From positions 1 to 50,890 of the forward strand of contig SVGO01000005.1 in NCBI GenBank assembly GCA_015056305.1: DNA of 50,890 nt. Reading direction: 5' to 3'. The translations under genes were made by a program, and so were the position numbers. A model generated the notes under the pieces. That model was not told the origin of the DNA, ran no database searches, and saw only the letters and a program-made list of their open reading frames with translations. The DNA is from Clostridiales bacterium (GTDB lineage Bacteria > Bacillota > Clostridia > Christensenellales > Aristaeellaceae). Of this stretch, positions 1-50,890 are shown piece after piece; the first letter of the stretch is position 1, and each line of letters starts with the position of its first letter.

Positions 1-39
1 TGCCTGAGAAAGAACAAAGCGGCTGACAAACCAATTCGA

Positions 40-113
40 TGCCTCTTAAGAGGCGTGCTAGTAAAAGGGCCTTGAAGGCCCAAAAGGAAACCACCAGCTT
101 AGCTGGTGGTTTT
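40..113. other. Three consecutive hairpins, last one terminator-like
   Basis: Three perfect or near-perfect hairpins follow each other closely: GCCTCTTAAGAGGC at about 40-53, GGGCCTTGAAGGCCC at 67-81, and CCACCAGC-TTA-GCTGGTGG at 91-109, which has A residues before it and TTT after it. The last can act as a terminator in either direction. The cluster may be the 3' end of an RNA gene or the end of an IS200/IS605-like element lying upstream of the window; no transposase is visible. Nothing else is recognised in positions 1-247, which are A+T-rich after 120. Confidence 0.45.
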
Positions 114-247
114 CATTGTTATGCATATGCAACTATGGTTGACAAAGTGACAGCGAATTTCGAGACTTTTTGTCAATTGAAACATCGAGAATTGAATGAT
201 ATGAAAGTGCAAATTAGAATTATATCAAGAAAAAATGAAAATCCCTA

Positions 248-276
248 TTGACAATAATTGTAAATGGTCATATAAT
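248..276 (+). promoter_or_regulatory. Consensus sigma-70/SigA promoter of the ABC importer operon
   Basis: TTGACA at 248-253 and TATAAT at 271-276 are both perfect consensus hexamers separated by exactly 17 bp. Transcription would start near 283, leaving a leader of about 40 nt with GGAGGA at 310-315 before the ATG at 324. Confidence 0.85.
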
Positions 277-323
277 GGCACTACACTTTTTGAAAGCAAA
301 TTCAGCATTGGAGGATATGACTT

Positions 324-1259
324 ATGAAGAAGCTTGTTACTCTCGCGCTCGTGGTGATGATGGTGGCCATGACGGCTTGCGCCAGCGCGGCGACCGTTGG
401 TATCTGTCAGCTGGTGCAGCATGCTGCGCTTGACCAGGCGACTCAGGGATTTAAAGATGCGCTGAGCGAGAAGATGCCCGATGTCGAGTTTGACGAGCAG
501 AACGCCTCCGGCGACGCAGTCAACTGCGCAACGATCGTCAACACCTTCGTCTCCAACGGCGTCGATCTGATCATGGCCAATGCAACCCCGGCCCTGCAGG
601 CGGCCGTCGCGGCGACCGGCGATATCCCGATCCTGGCGACCTCCATCACCGAGTACGGCGTGGCGCTGGGCATTGACGATTTCGCCGGCGTGACCGGGAT
701 GAACGTCTCCGGCACCTCCGACCTCGCCCCGCTCAGCGAGCAGGCCGCGATGGTCAAGGAGCTCTTCCCGGATGCCAAGAAGGTTGGCCTGCTGTACTGC
801 TCCGCCGAGGCGAACTCTATTTATCAGGTGAAGGTTGTGAGCGAGGAGCTTGCGGCGCTGGGCTATGAGACCGAAGAATTCGCGTTCACCGATTCCAACG
901 ACGTCGCTTCCGTCTCCGCGCTGGCCGCCGGCGACTGCGACGTGATCTACATCCCGACCGACAACACCGCTGCCGCTTACACCGAGACCATCGCCAACGA
1001 AGTGATCCCGGCTGGCGTCCCGGTCATTGCCGGCGAGGAAGGCATCTGCGCCGGCTGCGGCGTGGCGACCCTGACCATCAGCTACTACGACATCGGCTAC
1101 GCGACCGGCCTGATGGCTTACGAGATCTTGGCTAACGGCGCCGACGTCTCCCAGATGCCCATCGAGTACGCGCCGCAGTTCGTCAAGAAGTACAACCCGG
1201 CGAACATCGAGGCGCTGGGCCTGCCGGTTCCGGAGGGCTACGCCGCCATCGGCGCCTGA
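324..1259 (+). CDS. ABC transporter substrate-binding lipoprotein (ABC_sub_bind/TrpX type)
   Basis: A 311-residue extracytoplasmic solute receptor of the ABC_sub_bind (PF04392) family. The N-terminus is a lipoprotein-like signal (MKKLVTLALVVMMVAMTAC, lipid-attachment Cys at about 19), followed by a two-lobed periplasmic-binding fold; the segment VGLLYCSAEANSIYQ is typical of the hinge region. The next two genes supply a matching permease and ATPase, so it feeds a three-component importer. Family members bind small organic ligands, and some relatives have been linked to tryptophan or aromatic compounds; the ligand here cannot be read from sequence. A consensus promoter lies directly upstream, and a strong hairpin after the stop suggests this gene is expressed above the permease and ATPase. 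Confidence 0.9.
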   Translation: MKKLVTLALVVMMVAMTACASAATVGICQLVQHAALDQATQGFKDALSEKMPDVEFDEQNASGDAVNCATIVNTFVSNGVDLIMANATPALQAAVAATGDIPILATSITEYGVALGIDDFAGVTGMNVSGTSDLAPLSEQAAMVKELFPDAKKVGLLYCSAEANSIYQVKVVSEELAALGYETEEFAFTDSNDVASVSALAAGDCDVIYIPTDNTAAAYTETIANEVIPAGVPVIAGEEGICAGCGVATLTISYYDIGYATGLMAYEILANGADVSQMPIEYAPQFVKKYNPANIEALGLPVPEGYAAIGA

Positions 1260-1295
1260 TTGAGCGGCCGGAATGAGGGCCTGAACAAGCCAAAT

Positions 1296-1328
1296 AAGCC
1301 AAGAAAGAGGCCGACTCTTTCTTGGCTT
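1296..1328 (+). terminator. Intercistronic attenuating hairpin
   Basis: A 14-bp perfect stem (AAGCCAAGAAAGAG pairing with CTCTTTCTTGGCTT) closes a 5-nt loop and is followed by CGCTTTGTTCTT. Placed between receptor and permease genes, it probably acts as a partial terminator or 3' stabiliser that keeps receptor mRNA abundant. Confidence 0.6.
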
Positions 1329-1470
1329 CGCTTTGTTCTTACAATGGCGTAAGAAACCGGCGTGCCGCCGGGGCGTCGCCGACCCAATTCGGCGAATCTC
1401 CCGGCTTTGCGGCCGTGGCCGAAGCTGCGGCAAAGGATTTACAGAACGAATAACGAGGGAGGAACTCTCC

Positions 1471-2388
1471 GTGGAGCTTGTCAAATTGTTCAATGCCCTG
1501 CCTGGCGCGATTTCACAGGGCATGATCTGGGGCCTGATGGCCATCGGCGTCTACATCACCTATCGCATCCTCGACGTGTCCGATCTGACCGTCGACGGAT
1601 CGATCGCTACCGGCGGCGCCGTGGCTGCGATACTGATCATCAATGGCTGGAATGTATGGGCTGCGCTGCTGGCGGCGTTTGCCGCGGGCATGATTGCCGG
1701 CTTTGTGACGGGTATGCTGCATACGTCCTTTGGCATCCCGGCGATTCTCTCCGGCATTCTTACGCAGCTGGCGCTGTATTCCATCAATCTTCGCATTCTG
1801 GGAAACAAGGCCAACGTTGCGCTGAGCGTCAATAAGTTCAATCTGCTTGTGTCCTCGCGCAATGCGCGCACTCTGGCGCCGGATAATCCGATTCTGATCC
1901 TTGCGATCTTCACCGTCTGCCTGATCGGCGTGCTGTATTGGTTCTTCGGCACGGAGCTGGGCTGCTCCATGCGTGCGACCGGTGCAAACCGCAACATGTC
2001 CCGGGCGCAGGGCATCAACACAGATCGCAATATCGTGCTGAGCCTGATGCTGGCCAACGGCATCGTGGCGCTGGCAGGCGGTCTGCTGGCGCAGTTCCAG
2101 GGCTTTGCGGATGTGAGCATGGGCCGCGGTGCGATTGTCATCGGCCTTGCGGCGGTCATCATCGGCGAAGTGGTCTTCTCCAAGATCTTCCTCAATTTCG
2201 GTTTCAAGCTGCTGGCGGTGTGCATCGGTGCGATCCTGTATTACATCGTCATCCAGATCGTGCTGTGGATGGGCCTGAACACCAACGACCTCAAGCTGCT
2301 GACCGCGGCGGTCGTGGCCGTCTTCCTGGCGACGCCGCACTGGCGCGCCAAGCTCATGGCCAAGAAGAAGCAGAAGGAGGGCGTGTGA
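1471..2388 (+). CDS. ABC transporter permease (BPD_transp_2 family)
   Basis: A 305-residue integral membrane permease of the branched-chain-type (BPD_transp_2) superfamily. I chose GTG at 1471 because it has GAGGGAGG about 8 nt upstream and gives the normal family N-terminus (VELVKLFNALPGAISQG); a longer in-frame start at 1333 would lie in the intercistronic hairpin region. Multiple hydrophobic segments are visible, and the motif DVSDLTVDGSIATGGA near residue 35 is a hallmark of this subgroup. It ends one base before the ATPase start, so the two are translationally coupled and form the membrane channel and motor of one importer. Confidence 0.88.
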   Translation: MELVKLFNALPGAISQGMIWGLMAIGVYITYRILDVSDLTVDGSIATGGAVAAILIINGWNVWAALLAAFAAGMIAGFVTGMLHTSFGIPAILSGILTQLALYSINLRILGNKANVALSVNKFNLLVSSRNARTLAPDNPILILAIFTVCLIGVLYWFFGTELGCSMRATGANRNMSRAQGINTDRNIVLSLMLANGIVALAGGLLAQFQGFADVSMGRGAIVIGLAAVIIGEVVFSKIFLNFGFKLLAVCIGAILYYIVIQIVLWMGLNTNDLKLLTAAVVAVFLATPHWRAKLMAKKKQKEGV

Positions 2389-2389
2389 T

Positions 2390-3184
2390 ATGCTCAGGAT
2401 CAACCATATTGCCAAAACGTTCAATCCGGGCCTGATCACCGAAAAGACTGCGCTGGTGGATGTGGATCTGCATCTGAATCCCGGCGACTTTGCCACCGTC
2501 ATCGGCGGCAACGGTGCGGGCAAGTCGACGATGCTCAACGCGGTGGCCGGCGTGTTCTCCGTGGACAAGGGGAGCATTGAGATCGACAACGTGAACGTGA
2601 CACATCTGCCGGAGTACAAGCGCGCGCAGTATCTGGGCCGCGTGTTCCAGGACCCGATGACAGGCACGGCTGCGACGATGAATATCGAGGAGAATATGGC
2701 GCTGGCCATGCGCCGCGGCCAGAAGCGCGGCCTCAAGTGGGGTATCAGCAACATGGAGCGCGAGATGTATCGCGAGCAGCTGCACATGCTGGGTCTTGGT
2801 CTGGAAGACCGCATGGCCAGCAAGGTTGGCCTGCTCTCCGGCGGTCAGCGTCAGGCGCTGACGCTGCTGATGGCGGCGATGCGCACGCCCAAGCTGCTGC
2901 TGCTGGACGAGCACACGGCGGCGCTGGACCCGAAGACCGCGGCGAAGGTGCTGGAGATCAGCGATAAGATCATCCGCGATCAGAAGCTTACGGCGCTGAT
3001 GATCACCCATAATATGCAGGATGCAATCGACCTGGGCAACAGGCTGATCATGATGCATGAGGGCCGGATTGTGGTCGACGTGGCTGGAGAGGAGAAGAAG
3101 AAGCTCACGCGCGCGGACCTGATGGGCCTGTTCGAGCAGGCAGCCGGCCAGCAGCTCAATAGTGATAAGCTGCTGCTGTCTTAA
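2390..3184 (+). CDS. ABC transporter ATP-binding protein
   Basis: A 264-residue cytoplasmic ATPase with all nucleotide-binding motifs: Walker A GGNGAGKST (39-47), Q-loop FQDP (Gln 87), signature LSGGQRQ (about 149-155), Walker B LLLLDEH (Asp 173, Glu 174) and an H-loop His in LMITHNMQ. It drives import through the upstream permease. The ATG follows the permease stop by one base and its ribosome site lies inside the permease 3' end. The C-terminus contains the usual helical extension (KKKLTRADLMGLF). Transcription most likely stops at the perfect palindrome just downstream. Confidence 0.93.
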   Translation: MLRINHIAKTFNPGLITEKTALVDVDLHLNPGDFATVIGGNGAGKSTMLNAVAGVFSVDKGSIEIDNVNVTHLPEYKRAQYLGRVFQDPMTGTAATMNIEENMALAMRRGQKRGLKWGISNMEREMYREQLHMLGLGLEDRMASKVGLLSGGQRQALTLLMAAMRTPKLLLLDEHTAALDPKTAAKVLEISDKIIRDQKLTALMITHNMQDAIDLGNRLIMMHEGRIVVDVAGEEKKKLTRADLMGLFEQAAGQQLNSDKLLLS

Positions 3185-3198
3185 AGAAGAATAAAAGA

Positions 3199-3224
3199 AG
3201 GGACTATCCGATCGGATAGTCCCT
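3199..3224 (+). terminator. Palindromic terminator-like hairpin after the ABC operon
   Basis: A 26-nt perfect palindrome (AGGGACTATCCGAT and its complement) lies 14 nt after the ATPase stop. It is followed by CTTCAT rather than a long T-run, so it may be a weak terminator or 3' stabiliser. Confidence 0.5.
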
Positions 3225-3244
3225 CTTCATAGGCGAGCAGCGAG

Positions 3245-3279
3245 AAAGCCGCCTGGGTATGAAATCCCCAGGCGGCTTT
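3245..3279. terminator. Bidirectional terminator between convergent units
   Basis: A 13-bp perfect stem (AAAGCCGCCTGGG with CCCAGGCGGCTTT) closes a 9-nt loop, with A and T residues at its ends. It sits between the rightward ABC operon and the leftward aldo/keto reductase, so it can serve both. Confidence 0.65.
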
Positions 3280-3302
3280 GGGGCGGCAGCCCTAACGTAT
3301 CC
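3280..3302 (+). repeat. Partial copy of the dispersed hairpin repeat (P3 end only)
   Basis: The segment GGGGCGGCAGCCCTAACGTATCCC is split here as the P3 hairpin GGGC-GGCA-GCCC plus the conserved tail AACGTATCCC. The rest of the repeat (P1 5' strand, P2, linker) is absent, so this is a truncated member of the family seen at 4642, 14130 and elsewhere. Confidence 0.6.
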
Positions 3303-3331
3303 CATGAGCGCAGGGGTCGCGGGGGCTGTTC

Positions 3332-4507
3332 TCAGAATTTCATGACGCTGGCAGCCTTGCGCACGATCCGGTAGAGCGGTCCCTCGAGCTCACGCTGCGC
3401 GTTTTTTAGTTCCTCACGGATATGAATGCCCTGCGGGCAGTGCATCTCGCACTTGCCGCAGCCCACGCATTGGGAGGCCGCTGTCGGATTCTTACGCAGC
3501 GCGGTGCACATGGCATATTCCACAAATGAGGAGAACCTGTTCTCGCTGTAGCGGCGGTTGTATGCGGCGAACGTGCCGGGGATATCGACGTTCTTAGGAC
3601 AGGGCATACAGTAGCCGCAGCCCGTGCAGCCGACCTTCATCTTTGCATTGATGGCTCTGACCACGCTGGCGAGCATGTTCTGATCGTCCTGTGTCAGTTC
3701 GCCCACGGAAACCGTCGAAGCGGTCTGGATATTATCCAGCACCATCTCCATGGAATTCATGCCCGAGAGCACGCAGGTGATCTCCTTCTGATTCCACAGC
3801 CAGCGGAAGGCCCACTGCGCGGGTGTGCGCTGCGGCTGATGATCGGCAAACGCCTTCTTCGCTTCCTCCGGCAGGCGACCTGCCAGCTTGCCGCCGCGCA
3901 GCGGCTCCATGATCATCACCGGCAGACCTTTTGCGTGAGCGTACTGCACGCCGCGCTTGCCCGCCTGCGAGTGCTCGTCCATGTAGTTATACTGTACCAG
4001 GCAGAAATCCCAGTCGTAGGCATCCAGCAGCGCGCAGAAGGCGTCCGTATTGCCGTGATAGGAGAAGCCGACCTGGCGGATCGCGCCGGATGCTTTCTTC
4101 TCCTCGAGCCATTCGATGATGCCCAGCCCCTTGAGACGTTCCCATGTTGCGCAGTCGGCGAGCATGTGCATGAGGTAGTAGTCGATATGGTCCGTGCGCA
4201 GACGGCGCAGCTCCTCGTCAAAGAGCTTGTCCAGTTCCTCGCGGCTGCGGATGAGATAGTGCGGCAGCTTGGTGGCGATGTTCACGCGATCTCGCGCGTT
4301 GTTTTTCTCGAGAATCTCGCCCAGCGCTGCCTCGCTGCCGGGATAGATGTAGGCGGTATCAAAGTAATTGACGCCATGCTCGATGGCGGCCATGATCTGC
4401 GCTTCGGCGGCAGCCATGTCGATGCGCCCCAGCTTCATCGGCAGGCGCATGCAGCCAAAGCCGAGGATGGAAAGGGGATTGCCGTATTTGTCGTGACGAT
4501 AATTCAT
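3332..4507 (-). CDS. Aldo/keto reductase with C-terminal 2[4Fe-4S] ferredoxin domain
   Basis: A 391-residue cytoplasmic oxidoreductase. Residues 1 to about 285 form the aldo/keto reductase barrel (FDTAYIYPGSEAALGE with the catalytic Tyr and Asp, TKLPHYL with the catalytic Lys, LMHML for the His position). The C-terminal part has two cysteine clusters, CTGCGYCMPCPKNVDIP (about 293-309) and CVGCGKCEMHCPQ (from about 347), typical of a bacterial ferredoxin-type module. This architecture is common in anaerobic Clostridia; the physiological substrate is unknown. AGGAGG at 4512-4517 fixes the ATG at 4507, and a good promoter lies upstream at 4555-4583. It appears monocistronic. Confidence 0.9.
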   Translation of the reverse strand: MNYRHDKYGNPLSILGFGCMRLPMKLGRIDMAAAEAQIMAAIEHGVNYFDTAYIYPGSEAALGEILEKNNARDRVNIATKLPHYLIRSREELDKLFDEELRRLRTDHIDYYLMHMLADCATWERLKGLGIIEWLEEKKASGAIRQVGFSYHGNTDAFCALLDAYDWDFCLVQYNYMDEHSQAGKRGVQYAHAKGLPVMIMEPLRGGKLAGRLPEEAKKAFADHQPQRTPAQWAFRWLWNQKEITCVLSGMNSMEMVLDNIQTASTVSVGELTQDDQNMLASVVRAINAKMKVGCTGCGYCMPCPKNVDIPGTFAAYNRRYSENRFSSFVEYAMCTALRKNPTAASQCVGCGKCEMHCPQGIHIREELKNAQRELEGPLYRIVRKAASVMKF

Positions 4508-4554
4508 AATGCCTCCTGACGGCGAACGTAGATTGCAATTGTGATATCCCGTAC

Positions 4555-4583
4555 ATTGTATCGCATTTGCACATCCAATTCAA
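4555..4583 (-). promoter_or_regulatory. Promoter of the aldo/keto reductase gene
   Basis: On the minus strand, TTGAAT (4583-4578) and TACAAT (4560-4555) are separated by 17 bp, about 45 nt upstream of the ATG. Confidence 0.65.
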
Positions 4584-4584
4584 G

Positions 4585-4612
4585 AAAAAGCCTCTCGCGA
4601 GAGCGAGAGGCT
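4585..4612 (-). terminator. Rho-independent terminator downstream of proS
   Basis: Read on the minus strand, AGCCTCTCG and CGAGAGGCT form a 9-bp stem followed immediately by TTTTTC. It lies about 100 nt beyond the proS stop, after a copy of the dispersed repeat. Confidence 0.75.
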
Positions 4613-4641
4613 GGAAATTTATACGATTTTCGGTCTATAAA

Positions 4642-4713
4642 CGCGAAGCGTACATGGGGTCAAGGGGCGAAGTCCCTTGGCGGGTTTCAGGGCGGCAGCC
4701 CTGACGTATCCCC
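4642..4713 (+). repeat. Dispersed hairpin repeat, copy R2
   Basis: A complete copy in plus orientation: GCGAAGCG, then outer strand TGGGG, P2 hairpin CAAGGGGC-GAA-GTCCCTTG (4661-4679), linker GCGGGTTT, P3 hairpin CAGGGC-GGCA-GCCCTG (4688-4703), ACGTAT, and the outer partner CCCCA. It lies directly after proS, in the opposite orientation to that gene. Confidence 0.75.
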
Positions 4714-4715
4714 AA

Positions 4716-6446
4716 TTACAGACGGCAGTTCAGCTTGGCGAGCTCCTCGACCACGTGATTGTACACGAACTCGACGGCCTCGTCGATGGGCTTTTTTTCC
4801 TGCATGGACTTGTCGCGGGCAGAGATCTCGATGGTGCCGTTCTTGAGGCCCTTCGGGCTGACGACCACGCGCACCGGCACGCCGAACAGGTCCGCGTCGG
4901 AGAACATGACGCCGGCGGACACGCTGCGGTCATCCCAGATGACCTCCACGCCCTTGGCGGTCAGCTCGTCGTAGATCTTCTGGGAGATCGCGGCGACCTC
5001 CTCGTTGTCCGCGCGCAGGGAGCACAGATGCACCTGCCACGGCGCGATGGAGATCGGCCAGATCGGGCCGTAATCGTCGCGATGCGCCTCGCAAACGGAC
5101 GCAGCCAGACGGCCCACGCCGATACCGTAGCAGCCCATGATCGGGTGCTTGAGGGTGCCGTCCTGATCGACATAGGTCATGCCCATGCTCTCGGTGTACT
5201 TGGTGCCCAGCTGGAAGATGTTGCCGACCTCGATGCCGCGGGAGGTGTAGATGCTCGGCTTGCCGCAGACCGGGCAGATGCCGCCGTCAAATGCCTTGGC
5301 CACGTCCACATACTCGACCTCGCCCATCTCGCGCGCGATGTTGAAGCCGGTGTAGTGCGCGTCGGTCTCGTTCGCGCCGGTGACGAACCAATTCACGCCC
5401 TTGAGGGACGCATCGTACACCACGCGCACGTCGGCGGGCAGGCCCTTCGGGCCGATGAAGCCAGCGCACAGGCCACTCTCCATGGTGATCTCCGCCGGAT
5501 GGATCTCGGCCTTGATGTGGTTGCGCAGCTTGGTCTCGTTGATATCCAGATCGCCGCGCAGGAAGGCGACGACGTACTTGTCGGTCAGGTTTTCCTGATA
5601 GACGACGGCCTTACAGGTCTGCTTCGGGGTCACCTTCAGGAACGCGCACAGATCCTCGATGGTCTTGACGTTCGGGGTCTCAACCTTGGTCAGCTCGGCG
5701 GTCTCGCCGGCCTCGACGCCATCGACGATGCAGGGCGCGGCTTCCATGTTCGCGCGGTAGTCGCAGTCATGGCACAGCACGATGGTATCCTCGCCGACCG
5801 GGGTGAGCAGCATGTACTCGTGGGAGACCTTGCCGCCCATCATGCCGCTGTCGGAGGCGACGGCAACGACGTCGCCCACGCCCGCGCGGAAGAAGATGCG
5901 GTTATACGCATCGTAGCAGACCTGATAGTAGCGCTCCAGATCCTCCTGAGAGGTATGGAAGGAGTACGCGTCCTTCATGGTGAACTCGCGCACGCGGATC
6001 AGGCCGCCGCGGCAGCGCGGCTCATCGCGGAACTTGGTCTGGATCTGATAGATCATGAACGGATACTGGGTGTAGCTGTCGGCGACGTCGCGCACGAAGT
6101 GGACGGAGGCCTCTTCGTGGGTCATGCCCAGCACCATGCCCGCGCCGGAGCGGTCGGTGAAGCGCAGCAGCTCGCTGCCGATGGAGTCATAGCGGCCGGA
6201 CTCCTGCCACATGCTCGCCGGCATGGTCACCGGGAAGAGCAGCTCCTGGCCGTCGATGCGGTTCATTTCCTCGCGGATGATCTTCTCGATCTTGGCGGTG
6301 ACGCGCTTGGTCGCCGGGAACAGGGTGTAGATGCCGTTGCCGACGGGCTTGATGTAGCCGCCGCGCATCATGAGCGCCTGGCTGGCGATGACGCAGTCGG
6401 CGGGGGTTTCCTTGTAGCGCTTGGAAACGAGATTCTTGAGCTTCAT
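4716..6446 (-). CDS. proS: Prolyl-tRNA synthetase, bacterial type with editing insertion
   Basis: A 576-residue class II aminoacyl-tRNA synthetase that charges tRNA-Pro. The class II core is clear: motif 2 in FRDEPRCRGGLIRVREFTM (about residue 140-158) and motif 3 in GCYGIGVGRLAAS (about 440). Between them lies the roughly 180-residue insertion domain that edits mischarged Ala-tRNA-Pro, so this is the bacterial ProS1 form. The C-terminal anticodon-binding domain starts near IAPWQVHLC. The start ATG at 6446 has GGAGAGA upstream. The gene is preceded by a textbook T-box leader with its own promoter, so expression should respond to uncharged tRNA-Pro. Confidence 0.96.
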   Translation of the reverse strand: MKLKNLVSKRYKETPADCVIASQALMMRGGYIKPVGNGIYTLFPATKRVTAKIEKIIREEMNRIDGQELLFPVTMPASMWQESGRYDSIGSELLRFTDRSGAGMVLGMTHEEASVHFVRDVADSYTQYPFMIYQIQTKFRDEPRCRGGLIRVREFTMKDAYSFHTSQEDLERYYQVCYDAYNRIFFRAGVGDVVAVASDSGMMGGKVSHEYMLLTPVGEDTIVLCHDCDYRANMEAAPCIVDGVEAGETAELTKVETPNVKTIEDLCAFLKVTPKQTCKAVVYQENLTDKYVVAFLRGDLDINETKLRNHIKAEIHPAEITMESGLCAGFIGPKGLPADVRVVYDASLKGVNWFVTGANETDAHYTGFNIAREMGEVEYVDVAKAFDGGICPVCGKPSIYTSRGIEVGNIFQLGTKYTESMGMTYVDQDGTLKHPIMGCYGIGVGRLAASVCEAHRDDYGPIWPISIAPWQVHLCSLRADNEEVAAISQKIYDELTAKGVEVIWDDRSVSAGVMFSDADLFGVPVRVVVSPKGLKNGTIEISARDKSMQEKKPIDEAVEFVYNHVVEELAKLNCRL

Positions 6447-6557
6447 AATCTTCTCTCCTTCATGAAATCATAGAGAATTACGCAGAAATCCTTGCAGCGA
6501 GCACAAAGCTGCTTTGTTTTGTCAGGTTCTTCGGAGGTGGAGGTGGCCACAGGCCAC

Positions 6558-6815
6558 AAAAAAGCTTCGCCCCCGTATTGCAGGGGCGAAGCTGAACTTC
6601 GCGGTACCACCTTGCTTCAGCGCAGATTCATACGATGCTGCGCCCTTGCCTGCTCTGTATCGGGAGCGCCCGGCGGATTTCATGATCTCTTCTGAGACGA
6701 TGCGTTCTCCGCGTACTCGGGAGGCCGGAGCATGCCGTTGCAAAACACGCGCCTTGCAGCCATGGGCGCGCTCTCTGGGGAATTGCTTGGGGTTGCTTTC
6801 TCCGTCAATGTACGA
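6558..6815 (-). promoter_or_regulatory. T-box riboswitch leader of proS
   Basis: On the minus strand the leader carries the conserved T-box AAGGTGGTACCGCG (6613-6600), which pairs with the tRNA acceptor end, just before a strong terminator hairpin AGCTTCGCCCC/GGGGCGAAGCT (6592-6563) ending in TTTTTT. A long structured stem I region lies upstream. Uncharged tRNA-Pro should stabilise the antiterminator. I could not place the specifier codon with confidence; a CCU/CCC candidate lies in CCTCCC at about 6724-6719. Confidence 0.92.
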
Positions 6816-6820
6816 ACATT

Positions 6821-6849
6821 ATTATAACCGCTCATGCGCAAACGTGCAA
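6821..6849 (-). promoter_or_regulatory. Promoter of the proS T-box transcript
   Basis: Minus-strand TTGCAC (6849-6844), 17-bp spacer, TATAAT (6826-6821). Transcription would start near 6814, just before T-box stem I. Confidence 0.8.
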
Positions 6850-6913
6850 GCCCCATTTGCGCAAAGATTCCGGGTCACAACAGAGAAAAATGGCAGAAGC
6901 GTGTGCATTCGGA

Positions 6914-7726
6914 TCAACGGTTGTCTGCCAAAAAGTTCGTGACAACCGCCTGGAAATCCTTTGCTTCCTCGTACAGGCCGTGCCCCCACTGCGCATACAT
7001 CTTCAGCTGCGCATGGGGAATGGCGGCGGCAAGCTCACGCGATGCGTCTGCACCCAGCGCCAGGTCCTGCTCGCCGCCGATGACGAGCGTGGGGGACTGA
7101 ATCTGCGACAGGCGCTCGCGCGTGTCGTGAGTCAAGCAGGCTTTTGCCTGGATGAGAAAGCGGTCGTAGGAGGCGGGCTTTGTGAGCCTTCCGATCACAG
7201 GGATGAGCCATCTGTTTTTGCGGTAATAGGCCTCAGAGTAGATTCTGCGGACATTGCTGTCCATGAGCGCGGTGTGATCGCCTTGCTCAGCCAGCATAAT
7301 CCACTTGCCGATGGACTCGGTCAGCGTGGGATTGGGCCCGGCGCAGGTGACGACCAGCACCAGCTTTCCGACTTTTTCGGGATGATCGGCGGCCAGATGC
7401 TGGGCGATCATGCCGCCCATGGATACGCCGATCACATCCGCGTGGGCAATTTGCAGATGCTCCATGGCGCGGCTCAGCTCCGCAGCCATATCCCGGGTGG
7501 AGTATCCTTCGCTCAGACCGCTACTGCGGCTGAACATGTACACGGTATAGCCCTTTGCCAGCGTCCGGTACATCAGCGCCATGGGCAGGGCAGTGCCCTT
7601 CACGGTGCGCAGGCCGTCGCCCAGTCCGGGCAGCAGGATGAGCGTATTGCTGCCCGCGCCGAATCGGACGCAGTCCATATCGCCGCCCGGGAGACGGAGG
7701 GTGAGGTTTTGCGCACGCAGGAACAT
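6914..7726 (-). CDS. Alpha/beta hydrolase
   Basis: A 270-residue alpha/beta-hydrolase fold enzyme. The nucleophile elbow GVSMGG places Ser at about residue 102, the oxyanion region is LLPGLGDG, and the acid and histidine are likely in VIGGEQD and QWGHGLYEEA. The start is taken as ATG 7726, because AAAGGAG lies 8 nt upstream; an upstream in-frame ATG at 7780 overlaps the promoter region and adds an unconserved tail. A TATAAT-like -10 sits at 7765-7760. It resembles carboxylesterase or haloalkane-dehalogenase-like hydrolases; no substrate is implied by neighbours. It appears to be a separate unit from the methyltransferase-TetR pair upstream. Confidence 0.85.
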   Translation of the reverse strand: MFLRAQNLTLRLPGGDMDCVRFGAGSNTLILLPGLGDGLRTVKGTALPMALMYRTLAKGYTVYMFSRSSGLSEGYSTRDMAAELSRAMEHLQIAHADVIGVSMGGMIAQHLAADHPEKVGKLVLVVTCAGPNPTLTESIGKWIMLAEQGDHTALMDSNVRRIYSEAYYRKNRWLIPVIGRLTKPASYDRFLIQAKACLTHDTRERLSQIQSPTLVIGGEQDLALGADASRELAAAIPHAQLKMYAQWGHGLYEEAKDFQAVVTNFLADNR

Positions 7727-7841
7727 GGCGGGCACTCCTTTGCAAGAGAAGATATATGGATTATACCATGCCAGGCGCATGTGATAAAGGTGTTTTTCCG
7801 GCCGGGAAATAGCTGACGGATCAGCGCGGCAGAATCAAAGC

Positions 7842-7865
7842 GGAGAGACTGGGAGCAGTCTCTCC
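7842..7865 (-). terminator. Hairpin after the methyltransferase gene
   Basis: GGAGAGACT and AGTCTCTCC form a 9-bp stem with a 6-nt loop about 50 nt past the methyltransferase stop. The T-run is poor, so termination here is a moderate inference. Confidence 0.45.
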
Positions 7866-7915
7866 TTGAAAGATGGACGAATAGTGAAGGATCGTGTTTT
7901 GCGCCCGTAGCGTCG

Positions 7916-8641
7916 TCATGGAGCGGTTTTCTTCCGAAGCACCATTTTGATGAAATTCAGATATTTTCCTGCACCGGCTTCCATGGATTTGCGGTCGCCG
8001 ACAGCATACGGATTCTCCTGTTTCAGCCAATCCGCCCAGACTTCGTCATGCGATTCCATTTCGCTGACTTCGATGATCTCAGCATCCCGGCTGTGACTAA
8101 CCATGGCGCGCCAGTAATCGGCGTCATGCATATAGTCCATCTGTTCCGGCGTCCAGGACAGAAGCAGCTCCGGCGGGAGCTGATCGTGGCAGTCCTTTTT
8201 CATGCCCGGGACGGTGATGTAAAGATAACCGCCCTCCCGGACAAAGGGCAGAAGCTTCTGATCCAGATACTGCGGATCTCGGCCAAAGTAGTTGTAGGAA
8301 TCCGTACTGACCACAGCATCGAAGAATTCCTTTTCAAAGGGGAGCGCATTTGCATCCGCCTTCACGGGGATGATCTCCATGTCGCTCAGGCCCATCTCAT
8401 GGAAGAAACGCCGGTTTTCTTCCGGCTCGCTCCACAGATCTGCAGCATAGACCGTGAAGCCGTATTCCTTTGCCAGAAATACGCTTGTCAGTCCCTGGCC
8501 GCTGCCCAGATCGCACACGACGCTTTTTGCGGGTATGCGATGATGCATCAGCAATTCTTCTTCCAGCTTCACGGGATTAGGGCCCATGATTTTCGCCAGC
8601 AGCTGCGGCGTGCTGTATTTTTCGCTGAGCGGATAATTCAT
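7916..8641 (-). CDS. SAM-dependent methyltransferase (class I)
   Basis: A 241-residue Rossmann-fold methyltransferase. Motif I is CDLGSGQG (about 43-50), motif II AADLW, and post-motif residues DANALPFEKEFFDAVVSTDSY fit the Methyltransf_11/25 group acting on a small molecule. The ATG at 8641 overlaps the TetR stop (ATGA) and uses the GAGAGG inside the TetR 3' end, so the two genes are translationally coupled; an in-frame GTG three codons upstream is less well placed. The substrate is unknown. Being coupled to an autoregulated TetR repressor, it may modify the compound that the regulator senses, which is inference only. Confidence 0.85.
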   Translation of the reverse strand: MNYPLSEKYSTPQLLAKIMGPNPVKLEEELLMHHRIPAKSVVCDLGSGQGLTSVFLAKEYGFTVYAADLWSEPEENRRFFHEMGLSDMEIIPVKADANALPFEKEFFDAVVSTDSYNYFGRDPQYLDQKLLPFVREGGYLYITVPGMKKDCHDQLPPELLLSWTPEQMDYMHDADYWRAMVSHSRDAEIIEVSEMESHDEVWADWLKQENPYAVGDRKSMEAGAGKYLNFIKMVLRKKTAP

Positions 8642-9207
8642 TTTTTCCACCTCTCTAAATGGGTATCCAGCAGGGTCAATACGGACGACTTGTCCTGCGC
8701 TTCGTCGTAGACGCTGTAGAGCATGTGCATCGGGCCATAGAGCAGAAGCGCTTCCTCCTGCGAGCCCAGCAGATCCGCGACATAGGAAAGCGGCCCGGAT
8801 CCGAGATACTGATGATACAGGCGGTTCATTTCCTCGCTGCGGTATTGCTCCACGGTCAGCATCCTGCGGAAGGAAGCGGCGAATTCATCCTCTGTCCAAT
8901 AGCGAAACTGCATCCGGCTGAATGTAATCAAATCCGCAACGGATGCTTGCGCATATGCCTGTGGATCCATGTCCATCGTCATTTCCGGCAGCGAGCAAGC
9001 GGCGGCGTTTTCCCTGTCGCGCTGCTCCATCGTCTGCAGAATGCTGCAGAAGATATCGCGCTTGCTCCTGTAGTGTTTGTAAAGAGACGGCGCTTTGATG
9101 CCGACCGCATTTGCAATCTGCTCTACGCTGACGGCTTCGTAACCGTCCCTTGAAAAGAGATTCAAGGATTCCGAAAGAATCCGCCGCTTCGTGGTTTCTT
9201 TTTCCAT
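8638..9207 (-). CDS. TetR-family transcriptional repressor
   Basis: A 189-residue regulator with the N-terminal TetR helix-turn-helix (RRILSESLNLFSRDGYEAVSVEQIANAVGIKAPSLYKHYRSKRD, shown here in overlapping parts: ILSESLNLFSRDGY, VSVEQIANAVG, SLYKHYRSK). The remaining ligand-binding half is not assignable. GGAGGG 5 nt before ATG 9207 supports the start. Upstream are two copies of the palindrome GCTAAT-N4-rTTAGC-like positioned over its own promoter, so it almost certainly represses itself and the co-transcribed methyltransferase. Confidence 0.88.
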   Translation of the reverse strand: MEKETTKRRILSESLNLFSRDGYEAVSVEQIANAVGIKAPSLYKHYRSKRDIFCSILQTMEQRDRENAAACSLPEMTMDMDPQAYAQASVADLITFSRMQFRYWTEDEFAASFRRMLTVEQYRSEEMNRLYHQYLGSGPLSYVADLLGSQEEALLLYGPMHMLYSVYDEAQDKSSVLTLLDTHLERWKK

Positions 9208-9221
9208 GGCAGCCCTCCGTG

Positions 9222-9269
9222 GCTAATACTTATTAGCTATATGATAAGCTAATGATCGTTAGCTGTCAA
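9222..9269 (-). promoter_or_regulatory. tetR promoter with two TetR-type operators
   Basis: Minus-strand TTGACA (9269-9264), 17-bp spacer and TATCAT (9246-9241). One 16-bp palindrome GCTAATGATCGTTAGC (9248-9263) fills the spacer exactly; a second, GCTAATACTTATTAGC (9222-9237), covers the start point. Their centres are 26 bp apart. This is a classic autorepression layout. Confidence 0.85.
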
Positions 9270-9377
9270 GAAGAAAAAGCCTTTGTGGGATTTCGGCATC
9301 TGCGTCCGCCTTCTCCCTTGTATTTATTATTTGAATCATGGTATTATTTATCATATCTAAAGATGGGAGGTCTGTTC

Positions 9378-9908
9378 ATGCGAAGATTTTTTGCTGCTTT
9401 GCTTATTCTCCTCATGCTGTGCCCTTCCTGTTATGCTCAGGAACCGCAGCCTGCGCCTCACGGTTGGGTTTATATGGCCTATACCTACGGAGGGATCAAT
9501 TTTATTGTACCTGAAGACACCTTGTTGTGGGATTTATCTCCTTCCGATAGGAGTATGGGAATTATCATGATTGGCGGCAACGCCGACTTCACTATACAGT
9601 TGCGCCAGTTTGCTCCTGAGGTCATCTCCGTCGATGCTTTCAAAGATAAGCTACTTAATGAACCTACCGCACAGGTTAAGGTAAATGAAAAAGACGGAAG
9701 CACTATTGTCTGTTACCGAAATACCGCCGCTAGCGCCAATTCGGAATTATTCGGCATTATGCTGGAAGGTTTGGATGGGAACACTTATAAAATCAGCATT
9801 TTCACCGGTGAAAGTGAAGCCTTTGATTCCGATGCAAAAGTATGGGAAATCGCGCAGATCATTGCCGACAGCGTCAGTTTGCAGGTTTTTTCTCAGTGGC
9901 CTATCTGA
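9378..9908 (+). CDS. Small secreted protein of unknown function
   Basis: A 176-residue protein with a clear signal peptide (MRRFFAALLILLMLCPSCYA, cleavage near residue 20, possibly a lipobox Cys at 18). The mature part is a small alpha/beta domain containing GGINFIVPEDTLLWDL and a C-terminal helix, reminiscent of PsbP/DcrB-like lipoproteins but without a firm match. GGGAGG 8 nt before ATG 9378 supports this start; an upstream in-frame ATG at 9363 lies within the ribosome site. It stands alone between a divergent tetR and tRNA genes. Its base composition is lower in G+C than the surrounding genes. Confidence 0.75.
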   Translation: MRRFFAALLILLMLCPSCYAQEPQPAPHGWVYMAYTYGGINFIVPEDTLLWDLSPSDRSMGIIMIGGNADFTIQLRQFAPEVISVDAFKDKLLNEPTAQVKVNEKDGSTIVCYRNTAASANSELFGIMLEGLDGNTYKISIFTGESEAFDSDAKVWEIAQIIADSVSLQVFSQWPI

Positions 9909-10020
9909 TGAATGATATTCATAGAGACACCAATATTTAATGGAAACAGACAGATTTAAGAAGACGTTTATGTCTGCGGTACAATAGAGCAAATGCTGAT
10001 AGCAAAACAGGCTCAACACA

Positions 10021-10061
10021 AAAAGCCGACCAACCAGAGATGAAGACTGGTAGGTCGGCTT
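10021..10061. terminator. Terminator hairpin between a secreted-protein gene and tRNA genes
   Basis: AAGCCGACC at 10023-10031 pairs with GGTCGGCTT at 10053-10061, with an additional CCAG/CTGG inside. A-rich sequence at its left end makes it a good minus-strand terminator (TTTTTGTG); it may also end the rightward secreted-protein transcript. Confidence 0.6.
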
Positions 10062-10124
10062 CAAATATTCTGATGAAAAAACTCGTAGAAAGCGTTGGCT
10101 GAAAAGACTTTTCCATAATGGGGT

Positions 10125-10164
10125 AAAAGAAAACACCCGACAGGATTGTATCAAATCCTATCGG
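10125..10164 (-). terminator. Terminator of tRNA-Ala
   Basis: CCGATAGGATT and AATCCTGTCGG form an 11-bp stem with one G-U pair, immediately downstream (minus strand) of the tRNA, followed by GTGTTTTCTTTT. Confidence 0.75.
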
Positions 10165-10170
10165 ATGCCA

Positions 10171-10246
10171 TGGTGGAGCATAGGGGAGTCGAACCCCTGA
10201 CCTTTTGAATGCCATTCAAACGCGCTACCAACTGCGCTAATGCCCC
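10171..10246 (-). tRNA. tRNA-Ala (anticodon GGC)
   Basis: The minus strand folds as a full cloverleaf: acceptor GGGGCAT/ATGCTCC (one G-U), D-arm GCGCAGTTGGTAGCGC, anticodon arm TTTGA-ATGGCAT-TCAAA giving anticodon GGC, and T-arm AGGGG-TTCGACT-CCCCT. Discriminator A and an encoded CCA (10173-10171) are present. A perfect promoter lies just upstream. Confidence 0.95.
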
Positions 10247-10261
10247 GAATCAACGGTCATC

Positions 10262-10290
10262 ATTATAGCATGAAGAAAAAAATGTGTCAA
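10262..10290 (-). promoter_or_regulatory. Consensus promoter of tRNA-Ala
   Basis: Minus-strand TTGACA (10290-10285), 17-bp spacer, TATAAT (10267-10262), both perfect, about 15 nt from the mature tRNA 5' end. Confidence 0.85.
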
Positions 10291-10309
10291 GATGAATTTG
10301 AAAAAAAGA

Positions 10310-10601
10310 GGACTCGAACCGTTGTCCTCCGGCCTCTCATCCGCCACTGGCGGCGGCCTGCGGGCAACCTCCATCGATATGCGTTCACCATGACGGAATC
10401 ACTGTTTGAATTCAGAAGAGCGGAACCAAATAAAAAACCACCCGTAATGGGTGGTAGGGCAAGATGGACTCGAACCGTTTTCCGTCCGCTGCATTGCGCC
10501 CACAGGGCGCCGCGACCGGAAAACCTCCATCGATGTGCGTTCACCATGACGGAATCACTGTTTGAATTCAGAAGAGCGGAACCAAATAAAAAACCACCCG
10601 T
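10310..10601 (-). repeat. Two tandem 156-bp tRNA-like units downstream of tRNA-Val
   Basis: Two units repeat with a 156-bp period. Each has the T-arm-like GGTTCGAGTCC (minus strand; at about 10320-10310 and 10476-10466), a 42-bp variable hairpin core, then an 80-bp block (10366-10445 and 10522-10601) that is identical except for one base and ends in a CCACCC/GGGTGG terminator. The block contains ACATCGATGG or ATATCGATGG, matching the tRNA-Val anticodon arm 3' side. The cores differ in sequence but both fold, with stems GTTTTCC/GGAAAAC and GTTGCCC/GGACAAC. No full cloverleaf can be drawn, so these are tRNA-derived pseudogenes or an unrecognised small RNA. Confidence 0.7.
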
Positions 10602-10616
10602 TAAGGGTGGTTTTTT
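10588..10616 (-). terminator. Terminator of tRNA-Val
   Basis: CCACCC-GTTAA-GGGTGG with six A residues on one side and six T on the other, directly after the tRNA-Val 3' end on the minus strand. The same hairpin recurs at 10432-10454 in the tandem unit. Confidence 0.75.
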
Positions 10617-10619
10617 ATT

Positions 10620-10695
10620 TGGTGGTGCTTACTGGACTCGAACCAGTGACCCCATCGATGTGAACGATGTGCTCTACCAACTGAGCCAAAGCACC
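10620..10695 (-). tRNA. tRNA-Val (anticodon CAC)
   Basis: Minus-strand cloverleaf: acceptor GGTGCTT/AAGCACC, D-arm GCTCAGTTGGTAGAGC, anticodon arm CATCG-TTCACAT-CGATG giving CAC, T-arm ACTGG-TTCGAGT-CCAGT, discriminator A and encoded CCA (10622-10620). It reads the GUG valine codon. Confidence 0.95.
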
Positions 10696-10708
10696 GGGAA
10701 CAAAATGT

Positions 10709-10737
10709 ATTATAGCATCGCAGGTGTGGAATGTCAA
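10709..10737 (-). promoter_or_regulatory. Consensus promoter of tRNA-Val
   Basis: Minus-strand TTGACA (10737-10732), 17-bp spacer, TATAAT (10714-10709), starting transcription just ahead of the tRNA. Confidence 0.85.
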
Positions 10738-10781
10738 CCCTTTATTTTTGCTTTTTTTGTTTGGGATTTGTCTGAAACACA

Positions 10782-10810
10782 TTGACTTTAGCACGCTAAC
10801 GTGTTACTAT
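10782..10810 (+). promoter_or_regulatory. Histidine operon promoter with palindromic operator in the spacer
   Basis: TTGACT (10782-10787), 17-bp spacer and TACTAT (10805-10810). A near-palindrome TAGCACG-CTAA-CGTGTTA (10789-10806) fills the spacer and reaches the -10 box. As the first gene is a TrpR-like YerC/HisR regulator, this is the likely operator for histidine-dependent repression. Confidence 0.75.
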
Positions 10811-10841
10811 ATTGCTGTAACGATGAGGAGAGGTGAGTTGG

Positions 10842-11144
10842 ATGAGCCTGCAAAGAGACCGGCAGACGGATGAATTGTTCAGATCCATCCTTTCGCTTGG
10901 CAGCGTGGAGGAGTGTTATCAGTATTTTGAAGATTTGTGTACCGTCAAAGAGATCCGCGATCTCGGCCAGCGGCTGGAGGTGGCGAGGCTTCTGAGTCAG
11001 GGCAGCTCCTACCTGCAGGCGGGCGAAGCGACAGGCGCAAGTTCCGCGACGATCGGACGCGTCAAGCGGTGCCTCAACTATGGCTCGGGCGGATACGGCA
11101 TGATCATTGAGCGAATGAAGGAAGGCGGGACGGCGGATGCGTAA
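10842..11144 (+). CDS. yerC: YerC/HisR, TrpR-like repressor of histidine biosynthesis
   Basis: A 100-residue all-helical DNA-binding protein of the YerC/YecD family (TrpR superfamily). Family features visible are YFEDLCTVKEIRDLGQRLEV, the helix-turn-helix GEATGASSATIGRVKRCL and the ending NYGSGGYG. Genome-comparison work assigns this family in Gram-positive bacteria as the histidine regulator HisR. Here it is the first gene of a full his operon, and a palindrome sits in the promoter spacer, so autoregulated repression with histidine as co-repressor is the natural reading. AGGAGAGG lies about 10 nt before ATG 10842; a GTG at 10833 is too close to it. It overlaps hisZ by 8 bp. Confidence 0.9.
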   Translation: MSLQRDRQTDELFRSILSLGSVEECYQYFEDLCTVKEIRDLGQRLEVARLLSQGSSYLQAGEATGASSATIGRVKRCLNYGSGGYGMIIERMKEGGTADA

Positions 11145-12210
11145 TCTCAGGGCGGACGAGCGGATCTCCATCGAGCTGCGCAACATGTACCGTCAGTATG
11201 GCTACTTGCCCTATAAGGTCAATCAGTTCGAAGAATATGATCTGTATATGCGCAATAAGCGCTTTCTGATGAGCGAAAACGTGCTCGCCTTTTCTGATAT
11301 GGACGGCAAGCTCATGGCAATGAAGCCGGACGTGACGCTTTCGATCATCAAGAATACCAGCGACAGCGCGGACACCACCAAGGTCAGCTATGCCGAGCGC
11401 GTCTATCGCGTGCCGCGCGGGGCGAAAGGATTCAAGGAGATCATGCAGACGGGTCTGGAGGTCATCGGTCGGGTGGACGCCTATGCGATGGGCGAGGTGC
11501 TCATGCTGGCCAGCCGGAGCCTCAGGGCGATCAGCGAGGAATATGCGCTGGATGTCGCCGATCTGGGCATCGTTTCAGGTATCCTCTCGGAAACGGAACT
11601 CAGCGATGCGCAGCGCGCACAGCTGCTCACGCTCATCAGCGACAAGAACCTGCATGGGCTCAAAGATCAATGCGCGGCATTAAATCTGGATGAGAAGACG
11701 ACGGCGCGGCTGTGCTGCCTTGTGACGATCTATGGACCGTTTGAGACGACGTTGCCGATCTATGAGCAGATGGATCTGCCGCCAGGCTGCGCCGGGGCGC
11801 TGGGTGATCTGCGGTCGCTGCTGGATATGATGAAGATCTGCGGCGTGGAGAATATCAATCTGGATTTCTCCGTGGTCAACGACATGAACTACTACAACGG
11901 TTTGATTTTCTCGGGCTTTGTCAGCGGCGTGCCCCAGAGCGTGCTCTCCGGCGGCCGCTACGATCTGCTGATGCAGAAGATGGGCAGAAAGAATCAGGCG
12001 ATGGGCTTTGCGGTGTATCTCGATCAGCTCGAGCGGCTGCTTGGCCGCAGGAGCGAATACGACGTGGATGTGCTCATTGCGTACGGCGAGGGCGCTTCGC
12101 AGGAGGCGATACTTGCTGCCGTGCAGCAGGCGACGCGCAGCGGCAAGAGCGTGCGCGTACAGCGCGCAGGCGAAACGGCGATCCGCGCCCGCGAAATCGT
12201 GACGGTCTGA
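11137..12210 (+). CDS. hisZ: ATP phosphoribosyltransferase regulatory subunit HisZ
   Basis: A 357-residue paralogue of histidyl-tRNA synthetase catalytic domain that forms the hetero-octameric ATP phosphoribosyltransferase with short HisG and confers histidine feedback. Class II-like motifs are present (MKPDVTLSIIKN, VSGGRYDLLMQKMG) but the anticodon-binding domain of a true synthetase is reduced. The start ATG at 11137 lies inside the yerC 3' end, indicating translational coupling. HisG is 13 nt downstream and of the short type, which requires HisZ. Confidence 0.94.
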   Translation: MRNLRADERISIELRNMYRQYGYLPYKVNQFEEYDLYMRNKRFLMSENVLAFSDMDGKLMAMKPDVTLSIIKNTSDSADTTKVSYAERVYRVPRGAKGFKEIMQTGLEVIGRVDAYAMGEVLMLASRSLRAISEEYALDVADLGIVSGILSETELSDAQRAQLLTLISDKNLHGLKDQCAALNLDEKTTARLCCLVTIYGPFETTLPIYEQMDLPPGCAGALGDLRSLLDMMKICGVENINLDFSVVNDMNYYNGLIFSGFVSGVPQSVLSGGRYDLLMQKMGRKNQAMGFAVYLDQLERLLGRRSEYDVDVLIAYGEGASQEAILAAVQQATRSGKSVRVQRAGETAIRAREIVTV

Positions 12211-12223
12211 AGGGAGAACGGCA

Positions 12224-12856
12224 ATGGATATGATGATCAACGTGGCGCTTCCCAAGGGCCGTCTGGGCGACAAGGCATACGCGATTCTGGAAAAATCCGG
12301 CTATCCCTGTCCTGCGATGAAGGAGGACAACCGCAAGCTCACGTTTGAAAATGAGGAGATCGGCGTTCGGTATTTCCTGGTGAAGCCCTCCGATGTGGCG
12401 GTGTATGTCGAGCGCGGCGCGGCGGATATCGGCATCGCGGGCAAGGACATTTTGCTGGAGTATAAACCCGACGTTTACGAGCTGCTGGATCTGAAGATGG
12501 GTTGCTGCCGCATGTGCGTGGCCGGACCGAAGGATTTCCGCGATGATCCGGCGCAGACGCTGCGCGTGGCGACCAAGTTTCCCAATATCGCAAGGATGTA
12601 TTACAGCGGCCTGAGCCGGGAGATCGAGCTGATCCATCTGAATGGATCGATCGAACTGGCGCCGCTGGTGGGGCTTTCCGATGTGATCGTGGATATCGTG
12701 GAGACGGGCAAGACGCTTCTTGAAAACGGTCTTGCGCCGCTTGAGGAGATTGTGCCGATCTCGGCCAGGCTGATTGCCAACAAGGCGAGCTTCAAGTTCA
12801 AGGGCGAGCGGCTTCGCAGGCTGTGCGCGCAGATGGAAAGGACGATGAATCTGTGA
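12224..12856 (+). CDS. hisG: ATP phosphoribosyltransferase catalytic subunit, short form
   Basis: A 210-residue enzyme for the first step of histidine synthesis (ATP + PRPP to phosphoribosyl-ATP). The start (MINVALPKGRLGDKA after ATG 12224) and GAADIGIAGKDILLEY are typical, and the PRPP site is in SDVIVDIVETGKTLLENGL. It lacks the C-terminal regulatory domain of long HisG, consistent with the adjacent hisZ. AGGGAGA precedes the ATG. Its stop codon overlaps the GTG start of hisD. Confidence 0.96.
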   Translation: MDMMINVALPKGRLGDKAYAILEKSGYPCPAMKEDNRKLTFENEEIGVRYFLVKPSDVAVYVERGAADIGIAGKDILLEYKPDVYELLDLKMGCCRMCVAGPKDFRDDPAQTLRVATKFPNIARMYYSGLSREIELIHLNGSIELAPLVGLSDVIVDIVETGKTLLENGLAPLEEIVPISARLIANKASFKFKGERLRRLCAQMERTMNL

Positions 12857-14115
12857 AGATTATCCGATATGCAGATATGGATGCCATGCTCATGCGCTGC
12901 ATGGAGACCTCCGGCGTGGGCGAGACCGTGCGCGCGATCCTTGCCGACGTGGCCCAAAACGGCGATGCGGCGCTGATCGCCTACGGCGAGAAGTTCGACG
13001 GCGCGAAGCTGGAGAGCCTGCAGGTGAGTCAGGCGGAGATCGACGAGGCGATGGCCGCGATTGAGCCGGCGCTCAAAAAGGCGATGGAGACCGCTGCGGA
13101 AAACATCCGCATCTTCCACAGCGCGCAGCGCCGCGAGGGCTTCTGTCTCAGAAATCCGGACGGCACATACATGGGCCAGAAGGTGACGCCGATTGAGAAA
13201 GTCGGCTTATACATCCCCGGCGGCACGGCGAGCTATCCGTCGACCGTATTCATGAACGCAATCCCGGCGAAGATCGCCGGATGCAGCGAGATCGTGATGG
13301 TTTCTCCGCCGAACAAGGAAGGCAAGATCGCCGCGCCGATCCTCGCTGCGGCGAAGATGGCCGGCGTGACGAAGGTATTCAAGGTCGGCGGCGCGCAGGC
13401 TGTCGCTGCGCTGGCCTACGGTACGCAGTCCGTGCCGAAGGTCGACAAGATCGTTGGTCCGGGCAATGCTTACGTCGCCGAGGCAAAACGGCAGGTCTTT
13501 GGCCGGGTGAACATCGATATGATCGCGGGCCCGAGCGAGATCCTCGTCGTCGCGGACGGTACGTGCAACCCGGCGTATGTCGCGGCAGACCTGCTCTCGC
13601 AGGCGGAGCACGACGCGCTGGCCTGCGCGGTGCTGGTGACGGATTCCATGGCATTGGCCGAAGCGGTATCCGATGAGGTGGAGCGCCAGCTGTCGCTGCT
13701 GCCGCGCGAGGCGATCGCCCGCAAGGCCATTGAGGGCAACAGCCAGATTATCGTCACCGACGATCTGCTCTCCGCCGTCGAGGCGGCAAACGAGCTTGCG
13801 CCGGAGCATCTGGAGCTGTGCGTGGATGATCCGGAAAACTATCTGCCGTACGTGCGCAATGCCGGTTCTGTCTTCATGGGCAAGTTCTGCCCCGAATCGC
13901 TGGGCGATTACATCGCCGGCCCGAACCACACGCTACCGACCTCCGGCACGGCGCGCTTCTCCAGCCCGCTGAGCGTGGACGATTTCATCAAAAAAACACA
14001 GTATACCTACTACACCCGCGAAGCGCTCGCCAAGGTAGCAGGCGACATTGCCGTCTTTGCCCGCGCAGAGGGCCTCGAGGCGCATGCCCGGGCTGCTTTG
14101 ATCCGCATGGAGTGA
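12853..14115 (+). CDS. hisD: Histidinol dehydrogenase
   Basis: A 420-residue zinc enzyme that oxidises histidinol to histidine in the last two steps of the pathway, using NAD. The signatures YIPGGTASYPSTVFMNAIPA, VGPGNAYVAEAKRQVFG, IDMIAGPSEILVVAD and PEHLEL are all present. The GTG at 12853 overlaps the hisG TGA and has GGAAAGGA upstream; this gives the normal length. A pair of dispersed repeats follows before hisC. Confidence 0.96.
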   Translation: MKIIRYADMDAMLMRCMETSGVGETVRAILADVAQNGDAALIAYGEKFDGAKLESLQVSQAEIDEAMAAIEPALKKAMETAAENIRIFHSAQRREGFCLRNPDGTYMGQKVTPIEKVGLYIPGGTASYPSTVFMNAIPAKIAGCSEIVMVSPPNKEGKIAAPILAAAKMAGVTKVFKVGGAQAVAALAYGTQSVPKVDKIVGPGNAYVAEAKRQVFGRVNIDMIAGPSEILVVADGTCNPAYVAADLLSQAEHDALACAVLVTDSMALAEAVSDEVERQLSLLPREAIARKAIEGNSQIIVTDDLLSAVEAANELAPEHLELCVDDPENYLPYVRNAGSVFMGKFCPESLGDYIAGPNHTLPTSGTARFSSPLSVDDFIKKTQYTYYTREALAKVAGDIAVFARAEGLEAHARAALIRME

Positions 14116-14129
14116 CGGGGGACACGGAG

Positions 14130-14321
14130 GACGTTGGGAGAACGTTGGGGCCGCGGCCCCAAACCCCGCCTGGGGATTTCATCCCCAGACCCCATTATCG
14201 CTTCGCGTACGCGAAGCGAGGGTATAAGATAATATATCTTAAAACCGCCGCGAAGCGAAAAAGGGTCAAGGGACAATGTCCCTTGCAGGGGTTCGGGGAC
14301 AGCGTCCCCGAGCGTAACCCC
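14130..14321. repeat. Dispersed hairpin repeat, inverted pair R3 (hisD-hisC gap)
   Basis: Two copies face away from a shared central hairpin. Left copy (minus orientation): P3 TGGGGCC-GC-GGCCCCA (14146-14161) and P2 CTGGGGAT-TTC-ATCCCCAG (14170-14188). Centre: P4 CGCTTCGCG-TA-CGCGAAGCG (14199-14218), then AAGAT/ATCTT. Right copy (plus): P2 CAAGGGAC-AAT-GTCCCTTG (14267-14285) and P3 CGGGGAC-AGC-GTCCCCG (14294-14310). The pair fills nearly all of the 223-bp gap between hisD and hisC. Confidence 0.8.
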
Positions 14322-14338
14322 AAGAAAGGATAAAGCCT

Positions 14339-15394
14339 ATGTTTCTGCTTGAAAAGCATCGCAGACTTCCGGCCTATGTGCCTGGCGATCATGAAGAAGG
14401 CGATGGATTCATCCGGCTGAACACGAATGAATCGCCGTATCCGCCGTCGCCGGGGGTCGCCAAGGCTATTGCGGGCGAGGTTGGCAAGCTTGGGTATTAC
14501 AACGATCCGGACTGCGCGGCGCTGCGAAGCGCGCTCGCGGGGCTGTACGGCGTGAAGCCGGAGCAGGTGATTGCCACGAACGGCTCGGACGAGCTGCTGT
14601 ATTTCGCGTTTCTGGCGTTTGCGGACGAGGCGCATCCCATCGCGCTGCCGGATATCACATATGGATATTACGATTTGTTTGCCGCGGCTCAGGGCATTCC
14701 GATGGAGAAGGTGCCGCTGAAGGCGGATTTCACCATCGACTACAGGGATTATCTGGGTATCGGAAAGACCATCGTCTTCCCCAACCCCAATGCGCCGACG
14801 GGCTATGCGATGCCGGCAGGACAGGTGGCTCAGATTGCGAAGAGCAATCCGCAGAACGTGGTGATCGTCGATGAGGCGTATGTCGATTTCGGCGCACAGA
14901 CGTGCCTGCCGCTGATCGATGAATGCCCGAATCTGCTGATCGTAAGAACCTTTTCGAAATCCCGCTCGATGGCGGGCGCGCGGCTGGGCTATGGCTTCGC
15001 CTGCGAAAGCCTGATTGCCGAGCTGGAGACGATCCGCAACGCAATCAACCTCTACAGCGTCAATCGCATGACGCAAGCGGCGGGCATTGCCGCGGTGCAG
15101 GAAAACGATTACTACATGGCCAACTGCGAGAAGATTATCGCGACACGCGATTACACGACGCGCATGCTGCGCGAGCAGGGATTCGAGGTGCTCGATTCGC
15201 TGGGCAATTTCGTCTTCGCAAAGCCTAAAGCGATGAGCGCCAAGGCGCTGGCGAGCCAGCTGCGAGAGCGGGGCATTCTCGTGCGCTATTTTGATAAGGA
15301 CAGGGTTCGCGATTACCTGCGCATCACCATCGGCGCAATGCAGGAGATGCAGGCGCTGGAATGCGCGATTGAAATGATATTCGGGAGGGCGTAA
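14339..15394 (+). CDS. hisC: Histidinol-phosphate aminotransferase
   Basis: A 351-residue fold-I PLP aminotransferase converting imidazole-acetol phosphate to histidinol phosphate. Visible are the N-terminal RLNTNESPYPPSPGV, the PLP contacts NGSDELLYF and NPNAPTGYAM, DEAYVDFG, and the Schiff-base Lys in RTFSKSRSMAGARLGYG. AGAAAGGA 8 nt upstream supports ATG 14339. Context in the his operon leaves little doubt about HisC over other aspartate aminotransferase-like enzymes. HisB starts 2 nt after its stop. Confidence 0.95.
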   Translation: MFLLEKHRRLPAYVPGDHEEGDGFIRLNTNESPYPPSPGVAKAIAGEVGKLGYYNDPDCAALRSALAGLYGVKPEQVIATNGSDELLYFAFLAFADEAHPIALPDITYGYYDLFAAAQGIPMEKVPLKADFTIDYRDYLGIGKTIVFPNPNAPTGYAMPAGQVAQIAKSNPQNVVIVDEAYVDFGAQTCLPLIDECPNLLIVRTFSKSRSMAGARLGYGFACESLIAELETIRNAINLYSVNRMTQAAGIAAVQENDYYMANCEKIIATRDYTTRMLREQGFEVLDSLGNFVFAKPKAMSAKALASQLRERGILVRYFDKDRVRDYLRITIGAMQEMQALECAIEMIFGRA

Positions 15395-15396
15395 GC

Positions 15397-15987
15397 ATGC
15401 GCAGCGCAGAGATCAAACGGGCGACCTCGGAGACGCAGATCGAGCTGAGGCTGAATCTGGACGGCACAGGCGCGGGCAAAATCGCGACCGGCGTGGGCTT
15501 TATGGATCACATGCTGACGCTCTTTGCCCGGCATGCAAGGATGGATCTGGACGTCGTCTGCAAGGGCGATACATGGGTTGACGATCACCACAGCGTCGAG
15601 GATATCGGCATTTGCCTGGGCGCGGCGATCGCTAAGGCAGTGGGCGATAAGCGCGGCATCAGGCGCTATGGCAGCATGCTGTTGCCGATGGACGAGGCGC
15701 TGGTGCTCTGCGCGCTGGATCTGTCCGGGCGCAGCTGCCTGAGGTATCAGGCGCAGATCCCGAGCCAGAAGATCGGCACGTTTGATACCGAGCTGGTGGA
15801 GGAATTTTTCCTCGGCCTGACCCGCGCGGCGGGCATGACGCTGCACATGCGGATGATGGACGGCACGAACAGCCATCACATCGTCGAGGCGATGTTCAAG
15901 GCGCTGGGCCGCGCGCTGCGCGAGGCTGTGGCGATCGACGAAAGCCTCGGCGGCGAAATTCCCTCGACCAAAGGAGTGCTCGTATGA
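15397..15987 (+). CDS. hisB: Imidazoleglycerol-phosphate dehydratase
   Basis: A 196-residue manganese enzyme (monofunctional HisB) dehydrating imidazole-glycerol phosphate. Metal-ligand motifs are present: TGVGFMDHMLTLFARHA, DDHHSVEDIGI and SHHIVEAMFKALGRALR. No phosphatase domain is fused; that activity is supplied by the PHP protein at the operon end. It overlaps hisH by 4 bp. Confidence 0.96.
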   Translation: MRSAEIKRATSETQIELRLNLDGTGAGKIATGVGFMDHMLTLFARHARMDLDVVCKGDTWVDDHHSVEDIGICLGAAIAKAVGDKRGIRRYGSMLLPMDEALVLCALDLSGRSCLRYQAQIPSQKIGTFDTELVEEFFLGLTRAAGMTLHMRMMDGTNSHHIVEAMFKALGRALREAVAIDESLGGEIPSTKGVLV

Positions 15988-16595
15988 TCGCAATCATAGA
16001 CTATGGCGTGGGCAATCTGTTTTCGCTGAAAAGCTCGCTTGCGATGATCGGCGCGGATGCGGTGGTTACGGGCGAGGCGGACGTCATCCGCAGCGCGGAG
16101 CGGATCATCCTGCCGGGCGTGGGCGCGTTCGGCGATGCCAGAAAAAAGCTTGCAGACAGCGGCATGGATCAGGTGCTGCTTGATGAGGCTGCAAAGGGCA
16201 AGACGGTCATGGGTATCTGCCTGGGCATGCAGATGCTCTTTGACAGGAGCTTCGAATACGGCGAGCACGCGGGCCTTGGCCTGATCCCGGGCGAGGTCGT
16301 GCCGATGGCGGGAAGATTGCCTGCGGGGCTCAAGGTGCCGCACATCGGCTGGAACGCGCTGGATATTGGCAGGCCGGATCATCCGCTGATGAAATACACG
16401 AAGGAAGGCGACTGCGTCTATTTCGTGCATAGCTTTTATGCAGCCGGATGCGCGGCCCATACGCTGGCAACAGCCGAATACGGCATCGACGTGACCGCCG
16501 CTGTCGCGAAAGACAACGTGATGGGCTGCCAGTTCCATCCGGAGAAGAGCGGCACCGTGGGCCTGAATATCCTTCGTGCCTTCTGCGAGCTTTAA
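15984..16595 (+). CDS. hisH: Imidazole glycerol phosphate synthase, glutaminase subunit
   Basis: A 203-residue class I glutamine amidotransferase. The catalytic triad is recognisable: Cys 79 in GICLGMQMLF, and His/Glu in QFHPEKS near residue 185. It supplies ammonia through HisF to form imidazole-glycerol phosphate and AICAR. The ATG overlaps the hisB stop (ATGA). A large repeat pair separates it from hisA. Confidence 0.96.
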   Translation: MIAIIDYGVGNLFSLKSSLAMIGADAVVTGEADVIRSAERIILPGVGAFGDARKKLADSGMDQVLLDEAAKGKTVMGICLGMQMLFDRSFEYGEHAGLGLIPGEVVPMAGRLPAGLKVPHIGWNALDIGRPDHPLMKYTKEGDCVYFVHSFYAAGCAAHTLATAEYGIDVTAAVAKDNVMGCQFHPEKSGTVGLNILRAFCEL

Positions 16596-16613
16596 GAGGC
16601 GTTTCTTAAAAAT

Positions 16614-16890
16614 AACGCGAAGAGAACGTTGGGGACGCTGTCCCCAAGCCCCTGGCAGGGACATTGTCCCTGCACCCATTATCGCTGTGCATACGCGCAG
16701 CGAGGGTATAAGGAATATGATCTTAAAACCGGCGCGAAGCGAAGAAGGGGTTCGGGGTTCGGGTTTACCCGAACTGGTCCGGCAATGAATGAAGCCCCGG
16801 CGGGGCTTCAGAACCGGACTGACCGACGAGCGTCGAGCGAGGAGAGGAATGTCCCCGAGCAGGTTTTAGGGCGGCAGCTCTAACGTCTTC
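16614..16890. repeat. Dispersed hairpin repeat, inverted pair R4 with expanded loop (hisH-hisA gap)
   Basis: Left copy (minus orientation): P3 TTGGGGAC-GCT-GTCCCCAA (16629-16647), P2 CAGGGAC-ATT-GTCCCTG (16656-16672). Central P4 CGCTGTGC-ATAC-GCGCAGCG (16683-16702). Right copy (plus) starts with GCGAAGCGAAGAAGGGG; its P2 stem TCGGGG...TCCCCGA is split by about 95 extra nt that themselves contain GAAGCCCC-GGC-GGGGCTTC inside GGTCCGG...CCGGACTGACC. P3 is AGGGC-GGCA-GCTCT. The whole 312-bp gap is this element. Confidence 0.75.
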
Positions 16891-16907
16891 ATTACTTGGA
16901 GGTTCTT

Positions 16908-17618
16908 ATGCAGATTTTTCCTGCAATCGATATCTTTGGCGGCAAGGCGGTGCGATTGCTCCATGGCGATTATGCCAATATGACGGTGTATTCGGATAAT
17001 CCGATTCTGATTGCGCAGGACTTTATCGCCTGCGGCGCAAAGAATATCCATATCGTCGATCTGGAGGGCGCGAAGACCGGAGAAACGCCGAATCTTGCGC
17101 TGATTTCAAAGATCGCCGCCTGCGGGCTGTTTGCCGAGGTCGGCGGCGGTATCCGCAGCGAGGATGTGGCGGCGAGATATCTGGACGCGGGCGTGGGCCG
17201 CGTGATCCTGGGTACGGCAGCGGTGACGGATCCTGCGCTGCTTGAGCGCTTGGTTGCGCGTTTTGGCGGGAAGATCGCGGTGAGCGTGGACGTGAAGGAC
17301 GGCTATGCGGCGATCAGAGGCTGGCAGGAAAACAGCAGCCTCACCTGCGATGCGCTGTGCCAAAGGCTGCAGGACACAGGCGTGAAGACCGTGATCTGCA
17401 CCGATATCAGCCGCGATGGCGCGATGCGCGGCACGAACCGTCAGCTCTATGCCGACCTGAGCGCACGCTATGCGATGAACTTCATCGCCTCCGGCGGCGT
17501 GTCGAGCATGGAGGATGTGATCGCCCTGCGCGATATGGGCGTGTATGGCGCGATCATCGGCAAGGCGTATTATACCGGCGCGATCGACCTGAAGAAGGCC
17601 ATCGAGGTGACAGCATGA
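16908..17618 (+). CDS. hisA: ProFAR isomerase HisA
   Basis: A 236-residue (beta-alpha)8-barrel isomerase. The catalytic Asp residues are Asp 8 in PAIDIFGG and the one in CTDISRDGAMRG; phosphate-binding segments VGGGIRS and ASGGVSS are clear. GGAGG 6 nt before ATG 16908 fixes the start; an upstream in-frame TTG overlaps that ribosome site. Its TGA overlaps the hisF ATG. Confidence 0.95.
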   Translation: MQIFPAIDIFGGKAVRLLHGDYANMTVYSDNPILIAQDFIACGAKNIHIVDLEGAKTGETPNLALISKIAACGLFAEVGGGIRSEDVAARYLDAGVGRVILGTAAVTDPALLERLVARFGGKIAVSVDVKDGYAAIRGWQENSSLTCDALCQRLQDTGVKTVICTDISRDGAMRGTNRQLYADLSARYAMNFIASGGVSSMEDVIALRDMGVYGAIIGKAYYTGAIDLKKAIEVTA

Positions 17619-18376
17619 TCACAAAACGCATCATTCCCTGTCTGGACGTAAGGAACGGCCGCGTGGTCAAGGGCGTGAATTTCCAGGGGCTCAGCGACGT
17701 AAGCGACCCCGTGGAACTGGGCAGGTTCTACAGCGAAAACGGCGCGGACGAGCTCGTGTTCTACGATATCACCGCATCCAGCGAGGGCAGAAAGCTCTTT
17801 ACCGATATCCTGAAAAAGGTCGCTTCGACCATCTTTATCCCGCTGACCGTGGGCGGAGGCATCAATACGCTCGATGACTTTGAGCGCGTGCTCGCCGCGG
17901 GCGCGGATAAGGTGAGCGTCAATTCCGGCGCGATCAAAAATCCCAAGCTCATTGAAGAAGCGGCCAAGCGCTACGGCGATCAGTGCGTGGTGCTCTCGGC
18001 GGACGTCAAGCGCGTGGACGGACATTATCATGTGTTTGCTAAAGGCGGGCGCGAGGATACCGGCATGGATGCGCTCGATTGGATTAAGCGCGGCGCGGAT
18101 ATGGGCGCGGGCGAGCTGGTGCTCAACTCGATCGATACAGACGGCGTGAAACAGGGCTTTGACCTGGAGATGCTGCGCGACGTGAGCGAGATCGTCGATA
18201 TCCCGATCATCGCCTCCGGCGGCGCGGGCGGCATGCAGGATTTTGTGACGCTGTTTCAGACCCTGCCCAAGGTGGACGCGGGGCTGGCTGCGTCGATCTT
18301 CCACTTCGGCGAGGTTCGCATCGCAGACCTCAAGGAAGAACTCCATCGAAACAATATCACCGTTCGCCGTATTTAA
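17615..18376 (+). CDS. hisF: Imidazole glycerol phosphate synthase, cyclase subunit
   Basis: A 253-residue barrel homologous to HisA and partner of HisH. The N-terminus MITKRIIPCLDVRNGRVVKG places catalytic Asp 11; the second, near residue 130, is in LNSIDTDGVKQG. VGGGINT and ASGGAGG bind phosphate. The ATG overlaps the hisA stop by 4 bp. The natural start excludes a long in-frame extension into hisA. Confidence 0.97.
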   Translation: MITKRIIPCLDVRNGRVVKGVNFQGLSDVSDPVELGRFYSENGADELVFYDITASSEGRKLFTDILKKVASTIFIPLTVGGGINTLDDFERVLAAGADKVSVNSGAIKNPKLIEEAAKRYGDQCVVLSADVKRVDGHYHVFAKGGREDTGMDALDWIKRGADMGAGELVLNSIDTDGVKQGFDLEMLRDVSEIVDIPIIASGGAGGMQDFVTLFQTLPKVDAGLAASIFHFGEVRIADLKEELHRNNITVRRI

Positions 18377-18385
18377 GAAACCCAT

Positions 18386-18463
18386 TCTTAAAACCGGCGC
18401 GAAGCGTAACAGGGAGTCCGAGGGACTGGTCCCTCGGGCAGGGGTTTGGGGATGCAATCCCCA
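18386..18463 (+). repeat. Dispersed hairpin repeat, copy R5 (hisF-hisIE gap)
   Basis: Plus orientation: CTTAAAACCGGCGCGAAGCG, P2 CGAGGGAC-TG-GTCCCTCG (18419-18436), linker GCAGGGGTTT, P3 GGGGAT-GCA-ATCCCC (18448-18462). The usual AACGT tail is replaced by AAGGAGGTAAAT, which is the hisIE ribosome-binding site, so P3 ends 1 nt from the Shine-Dalgarno. Confidence 0.75.
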
Positions 18464-18474
18464 AGGAGGTAAAT

Positions 18475-19125
18475 ATGATCGATATTTCTACCCTCAAGTT
18501 CGATGAGAAGGGCCTGATTCCGGCCGTCGTCGTGGACACGGAAAGCAAAAAGGTGCTCACCGTGGCCTATATGAATAAGGAGAGCCTCGAGATTTCCATG
18601 GAAAAGGGGCTGACGTGCTTCTTCTCCCGCTCGCGGCAGAAGCTCTGGCTCAAGGGCGAGACCAGCGGCAACGTGCAGCATATCGTGTCCATCACGGCGG
18701 ACTGCGACCGCGACGCGCTCGTGGTCGAAGTGCGCAAGGAGGGGCCGGCCTGCCATCTGGGCACGGATTCGTGCTTCAATGAAGTCATCTTCGAGGGCGA
18801 GGAGCAGCCGGCATTCCAGTATCAGGATCTGATGGAGATGCTCATTGGCCGCAAGGAGAGCCCCAAGGAGGGCTCCTATACCACGTATCTGTTTAGCAAG
18901 GGCATCGATAAGATGCTCAAAAAGGTCGGCGAGGAGACGACGGAGGTCATCATCTCCGCCAAGGACGGCGATAAGGCGAATACCATCTACGAGATTGGCG
19001 ATCTGATGTATCATGTGATGGTGCTGATGATCGAGATGGGCATCAGCCTGGAGGATATCAAGAAGGAAATGGCCTCCCGGCACGTCATCGATAAGAAGGT
19101 CAAGCAGGAGAAGATGGTCAAATGA
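18475..19125 (+). CDS. hisI: Bifunctional phosphoribosyl-AMP cyclohydrolase / phosphoribosyl-ATP pyrophosphatase
   Basis: A 216-residue HisIE fusion. Residues 1 to about 115 are the zinc cyclohydrolase (SRSRQKLWLKGETSGN, DCDRDALVVEV, ACHLGTDSCF); the C-terminal part from about 120 is the all-alpha pyrophosphohydrolase (KVGEETTEVIISAKDGDK). Steps 2 and 3 of the pathway are thus on one chain. AAGGAGG 7 nt before ATG 18475 is a perfect ribosome site directly abutting the preceding repeat hairpin. It overlaps the next gene by 4 bp. Confidence 0.95.
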   Translation: MIDISTLKFDEKGLIPAVVVDTESKKVLTVAYMNKESLEISMEKGLTCFFSRSRQKLWLKGETSGNVQHIVSITADCDRDALVVEVRKEGPACHLGTDSCFNEVIFEGEEQPAFQYQDLMEMLIGRKESPKEGSYTTYLFSKGIDKMLKKVGEETTEVIISAKDGDKANTIYEIGDLMYHVMVLMIEMGISLEDIKKEMASRHVIDKKVKQEKMVK

Positions 19126-19940
19126 TCACGCAGAATCTGCATATGCACTCCACATGGGACGACGGCAGCTGCCCGGCGGAGGAGATGATCCTTGCATCCA
19201 AAGCCGCGGGGCTTATGAGCGTGGGCCTGAGCGTACATGGCCCGATGCCCATTGTGAATGACTGGCAATGCCCGAAGGAACGCCTGCCGGATTATATTGC
19301 AGAGGTGCGTGCGCTCAAGGAGAAATACGCCGGAGTGATCGACGTCTATATGGGCGTCGAATGGGATACAACGGCGGCGGATCTCGACCTTGCCCCGTAT
19401 GATTATGTGATCGGCTCCGTGCATGAACTACCCATTCCGGGCGGCGGCACGCGCTCTGTGGACAGCAATGCGGAAACGACGGAGCAATATATCCGTGAGT
19501 GCTTCGGCGGCGATGCGGACGCAGCAGCGGAAGCGTATTTTGCTGAACTTTCCAAGGTGGCTCAAAGATCTGAGGTGGATATCGTGGGTCACTTCGACCT
19601 GATCACTAAGTTTGACGAGCAGCATCGCTTCTATGATGAAAACAGCCCGCAATATCGGCGCGCGGCAGAGCGGGCGATGGAAGGGCTGGTCAGAGCCGGA
19701 AAGATCTTCGAGGTGAATACCGGTGCGATCAGCCGTGGATACCGCACAGCGCCGTATCCCAGCGCACAGTGGCTGCGTCTCCTTCGCGAAATGGGCGGCA
19801 AGGTCACCGTCAGCGCGGACGCACATCATACATCCGGCGTTACCTGCGCATTTGATCTGGCGGAGCGCATGATCAAAGAGGCGGGGTTTGAGGAGGTCTG
19901 GGTGCTGGAGGGTAAAGAATTTGTGCCGGTGAAAATCTGA
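19122..19940 (+). CDS. hisJ: Histidinol-phosphatase, PHP family
   Basis: A 272-residue PHP-domain metallophosphatase (HisJ/HisK type) that dephosphorylates histidinol phosphate, the one step not covered by monofunctional HisB. Metal ligands are visible in HMHSTWDDG at the N-terminus, GVEWD, DIVGHFDLI and VSADAHHTSG. It is translationally coupled to hisIE and closes the operon, so all ten steps from ATP to histidine are encoded contiguously. Confidence 0.92.
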   Translation: MITQNLHMHSTWDDGSCPAEEMILASKAAGLMSVGLSVHGPMPIVNDWQCPKERLPDYIAEVRALKEKYAGVIDVYMGVEWDTTAADLDLAPYDYVIGSVHELPIPGGGTRSVDSNAETTEQYIRECFGGDADAAAEAYFAELSKVAQRSEVDIVGHFDLITKFDEQHRFYDENSPQYRRAAERAMEGLVRAGKIFEVNTGAISRGYRTAPYPSAQWLRLLREMGGKVTVSADAHHTSGVTCAFDLAERMIKEAGFEEVWVLEGKEFVPVKI

Positions 19941-19950
19941 ATAACATAAA

Positions 19951-19979
19951 ACCTCGGATGGCGTCAAACCGTCCGAGGT
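19951..19979. terminator. Bidirectional terminator at the end of the his operon
   Basis: ACCTCGGA (19951-19958) pairs with TCCGAGGT (19972-19979). The minus-strand reading ends in TTTTATGTTATT, so it is a good terminator for the convergent XRE gene, and the plus reading has a weaker CTATTCTT. Confidence 0.65.
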
Positions 19980-20198
19980 CTATTCTTCGTTTTCTTCAAT
20001 GTATTCCATGATATCTTCGACTTTACAATGCAGAATTTTGCAAAAGATATCGATTGTATGCGTGCTTACACTTTCGTTGCGCTTGAGGCGCGTAATCTGT
20101 GCGGGGCTAATATTGTATTTTTTAATGAGGGCGTATTGCGATACTCCTTTGAGCTTCATCGTTTTCCATAGATTATCGTAAGAAATCATTCCATTCAA
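19980..20198 (-). CDS. XRE-family (Cro/CI-type) small regulator
   Basis: A 72-residue helix-turn-helix protein (SQYALIKKYNISPAQITRLKR is the recognition region, quoted here as SQYALIKKYNI and SPAQITRLKR). Homologues often begin at MISYDNL, nine bases further in, but AAAGGG before ATG 20198 favours the longer start. Two TTAACC-type palindromes lie over the divergent promoter, so it probably controls itself and the secreted-protein gene next door. The islet 20.0-21.0 kb is A+T-rich compared with the his operon, suggesting acquired DNA. Confidence 0.85.
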   Translation of the reverse strand: MNGMISYDNLWKTMKLKGVSQYALIKKYNISPAQITRLKRNESVSTHTIDIFCKILHCKVEDIMEYIEENEE

Positions 20199-20212
20199 GC
20201 CCTTCTTTCTAC

Positions 20213-20263
20213 TTGAATATTAACCGAAATTGGTATAGAATAATATTAACCAAAATCGGTTAA
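20213..20263 (+). promoter_or_regulatory. Promoter with two XRE-type operators
   Basis: TTGAAT (20213-20218), 17-bp spacer, TAGAAT (20236-20241). Two 18-bp sites share TTAACCnAAATnGGT: TTAACCGAAATTGGTATA (20220-20237) in the spacer and TTAACCAAAATCGGTTAA (20246-20263) over the start point, centres 26 bp apart. Confidence 0.7.
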
Positions 20264-20292
20264 TGCTATTCTATGAGAGGGGATGGAGCAAA

Positions 20293-20769
20293 ATGAAAAG
20301 ACTAGTGGCGATTAGTATGACCGTAATATTATTGCTGAGTGTAACTTCTGTATTAGCGGATGATACTAAGACATTTGAACCTACTTTTACAAATCAGGCA
20401 GATTATTCAGCAAGAAAATGGTTTGGTTCAAAGGAAAATCGTGCATTGCTTACTATAATGCTGGCGTTAGACTATATTTCAGAAAAAGAAAATGTTTTCG
20501 ATTTTGCGGAAGCAATGGCAGGTACAACTTATGTTGCTTATCATGAAGAAAGTAACGCACTGCTTGTGTGTTATTTGATTGATGAGATGAATTACTCACT
20601 CGTATATGTGCCATCGGCAGAGACAGCAATATATATTGAACCGACTGAAGGTTCGGAACTGGCTACAGAACTAGCATTTGAAGAAGTAGGATGTGATTAT
20701 TATAGGAATTCCCAATCGACAATTCTTGAAGTATCGAAACTGATTCAGGAATCAATTGGTGAAATATAA
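20293..20769 (+). CDS. Small secreted protein of unknown function, A+T-rich gene
   Basis: A 158-residue protein with a typical signal peptide (MKRLVAISMTVILLLSVTSVLA, cleavage near 22). The mature portion is acidic with no recognised domain; it contains a mid-region predicted strand pair (TTYVAYHEESNALLVCYLIDE in pieces TTYVAYHEES and NALLVCYLID). GAGAGGGG before ATG 20293 supports the start. Codon choice (AGT, GTA, ATA) differs strongly from the neighbouring his genes. It lies divergent to the XRE regulator and under a double operator, so the pair looks like a small regulated module of foreign origin. Confidence 0.7.
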   Translation: MKRLVAISMTVILLLSVTSVLADDTKTFEPTFTNQADYSARKWFGSKENRALLTIMLALDYISEKENVFDFAEAMAGTTYVAYHEESNALLVCYLIDEMNYSLVYVPSAETAIYIEPTEGSELATELAFEEVGCDYYRNSQSTILEVSKLIQESIGEI

Positions 20770-20786
20770 GTCTTATTCTCAATTGC

Positions 20787-20973
20787 TGTAGGAGAAAGTA
20801 TTTTATAAGAAGAATTCTGATTATTTTGTTTACAGTCATTTTTGTAATAACTGGTAATGCAGCGCTTGCTGATAATCCGTTTGATGGTATGGATATATAT
20901 GAAGCTGGACAGTATAAAGTGGGATGATGATATCATTTCAAATGATAATTTTGGAAACTCTAGCTATGTGCCG
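20787..20973 (+). pseudogene. Decayed remnant of a second small secreted-protein gene
   Basis: After TAGGAGAAAG the reading frame from 20799 encodes a signal-peptide-like run (FIRRILIILFTVIFVITGNA, then ALADNPFDGMDIYEAGQYKVG) but has no ATG, GTG or TTG start and stops at 20926. Continuing in another frame gives WDDDIISNDNFGNSSYVP before a stop. This looks like a gene inactivated by loss of its start and a frameshift, similar in type to the intact neighbour. Only short stretches support it. Confidence 0.4.
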
Positions 20974-21043
20974 TGAAGCAAGGGCAATATTTGGTTCTTA
21001 ATCGCTGTACAATTCAATAACTGAGCGTTTGGATATTGAAAAA

Positions 21044-21072
21044 GTGGGCAGCCATTGGCTGTCCACGTTTTT
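21044..21072 (+). terminator. Rho-independent terminator after the A+T-rich islet
   Basis: GTGGGCAGCC (21044-21053) pairs with GGCTGTCCAC (21057-21066) around ATT (one G-U pair), followed by GTTTTTG. Confidence 0.7.
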
Positions 21073-21090
21073 GTACATATGCAGTTCAAT

Positions 21091-21166
21091 CCGCCGCGAA
21101 GCGAAGAAGGATGCAGGGACAATGTCCCTGCCAGGGGTTTGGGGACAGCGTCCCCAAACGTTTCCT
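21091..21166 (+). repeat. Dispersed hairpin repeat, copy R6
   Basis: Plus orientation: CCGCCGCGAAGCGAAGAAGG, outer AGGA, P2 CAGGGAC-AAT-GTCCCTG (21114-21130), linker CCAGGGG, P3 TTTGGGGAC-AGC-GTCCCCAAA (21138-21158), CGTT, outer TCCT. The outer pair AGGA/TCCT differs from GGGG/CCCC elsewhere yet still pairs. It ends 2 nt from the carrier-protein stop codon. Confidence 0.8.
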
Positions 21167-21168
21167 GA

Positions 21169-21396
21169 TCATTCGTCAGCCAAACGCTCGACCATCGCGA
21201 CCATCGCGTCGACGGAATTGAAATTCTGCGGGATGATTTCGGTCGCCGGGATAGAAATGTCGAATTCGTCGTTGAGCGCGCCGATGAGCTGGATGATGTC
21301 CAGAGAAGAGAGGATGCCGTCGTCGATCAGGGTCATGCAGGACTCGACGTCGTCGTCCACGATGTCGGAAAGGATGTCAAGAATCTGGTCTTTCAT
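21169..21396 (-). CDS. Acyl/aminoacyl carrier protein (DltC-like)
   Basis: A 75-residue acidic phosphopantetheine carrier. The attachment site is in DDGILSSLDIIQLIGAL, with Ser 31 as the expected serine; the residue before it is Ser, where most carriers have Asp. GGAGAC before ATG 21396 and the normal carrier length support this start rather than a longer one. It is the last gene of a leftward cluster with an adenylation enzyme, a PLP decarboxylase, a DltD-like protein and an MBOAT protein, so it most likely carries an activated amino acid rather than a fatty acid. Confidence 0.85.
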   Translation of the reverse strand: MKDQILDILSDIVDDDVESCMTLIDDGILSSLDIIQLIGALNDEFDISIPATEIIPQNFNSVDAMVAMVERLADE

Positions 21397-21503
21397 GGTG
21401 TTTGTCTCCTTTATTGAAATGAATTGATGAGTATAATCGGCCTCGTTTGTATACGGTTGCATTGCTCAAACAAGGTCGGAAGCGGGGCCGGCAGCATGCC
21501 GGT

Positions 21504-22680
21504 TTATTTAATGTTGGATTGATTGATCGCAGAAGAGTGAATCGTGTCACGGACAAGGCGAGCGCCGCTTTCATTTGCGAGGATGATGCGCGGCATGTTG
21601 CGGCTCAGGAAGAGCGCCGGGCCTTCCGTGACGGAATACGCGCCGATGTTGTGGAAGGCGAGCACGTCCTGCTGGGCAAGGCCGCTCATGGCGATTTTGC
21701 GCACGAGGATGTCCGCCGTGGTGCAAAGGCTGCCGCACAGCGACCAGTCGGCCTCGGCTTCATCTGTGTGCTCCGGGCCGGCGATGTGCGTGATGATCGG
21801 GTTGCGCATGCCCATCGTGCCGCCGAGGTAGTTGACGTGATGGATGCCGCCGTCCACAATTGCATAGTTGTGACCGCAGTTGACCTTGGCGTCGATGACT
21901 GTGGTCAGGTAGGTGCCGCATTCCGAGGCAAAGAAGCGGCCCATCTCGATGGTCAGCTCACAGCGCTCGGCAAGCTTCTGCAGATCCGGCGCGAGCGCGC
22001 GGATCGGAGCAAGCGTATCGCTGTGATCCTCATGCGCGAAATAGGGGAAATACAGCCCGGGACCGTACTCGATCTTCTCGCAGACAAAGCCGTATTCGCG
22101 CTCGAGCCTGTCCATGAAATCGCCGAGCATGGCCAGTTCCTTGCGCTGATCCTTGTCCAGCTTGGCGCGCTGGGTGCCGGAGAAATAATGGATGCCCTCA
22201 AAGCGCAGATAGGGATAGTCGGCGCGATGCGCGATGGCAGAAAGCAGATCGCGCTCGTCCATGCCAAACTGCGAGCCCGCTGTCAGGCGCAGCAGCACGG
22301 GATAGACCACGCCGCGCTTTGCGGCGGCCTGATGCAGCAGGCGGATGTGCAGCGGGGATTCTGCGGTGAAGCGGACGACGCCTGCGTCCATAGCGTGCTC
22401 GATGTCCGCCAGCGTCTTGTTCACGCCTGAGAAGAGGACGGTCCTGGGATCGACGTGCAGGCTCTCACAGATCTCCAGCTCGCCCGGAGAGCAGACCTCA
22501 AGCAGCTCGACAAGGCTCTGCATCGCGGGGATGAGGAACGGATTGGCCTTGATGGAATAGCACAGATGCACGTCGTCGCCGACGATCTGCTTGATCTCAT
22601 GCATGCGGCAGGCAAGCGCGCCCTCGTCAAAGACGAAGGATGGCGTGCCGAATTCCTGGGCAATTGCGGAAAGACGCTGC

Positions 22681-22688
<8 letters not shown>
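21504..22688 (-). CDS. PLP-dependent decarboxylase, fold III (LysA/ornithine decarboxylase type)
   Basis: A 394-residue Orn/DAP/Arg-decarboxylase family enzyme. The PLP lysine is Lys 47 in CYSIKANP; EMGRFFASECGTYL matches the phosphate-binding EPGR region, and the subunit-contributed Cys is in LCGSLCTTADIL. GIHYFSGTQ is the HxGS-like region. Its ATG at 22688 overlaps the adenylation-gene stop by 8 bp, so the two are coupled. The closest context I know is the trio of AMP ligase, PLP decarboxylase and carrier protein in exosortase-type polysaccharide clusters. A plain lysA role is less likely in this setting; the amino acid used is unknown. Confidence 0.85.
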
Positions 22689-24213
<1,525 letters not shown>

Positions 24214-24240
24214 ATCTTAGCGCTCCAAAATACTATCTTA

Positions 24241-24413
24241 TGCGCGAAGCGAAGAAGGGAGTTTGAGGGACAACGTCCCTCAAGCGGGTTTCAGGGACCG
24301 GAGCCTGCCGCGCCCAGTGGGCGAAACAGGCAGACGAAGCGTCGGGAATCGCAAGGAGCGGCAATATGCCGCGATTATGCGAGTTTCCTGGACCGGCAGC
24401 CCTTACGTTCCCC
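24241..24413 (+). repeat. Dispersed hairpin repeat, copy R7 with expanded P3 loop
   Basis: Plus orientation: GCGCGAAGCGAAGAAGGGA, P2 TGAGGGAC-AAC-GTCCCTCA (24264-24282), linker AGCGGGTTT, then P3 CAGGG-ACCGG...CCGG-CAGCCCT whose loop holds about 95 nt including GCCTG/CAGGC and AATCGCA...TGCGAGTT hairpins, then TACGT and TCCCC. The inserted AATCGCA hairpin resembles the P0 hairpin of copies R8-R10. Orientation is antisense to the surrounding cluster. Confidence 0.7.
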
Positions 24414-24424
24414 GCGATTGCATC

Positions 24425-24455
24425 AAAAAAGGCTGCGGACATAACTCCACAGCCT
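24425..24455 (-). terminator. Terminator within the dlt-like cluster
   Basis: Minus strand: AGGCTGTGG pairs with CCGCAGCCT (one G-U pair) followed by TTTTTTG, about 40 nt after the DltD-like gene. It should reduce read-through into the adenylation gene. Confidence 0.7.
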
Positions 24456-24457
24456 GT

Positions 24458-24486
24458 ATTATAGCGTATTTATATCGGGCAATCAA
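24458..24486 (-). promoter_or_regulatory. Candidate internal promoter overlapping the terminator
   Basis: Minus-strand TTGATT (24486-24481), 17-bp spacer, TATAAT (24463-24458), just before the terminator hairpin. A transcript would begin at the hairpin itself, so activity toward the adenylation gene is uncertain. Confidence 0.45.
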
Positions 24487-24489
24487 GGA

Positions 24490-25875
24490 TTACTCAACCA
24501 AAAGGTCGTACCATACCTCGCCGGAATCTTCGTGACCCTGTATGCGCGCATACAGGCGCAGCGTCTGACCGCTGAGCGCCCCCGGTTCGCAGGCATAAAG
24601 CGTATCCGCGCCGTAATCCTGCAGCAGCGTTTCGCTGCCGTCCTGCTCAAGCAGGACGAACTTGTATTCCGGCCGGAACATGACGTAGTGGTTGCAGTCG
24701 CCAAGGAACACGTCCTGCGTCCTGGCCAGATCAGTCACGCGCGCCTCGTCCTGCTCCAGCGCAGGATTCCACTCGCTGCCCGGCTGATATGCCGTGATCC
24801 AGCAGTTGGTGGTGAAATTGAGCGAATCCAGATACTGCCAGCGGTTTTCATAGAAGAGACCGCTGACGTCCTCACCGGCGGCATAGGCGTTGAACACGCG
24901 GGTAAATGCCCGGGAGAGGATGTCCGCACCGTCGCCGACCATGTGATACAGATCAAAGAAGTACTGATCCAGATTGGGCATCAGCTCAGGCCTGGCAAAG
25001 GAAAAATTGAAGCACGGCACACCCATCCCGGCACAGAATTTCATCAGGCTGTCGTTGTAATCCAGAAAGCCCGGCTCAGCCAGCGCGTGCGAGGTGTGGT
25101 TGGGATAGATGACAACCATGAGCTTCGCGCCGTTTTCCTCGCAGAGCTGCTTGTAGATTTCAAGCTGCTCCTTGGAGCCGTCAAAGAGCTCATAATGATA
25201 GCCTGTGTATTCGCGGATGACCGTGCGGATCAGATCGTCCGCGCGCTCGTCGGTCTCGTGGCGCAGAAAGCCGCTGCCCTGATAGGAGACCGTCGGGTCC
25301 ATGTCCGGCAGAAGGCGCTCGTACATTTTCTGCGGAAAATAGCGCAGGCCGATGGTCTTGACCACATCGGAGATGGACTGCGCGCCGAAGCCGCGCATCA
25401 TCAGCAGACGGTCGAGATAATAGCCATCCTCCTTGCAGGTGCGCAGGTAGTAGTCGAGCATATTGGCAGGATCGGAGAGGAACGGCATGAGCTTGTACTG
25501 CGCCTCTGTCGCCTCGCGCACGGTAATGAAATTGTACGGCTCTGTGACCAGCACCACCCACTCGGGCGAGTTGGTCTCAAAGAGCTCGCGCGTAAGCGCA
25601 ATGGACGCGGGCATGGAGGCTGTCGGCACGGTGGCACAGAAGGCCGTCTTGCCGGTTTCCTCGGTGATAAGCTGCGCGTTGAAGTGATCGCGCACGATTG
25701 AGGAGCCTACCAGCGCCAGCTCGATGTCGCTGCGCTGCTGCATTTCGCTTATGGTCAGGCGGGCGATGGTGTCCGTCTGGATCAGATGTGTATTGGCAAA
25801 GACGATTACGAGCGCAAAGCCCAGCAGAAAGAGGGCAAGCTTTGCCATGCCAGAAAGAATCGGATGCTTTTTCAC
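24490..25875 (-). CDS. DltD/AlgX-like membrane-anchored SGNH-type protein
   Basis: A 461-residue protein with one N-terminal membrane anchor (LALFLLGFALVIVFANTHL) and an extracytoplasmic domain. ALVGSSIVRDHF is a GDSL/SGNH-like nucleophile block, and FFDLYHMVGDGADIL provides the Asp-x-x-His end of a catalytic triad, as in DltD and AlgX/AlgJ partners of MBOAT acyltransferases. The last 100 or so residues look like an added beta domain. The start is GTG 25875 with GGAGG upstream, 12 nt past the MBOAT stop. I infer that it works with the MBOAT protein to transfer an acyl or aminoacyl group onto an envelope polymer; it differs enough from DltD that the acceptor may not be teichoic acid. Confidence 0.75.
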   Translation of the reverse strand: MKKHPILSGMAKLALFLLGFALVIVFANTHLIQTDTIARLTISEMQQRSDIELALVGSSIVRDHFNAQLITEETGKTAFCATVPTASMPASIALTRELFETNSPEWVVLVTEPYNFITVREATEAQYKLMPFLSDPANMLDYYLRTCKEDGYYLDRLLMMRGFGAQSISDVVKTIGLRYFPQKMYERLLPDMDPTVSYQGSGFLRHETDERADDLIRTVIREYTGYHYELFDGSKEQLEIYKQLCEENGAKLMVVIYPNHTSHALAEPGFLDYNDSLMKFCAGMGVPCFNFSFARPELMPNLDQYFFDLYHMVGDGADILSRAFTRVFNAYAAGEDVSGLFYENRWQYLDSLNFTTNCWITAYQPGSEWNPALEQDEARVTDLARTQDVFLGDCNHYVMFRPEYKFVLLEQDGSETLLQDYGADTLYACEPGALSGQTLRLYARIQGHEDSGEVWYDLLVE

Positions 25876-25887
25876 AGCCTGCCTCCT

Positions 25888-27447
25888 TTAGAAAATCGCA
25901 TACATGAAGCCGGCGTTTGCGGCGTTTGCGCCCATGAAATTTGCCAGCACGAAATACATGAACACATACAGCAGAATCACGCGGGGAACGACGGGCAGCG
26001 CGAGCACACGCTCGCGGATGCGCATGCCGCGCTCCTGAAGGACGGAAACGGCGATGAGCAGCAGCGTCGCCCAGGCGAGGATGGCATAATCGCTATTCAT
26101 CAGCCCAAGCTCGAGCAGCGTGCCGTCCGAAAGCTGCGCAAAGGCCGGGGCGAAGAAGGTCTTGCCCAGCATCGCAAAGGCGTCGCCCGCGCGCAGCGCA
26201 CGATCGAAATACCAGCCGATGTTCACGATGATGAACGTGCGCAGCACGCGCCAGACGTAGAACGCGCGGGAAGAGACGACGCGCTCGCCAAGGCGCTCGT
26301 TTGCGCGCTTGTAGAGCGGTTCGAGCAGCGCGCTCATGGCGAGGATCAGGCCGTTGTACAGGCCCCAGAGGACATAATTCATCGTCGCGCCATGCCAGAT
26401 GCCCACCAGCAGGAAGACCACGATATTGCCCAGCGCAGCCGGCAGCGCGCGGCCGAACGCCGCTCCGAATCGCGCTTTGGCCGACTTGGAGAGCTTGCTG
26501 ACGGGTTTGAGCAGCGCGAAGGGATAGAACACGTAGTCGCGCATCCACGCGCCCAGCGAGATATGCCATCTGCGCCAGAAGTCGCCCAGGGAGATGGCGA
26601 AGTACGGACGCTTGAAGTTCGGGGCGAGGCGGATGCCGAAGAGCTCTGCGATGCCCGTGACCAGATCGATGCCGCCGGAGAAGTCGCAGTACTGCTGCAG
26701 GGAATAGAACAGCACAGCGATGACGATCACCGCGCCGCCGTACTCGCCGTGGTTTTCGAATACCGCGTTGACCAGCGGCAGCGCGCGGTCGGCGATGACC
26801 TTCTTTTTGAAGAAGCCCCACAGCATCAGCAGCGCGCCGCGGTGGATGTTGGTCATCTCAAAGCGATGCGGCGTGGTGAGCTGGCTGGCGAGCTGGTCGT
26901 GGCGCGCGATCGGGCCCTGGATCAGCTGCGGAAAAAAGGAGACGAACAGCGCGAATTTTGCGGGATTCTTCTCCGGGGCGTATTTTCCGTTGGATACGTC
27001 GATGAGATAGCCCATCGACTGGAACGTGTAAAACGAGATGCCCAGCGGCAGCAGCAGATTGAGCGCAGGGCGGCCCATCGCCTCGAGCACGGGCGATGTG
27101 TACTTGAGCAGCGCGAGCACGCCGAAGTTGAGCAGGAGCACCGCCCAGAAGACGATGCGCTGGCGATTCTTCGCCTTCGCCTTGAGCGCCTTTTTGCCCG
27201 CGGCGTCGAGTTCGGCTTTTCTCGCTTTGAGTTCGGCCTTGCTCTTTTCGCCGATGGCGCCAATGCAAAGCGCGCCCGCCCAGGTGGAGAGCGTGGTGAG
27301 CAGCATGAACGGCAGAGCGTTCATGCCGCAGTAGGAGTAGTAGATATAGCTGACGAGCAGCAGAAGCACCCACTTGAAGCGGTCGGGGCACAGATAATAC
27401 AGCCCGGCGCACAGGAATGCGAATACAATCAGGGTAAACAATGACAT
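25888..27447 (-). CDS. MBOAT-family O-acyltransferase (AlgI/DltB-like)
   Basis: A 519-residue polytopic membrane protein. The conserved block LGDFWRRWHISLGAWMRDYVFYP, quoted as LGDFWRRWHISL and WMRDYVFYP, and the catalytic His in GIWHGATMNYVLWG are diagnostic of AlgI-type MBOAT proteins, which move an acyl group from a cytoplasmic donor across the membrane. A charged Lys/Ala-rich loop (KAELKARKAELDAAGKKALK) follows the third membrane span. GAGGAAA precedes ATG 27447, and a TTGACA promoter lies upstream. It is the first gene of the leftward dlt-like cluster. Confidence 0.9.
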   Translation of the reverse strand: MSLFTLIVFAFLCAGLYYLCPDRFKWVLLLLVSYIYYSYCGMNALPFMLLTTLSTWAGALCIGAIGEKSKAELKARKAELDAAGKKALKAKAKNRQRIVFWAVLLLNFGVLALLKYTSPVLEAMGRPALNLLLPLGISFYTFQSMGYLIDVSNGKYAPEKNPAKFALFVSFFPQLIQGPIARHDQLASQLTTPHRFEMTNIHRGALLMLWGFFKKKVIADRALPLVNAVFENHGEYGGAVIVIAVLFYSLQQYCDFSGGIDLVTGIAELFGIRLAPNFKRPYFAISLGDFWRRWHISLGAWMRDYVFYPFALLKPVSKLSKSAKARFGAAFGRALPAALGNIVVFLLVGIWHGATMNYVLWGLYNGLILAMSALLEPLYKRANERLGERVVSSRAFYVWRVLRTFIIVNIGWYFDRALRAGDAFAMLGKTFFAPAFAQLSDGTLLELGLMNSDYAILAWATLLLIAVSVLQERGMRIRERVLALPVVPRVILLYVFMYFVLANFMGANAANAGFMYAIF

Positions 27448-27488
27448 GGCGTTTCCTCAGATGGTCGGAAAAATAAGCAGCGGGGACA

Positions 27489-27517
27489 ACGATAGCATGG
27501 TTTGCGTTTGGTGTCAA
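27489..27517 (-). promoter_or_regulatory. Promoter of the dlt-like cluster
   Basis: Minus-strand TTGACA (27517-27512), 17-bp spacer, TATCGT (27494-27489), about 42 nt upstream of the MBOAT start. The remaining intergenic stretch to 27818 holds the divergent promoter described next and no gene. Confidence 0.65.
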
Positions 27518-27660
27518 GGCAGCAGAGCCGGTTTAACCAACCATTTTCACAGATGCTGGATGGTCTTATGATGGTCATACATATTCAATCTATATTATAG
27601 CATGAAAGCATGCAAAGCGCGTATCCAATTTTGCTGATACATTCCATATAAAAGCCTGCC

Positions 27661-27689
27661 TTGCGCAGGAAAGTGGATTCTGATACAAT
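27661..27689 (+). promoter_or_regulatory. Promoter of the AbrB-type membrane protein
   Basis: TTGCGC (27661-27666), 17-bp spacer, TACAAT (27684-27689); a leader of about 120 nt follows. Confidence 0.55.
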
Positions 27690-27818
27690 GAACCACAGAA
27701 AACGGCGGAAATGCTGCTGCCGTTATAGAGCCGGTGTGCCGTGAAAGCGGAAGGCGGATCGGCGAATCCGGGAGAACTGTGCAGAAATAACCTCTTAAAT
27801 AAGCGGGAGGTGGTGCTC

Positions 27819-28865
27819 ATGACACCATGGATGCAGCTTCTGCTGACCATCCTGTGCGCCCTGGTGGTGGGCTATCTGCTTGACCGCATCCATCTGCCCG
27901 GCGGCATGATGATTGGCGCGGTAATAGGCAGCTGCCTTCTGGGTGTGACGACGGGACAGGCGAACATGCCCGGAACGGCCAAAACCATCGCGCAGATCAT
28001 CGCCGGCGCCTTTATCGGATCCGGCATCACGCGCGACGACGTCCGTCAGATGAAGAGGGTCGTAAGACCCGCGCTGATTCTGATGCCATGCCTTCTTGCG
28101 ATCAATATCATCAGTGGCCTGCTGATTTATCGTGTCAGCGATCTGGATCTGATGACGGCGCTGATGTGCTGTGTTCCCGGCGGTATCAGCGATATTCCGA
28201 TGATCGCTGCCGATATGGGTGCAGATCCGTCCGTCGTTGTGACGATGCAGTTCATCCGTTTGGTGCTGGGCATCGGCTGTTTTCCGCTGATGATCCGGTT
28301 TGTCACCGGGGGAGAGAATGCGGGCAGAACCCGGGTTATCAAGACCAAAAAGAAGAAAGACTATCAGGCAAAGTATATTGCGCTCACATTCGCTGTGGCG
28401 GCCGTCTGCGGTCTGATTGGCAAGGCGTCGCCGATGCCCTCGGGTACGATGGGCTTTGCGACGCTGGGCAGCATCGCGTTTGCCTGTGCTTTCCCCGGCA
28501 GGGCTCAGATGCCGCGCCTGCTGCGCAAGCTGGCTCAGCTGCTTTCGGGGGCTTATGTCGGCGCGAGCATCGGTACTGCGCAGCTGCGGCTGCTCGCAAC
28601 GCTGGGCCTTCCGGTTGTGATCCTGATTACGGGTTACACGCTGGGCTGCTTTGTCATCGGTTTTTTGCTCTGTCGTGCAGGCTGCTTCAGCAGGCGTGAG
28701 GGCATGCTTGCCGCCACACCAGCGGGCGCGAGCGACATGGCGCTCATCAGCGCCGACCTTGGCGTTTCCAATGCCAAACTGATTGTTTTGCAGGTACTGC
28801 GGCTTGTGGTCGTGGTACTCGTATTCCCATCCATTCTGAGCTTTGTTTTGCATCTGTTTGCATGA
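27819..28865 (+). CDS. AbrB-family (PF05145) integral membrane protein
   Basis: A 348-residue membrane protein of the duplicated AbrB/ammonia-monooxygenase-like family (not the AbrB transcription factor). Each half has the repeated signature seen in PGGMMIGAVIGSCLL and MPSGTMGFATLGSIAF, with the second motif CVPGGISDIPMIAADMGAD and ATPAGASDMALISADLGV recurring. About nine to ten hydrophobic segments are visible. The function is unproven; family members are proposed to be transporters or regulators of surface or export processes. GGGAGG 9 nt before ATG 27819 supports this start over an upstream in-frame ATG at 27741. It is monocistronic, with a terminator downstream. Confidence 0.88.
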   Translation: MTPWMQLLLTILCALVVGYLLDRIHLPGGMMIGAVIGSCLLGVTTGQANMPGTAKTIAQIIAGAFIGSGITRDDVRQMKRVVRPALILMPCLLAINIISGLLIYRVSDLDLMTALMCCVPGGISDIPMIAADMGADPSVVVTMQFIRLVLGIGCFPLMIRFVTGGENAGRTRVIKTKKKKDYQAKYIALTFAVAAVCGLIGKASPMPSGTMGFATLGSIAFACAFPGRAQMPRLLRKLAQLLSGAYVGASIGTAQLRLLATLGLPVVILITGYTLGCFVIGFLLCRAGCFSRREGMLAATPAGASDMALISADLGVSNAKLIVLQVLRLVVVVLVFPSILSFVLHLFA

Positions 28866-28881
28866 CGGGCTGACAACGGAG

Positions 28882-28915
28882 AAAAGGACGCGGAGCTTGG
28901 GCTTTGCGTCCTTTT
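28882..28915 (+). terminator. Rho-independent terminator of the AbrB-type gene
   Basis: AAAAGGACGC (28882-28891) pairs with GCGTCCTTTT (28906-28915), running into CGTT. Confidence 0.75.
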
Positions 28916-28929
28916 CGTTGAGGAGGAAT

Positions 28930-29195
28930 GTGGATACTAAGCTACGTAAGCCCTCATTGTCGCTCCTGGGGATCGTCCCCCCTGCGCCAAACTACAGTGG
29001 CGAACAACGTTCGCCCGCGGTCATCAAGAATGAACCTTCGATCCTCTGGGCGCTTATACCTCCCAGGCGTTCGGAAGGGGGTATGGGAGTCCAGAGGGAT
29101 GTAGGGGGAAATCCGAATTTCCCCCTCATCCTTCTGGGCCCAGCGCAGCGCGTAGCTTGTTGCGCTTTGCGCATAGATTCTATCGAAGTATAGCG
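28930..29195. other. Palindrome-rich intergenic DNA without a convincing gene
   Basis: This part of the 650-bp gap contains several stems: GGGGA-TCG-TCCCC near 28970, ATCCTCTGG (29040s) with CCAGAGGGAT (29090s), and AGGGGGAAAT-CCG-ATTTCCCCCT near 29105-29128. A 109-codon open frame on the minus strand spans it and the adjoining repeat but has no ribosome site, no domain and no coding character, so I do not call it a gene. It may be a folded RNA or a composite repeat island attached to copy R8. Confidence 0.5.
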
Positions 29196-29330
29196 GAATC
29201 TCAATTGTCGCCTGGCGGCTCCTCTGAGATTCTTGCTTGGCTGGCGCTTCGCGCATGGGATACGTTGGGGATTTCATCCCCAAACCCCTGACAAGGGACT
29301 TCGCCCCTTGACCCCATGTACGCTTCGCGC
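29196..29330 (-). repeat. Dispersed hairpin repeat, copy R8 with P0 hairpin
   Basis: Minus orientation. P0 stem GAATCTCA (29196-29203)/TGAGATTC (29225-29232) with loop GTCGCCTGGCGGCT; then GCGCTTCGCGCATGGG, ACGTT, P3 GGGGAT-TTC-ATCCCC (29267-29281), P2 CAAGGGAC-TTC-GCCCCTTG (29292-29310), CCCATG, and GCTTCGCG. Outer strands CATGGG/CCCATG pair over six bases. From TGCGCTTCGCGCATGGG on, about 70 bp are nearly identical to copy R10. Confidence 0.8.
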
Positions 29331-29514
29331 GCTCTTACGCTACTTTATCTTCCTTTTGCATCCTAAGCTTTCTTGAAGAGCTGAGTCTTTCCATCTCCTC
29401 AGGCACTAGCTTTTTTGCCTGTCATCCTGTATAATAAACTTAGACCCATCTGCGCCGGTAGGGCGCAGCGGTACTTCCATGCGCATCGCGCAAAATGAAA
29501 TGGAGGAAATAGAT

Positions 29515-29850
29515 ATGAAATTGATCGTAGCAATCGTTCAGGACGAAGATTCCGGCCGCCTTGTGTCCGCTCTGATGGATAATGGCTTCCGTGTCACCAA
29601 GTTGGCCACCACCGGCGGTTTCCTGCGCGCGGGCAATACCACGCTCATCAGCGGCGTGGAGGATGATCAGCTTGACAACGCGCTGGGCATCATCGAAAAG
29701 ATCTGCAAAAGCCGTGAACAGATCACCGCGTCCGCCGCGCCCATGGGATCTACCGCGGCCGGCGGCGTGTATGTGCCGTATCCGATCCGCGTGACCGTCG
29801 GCGGTGCGACCGTGTTTGTGCTGGAGGTCAGCCAGTTCCTGAAGGTGTAA
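29515..29850 (+). CDS. darA: Cyclic-di-AMP-binding PII-like protein DarA (YaaQ)
   Basis: A 111-residue PII-like trimeric signal protein binding c-di-AMP. The start MKLIVAIVQDEDSG, the T-loop region KLATTGGFLRAGNTTLISGVED (in parts KLATTGGFLRAGN and TTLISGVED) and the ending ATVFVLEVSQF match DarA/PstA. GGAGGAAA 5 nt before ATG 29515 sets the start; a more upstream ATG would include the leader. A TATAAT -10 lies at 29430-29435. Synteny with holB and ricT mirrors yaaQ-holB-yaaT in Bacillus. Its target is unknown. Confidence 0.93.
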   Translation: MKLIVAIVQDEDSGRLVSALMDNGFRVTKLATTGGFLRAGNTTLISGVEDDQLDNALGIIEKICKSREQITASAAPMGSTAAGGVYVPYPIRVTVGGATVFVLEVSQFLKV

Positions 29851-29851
29851 T

Positions 29852-30838
29852 ATGCTCTCGTTTGAGGATTTCAAGGGGCAATCTGCGCATATCGGACAGC
29901 TGCACGGCGATTTTGCCGGGCGCACGTTTGTGCATGCGTATCTGCTTTGCGGCCCGAAAGGAACGGGCAAGCGCTCCGTCGCGCGCCTTTGCGCGATGGC
30001 GGCTGTGTGCCGCGGCGAGGGCACAAGGCCCTGCGGGCAGTGCGGCCCGTGCAGGCGTATTCTGAGCGATACGCATCCGGATCTGCATACCATTTTGCCG
30101 GAGAAGGGCAAGCAGACCATCGGCGTGAATGTCCTTCGCGATGTGCTCGCGGAGGTCGGCGTCAAGTCGTTTGAAGCCTCGACCAAGGTGCTTGTCTTTC
30201 CGGAGGCGGAGCGCATGACGCCCGCCGCGCAGAATTGCCTGCTCAAGACGCTGGAAGAGCCGCCGCAGGATACGGTGTTCTTTCTGATCACCGAGCAGCC
30301 GGGTTCTATGCTGCCTACCATCGTCTCCCGCTGCCGCGTGATCCGGTTCCATCCGCTGAGCCTGGAGGACTGTGAAAAGCGGCTGATCGCGCTGGGGCTT
30401 GCGCCGATGGACGCCAAGCGCCGCGCGCGCATGGCCGAAGGCTGCGTGGGACAAGCGCTGGCGATCGGCGAAGAACGCCTTGCGCTGATGGAAAAGGTGA
30501 CAGGTGACGTGTTTTCTGTGCATCGCAGCGGCGATGTGCTTTCTGTTGTGAATCTTTATAAAGACGATAAGGAACGCCAGAAGATGGTGATGGACCTGCT
30601 GGAGAGCGCCGTGCGGGATATCCTGCTGGCGCAGGCCGGCAGGACCTCGCTGGAGGATGGCGGCTATGCGCGCGAGGCGGCAAGCTATGCGCGCACGGTG
30701 CCGCTTTCCGGCGGCCTTGCGCTCGCATCCCAAATCACCAGGGCGCGCATGATGCTTGCGAGCAATGTGTCGTTCGCGGCGGCGTTTGAGTCCGTCTTGC
30801 TGAAAATATCGGAGGAATATGCCAAATGGCCATGGTAA
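29852..30838 (+). CDS. holB: DNA polymerase III delta-prime subunit
   Basis: A 328-residue clamp-loader subunit. It has the AAA+ P-loop GPKGTGKRS (about 34-42), the zinc-binding CGQCGPCRRI cluster, the conserved EAERMTPAAQNCLLKTLEEPP and sensor-like TIVSRCR. It assembles with tau and delta to load the sliding clamp. The ATG follows the darA stop by one base and its 3' end overlaps ricT by 13 bp. Confidence 0.92.
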   Translation: MLSFEDFKGQSAHIGQLHGDFAGRTFVHAYLLCGPKGTGKRSVARLCAMAAVCRGEGTRPCGQCGPCRRILSDTHPDLHTILPEKGKQTIGVNVLRDVLAEVGVKSFEASTKVLVFPEAERMTPAAQNCLLKTLEEPPQDTVFFLITEQPGSMLPTIVSRCRVIRFHPLSLEDCEKRLIALGLAPMDAKRRARMAEGCVGQALAIGEERLALMEKVTGDVFSVHRSGDVLSVVNLYKDDKERQKMVMDLLESAVRDILLAQAGRTSLEDGGYAREAASYARTVPLSGGLALASQITRARMMLASNVSFAAAFESVLLKISEEYAKWPW

Positions 30839-32100
30839 TCAGGGTGCGCTTCAAGCGCGCCAGCAAGCTGTATGATTTTGATCCGGCCGGACTGGATCTG
30901 CATAACGGCATGCATGTTGTGACGGAAACCGCGCGCGGCGTGGAGCTGGGCGAGTGCATGTCCGGCATCATGGAAGTGCCCGACGAGCGCATTGCCGCGC
31001 CGCTTAAGCCGATCATTCGCATCGCGACCGAGCAGGATATGCTCACCCAGAAGCGCAACGAGGAATACGAAAAGGAAGCGTTCGATATTGCCATCGAGCG
31101 TATTGCCGAGCATAATCTGGAGATGAAGCTGGTCGACGTGGAATACGCGTTTGACCACTCGAAGATCATCTTCTATTTCACGGCCAACGGCCGCGTGGAT
31201 TTCCGCCTGCTGGTCAAGAATCTGGCCAGCATCTTCAAGACCCGCATCGAGCTGCGCCAGATCGGCGTGCGCGACGAGGCAAAGATGCTCGGCGGCATCG
31301 GTCCGTGCGGACGGCCGATCTGCTGCCGCACGTTCCTGGGCGATTTTACGCCGGTGTCGATCAAGATGGCGAAGGAGCAGAATCTTTCGCTCAATCCGAC
31401 CAAGATTTCCGGCCTGTGTGACAGGCTGATGTGCTGCCTGAAGTACGAGCAGGATCAGTATGAGGCAACCCGCAAGCGCATGCCGCGCGTGGGCCGCGAG
31501 ATCATCACGCCGGACGGTGTGGGCACGATCAATGCGATCAACGTGCTGGAGGAGACCGTGCGCGTGCGCATCGCTGTGGGCGATACGTTTGAGCTGCGCG
31601 AGTATCCCATCGACGACTGCCAGAAACCGGAGCAATACAGCGCGCCTGCCAGCGAAAAGGCGGCGGAGAAGAACGAGCGCCGCGAGAAGCCGGACAAGGC
31701 AGAGAAGAACGAAAAGCCTGAGAAGAACGACAAGGCCGACAGGGGCGAGCGCCGCGAAAAGGCGGACAAGCCGGACAGGGCCGAGCGCCGCGAAAAGGCA
31801 GAAAAGGCCGAGAAGGGCGAGCGCCGCGAGAAGCAGGACAAGGGCGATAAGGGCGACAGGCAGGAGCGTGCGCCGAAGCAGAAGCGCCCAGAACGTCCGG
31901 AGCGCGGCGAGAAGCAGAGCAAAGGCGAGCATTTCGAGCAGCAGGGAGAACGGGCAAGCAAGCCGCGCAATGAAAAGCGCGCAAAGCAGCAAAAACCGAT
32001 GAATCCCAATGCCGCGCCGAAGAGCGCGGAAAGCAGGCCTGCGGCCGAAGCGGACGCGCTTGAAATCGTGGAAGAGACGGGCGTAGAAGACCTGCTGTAA
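30826..32100 (+). CDS. ricT: RicT (YaaT), PSP1-domain protein with long charged tail
   Basis: A 424-residue protein. Residues 1 to about 265 are the PSP1/RicT core, with cysteines in GGIGPCGRPICCRTFLGDF and LCDRLMCCLKYEQDQYE that bind the FeS clusters of the RicAFT complex in Bacillus, which acts on RNase Y-mediated mRNA maturation. Residues of about 280-400 are a low-complexity Lys/Glu/Arg/Asp tail with repeats of ERREKADKPDR type, absent from the short Bacillus protein. GGAGGA 9 nt before ATG 30826 supports the start. It is the last gene of the darA operon. Confidence 0.92.
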   Translation: MAMVIRVRFKRASKLYDFDPAGLDLHNGMHVVTETARGVELGECMSGIMEVPDERIAAPLKPIIRIATEQDMLTQKRNEEYEKEAFDIAIERIAEHNLEMKLVDVEYAFDHSKIIFYFTANGRVDFRLLVKNLASIFKTRIELRQIGVRDEAKMLGGIGPCGRPICCRTFLGDFTPVSIKMAKEQNLSLNPTKISGLCDRLMCCLKYEQDQYEATRKRMPRVGREIITPDGVGTINAINVLEETVRVRIAVGDTFELREYPIDDCQKPEQYSAPASEKAAEKNERREKPDKAEKNEKPEKNDKADRGERREKADKPDRAERREKAEKAEKGERREKQDKGDKGDRQERAPKQKRPERPERGEKQSKGEHFEQQGERASKPRNEKRAKQQKPMNPNAAPKSAESRPAAEADALEIVEETGVEDLL

Positions 32101-32176
32101 TTCAGCATGTTTGTTGCATATAACAATATTTGGGCTGGATTGGGAACTGAATATTGATGGAAATTGACAAAACGTC

Positions 32177-32205
32177 TTGCAATTTGGGGAATCTCGTGAT
32201 AGAAT
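32177..32205 (+). promoter_or_regulatory. Promoter of the small ferredoxin gene
   Basis: TTGCAA (32177-32182), 17-bp spacer, TAGAAT (32200-32205). A TTGACA at 32164 is too far from the -10 to be used. Confidence 0.65.
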
Positions 32206-32246
32206 AAACACACTAAAAAACACAAATTCTTTGGAGGTATACTGTT

Positions 32247-32417
32247 ATGGCATACGTTATCAATGATGATTGCATCTCCTGCGGCGTCTGCGCCGGCAAC
32301 TGCCCGGTCAACGCGATCTCCGAGGGCGAAGGCAAGTACGTGATCGACGCTGATACCTGCATCGACTGCGGCGCTTGCGCCGAGAACTGCCCGGTGGCGG
32401 CTCCGGTTCAGGGCTAA
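32247..32417 (+). CDS. 2[4Fe-4S] ferredoxin
   Basis: A 56-residue clostridial-type ferredoxin, below common gene-finding length cutoffs. Both cluster motifs are intact: CISCGVCAGNCP and CIDCGACAENCP, each Cys-x2-Cys-x2-Cys-x3-Cys-Pro, in the order expected for two cubane clusters. TTGGAGG 10 nt before ATG 32247, a dedicated promoter and a terminator make it a strong monocistronic gene. It carries low-potential electrons in anaerobic metabolism, for example for ferredoxin-linked oxidoreductases; specific partners are not adjacent. Confidence 0.97.
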   Translation: MAYVINDDCISCGVCAGNCPVNAISEGEGKYVIDADTCIDCGACAENCPVAAPVQG

Positions 32418-32430
32418 TCCTTGATCATCT

Positions 32431-32460
32431 GACATCCCGGTTTTCCGGGGTGTCTTTTTT
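32431..32460 (+). terminator. Terminator of the ferredoxin gene
   Basis: GACATCCCGG-TTTT-CCGGGGTGTC (one G-U pair) followed by TTTTTT. Confidence 0.8.
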
Positions 32461-32527
32461 GTTGCAAAACAGAAACCCAAATTGAAAAAGGCAGCCGCGC
32501 TCAATAAGCGCTGGTAAAGCGGGCGGC

Positions 32528-32556
32528 TTTACATTTTTTCTGATTTTGATTATAAT
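32528..32556 (+). promoter_or_regulatory. Promoter of the CapA-P1 peptidase pair
   Basis: TTTACA (32528-32533), 17-bp spacer, TATAAT (32551-32556), about 20 nt before the first start codon. Confidence 0.7.
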
Positions 32557-32578
32557 AATACAGACGAAAGGGCGGGTG

Positions 32579-33895
32579 ATGACGATGGCCAGACGCAGAC
32601 GGCGCAGGGTTTCCCTGGGCACGATCTTTATGCTGCTGCTGACGGCGCTGGTCGTTGTCGGCTGCGTTCTTTTTTTCTCGCTTCTGGTTGGCGATGATCT
32701 CTACGAGCGTACAGGCGAATTGATCCGTTCCCTGTCCGAGCAGGGATTGTTTGATGCGTCGTTCAGCTTTGAGATCCCGGAGCCGACGGCTGTGCCGGCC
32801 TATATGTGGCTGGAGGATACGCCCGTGCCGACGCCGCCGCCCGCAACGCCTACGCCCGTGCCTGCGCCTGCAACGATCACGATTGCCGCTGCCGGCGCTG
32901 TGTATGCGCCCAAGGCTGTGCGCGAGAGCGTGCTCGCGGATACGCGCTACGATTTTGAGCCCGTGTTTTCCGGGCTTGGCGATACGCTGCTGGATGCAGA
33001 TCTGGCCATCGCGACGCTGGAGACGACCACCGCTGGCCGGGATAAGGGCTTTGACAACCACAACACGGCCCCGGAGATTCTGGACGCCCTGCGCAGCAGC
33101 GGCGTGGATCTGCTGTCCCTGGCGACGGAGCATGCGTTGGATAAGGGCTATGAGGGGCTGGATCTGACGGTCAGCGAACTCACGGCACGGGGTCTTGCGT
33201 ATGCCGGCGTGCAGCAGGAGGGCGGCGGCCGGACAATGATGATGCGCATCGGCGGCGTGCAGGTGGCTGTGCTGGCGTATACATACGGCCTGAGCGACAA
33301 TGGCCGCGAGGAGACGAATGGCGATGAACGCGGGGCTGTGCCGCAGATGAACCGGGAACAGATGCTCGAGGACGTACGGCAGGCGCGCGTAAACGGCGCA
33401 AACGTCGTGATCGTGCTGCCGCACTGGGGCACCAAGAATATCGCACAGACGCCGGTGAATGTACAAAGGCTTGCCGGAGAACTGGCGCAGGCGGGCGCGG
33501 ATATCATCCTGGGGACGCATCCCAACGTGCCGCAGGGCACGGAGCGTATCCGCACGACGCGCGCCGACGGACTGGAATATGACACGGTTGTGTGCTATTC
33601 GCTGGGCAATCTGCTCACCGATGCGCGCGCGGCAGAAAATACCGCGGGCATGGTCGCGCATGTGAGCGTGACGTATGATCCTGTGACGCGCAGGACGACG
33701 ATCGGCGAGATGTACTGCACGCCGGTGTATATCGCCAGACAGCGCGTGGAGGGCGAGAATGTTTACCGCGTCGTGGACGCGGAGAGCGAGACGGCGCTGC
33801 AGGCGCTGACAGAGCAGGAGCAGCAGGCGGCGCGCGAGGCGGTTGAACTGATCCGCAGGGCGACGCAGGCGGACGAGCAGGAGGGACATGGCTGA
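32579..33895 (+). CDS. CapA-family (PGA_cap) metallophosphatase-like membrane protein
   Basis: A 438-residue protein with a strongly basic N-terminus (ARRRRRRVS) followed by one membrane span (FMLLLTALVVVGCVLFF), a Pro/Thr-rich linker (PVPTPPPATPTPVPAP), and a CapA-type domain. NHNTAPEILDALRSSGVD and LPHWGTKN are the usual conserved blocks; in this family Asp/His/Asn residues form a calcineurin-like metal site. CapA proteins are linked to poly-gamma-glutamate capsules but single homologues like this are widespread with other roles. The start at 32579 is best supported by AAAGGG; ATG 32585 is an alternative. The stop overlaps the next start by one base. Confidence 0.85.
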   Translation: MTMARRRRRRVSLGTIFMLLLTALVVVGCVLFFSLLVGDDLYERTGELIRSLSEQGLFDASFSFEIPEPTAVPAYMWLEDTPVPTPPPATPTPVPAPATITIAAAGAVYAPKAVRESVLADTRYDFEPVFSGLGDTLLDADLAIATLETTTAGRDKGFDNHNTAPEILDALRSSGVDLLSLATEHALDKGYEGLDLTVSELTARGLAYAGVQQEGGGRTMMMRIGGVQVAVLAYTYGLSDNGREETNGDERGAVPQMNREQMLEDVRQARVNGANVVIVLPHWGTKNIAQTPVNVQRLAGELAQAGADIILGTHPNVPQGTERIRTTRADGLEYDTVVCYSLGNLLTDARAAENTAGMVAHVSVTYDPVTRRTTIGEMYCTPVYIARQRVEGENVYRVVDAESETALQALTEQEQQAAREAVELIRRATQADEQEGHG

Positions 33896-34929
33896 TGAGA
33901 ATTGTGGATTACGGCGTGCAGGTGGGCAGCCTGACGCGCGGAAAGCTCAATAAAATCACAGATGTGCCGGGCGTGCGCGTGGGTCATGCAACCATCCACG
34001 ACGATCGCCATCACACGGGTGTGACGGTGATCATGCCGTGTGATGACAATATGTTTAAAAATAAGCTGACGGCAGCGTCGTTCGTGCTCAATGGATTCGG
34101 CAAGACGCAGGGCTTGGTGCAGATTGACGAGCTGGGCACGCTGGAAACGCCGATCGCGCTGACCAATACGCTGAACGTCGGCAGGGTGCACGATGCGTTG
34201 GTGGGCTATATGGCAAAGCGCTGCGAGGCGGATCAATTCCCCATGCGCTCGATCAATCCGGTCGTGGGCGAGTGCAACGATGCGTCGTTCAATGAGATCA
34301 CGGACAGACCGGTGAATGAATCGCATGTGCTTGCGGCCATCGACGCGCTGTGCGAGGATTTTGAGGAGGGCTGCGTTGGCGCGGGTGCGGGCACCATCTG
34401 CCATGGGCTCAAGGGCGGCATTGGCTCGGCGTCGCGCCTGCTTGATATCGCCGGAAAGACGTATACGCTGGGCGTGCTGGTGCAGAGCAATCACGGGACG
34501 CTGGAGGAGCTGCACGTGATGGAGCGCCCTCTGGGCCGCGAGATCATCGCAAAGCGCAATGCGCAGCCCAAGCAGGAGCCGCAGGATCGCGGCTCGATCA
34601 TGATGGTGCTGGCGACGGATCTGCCCGTGAGCGACCGTCAGCTGCGCAGGATTCTCAAGCGCTGCGCCGTTGGTCTTGCCAGAAACGGATCGTACTTCGG
34701 TCATGGCAGCGGCGACGTCATGATCGGCTTCACGACGGCCAATCGCGTGCCGCATGGCGGTATGCACCGTGTGATTGCGCATCAGGTGCTCACCGAGCAT
34801 ACGCTGGAAATGGCCTTCCGCGCGGCGGCAGAGAGTACGCAGGAGGCTGTGCTCAATTCCATGACGGCGGCCGTCGAAATGACCGCCCTCGACGGCAAGG
34901 TTTACGAATCCATCACCAAATACCTTTAA
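33895..34929 (+). CDS. P1-family (DmpA/S58) aminopeptidase
   Basis: A 344-residue Ntn-hydrolase-fold peptidase. DmpA enzymes self-cleave before a nucleophilic serine; here that site is Gly-Ser 234 in QDRGSIMMVLATDLP. Upstream motifs TDVPGVRVGHAT, LTNTLNVGRVHDA and VGAGAGTICHGLKGGIGSASR match the family. No signal peptide is seen, so it is probably cytoplasmic and trims N-terminal residues or hydrolyses peptide amides. It is translationally coupled to the CapA-like gene, but a functional link is not established. Confidence 0.9.
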   Translation: MRIVDYGVQVGSLTRGKLNKITDVPGVRVGHATIHDDRHHTGVTVIMPCDDNMFKNKLTAASFVLNGFGKTQGLVQIDELGTLETPIALTNTLNVGRVHDALVGYMAKRCEADQFPMRSINPVVGECNDASFNEITDRPVNESHVLAAIDALCEDFEEGCVGAGAGTICHGLKGGIGSASRLLDIAGKTYTLGVLVQSNHGTLEELHVMERPLGREIIAKRNAQPKQEPQDRGSIMMVLATDLPVSDRQLRRILKRCAVGLARNGSYFGHGSGDVMIGFTTANRVPHGGMHRVIAHQVLTEHTLEMAFRAAAESTQEAVLNSMTAAVEMTALDGKVYESITKYL

Positions 34930-35182
34930 ACCGCCGCGAAGCGAAGAAGAGGACGTATGGGGACGCCGTCCCCATACCCCTGGCAGGGACATTGTCCCTG
35001 CACCCATTACGCTGTGCTATCGCACAGCTAAGAGAAGCATCTTAAAGCTGCCGCGAAGCGAAGAAGGGGTCTGGGGACGATGTCCCCAGGCAGGTTTTAG
35101 GGCGGCAGCCCTAACGTTCTCCTTATGCGCGAAGCACCGAAAGCAAGAACCGCAGCGGAGCCGAAGGCGACTATTGCGGTTC
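34930..35182. repeat. Dispersed hairpin repeat, pair R9 with P0 hairpin
   Basis: Left copy (minus orientation): P3 ATGGGGAC-GCC-GTCCCCAT within 34955-34977 and P2 CAGGGAC-ATT-GTCCCTG (34984-35000). Central P4 GCTGTGC-TATC-GCACAGC (35011-35028). Right copy (plus): P2 CTGGGGAC-GAT-GTCCCCAG (35071-35089), P3 AGGGC-GGCA-GCCCT (35099-35112), AACGTT, outer CCTT, GCGCGAAGC, then P0 GAACCGCA (35147-35154)/TGCGGTTC (35175-35182) with loop GGAGCCGAAGGCGACTA. Everything between the peptidase stop and the next terminator belongs to it. Confidence 0.8.
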
Positions 35183-35205
35183 CAGTATAGCAACATCAAA
35201 CAACC

Positions 35206-35237
35206 AAAAAGAGACTGCCAGAAGGCAGCCTCTTTTT
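35206..35237. terminator. Bidirectional terminator between convergent units
   Basis: GAGACTGCC-AGAA-GGCAGCCTC flanked by AAAAA and TTTTT. It ends both the P1 peptidase transcript and the leftward glycosyltransferase. Confidence 0.8.
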
Positions 35238-35238
35238 G

Positions 35239-36399
35239 TTATATCCTTGCTTCGATAAAATCCGCGGCTTCGTTCACGCCGCCGCACGCTGCAAAATCTT
35301 CGGCGATTTCCTGTGCGGTGCGCTTGTATCTGTGATCCGTCAGCACCGCTTCCAGCGCCCGGCGGATCGACTTTGCAGATGCGCGCTTGAGCCGGAGCCC
35401 TGCGCCCAGCTCCTGCACACGCCCTGCGACGGCCTCCTCCTCGCTGTGCTGGGGAAAGAGCAGCATCGGCACGCCGCATAGCAGGGCTTCTGAGACGGAA
35501 TTCATACCGCAGTGCGTGAGGAATGCGTCGGCGCTCGACAGGATTTCAAGCTGATTTACACGCGGAAAGATCCGCACATTTTCGGGAATCGCGCCCAGCG
35601 ACGCAGGATCGACCTTGTTTCCGATGGAGATGACTGCGTCGCAGTCCATGATGGACAGCGCACGAATGCAGCGCCGATAAAAAGCGGGCGCATTGTGCAG
35701 CACCGTGCCCAGCGATATATATACCAGAGGCCGTGCATGTGCTGTGCGCGGATAGCGCGCCATGACCGACGGGCCGACGAAGGCATAGTTCTCGCCGAAG
35801 GTTTCGGCGGATGGCTGAAAGCGGCGGCTGGTGTAGACGATGGTGTCGGTCAGCGCATCATTCTGGATTACGTCGACAAAGCTGCGTACATCGTATCCAT
35901 GATCGCGCAGACGCTGCATGCTTCTTTCGATCCGGGGCATGCCGAGCACCGTGCGGATAATTTCCGGCAGGCGCGGCTTCATGCGCGAGGCTGTCTGCGT
36001 ATTGAAGGCGAGGGTCGTCGTCGAGCAGACGAAAGGAACGCCGTGCTTTTTTGCCAGCAGCTTGCTGTAGAAACAGACAGAGTCGCCGACGATCAGCGCG
36101 GGCTTTTCCCGGGTGATGTCCGCAGCGATCCGGTCATCCAGCGCAAGCGTGGTGTCCGTCACCATCTCAATGAGCGCGGCGAAATCCTTGCCTGCGATTC
36201 TGTCGATATTCTCAGGCGCGGGCGGCATATACGGCTCAATGGAAACAAACTCTGCGCCTGCCGCTGCAATTCTTTCACGGAATTCCTCGGTTTCATAGTA
36301 GTGCACGCGATGCCCGCGCGCGCTTAGTTCGCGCACCAGAGGCAGCGTGGGGTTCACGTGCCCGTGCGCAGGAATGGAGAAAAAGAAGATGCACGCCAT
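35239..36399 (-). CDS. Glycosyltransferase, GT1/MGT (macrolide glycosyltransferase) type
   Basis: A 386-residue GT-B enzyme. The N-terminal acceptor domain starts with SIPAHGHVNPTLPLVREL, and the C-terminal nucleotide-sugar site is FLTHCGMNSVSEALLCGVPML followed by PQHSEEE. Such enzymes put a sugar on macrolides, flavonoids or sterol-like small molecules and often give self-protection. ATG 36399 lies 4 nt past the upstream Arc-like gene stop, so it is probably co-transcribed with the SPFH and Arc-like genes; that grouping is unusual and its meaning unclear. Confidence 0.88.
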   Translation of the reverse strand: MACIFFFSIPAHGHVNPTLPLVRELSARGHRVHYYETEEFRERIAAAGAEFVSIEPYMPPAPENIDRIAGKDFAALIEMVTDTTLALDDRIAADITREKPALIVGDSVCFYSKLLAKKHGVPFVCSTTTLAFNTQTASRMKPRLPEIIRTVLGMPRIERSMQRLRDHGYDVRSFVDVIQNDALTDTIVYTSRRFQPSAETFGENYAFVGPSVMARYPRTAHARPLVYISLGTVLHNAPAFYRRCIRALSIMDCDAVISIGNKVDPASLGAIPENVRIFPRVNQLEILSSADAFLTHCGMNSVSEALLCGVPMLLFPQHSEEEAVAGRVQELGAGLRLKRASAKSIRRALEAVLTDHRYKRTAQEIAEDFAACGGVNEAADFIEARI

Positions 36400-36403
36400 C
36401 GCT

Positions 36404-36664
36404 TTATTTTCCTTTCTTTCGGGTGCGCACGGCCTCGGTCAGCAGGTATTCGATCTGCGCGTTGATCGAGCGGAAATCGTCTTCGGCCCAACTGGCGATC
36501 TCGTCCCAGAGGGACGGGGCAAGGCGGAGAAGCACCTGCTTCTTCGCCCTTTCTTTTTCCTTGAGCGCCTTCTCTTTTTTGAGCACCTGCGCTTCCATGT
36601 CGGCGATGCGCGCAAGGCGGGCAGCAAGCTGCTCCTCTTTCTTTGTCAGCTGCTCATCGTTCAT
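36404..36664 (-). CDS. Arc-like ribbon-helix-helix protein
   Basis: An 86-residue protein. The N-terminal half is a charged coiled coil (MEAQVLKKEKALKEKERAKK); the C-terminal half is Arc/MetJ-like, with LLRLAPSLWDEIASWA and EDDFRSINAQIEYLLTEAVR giving the ribbon and two helices. GGAGGA before ATG 36664 supports the start and lies just inside the SPFH gene end. Small Arc-like proteins of this type accompany SPFH genes in many Firmicutes. It may bind the inverted repeat upstream of the SPFH gene (37709-37727), which is inference. Confidence 0.82.
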   Translation of the reverse strand: MNDEQLTKKEEQLAARLARIADMEAQVLKKEKALKEKERAKKQVLLRLAPSLWDEIASWAEDDFRSINAQIEYLLTEAVRTRKKGK

Positions 36665-36678
36665 GGGAAATCCTCCGA

Positions 36679-37683
36679 TCAGTAGATGCTGCCGCTGTTG
36701 ACGATGGGCTGGGCGTCCTTGCTGCCGCACAGCACCACAAGCAGATTGGATACCATGGCGGCCTTGCGCTCCTCATCGAGCACGACGACCTCCTCCTCGC
36801 TGAGCTGATCGATGGCCATCTTGACCATACCGACCGCGCCTTCGACGATCTTCTGGCGCGCGGCGATGATGGCGGTCGCTTGCTGGCGCTGCAGCATCGC
36901 AGCGGCGATCTCGTCGGAATAGGCGAGGGTGGTGATGCGCACGTCCTCGATGACGATGCCTGCGTCCTTCACGCGCTCGGCGAGCTCTTGCTGCATGATT
37001 TCGGAAACCTCGCTGCTGGAACCGCGCAGTGTCTTTTCATCCGGATCGTCGCCCATCGAATCGTAGGGATACAGGCGTGCGATGTTGCGGATGGTGGAAT
37101 CGCATTGGGTGGAGAGGTAGTCCTCGAAGTTTTCCACGGCGAAGACGGCAGCGGTCGGATCGGCGACGCGCCAGATGACGACAGAACCGATGATGATCGG
37201 ATTGCCCATCGCGTCGTTGACCTTCTGCGTGCGGTTGACAAGCGTGCGGGTTTTCAGCGAAATCTTCTTGCTGCGGCGGATGGTTACGGAAGCGCCGTTG
37301 GCGGCGGTTTTTACGGATTCCACAGGCTCGCCGTTCATCACAGTGGGCGCGTTCGCGGTCACAAAGGGATTGAGGTAGAAAAAGCCGGGCGTCTTGAGCG
37401 TGCCGTAATACCTTCCAAAGAGCGTGAAGACGTAGGCCTGATTCGGCGCGAGCACCTTGAGCCCCGCAAGCAGGATGGAAAAGGCGGTGATGCCCACCAG
37501 GCCGACGCCCAGCAGGATGCCGCCGTAGAGATAGAAATTGTTTTCCAGACGGATGCAGCCGAGAATGATGCAGCAGATGGCGGCGATCATGCCGACGATA
37601 TTGACCAGAAGACCGAAAAAGCCGCTGCGATGCGGTGCGGTTTTCTCCTGCGGGACGCTGGTAACGAGACGATTGTTTTCCAT
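36679..37683 (-). CDS. SPFH/Band 7 domain membrane protein
   Basis: A 334-residue flotillin/stomatin-superfamily protein. Two adjacent membrane segments near the N-terminus ([20 protein letters not shown] in parts, and [17 protein letters not shown]) precede the SPFH domain ([22 protein letters not shown]). The C-terminal part is helical ([20 protein letters not shown]). AAGGAG before ATG 37683 supports the start. Such proteins build membrane microdomain scaffolds. First gene of the SPFH-Arc-glycosyltransferase unit. Confidence 0.9.
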
Positions 37684-37708
37684 GATGATGCTCCTTTCAA
37701 AGAGTTGA

Positions 37709-37759
37709 TGATATCGTTTTGATATCATTATGATAAATTATGAAGGGGATGATTGTCAA
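37709..37759 (-). promoter_or_regulatory. SPFH operon promoter with inverted-repeat operator
   Basis: Minus-strand TTGACA (37759-37754), 18-bp spacer, TATCAT (37735-37730). TGATATC-GTTTT-GATATCA (37709-37727) lies just downstream over the start point, a plausible site for the Arc-like protein. Confidence 0.6.
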
Positions 37760-37807
37760 GAGGGACGTAAAAGAAAGCGCGAAAAAAAGCGAAATCCCGC
37801 TGCAGCG

Positions 37808-37836
37808 TTGATTTGAAAAGCATCGAGTGCTATAAT
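37808..37836 (+). promoter_or_regulatory. Promoter of the leucine-rich-repeat gene
   Basis: TTGATT (37808-37813), 17-bp spacer, TATAAT (37831-37836), about 40 nt before the ATG. Confidence 0.7.
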
Positions 37837-37876
37837 AAATCCAAATGTGACAAAATTCGAAGGATGAGGAAAGAGC

Positions 37877-39160
37877 ATGCTGACCAGGAGATTCAAACGC
37901 GGACAGGACGCGGGCGTGGGCAAGGAAAAGACGGTGGCGCAGGATGGATTCAGCGCGACGATCGAATGTCCGGTGCTTCCCGTTTCGCCGCGCCCCTGGC
38001 ACGACGACACGACGCCGTTTAAGCCGATCTCGGAGGAAATGCTCCGCGAGATGGCCTGCAGCGATCAGCGTGCTGCGGCACAGAGCATGCCTGCTGCCTC
38101 CGCTGCAGCGCCGCGCGGCGCATACCGCGCGCCGGCAGGTTTTGCGACGGTGGGCAGACATGTGCTCGATTTTGCGGATAACGGCGACGGTACGCTGACG
38201 GTTGCCCGATGCATCGATCCTCAGGCCGACGATCTGGATATTCAGTTTGAGGCGGGCGCCTGCCCGGTGGTGGCGATTGCGCCCAAGGCGTTTGAAGGCT
38301 GCGCTGCGCTTCGGCGTGTCGTGCTGCCCCCGAGCCTCAAGCAGATCGGAGAGAAAGCGTTCTCCGGCTGTGCGAGGCTGATGCAGCTGGTGATTCCCGG
38401 CGGGGTGACGCGCGTGGGCACGTTGGCGTTTGCCAATTGCGCGGGGCTTGAGCGCGTGCGCATTGAGCCGGGCGTGCAGACGCTGGGGCCGTCGTGCTTC
38501 TCCAAGTGCACGAGCCTTGTGCGAGTGGATGTGCCTTCAAGTCTTGTTTCCTTTGGCGGCGGCGTGTTCTTTGGCTGCGGCAGGCAGCTGTGCCTGTATG
38601 GTGCGGAGGGCGTGCCTGCGCAGCAGTATGCCAGACTCAACGGCGTTGCGTATGATTCCCAGAGCTGGAAAGAGGACGAGCTGCTCGTTTTTGAAGAGCA
38701 AGAGGACGGCTCTCTGGTCGTGACCGGGCCGCGCCAGAGCGCGCCGGAGCGTATCGAGATCCCGGCGGAGGTCTGCGGCAGGAAGATCGCGGCGATTGCG
38801 CCGAAGGCGTTCTTTGCCTGCGGGACGCTGTATCAGCTGTCGCTTGGCGCCAATGTGAGAAGCATCGGTGAGAGCGCGTTCTTCGGCTGCCGGAGCCTGA
38901 CGGTCGTCAGCTTTGAGCGGGGGCTCGAATCCGTGGGCGACAGCGCTTTTGCCGGCTGCGAGAATCTCCCGCAGGTGACGCTGCCGTGGGGAACGACCTC
39001 GATCGGCCATATGGCGTTCTTTGGCTGCACGCGGCTTTCGTTTGTGAAGATGCCCCCAACCACGCGCGTGGCGGATTTTGCGTTTGACGGCTGCGCGCCC
39101 AATCTCCGTGTGTTCGGCGGCGTGAGCGCGGGACGCATACAGGAGACGCTGCGCGGGTAA
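37877..39160 (+). CDS. BspA-type leucine-rich-repeat protein without signal peptide
   Basis: A 427-residue protein built of LRR_5 repeats of about 23 residues: IAPKAFEGCAALRRVVLPPSL, IGEKAFSGCARLMQLVIPGGV (each here longer than the core, given as AFEGCAALRRVVLP and AFSGCARLMQLVIP), CFSKCTSLVRVDVP, AFFACGTLYQLSL, AFFGCRSLTVVSF, AFAGCENLPQVTLP and AFFGCTRLSFVKMP. Two repeat blocks flank a linker near residues 260-300. The N-terminal 90 residues are not repeats, and no signal peptide or sorting motif is present, unlike surface BspA proteins, so it is probably intracellular. Its partner is unknown. GAGGAAAG before ATG 37877 supports the start. Confidence 0.85.
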   Translation: MLTRRFKRGQDAGVGKEKTVAQDGFSATIECPVLPVSPRPWHDDTTPFKPISEEMLREMACSDQRAAAQSMPAASAAAPRGAYRAPAGFATVGRHVLDFADNGDGTLTVARCIDPQADDLDIQFEAGACPVVAIAPKAFEGCAALRRVVLPPSLKQIGEKAFSGCARLMQLVIPGGVTRVGTLAFANCAGLERVRIEPGVQTLGPSCFSKCTSLVRVDVPSSLVSFGGGVFFGCGRQLCLYGAEGVPAQQYARLNGVAYDSQSWKEDELLVFEEQEDGSLVVTGPRQSAPERIEIPAEVCGRKIAAIAPKAFFACGTLYQLSLGANVRSIGESAFFGCRSLTVVSFERGLESVGDSAFAGCENLPQVTLPWGTTSIGHMAFFGCTRLSFVKMPPTTRVADFAFDGCAPNLRVFGGVSAGRIQETLRG

Positions 39161-39176
39161 AATATGGCGGCGCATC

Positions 39177-39205
39177 TTGAAAAGAAGCGCGAATTTTGCT
39201 ATACT
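39177..39205 (+). promoter_or_regulatory. Promoter of the DUF1846 gene
   Basis: TTGAAA (39177-39182), 17-bp spacer, TATACT (39200-39205). Confidence 0.7.
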
Positions 39206-39267
39206 GGATCAGTATTTTTTGGGGAACGATATGTGTGAACCGGTTTAAGGAAGATGGGAGAAAGCAT

Positions 39268-40752
39268 ATGAAGAGAATCGGCTTTGACAGTGCGAAGTAT
39301 ATTCGCCTGCAGTCTGAGCGCATCCGCGAGCGCATTGACCAGTTCGGCGGCAAGCTGTATCTGGAGTTCGGCGGCAAGCTCTTTGACGATTATCACGCCT
39401 CGCGCGTGCTGCCCGGATTCGAGCCGGACAACAAGATCAAGATGCTCCTGGAGCTCAAGGATCAGGCGGAGGTTGTCATCGCCATCAGCGCCGGCGACAT
39501 CGAGAAGAACAAGCGCCGCGGCGATCTGGGCATCACCTATGACACCGACGTCATGCGCCTGATCGACATCTTCCGCGGCTTTGGCCTGTATGTCGGCTCC
39601 ATCGTGCTCACCCAGTATGCCGAGCAGCCGTCCGCCGTGACGTTTGAAAAGCGGATGACGGCGCTGGGCCTGAAGGTCTACAGGCATTATCATATTCCGA
39701 ATTATCCGTCCGATATCAAGCTGGTGGTCAGCGACGAGGGCTTTGGCCGCAATGACTACGTCGAGACTTCCCGTTCGCTGATCGTCGTGACCGCGCCCGG
39801 CCCGGGCAGCGGCAAGATGGCAACCTGTCTTTCTCAGCTGTATCACGAGCACAAGCGCGGCGTGCAGGCCGGCTATGCAAAGTTTGAAACCTTCCCGATC
39901 TGGAATCTGCCGCTTAAGCACCCTGTGAATCTCGCCTATGAGGCGGCGACGGCGGATCTGAACGACGTGAACATGATCGATCCGTTCCATCTGGAGGCTT
40001 ACGGCGAGACGACGGTCAACTACAACCGCGACGTGGAGATCTTCCCGGTGCTGCGCACGATCTTCGAACGCATTTACGGCGAATGCCCGTATAAGAGCCC
40101 GACGGACATGGGTGTGAACATGGTGGGCAATTCCATCGTGGACGATGACGTGTGCCGCGAGGCGTCCTGTCAGGAGATCATCCGCCGCTACTTCAAGGCG
40201 GCATGCCAGGTGAGGCAGGGCCTTTCCTCCGGGGAGGACCGCAGCAAGATCGAACTGCTGATGAGCACGCTGAAGATCGAGCCGGAGAATCGTGCGGTTG
40301 TGCCGGCTGCGCTGCAGATTGCGGACAGAACCGGCAAGCCTGCGGCGGCGATCGAACTGCCGGACGGCCGCATTGTCACCGGCAGGACGACGGATCTGTT
40401 CGGCCCGGTATCTGCGGCGATGCTCAATGCGCTCAAGGCGCTTGCGAACATCGACGACGAGATCAAGCTGATTTCGCCGGAGGTCATCGCTACGATCCAG
40501 ACCCTGAAGACCGACTATATGAAGAGCCAGAATCCGCGCCTGCATTCGGACGAGATGCTCGTTGCGCTGGCGATCAGCGCGGCGACCGATCCCAACGCGA
40601 TGAAGGCGATGCAGAAGATCGATGCGCTGGAGGGCTGCGACGTGCACTGCTCGGTCATCCTTTCTTCTGTGGACGACGGCGTATTCAAGCGGCTGAACAT
40701 GCAGGTGACCTGTGAGCCGACCTATGAGAAGAATAACCTGTATCACAAGTAA
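39268..40752 (+). CDS. DUF1846 (UPF0371) family protein
   Basis: A 494-residue conserved protein of the UPF0371/DUF1846 family. The start MKRIGFDSAKYIRLQSERI, the P-loop-like GPGSGKMATCLSQLYHE and the block MGVNMVGNSIVDDDVCREAS are characteristic. A nucleotide-binding role is suggested by the glycine-rich loop, but the biological function is not established. GGGAGAAAG before ATG 39268 is the ribosome site; a longer in-frame start would overlap the promoter. It is monocistronic, ending in a clear terminator. Confidence 0.93.
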   Translation: MKRIGFDSAKYIRLQSERIRERIDQFGGKLYLEFGGKLFDDYHASRVLPGFEPDNKIKMLLELKDQAEVVIAISAGDIEKNKRRGDLGITYDTDVMRLIDIFRGFGLYVGSIVLTQYAEQPSAVTFEKRMTALGLKVYRHYHIPNYPSDIKLVVSDEGFGRNDYVETSRSLIVVTAPGPGSGKMATCLSQLYHEHKRGVQAGYAKFETFPIWNLPLKHPVNLAYEAATADLNDVNMIDPFHLEAYGETTVNYNRDVEIFPVLRTIFERIYGECPYKSPTDMGVNMVGNSIVDDDVCREASCQEIIRRYFKAACQVRQGLSSGEDRSKIELLMSTLKIEPENRAVVPAALQIADRTGKPAAAIELPDGRIVTGRTTDLFGPVSAAMLNALKALANIDDEIKLISPEVIATIQTLKTDYMKSQNPRLHSDEMLVALAISAATDPNAMKAMQKIDALEGCDVHCSVILSSVDDGVFKRLNMQVTCEPTYEKNNLYHK

Positions 40753-40764
40753 TTGCAAATAAAG

Positions 40765-40796
40765 AAGGAACCTTTGCTGGGGCAAGGGTTCCTTTT
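40765..40796 (+). terminator. Terminator of the DUF1846 gene
   Basis: AAGGAACC and GGTTCCTT form the stem, with TTGC/GCAA inside, followed by TTGG. Confidence 0.75.
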
Positions 40797-40837
40797 GGAT
40801 ATTTAGTTCATTAAGTTGGGGATCATCGCCTGCGGGC

Positions 40838-40998
40838 GGGACCTCATCCGTCACGGCTGACGCCGCGCCACCTTCCCCATAGGGGAAGGTCTCCTTACTA
40901 CACGGGTAATACAATCTTTGATTTGAAAGAAGCATTCCAACAAGATTTGCCTTCCCCTATGGGGAAGGTGGCAGTCCAAAGGACTGACGGATGAGGTC
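40838..40998. mobile_element. MITE-like palindromic element
   Basis: A 161-bp non-coding unit bounded by 16-bp perfect terminal inverted repeats, GGGACCTCATCCGTCA (40838-40853) and TGACGGATGAGGTCCC (40983-40998). Inside are two further hairpins, ACCTTCCCC-AT-GGGGAAGGT-like, at 40870-40890 and about 40950-40970. Elements with CCTCATCCGTC ends and CCTTCCCC hairpins are familiar from many clostridial genomes. No transposase is encoded. Target duplication could not be identified. Confidence 0.75.
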
Positions 40999-41047
40999 CC
41001 CGGCCGCAGCCGGATCATTCGTGCAGACATTCTATTGAAGTGTATCA

Positions 41048-41183
41048 GAATCAAAAGCGTCGCCTATCGGCTTCTGTTTGATTCCCGCTTATCTTGCGCT
41101 TCGCGCATGGGCTACGTTGGGGATTTCATCCCCAAACCCCTGACAAGGGACTTCGCCCCTTGACCCCTTCTTCGCTTCGCGCC
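41048..41183 (-). repeat. Dispersed hairpin repeat, copy R10 with P0 hairpin
   Basis: Minus orientation: P0 GAATCAAA (41048-41055)/TTTGATTC (41077-41084) with loop GTCGCCTATCGGCTT; GCGCTTCGCGCATGGG; P3 GGGGAT-TTC-ATCCCC (41119-41133); P2 CAAGGGAC-TTC-GCCCCTTG (41144-41162); CCCC; CTTCTTCGCTTCGCGCCGG. It matches R8 nearly base for base through P3 and P2 while the P0 stem differs at four paired positions. Confidence 0.8.
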
Positions 41184-41223
41184 GGCTTTAAGCCTTAATC
41201 ACCTTTATCCCCCTTTTGCGCAG

Positions 41224-41256
41224 CAAAACCCTCCGCAATAACTGCGGAGGGTTTTT
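41224..41256. terminator. Terminator of the secreted SH3/PDZ gene
   Basis: AAAACCCTCCGC-AATAACT-GCGGAGGGTTTT, 5 nt beyond the stop on the minus strand, with A and T tracts on both sides. Confidence 0.85.
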
Positions 41257-41260
41257 ATGC

Positions 41261-43189
41261 TTATTCGTCTGTTTCGGTTTCGGGCCTGAACAGCGTCGTC
41301 TCGTAGTACGTGCCGTTGCGCCAGAAGACCATCGTTGCGTTTTCGCCCTCGTACATGCTGCCGCGGGCCTTGCGCAGCGTGGCATCGCCGAGAATCGTGA
41401 TATCGCCGATGCCCATGATCACGTCGCCAGGCTCGATGCCAGCATCGTGCATCGGGGAGAAATCCTCAACGGACTTGACCCAGGCGCCCTGCGGCATGTT
41501 GTAGTGCGCCTGATAGACGGGCAGAACATAGTGCGTCGTCACACCCATGTCCCAGTCGGCATTCCTGCGCTCTTCCTCGGTGATTTCGATGGGCAGGGTG
41601 TGGATGAGACTGTCGCCTACGCCATAGTCAATGCCCACGAAAACCATCTGGTCGTCATCGACTTCGATCTTCTTGCCGCCTGCGCGATACCAGCTGATGG
41701 CTGCCTGCGCGCTGGAGAAGTAGATCTGATCGCTGACCTTGAAATGATGCGGCGCCGGCTTGCTGCTGCCGGAAGAAGAACCGAAGATGTCATCCTCCAG
41801 ACCCGGATAGTAGACGCCGCCGCCGGGCAGCGGATCGCCGGGCTGCATGCCCTCGTAGGGATTGTCATCATCATCGTCGTCGTCCTGCGGCACCCAGAAA
41901 TCGGAGTAATTATGCTCGTCGGCGATCGAGATATTCTTGATGGCGTATACGCGCTCAATCTCCTCGGCGAAGGTTTCTCTCATGTCGGCGGCCGTACCGT
42001 TGCTGAAGTAAGGAATGATCTTCATGCCGAAGGCCGTCAGGCGTTTGCCGGAGTTGTTGCGCACGCTGACCTGAATGCTGCCGTGATAATCGTAAGAGGT
42101 GATCTTCGCTCTCTGGATATAGAGCGGCTGGCTGCGGTTGTCCAGATACTTGATCTCGCTGCTCGTGCCCTTGCGGCCCAGCGCGCGGTCGTCAAAGAGC
42201 GTCGCCTGGGTCTGCGGATCGGCATCGCCGGTAGGCTCAAGGCCGTTGTCCCGCTGGAAGATGGCGATGATTTCGGCGGTGGATTCGGTATACAGCGTAT
42301 TGCTGTTTTCCTTTTTGAAATAGCCCAGCTCAAACAGACGGTGCTTGAGCGCGCGGACGTCTTCGCTTTTCACGCCCGGCGTCAGCGTCCTGTATTCAGA
42401 GAGCTCTTCGTCGGTATACTCGAACGGCTCGGCCAGCTCAATGTCGTTGATCGGATCGCAGGAGAGCACTGGATAGCGCTCGAGCACCGTGTCCGCGTCG
42501 ATTTCAACCAGCTCTGCCGGTCGCAGCTGACGGATCAGCTCGCTGAGGATATAGCCCTCCCGGCCGCTGCGGCGCACAATGACATGCAGCCAGGTCTCCT
42601 CTTCGTGCTCCACTTCGCCGATGATGCGAAGCGTCTCGCCGGAGCCGATCTGATCCAGGCGCATGCCGCCGGGCTTGCGGCGGAGATTAGCGTTCTTTTC
42701 CGTGCGGCCGATGCCCGGCTCTTCAAACACGATTTCGCCGGCGACGATGGAGTCGTCCGGTGTGGGTGTGGGCACAGGCGTCGGCGTAGGAACGGGCGTG
42801 GGAACCGGCGTCGGCGTCGGGGTCGGCGTGGGCGTTGGCACTGGTGTGGGTGTAGGCGTCGGGGTCGGCGTGGGAATGGGCTCCAGGAGACTGACCAGAA
42901 TGTAGCCCTTTTTGCCGGTTTTGGCAACACGGACATAGGCCCAGGCGTTTTCGCCCATGCCGATACGGTCGAGAATCTCGACCTTGGTGCCCTTGCTGAG
43001 TTTTTCGCGGATATCGCTGCGCTTGTCGGGATCCCTGCGCATGTTGGACTGCATGGCCGTCTGCAGGTATTCGCCTGAAGCGGTTTCGCTTTCGGCGAGC
43101 GCGGCGGACGGGAAGACCTCGGACAGAGGAGAAAGCGCAAGCGCACAGGCCGCCAGCGCGGCTGCGCAGAATTGAATCGGTGTAATCAT
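41261..43189 (-). CDS. Secreted multidomain protein: SH3, PT-rich linker, SH3, PG-binding, PDZ
   Basis: A 642-residue exported protein. Residues 1 to about 28 are a signal peptide. An SH3-like domain (SKGTKVEILDRIGMGENAWAYV in part) is followed by a Pro-Thr-Val linker of about 45 residues (repeats of PTPTPVPTP). A second SH3-like domain (about 165-225), a peptidoglycan-binding_1-like domain (VRALKHRLFELGYFKKEN), a middle beta region, an acidic run of eight Asp, and a C-terminal PDZ domain (HDAGIEPGDVIMGIGD) follow. No protease domain is present. It probably acts as a cell-wall-associated scaffold. GGAAAGGA before ATG 43189 supports the start; a consensus-like promoter lies upstream. Confidence 0.8.
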   Translation of the reverse strand: MITPIQFCAAALAACALALSPLSEVFPSAALAESETASGEYLQTAMQSNMRRDPDKRSDIREKLSKGTKVEILDRIGMGENAWAYVRVAKTGKKGYILVSLLEPIPTPTPTPTPTPVPTPTPTPTPTPVPTPVPTPTPVPTPTPDDSIVAGEIVFEEPGIGRTEKNANLRRKPGGMRLDQIGSGETLRIIGEVEHEEETWLHVIVRRSGREGYILSELIRQLRPAELVEIDADTVLERYPVLSCDPINDIELAEPFEYTDEELSEYRTLTPGVKSEDVRALKHRLFELGYFKKENSNTLYTESTAEIIAIFQRDNGLEPTGDADPQTQATLFDDRALGRKGTSSEIKYLDNRSQPLYIQRAKITSYDYHGSIQVSVRNNSGKRLTAFGMKIIPYFSNGTAADMRETFAEEIERVYAIKNISIADEHNYSDFWVPQDDDDDDDNPYEGMQPGDPLPGGGVYYPGLEDDIFGSSSGSSKPAPHHFKVSDQIYFSSAQAAISWYRAGGKKIEVDDDQMVFVGIDYGVGDSLIHTLPIEITEEERRNADWDMGVTTHYVLPVYQAHYNMPQGAWVKSVEDFSPMHDAGIEPGDVIMGIGDITILGDATLRKARGSMYEGENATMVFWRNGTYYETTLFRPETETDE

Positions 43190-43243
43190 AAGGTCCTTTC
43201 CGGCGCACGGTGTGCGCACGCGTGGAGTCGATATGTATATTTC

Positions 43244-43272
43244 ATTATATCAGTTTTGCAAATGAACGGCAA
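43244..43272 (-). promoter_or_regulatory. Promoter of the secreted SH3/PDZ gene
   Basis: Minus-strand TTGCCG (43272-43267), 17-bp spacer, TATAAT (43249-43244). A perfect GCGCAC-GGT-GTGCGC palindrome lies in its leader at 43203-43217. Confidence 0.65.
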
Positions 43273-43475
43273 CCGGTTTTTTCTGCGGCAGGGAAGGACG
43301 GTAATTCGGATTCGCCAAACTTCAAGCTGCTTTAGATTTGATCGGGGCATATATCGCGATTAATGTGTAACGAAATGATCAGCGGCTGCAGAATCGGAGT
43401 CTTAAAAACGTAATGTACCCGCAGATTTGCTATTTGGCAGAAGGAGAATAGATTGTTTATTTTTCTTCAAAGTCC

Positions 43476-43650
43476 TTGCCTCTCAAACGGCTTTAGGGTG
43501 TATAATGACCGTGCCGACAGGGAACGCAGATTGCGCCGCAGGCGTGGACATTGCTGCCGGCGACCACCGGCAATGCCATCGGTCATGCGTTCGTGAAGCA
43601 ATGTTGCCATATGTCGTGGCACGCATGCGCGTGCCCTGACTGTGTATAAA
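43476..43650 (+). promoter_or_regulatory. Weak promoter and structured leader of the secreted flavin reductase
   Basis: TTGCCT (43476-43481) and TATAAT (43501-43506) are 19 bp apart. The leader has a closing stem GAACGCA (43522-43528)/TGCGTTC (43586-43592) around GCGCC-GCA-GGCG and CATTG...CAATG hairpins. Further on, TGCCA/TGGCA (43605-43609/43617-43621) and GGCACG/CGTGCC (43618-43623/43630-43635) share bases and exclude one another. No known riboswitch class fits. The earlier part of this gap (43273-43475) holds no recognisable feature. Confidence 0.45.
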
Positions 43651-43667
43651 AAAGGAGGTAGATTCCC

Positions 43668-45578
43668 ATGAAAAAGCTGATTTCCCTGCTGCTCGCCATG
43701 GCGATGCTGATGAGCTGCTTTGTCTTCCCGGCCTTTGCCGAGGAAGCCGATGCGGATATCGTGATCGTCGGCGCGGGCGGCGCGGGCCTGTCCGCTGCGC
43801 TGGAGGCTGTTGCCCAGGGCGCCGAGAAGGTCATCGTGCTGGAAATGACCGCCAAGACCGGCGGCGCGCTCAATTACACCAGCGGCTCCATGTCTGCCGC
43901 GGGCACCATCATCCAGAAGGAAGACGGCATCGAGGATACCGTTGACTCCTATGTGGCGGATATCATCAACAACGGCGACGACTTTGGCGGCCAGCCGAAT
44001 GAGACGCTCATCCGCACCTATGCCAATGAGGCTGCGCAGGTTTTTGACTGGCTCTACGAGAGCGGCATCAAGGACTGCACCTTCTCTGTGGATCGTGCGA
44101 CCGGCGCCCGCGCCGTATTCGCGCCGGAGCATGCGCTCTATTCCATTCAGCGCACCTACAAGGCCAGCCCGAAGGACCCGGCGAACTATAAGTCCGCTGC
44201 CCATGAGGTGCTCGATACCCTCGTGAAGGCCGACGGCCGCATCGAGGTCAAGCTCAACACCAAGGCCACTGAGCTTGTCGCCAACGACAAGGGCCAGGTG
44301 CTCACGGTCGTCACCGAGGACGGTGCGAGCTACACCGCCAAGAAGGCCGTCATCATGGCGACCGGCGGCTACTCTGCCAACGGCAAGCTGATGGCGGAGT
44401 TCGTTCCCTACGGCGGCTACTATCTGGCCGGCGGCGCTGCGGGTGCGGACGGCTATGGCCTGCGCATGATGCAGCAGGTGGGTGCGAACCTGACGTCTAT
44501 GGACGCCATTCCGACCTTCCCGATGGGCCTGGTCAGCAAGGATAACCCGAAGACCGGCGCCATCGCCTCCACCTACACCTGGAAGACCGGCGGCATCGTC
44601 GTCAACCAGAATGGCGAGCGCTTCTGCAACGAGACCGAAGCTAACCCGTCCATCCGCGAGGTTGCCCTTGAGGAGCAGCCGAATGCTGTGCAGTACGATA
44701 TCTTCACCGACAAGATCGTTGAGGATCTGCGCGCTGCGGGCCAGGCGTACTTCTACGATGCGTACTTCGCTGATGAGACCATGCGCGGCTACCACGTTGT
44801 GGAGAGCGCGGCGACCCTTGAGGAGCTGGCTGCGAAGATCGGCGTGCCGGCTGAGAACCTGACCAAGACCGTCGAGAGCTACAACGCGGCTGTCGAAGCC
44901 GGCGCTTCCGATGAGTTCGGCCGCCTCTACGACGGCACCACCAATACCTACAACATCTGCACCAACAAGATCGAGGGCGAAAAGTTCTACGCCATCCGCC
45001 TGCATGCGCTGTGCGTCATGACCCTGGGCGGCGTGACCGCGAACACCGACATGCAGGTCCTCGATGAGGCCGGCAATGTGATCCCGGGCCTGTACGCGGC
45101 GGGCGAGACCGTCGGCGGCATCTGGGGCAAGTTCGTCTCCGGCGGCACCGGCGTCATGGGCCCGATCGTCTTCGGTAAGATCGCCGCGCGTCATGCGATG
45201 GCCAGCGAGCCGGCCGAGGGCTATACCGTCAAGGCGGCTGCCAACGTGCTCAGCGAAGAGCTGTTCGTCAAGGAGAGTGCCGCGGGCGATCTGTTTGACA
45301 TGAGCGCTGCGCTTGCCGATGGCGAGTACACCGCCACCGTCGACGGCCAGGAAGGCCCGATGACCGTCAAGACCGTGATCGAAGGCGGCAAGATCGCTTC
45401 TGTTGAGGTCGTGGAGAATCACGAGACCCCGGCGCTGGCCGCTGGCGCGCTCGAGTCTATTCCGGCCAAGATCGTGGAGAGCAACAATGCTTCCGTCGAC
45501 GCCGTTGCCGGCGCGACCCTGACCTCCACCCGCATCATGAAGGCCGTCTCCGAGTGCCTGAGCGCTGCCTCCAAGTAA
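43668..45578 (+). CDS. Secreted FAD-dependent (fumarate-reductase-like) reductase with C-terminal FMN-binding domain
   Basis: A 636-residue flavoprotein. A signal peptide (residues 1 to about 24, ending PAFA) precedes the FAD_binding_2 fold with VGAGGAGLSAALEA (about 33-46), NYTSGSMSAAGT, ATGGYSANG and AGETVGGIWG. The C-terminal FMN_bind domain ends in DAVAGATLTSTRIM, where the Thr of GAT (about 617) is the expected covalent FMN site formed by an ApbE flavin transferase. Such exported reductases of Gram-positive anaerobes reduce fumarate, urocanate or other unsaturated acids using extracellular electron transfer. The substrate cannot be read. AAAGGAGG before ATG 43668 is a strong ribosome site. 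G+C and codon bias are very high, suggesting high expression. Confidence 0.9.
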   Translation: MKKLISLLLAMAMLMSCFVFPAFAEEADADIVIVGAGGAGLSAALEAVAQGAEKVIVLEMTAKTGGALNYTSGSMSAAGTIIQKEDGIEDTVDSYVADIINNGDDFGGQPNETLIRTYANEAAQVFDWLYESGIKDCTFSVDRATGARAVFAPEHALYSIQRTYKASPKDPANYKSAAHEVLDTLVKADGRIEVKLNTKATELVANDKGQVLTVVTEDGASYTAKKAVIMATGGYSANGKLMAEFVPYGGYYLAGGAAGADGYGLRMMQQVGANLTSMDAIPTFPMGLVSKDNPKTGAIASTYTWKTGGIVVNQNGERFCNETEANPSIREVALEEQPNAVQYDIFTDKIVEDLRAAGQAYFYDAYFADETMRGYHVVESAATLEELAAKIGVPAENLTKTVESYNAAVEAGASDEFGRLYDGTTNTYNICTNKIEGEKFYAIRLHALCVMTLGGVTANTDMQVLDEAGNVIPGLYAAGETVGGIWGKFVSGGTGVMGPIVFGKIAARHAMASEPAEGYTVKAAANVLSEELFVKESAAGDLFDMSAALADGEYTATVDGQEGPMTVKTVIEGGKIASVEVVENHETPALAAGALESIPAKIVESNNASVDAVAGATLTSTRIMKAVSECLSAASK

Positions 45579-45746
45579 GCAGCGTTCCGCTGCACCATGT
45601 GACGCTTCGCGCTTGCTTCTGACGGCGCCGCATCCGGCACCCTGCCGGGCAAGTGCGATAGCTGATGCGTCCTGAAGCCGTTTTGTTCGCGCAGAGGGCG
45701 CTCCAAAACTGCCGTGGACACACATCGGTGAGATATAACAAATAGC

Positions 45747-45781
45747 AACGCCTTTCGCGTGAACGGAAGGCGTTCTTTTTT
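45747..45781 (+). terminator. Terminator after the flavin reductase region
   Basis: AACGCCTT...AAGGCGTT around TCGCGTGAACGG, followed by CTTTTTT. The 170 bp between the stop and this hairpin contain a small GCAGCG/CGCTGC hairpin and no gene. Confidence 0.75.
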
Positions 45782-45785
45782 ATAC

Positions 45786-45858
45786 AGCGCGAAACGAAGA
45801 AGGGTCAAGGGACAATGTCCCTTGCAGGGGGTTAGGGACGGCGGCCCCAACGTCCCCC
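45786..45858 (+). repeat. Dispersed hairpin repeat, copy R11
   Basis: Plus orientation: GCGCGAAACGAAGAAGGGT, P2 CAAGGGAC-AAT-GTCCCTTG (45806-45824), linker CAGGGGGTT, an imperfect P3 AGGGACGGCGGCCCC, AACGT, CCCCC. The GCGAAGCG box is altered to GCGAAACG and P3 has a mismatch, so this copy may be decaying. Confidence 0.7.
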
Positions 45859-45986
45859 TCGCAGAAGGAATACATCAGGATCGCATGCCGATCGGGTTGG
45901 TGGAGGAGAAAATCAGCAGAGGCAGAGACGGAATCGAACAAATGTGGTATAATGGTGCAAAGCATAAACGACTGGAGGATATCAAT

Positions 45987-46553
45987 ATGCGGAATATGAA
46001 GCGCGTGCTTGCGGTGCTCTTTGCGCTGCTGCTGCTGCTTGCTCCGACGGCGCTGGCGAAGACAATCACCGTCGATGCGGCGGATTACGACGTGGAAGAG
46101 GGCGGATGGTACGACACCATGGAAGAGGTGGCGATCTATCTCACCTTCTTTGAGGAACTGCCGGACAACTATATGACGAAGAAGGACGCGCAGGCGCTGG
46201 GCTGGGAGAGCCGCAAGGGCAATCTGTGGGACGTCGCGGACGGCTGCTCGATCGGCGGCGACCGCTTTGGCAATTATGAAGGCCTGCTGCCGGATGCAAA
46301 GGGCCGCAAATGGACTGAGTGCGACATCGACTTTGACGGCGGATTCAGAAACGGCAAGCGCGTGGTGTTTTCCAACGACGGCCTGATCTATTATACCGAC
46401 GATCACTACGAATCCTTTGACGAGATTGAGGTCGTCTGGTCGGCTGATGGGGATGATTTGTATGTCTATATCGATCCGGCGAATGACGGGGGATCGGGTT
46501 TGTTTTCTGATGAGGATCTGGACGCGATTGTGAGCTGGCTGTTTGGAGAGTGA
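45987..46553 (+). CDS. Secreted barnase-family ribonuclease
   Basis: A 188-residue guanyl-preferring RNase. A signal peptide (to about residue 24, ALLLLLAPTALA) precedes a propeptide-like segment and the barnase fold. The catalytic set is complete and spaced exactly as in barnase: Glu 111 in KWTECDID, Arg 121 and Arg 125 in FRNGKRVVFSN, His 140 in YYTDDHYESF (Glu73, Arg83, Arg87, His102 in barnase). About 40 extra acidic residues follow the barnase end. GGAGGATATC precedes ATG 45987 and a TATAAT sits at 45948-45953. The next gene is its barstar-type inhibitor, so the pair is a toxin-immunity unit. Confidence 0.93.
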   Translation: MRNMKRVLAVLFALLLLLAPTALAKTITVDAADYDVEEGGWYDTMEEVAIYLTFFEELPDNYMTKKDAQALGWESRKGNLWDVADGCSIGGDRFGNYEGLLPDAKGRKWTECDIDFDGGFRNGKRVVFSNDGLIYYTDDHYESFDEIEVVWSADGDDLYVYIDPANDGGSGLFSDEDLDAIVSWLFGE

Positions 46554-46557
46554 GACG

Positions 46558-46827
46558 ATGAAGACGATCAGACTGGATATCTGCAATATTCAAACGGTTC
46601 GTGCGCTGCATATTTATCTGGCTTATATGCTGGATGCACCCGCATATTACGGAAAGAACCTGGACGCGCTGCATGATGTGCTCGCCCAGGAGAGCGTGGA
46701 TGTGCGCATTGTGCTTGCGGGCGTGCCTGCAAGCGAGGAGATGGCGGCGTATCTGCCGCGGCTGGAGCGCGTGATGCATGAGAGTGCGCAGGAGAATGCG
46801 CACGTGTGTTTTGAGCGGAGCAGATAA
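46558..46827 (+). CDS. Barstar-family ribonuclease inhibitor
   Basis: An 89-residue intracellular immunity protein. The barnase-binding helix is conserved: YYGKNLDALHDVL with Tyr 30, Asp 36 and Asp 40 corresponding to barstar Tyr29, Asp35 and Asp39; barstar Trp38 is His here. GGAGAG inside the nuclease 3' end precedes ATG 46558, 4 nt past the stop, so inhibitor and toxin are co-translated. A strong terminator follows. Confidence 0.93.
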   Translation: MKTIRLDICNIQTVRALHIYLAYMLDAPAYYGKNLDALHDVLAQESVDVRIVLAGVPASEEMAAYLPRLERVMHESAQENAHVCFERSR

Positions 46828-46840
46828 GCAAAGCATAATA

Positions 46841-46873
46841 AAAAACCGGAATTCGAATGAATTCCGGTTTTTG
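46841..46873. terminator. Bidirectional terminator after barstar
   Basis: CCGGAATTC-GAAT-GAATTCCGG with AAAAA before and TTTTTG after, shared with the convergent YkuD-fold gene. Confidence 0.85.
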
Positions 46874-46887
46874 TGTACTGTGAAGCT

Positions 46888-48282
46888 TCAGTTGGAATAA
46901 ACCGGCACTTCAGAGCGCTCCTTGTCGTCGAAGATGAGAACCTTGACGCGCTTGTTGCTGTCGGTCATATTCCAGATCCACTCGGCATTGATGCCGCCGT
47001 CGGTAGAGGCGTCATGCGCGATGCAGATGTTGCCGCGGGTGCCCTTCGCGCCCAGCGCAGCCTCGACTTCCTGAACGAACGTGGTGCCGTTCTTCTTGGT
47101 GGTCGGGATCTCGGAGAGGTAGTAGCTGCCGTTGATGCGGATGGTGTACTTGGTGTAGCCCATGCCGTAGTATTCGTAGGAACCGCGGCGGGTGACGGTG
47201 ATGAATTCGCCGGCCGGGGTCTCGCGATGCGGATACTTAGGCGAAGCCAGACCGGTCGAGACCTTACAGGAGCCGACGCGGACGCCGTCCTTGAGGATGG
47301 TCAGGGTCTGAGCAGCCTTGTCGATGACGATGCCGTAATTGACGTTCGGCTCGACCGGGCGGAGCTTGTCGGCCTTGATGTAGCCGCGCACGAATGCGCC
47401 GTCCTCGTTGCGGAAGGCCTCGACCAGCGCCCAGCCGTCGCCGCGCTCAACGATGACGTTCAGGCCCTGAGAGATGCCGGATACAGTGCCGATCTTTTCA
47501 CGGTTGCTTTCCGGAGAATCGTAGATGTACGCAGATTCATTCTCGCCGACATCCACGCCGACCATCTTGCGCGTGATCGCGGCCCAGAGCTCGGCGTCGG
47601 TGGCGTCGGCAGTCAGTCCCCAGTAGCCGGCGTCGGTCTGCACAGCGGTATCGCTGACGCCCACGCCGATGAGCAGGCCCTCGTCGCCCATCTTGGATTC
47701 GCCGGCGCCGTATTCAAGCGTATCGGGCACGGGCGTAGCCTTGGGCGCGGCGGTGGCCTTCGAAGAAGAGGAAGAGCTGCTCTTGGAAGAGGAGGAAGAA
47801 GAGGAAGAAGAAGCCGTCTTCTTATTGGCGGAGGCCTTGGCGGCGATCTCGGCGTCGCTGTTTTCGCGAATCTTGGTGCTCTTGGTCACGACCTTGGACG
47901 CAACGCCAAACTGGCTGACCATATCTGCGCTGAAGACATAATTGCCGGGCGCAAGCGGCTCGCCGTCGTCGTCGACAGCGTAAAACTCAAAGGTGCTTGC
48001 CTTGGAGTGAATCTCCTGATTCTTGGCGATGGTCTGCACGATTGTGCCGTTTTCGTCAAGCAGATAGAGATTGATGAAGCCGGGCAGGCTGAGGCTGATG
48101 GTAAAGTCGTTCATCTTGCCGCTGGCAGTGCCGGAAGACGGTGCCTCGGTGAACCTGATGGTGGGCACCTCGGTGAAGGTTTTGCTCACTTTCTTCGTGG
48201 CGGCAGAAGCGACGGCAGCCGTGCACAAAAGAAGCAGGCACAGCAGCAGCGTCATTGCGCTTCGGAGGCGTTTCATATTCAC
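46888..48282 (-). CDS. Secreted YkuD-fold (L,D-transpeptidase-like) protein with altered active site
   Basis: A 464-residue exported protein. Signal peptide (LLLCLLLLCTAAVASA), a beta-sandwich region, a Ser-rich linker (two runs of 7-9 Ser), an SH3-like domain (YIYDSPESNREKIGTVSGI in part), then a YkuD fold (NYGIVIDKAAQTLTILKDG; STGLASPKYPHRETPAGEF). Active L,D-transpeptidases end in an SHGC motif with an upstream His; here the matching stretch reads GTRGNICIAHD and the upstream block is YYLSEIP, so Ser-His-Gly-Cys is not present (nearest Cys about 420, shifted by two). GTG 48282 is chosen because AAAGGAG lies 7 nt upstream; ATG 48276 is an alternative. Confidence 0.82.
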   Translation of the reverse strand: MNMKRLRSAMTLLLCLLLLCTAAVASAATKKVSKTFTEVPTIRFTEAPSSGTASGKMNDFTISLSLPGFINLYLLDENGTIVQTIAKNQEIHSKASTFEFYAVDDDGEPLAPGNYVFSADMVSQFGVASKVVTKSTKIRENSDAEIAAKASANKKTASSSSSSSSSKSSSSSSSKATAAPKATPVPDTLEYGAGESKMGDEGLLIGVGVSDTAVQTDAGYWGLTADATDAELWAAITRKMVGVDVGENESAYIYDSPESNREKIGTVSGISQGLNVIVERGDGWALVEAFRNEDGAFVRGYIKADKLRPVEPNVNYGIVIDKAAQTLTILKDGVRVGSCKVSTGLASPKYPHRETPAGEFITVTRRGSYEYYGMGYTKYTIRINGSYYLSEIPTTKKNGTTFVQEVEAALGAKGTRGNICIAHDASTDGGINAEWIWNMTDSNKRVKVLIFDDKERSEVPVYSN

Positions 48283-48357
48283 AAGCGAACTCCTTTCGGA
48301 ATGCGCTGCGGTTTTCAATGATGAAAAGCCGGCAGCGATTCGATCATGTAATACATG

Positions 48358-48386
48358 CTTATACTGTAAATATCATCATACCGCAA
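48358..48386 (-). promoter_or_regulatory. Promoter of the YkuD-fold gene
   Basis: Minus-strand TTGCGG (48386-48381), 17-bp spacer, TATAAG (48363-48358). Confidence 0.6.
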
Positions 48387-48441
48387 ATTGGCCGCGGATG
48401 CAAGAGAAAAGGCGGAAGATACGCTTTATTTGGCGGGCGGC

Positions 48442-48470
48442 TTGCCGGAGGGCGGCGCGCATGATACAAT
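48442..48470 (+). promoter_or_regulatory. Promoter of the nuclease-helicase pair
   Basis: TTGCCG (48442-48447), 17-bp spacer, TACAAT (48465-48470). Confidence 0.65.
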
Positions 48471-48499
48471 ACGGATGAATCTTGAAAGGGGGCGGCGCG

Positions 48500-48874
48500 G
48501 TGGAAACCGAGATGACCGGACGTGTGGTGCGGGCGCTGGGCATGATCCGCTGCGGCGCAGCCTGTACGGAAGAAGAGCTGCATCTGCAGGCGGCGCAGGT
48601 GTTTGCAGATGCAGGGCTGGATGCTGCGCATGAGGTGCGCCTCGGACCGCGCTGCCGCATTGATTTTATGGTCGGCGGCGTAGGCGTGGAGATCAAAAAA
48701 AGCCGGCCTGACCGCGCAAAACTGCTTGAGCAGCTGAGCCGCTATGCCGCCTGCGATCAGGTGGATGCGCTGATTGTGGCTGCGCCGCGGGGCGTGGATT
48801 TGCCCAGAGAGATCGGCGGCAAGCGGGTGATCCTCGTCGCGCTGGAACGGCTGTGGGGGATCAGCCTGCCGTGA
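48500..48874 (+). CDS. Small PD-(D/E)XK nuclease-like protein
   Basis: A 124-residue protein. The catalytic-type pattern is RIDFMVGGVGVEIKKSRPD: Asp, then Glu-x-Lys, with a preceding helix containing HLQAAQVFADAG that may supply the first Glu. This is the Holliday-resolvase/restriction endonuclease-like core and little else. I placed the start at GTG 48500 because AAAGGGGG is about 9 nt upstream; TTG 48482 would put the ribosome site inside the gene. It lies 43 nt before a SNF2 helicase and the two likely form one transcription unit, a combination common in phages and mobile elements. Confidence 0.72.
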   Translation: METEMTGRVVRALGMIRCGAACTEEELHLQAAQVFADAGLDAAHEVRLGPRCRIDFMVGGVGVEIKKSRPDRAKLLEQLSRYAACDQVDALIVAAPRGVDLPREIGGKRVILVALERLWGISLP

Positions 48875-48917
48875 TGGAAAAGAAACGAATCATTTGAGAA
48901 GGGAGAGCGAGGCGGCC

Positions 48918-50642
48918 GTGACGGATGAAATGAACAGGCTGCCCGGATACATGCGGGATGTGCCGCAGACGGGCCATGTGTATGGAACGCTTTCCTATAA
49001 TAGAAGGAGCAAGTGCTGGACGATCAAGGGGGAGCCCTGCGTGACCGAGATGGCCAAGCGGCTCTTTCCGGGCAGCGAGAGAAAGCGCGGCGAAGCCCGA
49101 TTCACGGCGAACAGACGAATCATCGGCGAGGTCAACTGGCTGATGATGCGCTATCCGCTGGAGATTGCCGCACGCGACAGGGCGCTTTGGGAGAAATCGC
49201 TTGAGGCGGCACGGGAACACGCGCTCAGACGCGAGGCTGCGCTGCGACTGCCGCTTCGCAGCAATCCGCCGGAGGGAACGTTTGAGGGAACGCTTCGTGA
49301 ATTTCAGAAAGAAGGGCTGAGTTTTCTGCTGGCCAATGAGCGCACGCTGCTGGCGGATGAGATGGGCCTGGGCAAGACCGTGCAGGCGCTGGCCTGCCTC
49401 GCGGCGACGGGGGATATGCCGGCGCTGCTGGTGGTGCCGCCGCATCTGATGCGCAATTGGGAGAGTGAAGCACGGCGTTTTCTTCGCATCAATGGGCGCG
49501 AGCCGCGCATCTGCGTAATCAGGGGACTCAAGCCTTATAGCCTGCCTGACGCAGATCTTTACATCATTCACTATCTGCTGCTGCGCGGCTGGAAAAAGGC
49601 GCTGCCCGAGATGGGATTCCGCGCGGTGATCTTTGACGAGGTGCAGGAGCTGCGCCACGCAGGCACGGAAAAATACTCCGCGGCAAGCCTGCTGGCGGAG
49701 CGCTGCGAGCGCGTGATCGGTCTCTCCGGCACGCCGATCTACAATCGCGGAGCGGAGATCTGGAACGTGATCAACATCCTCGATTTTCACTGCCTGGGCG
49801 ATTGGGAGAGCTTTACGCGCGAGTGGTGCGACGGATACGGCAATCATATCGTGCGCGATCCGGCGCTGCTGGGCGCGCATCTCAGGCGCGAGGGTCTCAT
49901 CCTGCGCAGAACGAAGCAGGAGGTGCTCACGGAGTTGCCGCCTAAGCGCAAGCTGGTGCAGGAGATCGACTCGGACGACAAGATATACCGTGAGCTGATG
50001 CGCCCGGTGATGGAGATGCTCGGTAGCCTGAAGGCGCTGCATCCGGATGCCAAAGAGCGTGCGCTGCTGGAGGAGAGGATCAGCACGGGCGAGCGCCAGG
50101 CGACGGGCGTGGCCAAGGCGCCGTTTGTCGCGGCGTTTGTGCGCGCGCTGCTGGACAGCGACGAGAAAGTGCTGCTCTTTGCGCATCATCACGCCGTGAT
50201 GGATGTTTATAAGAAGGAACTCGCTGCCTATAAGCCTGCGTTTATTACAGGCAGGGAGAGCACGGTGCAAAAAGATGCGTCGGTTGCACGGTTTATGGGT
50301 GGGCAGACGAATCTGTGCGTGATTTCTCTGCGCTCGGCGGCGGGACTCAACCTGCAGCGGGCGAGCTGTGTGGTCTTCGGCGAGCTGGATTGGTCGCCGG
50401 CGGTGCATTCCCAGGCGGAGGACCGTGCGCACAGAATGGGCCAGCAGGACTCGATCCTGTGCTACTATCTGGTCGCGCCGCAGGGGTCGGACCGCGATAT
50501 GCAGGATGCGCTGGGCCTGAAGGTGAGCCAGTTTGTGCAGCTGATGGGCGACAAAGCGCCGGATATGGAAAACATACAGGATGCGCAGCGCGCGGCGAAG
50601 CGGCATATTGAGCGGATGCTGGAAAGATACGATTCGAAATGA
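48918..50642 (+). CDS. SNF2-family DNA-dependent ATPase
   Basis: A 574-residue superfamily 2 protein. Motif I ADEMGLGKT (about 147-155), motif II DEVQ, motif III GLSGTPIYNR, and in the second RecA lobe ISLRSAAGLNLQRAS and QAEDRAHRMGQ (motif VI). The N-terminal 120 residues are not a known domain; the end is a short basic helix. Compared with chromatin-type SNF2 it is small, like phage SNF2 and HARP-like proteins. Start GTG 48918 is favoured by GCGAGG; ATG 48930 is possible. With the nuclease next to it, I infer a role in DNA repair, replication or defence. It lies directly upstream of an rRNA-type promoter. Confidence 0.88.
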   Translation: MTDEMNRLPGYMRDVPQTGHVYGTLSYNRRSKCWTIKGEPCVTEMAKRLFPGSERKRGEARFTANRRIIGEVNWLMMRYPLEIAARDRALWEKSLEAAREHALRREAALRLPLRSNPPEGTFEGTLREFQKEGLSFLLANERTLLADEMGLGKTVQALACLAATGDMPALLVVPPHLMRNWESEARRFLRINGREPRICVIRGLKPYSLPDADLYIIHYLLLRGWKKALPEMGFRAVIFDEVQELRHAGTEKYSAASLLAERCERVIGLSGTPIYNRGAEIWNVINILDFHCLGDWESFTREWCDGYGNHIVRDPALLGAHLRREGLILRRTKQEVLTELPPKRKLVQEIDSDDKIYRELMRPVMEMLGSLKALHPDAKERALLEERISTGERQATGVAKAPFVAAFVRALLDSDEKVLLFAHHHAVMDVYKKELAAYKPAFITGRESTVQKDASVARFMGGQTNLCVISLRSAAGLNLQRASCVVFGELDWSPAVHSQAEDRAHRMGQQDSILCYYLVAPQGSDRDMQDALGLKVSQFVQLMGDKAPDMENIQDAQRAAKRHIERMLERYDSK

Positions 50643-50695
50643 CGATAATGATCGCAACATGATTCAAAAAAGTTTGAAAAAAGTTCAAAAAGGTG

Positions 50696-50724
50696 TTGAC
50701 AAACGTCTGACGGCGTAGTATACT
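50696..50724 (+). promoter_or_regulatory. Strong promoter, probably of an rRNA operon
   Basis: TTGACA (50696-50701), 17-bp spacer, TATACT (50719-50724), preceded by A-tracts (AAAAAAGTTTGAAAAAAG) typical of an UP element. The following leader has the ATCCTTGAAAACGATACAGA style found before clostridial rRNA genes. Confidence 0.75.
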
Positions 50725-50890
50725 AGCCTAGCTGTCACGCGAGAGGGGAACCTTGGGCGGGACATGATCCTTGAAAACGATACAGAATCAAGAAGAACGC
50801 GAACGACGATTTTCACGAGTCGTCGTTGTACAAAGACAGTCAATTCGAGAATGAGTTTTGAACCTTGAAGTTCACTTCAAGGATTCGATA
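50725..50890 (+). other. Putative 5' leader of an rRNA operon, cut by the window end
   Basis: The transcribed leader contains TGATCCTTGAAAACGATACA (50766-50785), a hairpin ACGACGA...TCGTCGT near 50803-50826, and CCTTGAA-GTTCAC-TTCAAGG (50863-50882). No 16S sequence is reached, so the assignment rests on leader style and promoter strength. Confidence 0.6.

Follow-up and report, generated by a model that had tools for sequence, protein, structure and literature searches.

The window, the whole analysed stretch of 50,890 nucleotides from a Clostridiales bacterium, carries a repeat that is probably a non-autonomous, dispersed, mobile palindrome of the general REP/BIME/MITE kind, and that looks like a new relative of the mobile palindromes known from bacteria, not like a classical regulatory RNA. 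The element is repeated, mostly intergenic and paired, with maintained stems; it varies in its presence between species and is MITE-borne in some genomes. Its copies behave like mobile DNA, as seen in their MITE carriage, their presence or absence at orthologous sites, their inverted pairs and the modules nested within them.

The repeat unit is about 85 nt long and has sharp conservation edges, starting with CTTNAA and ending with CGTNCCC, between which follow in order the P0 mini-hairpin GCGAAGC, the hairpin P2, the linker CAGGGGTTT and the hairpin P3. The original prediction had described a fixed order of the box GCGAAGCG, AAGAAG, P2, the linker, P3 and AACGT, and this order recurs across the window copies; the AACGT end is incomplete in many copies, with no CGT within 7 nt after P3 in 29 of the 75 copies from the window's own genome. 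Judged from the free copies and the conservation edges, the unit itself lacks a terminal inverted repeat. It had also been predicted to be dispersed through intergenic DNA from 4.6 to 45.9 kb, as is indeed the case, the window containing 13 clear copies as well as a partial and a weak one:

3233-3297, + strand, weak, decayed copy (nhmmer E 7e-4)
4635-4718, + strand, copy with P2 CAAGGGGC/GTCCCTTG and P3 CAGGGC/GCCCTG, its 3' end abutting the stop codon of CDS 4716-6446 (- strand)
14131-14216, - strand, copy with a long P0 hairpin, the left member of the inverted pair between hisD and hisC
14238-14325, + strand, copy, the right member of the hisD-hisC pair
16615-16713, - strand, copy, the left member of the inverted pair between hisH and hisA
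16722-16885, + strand, copy, the right member of the hisH-hisA pair, with a structured module of ~90 nt (about 16757-16847) breaking it close to the P2 loop
18387-18478, + strand, copy between hisF and hisIE, its P3 followed without a gap by a Shine-Dalgarno-like GGAGG ahead of hisIE, P1' absent
21084-21171, + strand, complete copy, the first query
24237-~24415, + strand, copy with module M1 (about 24297-24395) breaking it at the P3 loop; its outer coordinates are approximate
29251-29339, - strand, copy at an end of a repeat of ~400 nt (28931-29329) that recurs with 97% identity at G000:C143
34924-34974, + strand, partial copy (5' box only), starting from the stop codon that ends CDS 33895-34929
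34943-35034, - strand, copy, the left member of an inverted pair
35041-35128, + strand, copy, the right member of the pair with 34943-35034
40797-41210, no strand assigned, MITE-like carrier GGATATTTAGTTCATTAAG ... CTTAATCACCTTTATCC, just after a terminator-like stem, with no insert in G003
41103-41192, - strand, copy inside carrier 40797-41210
45777-45864, + strand, divergent copy with an imperfect P0, GCGAAACG

As to intrinsic terminators, defined by a T run after the stem, the clear one in region 34900-35260 is formed by a stem of its own at 35205-35238, and the weak matches include P3 of the copy at 35041-35128 and the stem 34967-34952. The linker is enriched in the window (17 occurrences versus 6.3 expected), and the box, with one mismatch allowed, shows no enrichment there (132 matches versus 132.6 expected). 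The window's genome holds at least 150 copies and seven sister genomes hold from 73 to at least 108 each. Abundance in the genus is patchy: among 25 genomes, including that of the window, counted under stricter filters in which the highest counts stand at at least 108, eight have at least 73 matches, four have 10-39 and 13 have 0-3. Similar but weaker two-hairpin units are present in other families of the same order.

With coding sequence making up 85% of the window, 69 of 76 own-genome copies lie outside the genes called by a hexamer gene caller, which was relied on in preference to an earlier caller (7 versus 37 of the 76 copies inside reading frames). The median distance from the 3' end of a copy to a convergent stop codon is 19 nt (n=39). 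Close neighbours in the own loci (within 200 nt) stand in -+ order in 15 of 17 cases and in +- order in two, one of which involves an overlapping partial copy, with no tandem arrangement; these are alternating inverted copies in composite units, as in BIMEs, while relatives and named MAGs are mixed, with tandem neighbours in 3 of 4 and 2 of 10 cases, respectively. Presence at orthologous sites differs between species. The hisH-hisA site is empty (3-8 nt) in G017, G003, G009, G018 and G019 and holds a different pair in G010, and the site of the pair 34943-35034/35041-35128 is empty in G003 and G009 and occupied in G011 and G017. The hisD-hisC pair is common to three or four species and evolves more slowly than fourfold sites, its intergenic region being identical at 171 of 217 positions in G003 and 163 of 215 in G017 (gap columns omitted), compared with 407 of 705 and 515 of 758 fourfold sites, these totals being sums; the hisF-hisIE copy is not clearly slower.

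Pairing was assessed in 242 non-redundant copies, 230 of which parse into both hairpins when one mismatch per stem is tolerated, the other 12 being dropped. P2 with a 3-nt loop (213 copies) is Watson-Crick in 1674 of 1704 cells, compared with a mean of 1190 (maximum 1242) in 200 arm swaps; for P3 the figures are 878 of 936 against 608 after arm swaps with a 3-nt loop (117 copies), and 683 of 840 against 595 with a 4-nt loop (105 copies). In the alignment A3, made by fitting 84 distinct own rows to the model, changes on both sides are seen in 260 cells versus 66 in shuffles, and none of 500 shuffles reaches 260. The claim that the P2 and P3 stems change in step is thus upheld by both tests, and the judgement that this is a structure under constraint and not a simple sequence repeat was right. 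The covarying outer strands P1 fared differently: in 76 own copies the mean length of the best P1 stem is 3.92 bp versus 4.00 with arms swapped, across all 228 copies it is 3.90 bp versus 3.84 (maximum 3.93), and P1 changes in A3 are mostly one-sided. With P1 unsupported, the proposed three-way junction is unsupported as well, and a three-way-junction structured RNA was rejected, there being no covarying closing helix.

Mismatches are rare in the window group, at 22 of 1891 pairs in P2 and 25 of 1613 in P3, which makes the stems about 98-99% strictly Watson-Crick, in part by construction since the parse allowed one mismatch per stem. In P2 these are G.T in 19 cases and A.C in one (window genome, relatives and named MAGs; 5 versus 1 by haplotypes), and in G031, a genome of another family with 32 copies, 15 versus 0, a figure that replaces a fixed-register count (GT 19, TG 11, AC 3) whose AC cases came from one mis-registered haplotype. 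P3 is without wobble bias (GT/TG 3 versus AC 5). Since P2 mismatches are G.T and hardly ever A.C, it is the fold of one strand that matters; the bias points to one strand folding singly, as RNA or top-strand single-stranded DNA, against a symmetric cruciform. Of the earlier alternative, structured RNA or cruciform, the constrained structure stands and the symmetric cruciform is disfavoured.

The stems are almost perfect and change in blocks, as would be expected if the palindromes were a neutral family, with arms kept identical solely through template switching in replication that mends imperfect hairpins, giving covariation without selection; in a passage of PMC8794818, such switching is described as able to create and mend stems in one event. 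This explanation is nevertheless improbable and already weakened, as the unpaired parts and the box are constant as well (the P0 core GCGAAGC is present in 91 of 107 copies from the window genome and relatives), the hisD-hisC pair is slower than fourfold sites, although the hisF-hisIE copy is not clearly so, and the P2 bias argues against purely neutral correction.

A functional RNA, namely a cis-acting structure of untranslated or intercistronic mRNA regions that affects stability, processing or translation and has been spread on mobile DNA, would be compatible with both the slow evolution within the operon and the wobble bias of P2; this possibility is on the doubtful side. Copies do lie within the his operon, with one pair shared by several species, and a Shine-Dalgarno-like motif follows P3 within 20 nt in 9 of 75 own copies. 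Against it, functional RNAs usually contain more wobble pairs than these nearly strict stems, P3 lacks the bias altogether, and copies occur in both orientations relative to neighbouring genes, so that many would be transcribed as the complement. Nor does any family of Rfam release 15 match the element at its gathering score, the window yielding two tRNAs only; the best weak match, Clostridiales-2 RNA, reached 20.1 bits versus a gathering score of 58.6, was absent in nine other loci and was judged to be chance. None of the titles and abstract beginnings listed in searches of the open-licence literature describes the repeat.

As for the preferred reading of a mobile palindrome, some copies are carried inside MITEs bearing terminal inverted repeats (TIRs), whereas free copies have none. 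One genome contains six near-identical MITEs with the element, each in different flanks, and the element occurs both free and within two differently ended carriers. Against this reading speak the tandem neighbours in loci of other genomes, the lack of a clear target duplication (by eye, an identical single base stands on both sides of the carrier in 10 of 13 cases) and the failure of the following searches to turn up a mobiliser. A recurring neighbour transposase was sought among 847 predicted proteins beside copies, and the 25 largest clusters, inspected by eye without HMM, contain no transposase-like protein and resemble ordinary orthologues. An autonomous parent with shared TIRs was not found either: paired MITE ends are spaced for elements of ~194 or ~288 nt with no larger insert between them, and 32 of 100 end matches are an end variant outside such pairs (both by eye). 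No insert of 160-3500 nt splits the element at the sites near the P2 and P3 loops.

Mobilisation of a REP family by a RAYT (IS200/IS605-type) transposase resident in the genome would match the size, inverted pairs and intergenic location, and GCGaaGCGC-like loops are among the REP apices in the part of PMC2817692 that treats them. The Y1/RAYT family PF01797 has one degenerate gene in the window's genome (G000) and one open-frame gene in copy-rich G003. This explanation is nonetheless very improbable and already contradicted. The GT[A/G]G head of REPs (GTAG/GTGG) is absent at the element ends, the G000 remnant carries a different palindrome, GTAGGGG, and is not flanked by inverted copies, and the Y1 genes and the copies do not co-occur: PF01797 was not found in copy-rich G010, G011, G017, G019 and G021 (75-96% complete), whereas G002, G004, G015, G020 and G023 have 2-5 matches each and zero repeat copies. 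RAYT was accordingly rejected as the mobiliser. The comparison with Rfam and the REP/BIME or MITE families suggested at the outset thus gave BIME-like inverted pairs, with neither an Rfam family nor a REP head.

Other structured modules are inserted within P2 and P3, near the loops. A split test that sees P2 only, splits in P3 existing as well, gave 25 splits, of which L212 (1639 nt apart) was excluded as two unrelated partial matches. The remaining 24 copies hold inserts of 62-104 nt, which fall into two plainly distinct modules plus a third variant; the break lies 0-3 nt ahead of the P2 loop in 21 cases and at the foot of P2 in three. For one module in five genomes, 24 of 29 copies adjoin the element in the same orientation, compared with 254 of 2000 positions drawn at random, for which either orientation was counted, and it is on this test that the association rests. 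An earlier test, with a weak control, found stems of at least 6 at 9 of 14 module sites versus 31 of 300 random sites; module boundaries are definable in only 14 of the 29 copies, six of them with at least 6 pairs (swap control 0-4 of 17). We tentatively suggest that this may be a modular family of strand-specific two-hairpin elements that extends over at least three families within a single Clostridia order and at whose hairpin apices further small, structured and mobile modules dock, so that elements insert into the loops of elements. If so, hairpins would extrude in vivo in single-stranded form, and a mobiliser that recognises hairpins would exist. The insertions nested near loops may have kept a natural trace of hairpins serving as DNA targets.

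The mobile palindrome would spread as DNA through enzymes that are supplied in trans and recognise the folded single strand, and its copies would persist at insertion sites beside stop codons or between operon genes because stem-loops in untranslated or intercistronic regions are presumably tolerated or useful there, as is known for REPs. Such repeats occupy many intergenic regions of these uncultured gut bacteria, interrupt operons such as his and seem to break assemblies, and the covariation of their stems can lead to their being taken for regulatory RNAs; the mobiliser enzyme is a findable target.

Among known systems, the BOX elements of S. pneumoniae are modular stem-loop repeats, and by that description the likeness is one of a modular stem-loop repeat in a Firmicute. 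The palindromic candidate structured RNAs of human microbiomes resemble the element in their palindromy, and some are possibly REPs: in the part of PMC8040213 that deals with them, 250 of 3161 candidates are palindromic, 20 of which, according to the authors, may be REPs or another class. The d(GCGAAGC) DNA mini-hairpin, described in a section of PMC4686876 as extraordinarily stable, with a GAA loop and a fragment Tm of 78 C, is a synthetic stabiliser there, and the P0 of the element, whose fold is predicted, is exactly CGCGAAGCG. The bacterial MITEs Correia/NEMIS, ERIC and CIR, as outlined in part of PMC2229807, are likewise about 100-200 nt long and highly base-paired, and some element copies lie in TIR elements, but the 85-nt unit itself is without a TIR or clear target duplication. 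From the REP/BIME sequences of Gammaproteobacteria the element differs in its missing GTAG/GTGG head, its two or three hairpins in tandem where those have a single one, its lack of RAYT association and its Clostridia host, yet it shares with them, as far as the relevant portions of the two papers describe, high-copy intergenic palindromes in inverted pairs with preserved palindromy (PMC2817692) that are targets for other insertions (PMC1525189).

The search for a dispersed repeat of about 85 nt covered the window, its own genome (G000, a 2.62-Mb MAG of 159 contigs), related genomes and public collections. The 77-nt copy at window 21085-21161, used as the query, has 51 matches in G000, and a 14-copy covariance model finds at least 150; within the window, nhmmer and the covariance model give 13 clear copies and a partial one at 34924, with a weak copy at 3233 seen by nhmmer only. 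The parts of the element come in this order:

P0 mini-hairpin; hairpin P2; linker CAGGGGTTT; hairpin P3

The 5′ edge is abrupt, conservation beginning at CTTNAA, 12 nt upstream of GCGAAGC (63 own copies), and at the 3′ edge conservation fades about 8 nt past P3, at CGTNCCC (75 own copies). P0 consists of GCGAAGC, an exact match to a DNA mini-hairpin of great stability according to PMC4686876, and a covarying flanking pair. Among 207 copies this pair is C-G 189 times and T-A 8 times (198 paired, versus 181.5 expected under independence); some copies have a longer hairpin. These 207 include contigs picked by a pattern containing GCGAAGCG, and with those left out GCGAAGC is present in 91 of 107 copies.

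The original prediction, that the stems change in step on both sides, is borne out for both hairpins in the 230 of 242 non-redundant copies that parse. P2 occurs as 83 different stem-loop-stem sequences; at its seventh pair every Watson-Crick type is seen, with 210 of 213 copies paired, and the Watson-Crick count for this stem, 1674 of 1704 cells, falls to about 1190 on arm swap. For P3 the 3-nt loop class falls from 878 of 936 cells to about 608, and the 4-nt loop class shows a smaller shift (683 of 840 versus 595). A formal covariation count on 84 distinct own rows, in an alignment fitted to the model, agrees with the arm-swap result; on the same rows a measure of further pair types was matched by 28 of 500 shuffles. 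The proposed outer helix P1 is supported by neither the arm-swap test nor the formal count; RNAalifold, given 26 sequences, places three pairs in P1, with one double change among them. Folding of four copies, each as DNA and as RNA, gave z-scores of -5.0 to -1.3.

Mismatches number 22 in 1891 pairs of P2 (GT 19, AC 1, two others) and 25 in 1613 pairs of P3 (CC 9, AC 5, GA 3, GT 2, TG 1, five others), a rarity that is partly built in because the parse, which handles G.T and A.C alike, tolerated one mismatch per stem. Counted by haplotype, the G.T excess of P2 is 5 to 1, one haplotype supplying 15 of the 19 GT cells. The 32 copies in G031, a genome from another family of the order, have in P2 GT 15, GA 3, GG 1 and no AC, the 15 GT representing eight sensible haplotypes and a ninth that is a mis-parse, and in P3 GT 1 and AC 1; 10 copies in G025 have GT 1, TG 2, TT 1 and no AC. 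The wobble bias of P2 argues, from sequence, that the + strand probably folds as a single strand, which may be either RNA or ssDNA; the element may have a function as RNA.

At least 95 stretches match the pattern in a collection of 84,980 species, and all matches listed come from records titled Clostridia or Clostridiales MAGs, many of them animal-gut, one being named Candidatus Ventricola gallistercoris; six IMG/VR contigs also match. Among 25 genomes of the genus, 8 have at least 73 hits, 4 have 10-39 and 13 have 0-3. Contig ends cluster at the element in JALFHA contigs (L112, L117, L133, L137, L143, L151), which suggests that assembly breaks at long, near-identical copies and that MAG copy numbers are too low. 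Other families of the order have weaker matches (69 in G031, 8 in G025, 1 in G038); in the G031 and G025 units inspected the GCGAAGC box is absent, P2 and P3 are present and joined by a linker such as TTGGGGTTT or CAGAGGTTT, and the whole looks like a distant form of the element. On G031 contigs C8, C17, C21 and C30 related two-hairpin units stand in series on the same strand, some 125-147 nt apart, which points to tandem arrays in that family.

Of 76 own copies, 69 are outside the CDS predicted by a hexamer gene caller. It is the 3′ side that looks towards a gene: a convergent stop in 39 copies (median 19 nt from P3), a codirectional start in 28 (median 53.5 nt). The 5′ side is farther from genes (medians 131.5 and 150 nt, counted from P2). 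In own loci 15 of 17 close neighbour pairs are inverted, with their 5′ ends towards each other; the 4 pairs in relatives' loci and the 10 in named MAGs are of mixed order. Elsewhere in the window, two 146-nt repeats, 84% alike, lie at 10310-10611 between tRNA genes at 10174-10246 (-) and 10623-10695 (-), and short repeats with steps of 9 nt and 18 nt occur inside ORFs at 31664-31945 and 42759-42881.

Three insertions interrupt the his operon of the window (Pfam), at hisD-hisC, hisH-hisA and hisF-hisIE. At hisD-hisC a similar inverted pair is present in the relatives G017, G003 and G009 and a single altered unit in G011, and the gap between the genes is 11-16 nt in G010, G018, G021 and G019; at hisH-hisA there are 3-5 nt in G017, G003 and G009, 8 nt in G018 and G019, and a different pair in G010; site 34930-35238 is empty in G003 and G009. 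In the alignment of the hisD-hisC pair with G003, double changes have occurred in place, at P0 (C-G to T-A) and at two pairs of P3, for which exchange between copies is a possible alternative source; G017 has wholly different haplotypes in the right-hand P2 and P3. Intergenic identity here is higher than identity at fourfold sites, with 171/217 versus 407/705 for G003 and 163/215 versus 515/758 for G017; the intergenic figures omit gap columns, which favours the intergenic region. For G009 the intergenic figure alone is given, 103/163 with 68 gap columns. At hisF-hisIE identity is 67/102 (G003) and 65/100 (G017), the latter under the G017 fourfold figure, and thus slow evolution is not general among copies.

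The nested insertions are the most unusual finding. The window holds these modules and a larger carrier:

16757-16847: structured module near a hairpin loop of the element
24297-24395: second structured module, unrelated to the first, near a hairpin loop (M1)
40797-41210: 414-nt carrier with GGATA ends, holding a unit

Inserts of 62-104 nt split 24 distinct copies, by a test that is blind to P3 splits. The profile breaks at 33-36, 0-3 nt from the P2 loop, in 21 of them; in the other 3 the break is at 29-30, at the foot of P2. Modules at the P3 apex are found at window 24297 and in loci L100, L176 and L189, and L102 has a module in each of its two hairpins, P2 and P3. Two of the modules differ clearly, and that of L097 is either a variant or a third kind. 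Three inserts come after the GGG preceding P2, which makes GGG as a sequence target no less possible than a hairpin target. Five genomes have 20-52 occurrences of M1 each; of 29 sampled copies, 24 adjoin the element and share its orientation (25 if orientation is ignored), and 10 have it on both sides, compared with 254 of 2000 random positions that lie beside an element in either orientation.

Carriers were also found. In the L171 genome a 194-nt element with TIRs of about 20 nt has six copies holding the unit, with differing flanks, and 100 TIR-like matches at up to two mismatches (none for the reversed pattern). The end motif of the 414-nt carrier, an insert absent from G003, has 32 matches in G000 at up to three mismatches (control 1). 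No mobilising enzyme was found among the 25 largest clusters of proteins beside copies, between MITE ends or in a search for inserts splitting the element. PF01797, the Y1/RAYT transposase domain, does not go together with copy number: five copy-rich genomes gave no match to it, although G003 (78 copies) has one such gene, its frame open, and G005 and G009 (17 and 18 copies) have three matches each. G000 has a degenerate RAYT/Y1 gene with an in-frame stop (C97, 16924-17187; L031, 1351-1836); it contains a GTAGGGGAGGGGCTCTGCTCCTCCC palindrome, with a similar one just upstream. Others like it, found close to elements in L015 and L016, may belong to a separate REP-like family. Further palindromes in G000 loci such as L048 and L059 are of CCTTCCCCTATGGGGAAGG and GGGAGCTGTCAGCGAAGCTGACTGAGGGAG types, the latter also having a C-GAA-G loop.

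The element is a real, abundant, structured repeat of mobile type. It differs from REP on both of the tests that define that class, and is a new variant alongside REP, BIME and MITE.
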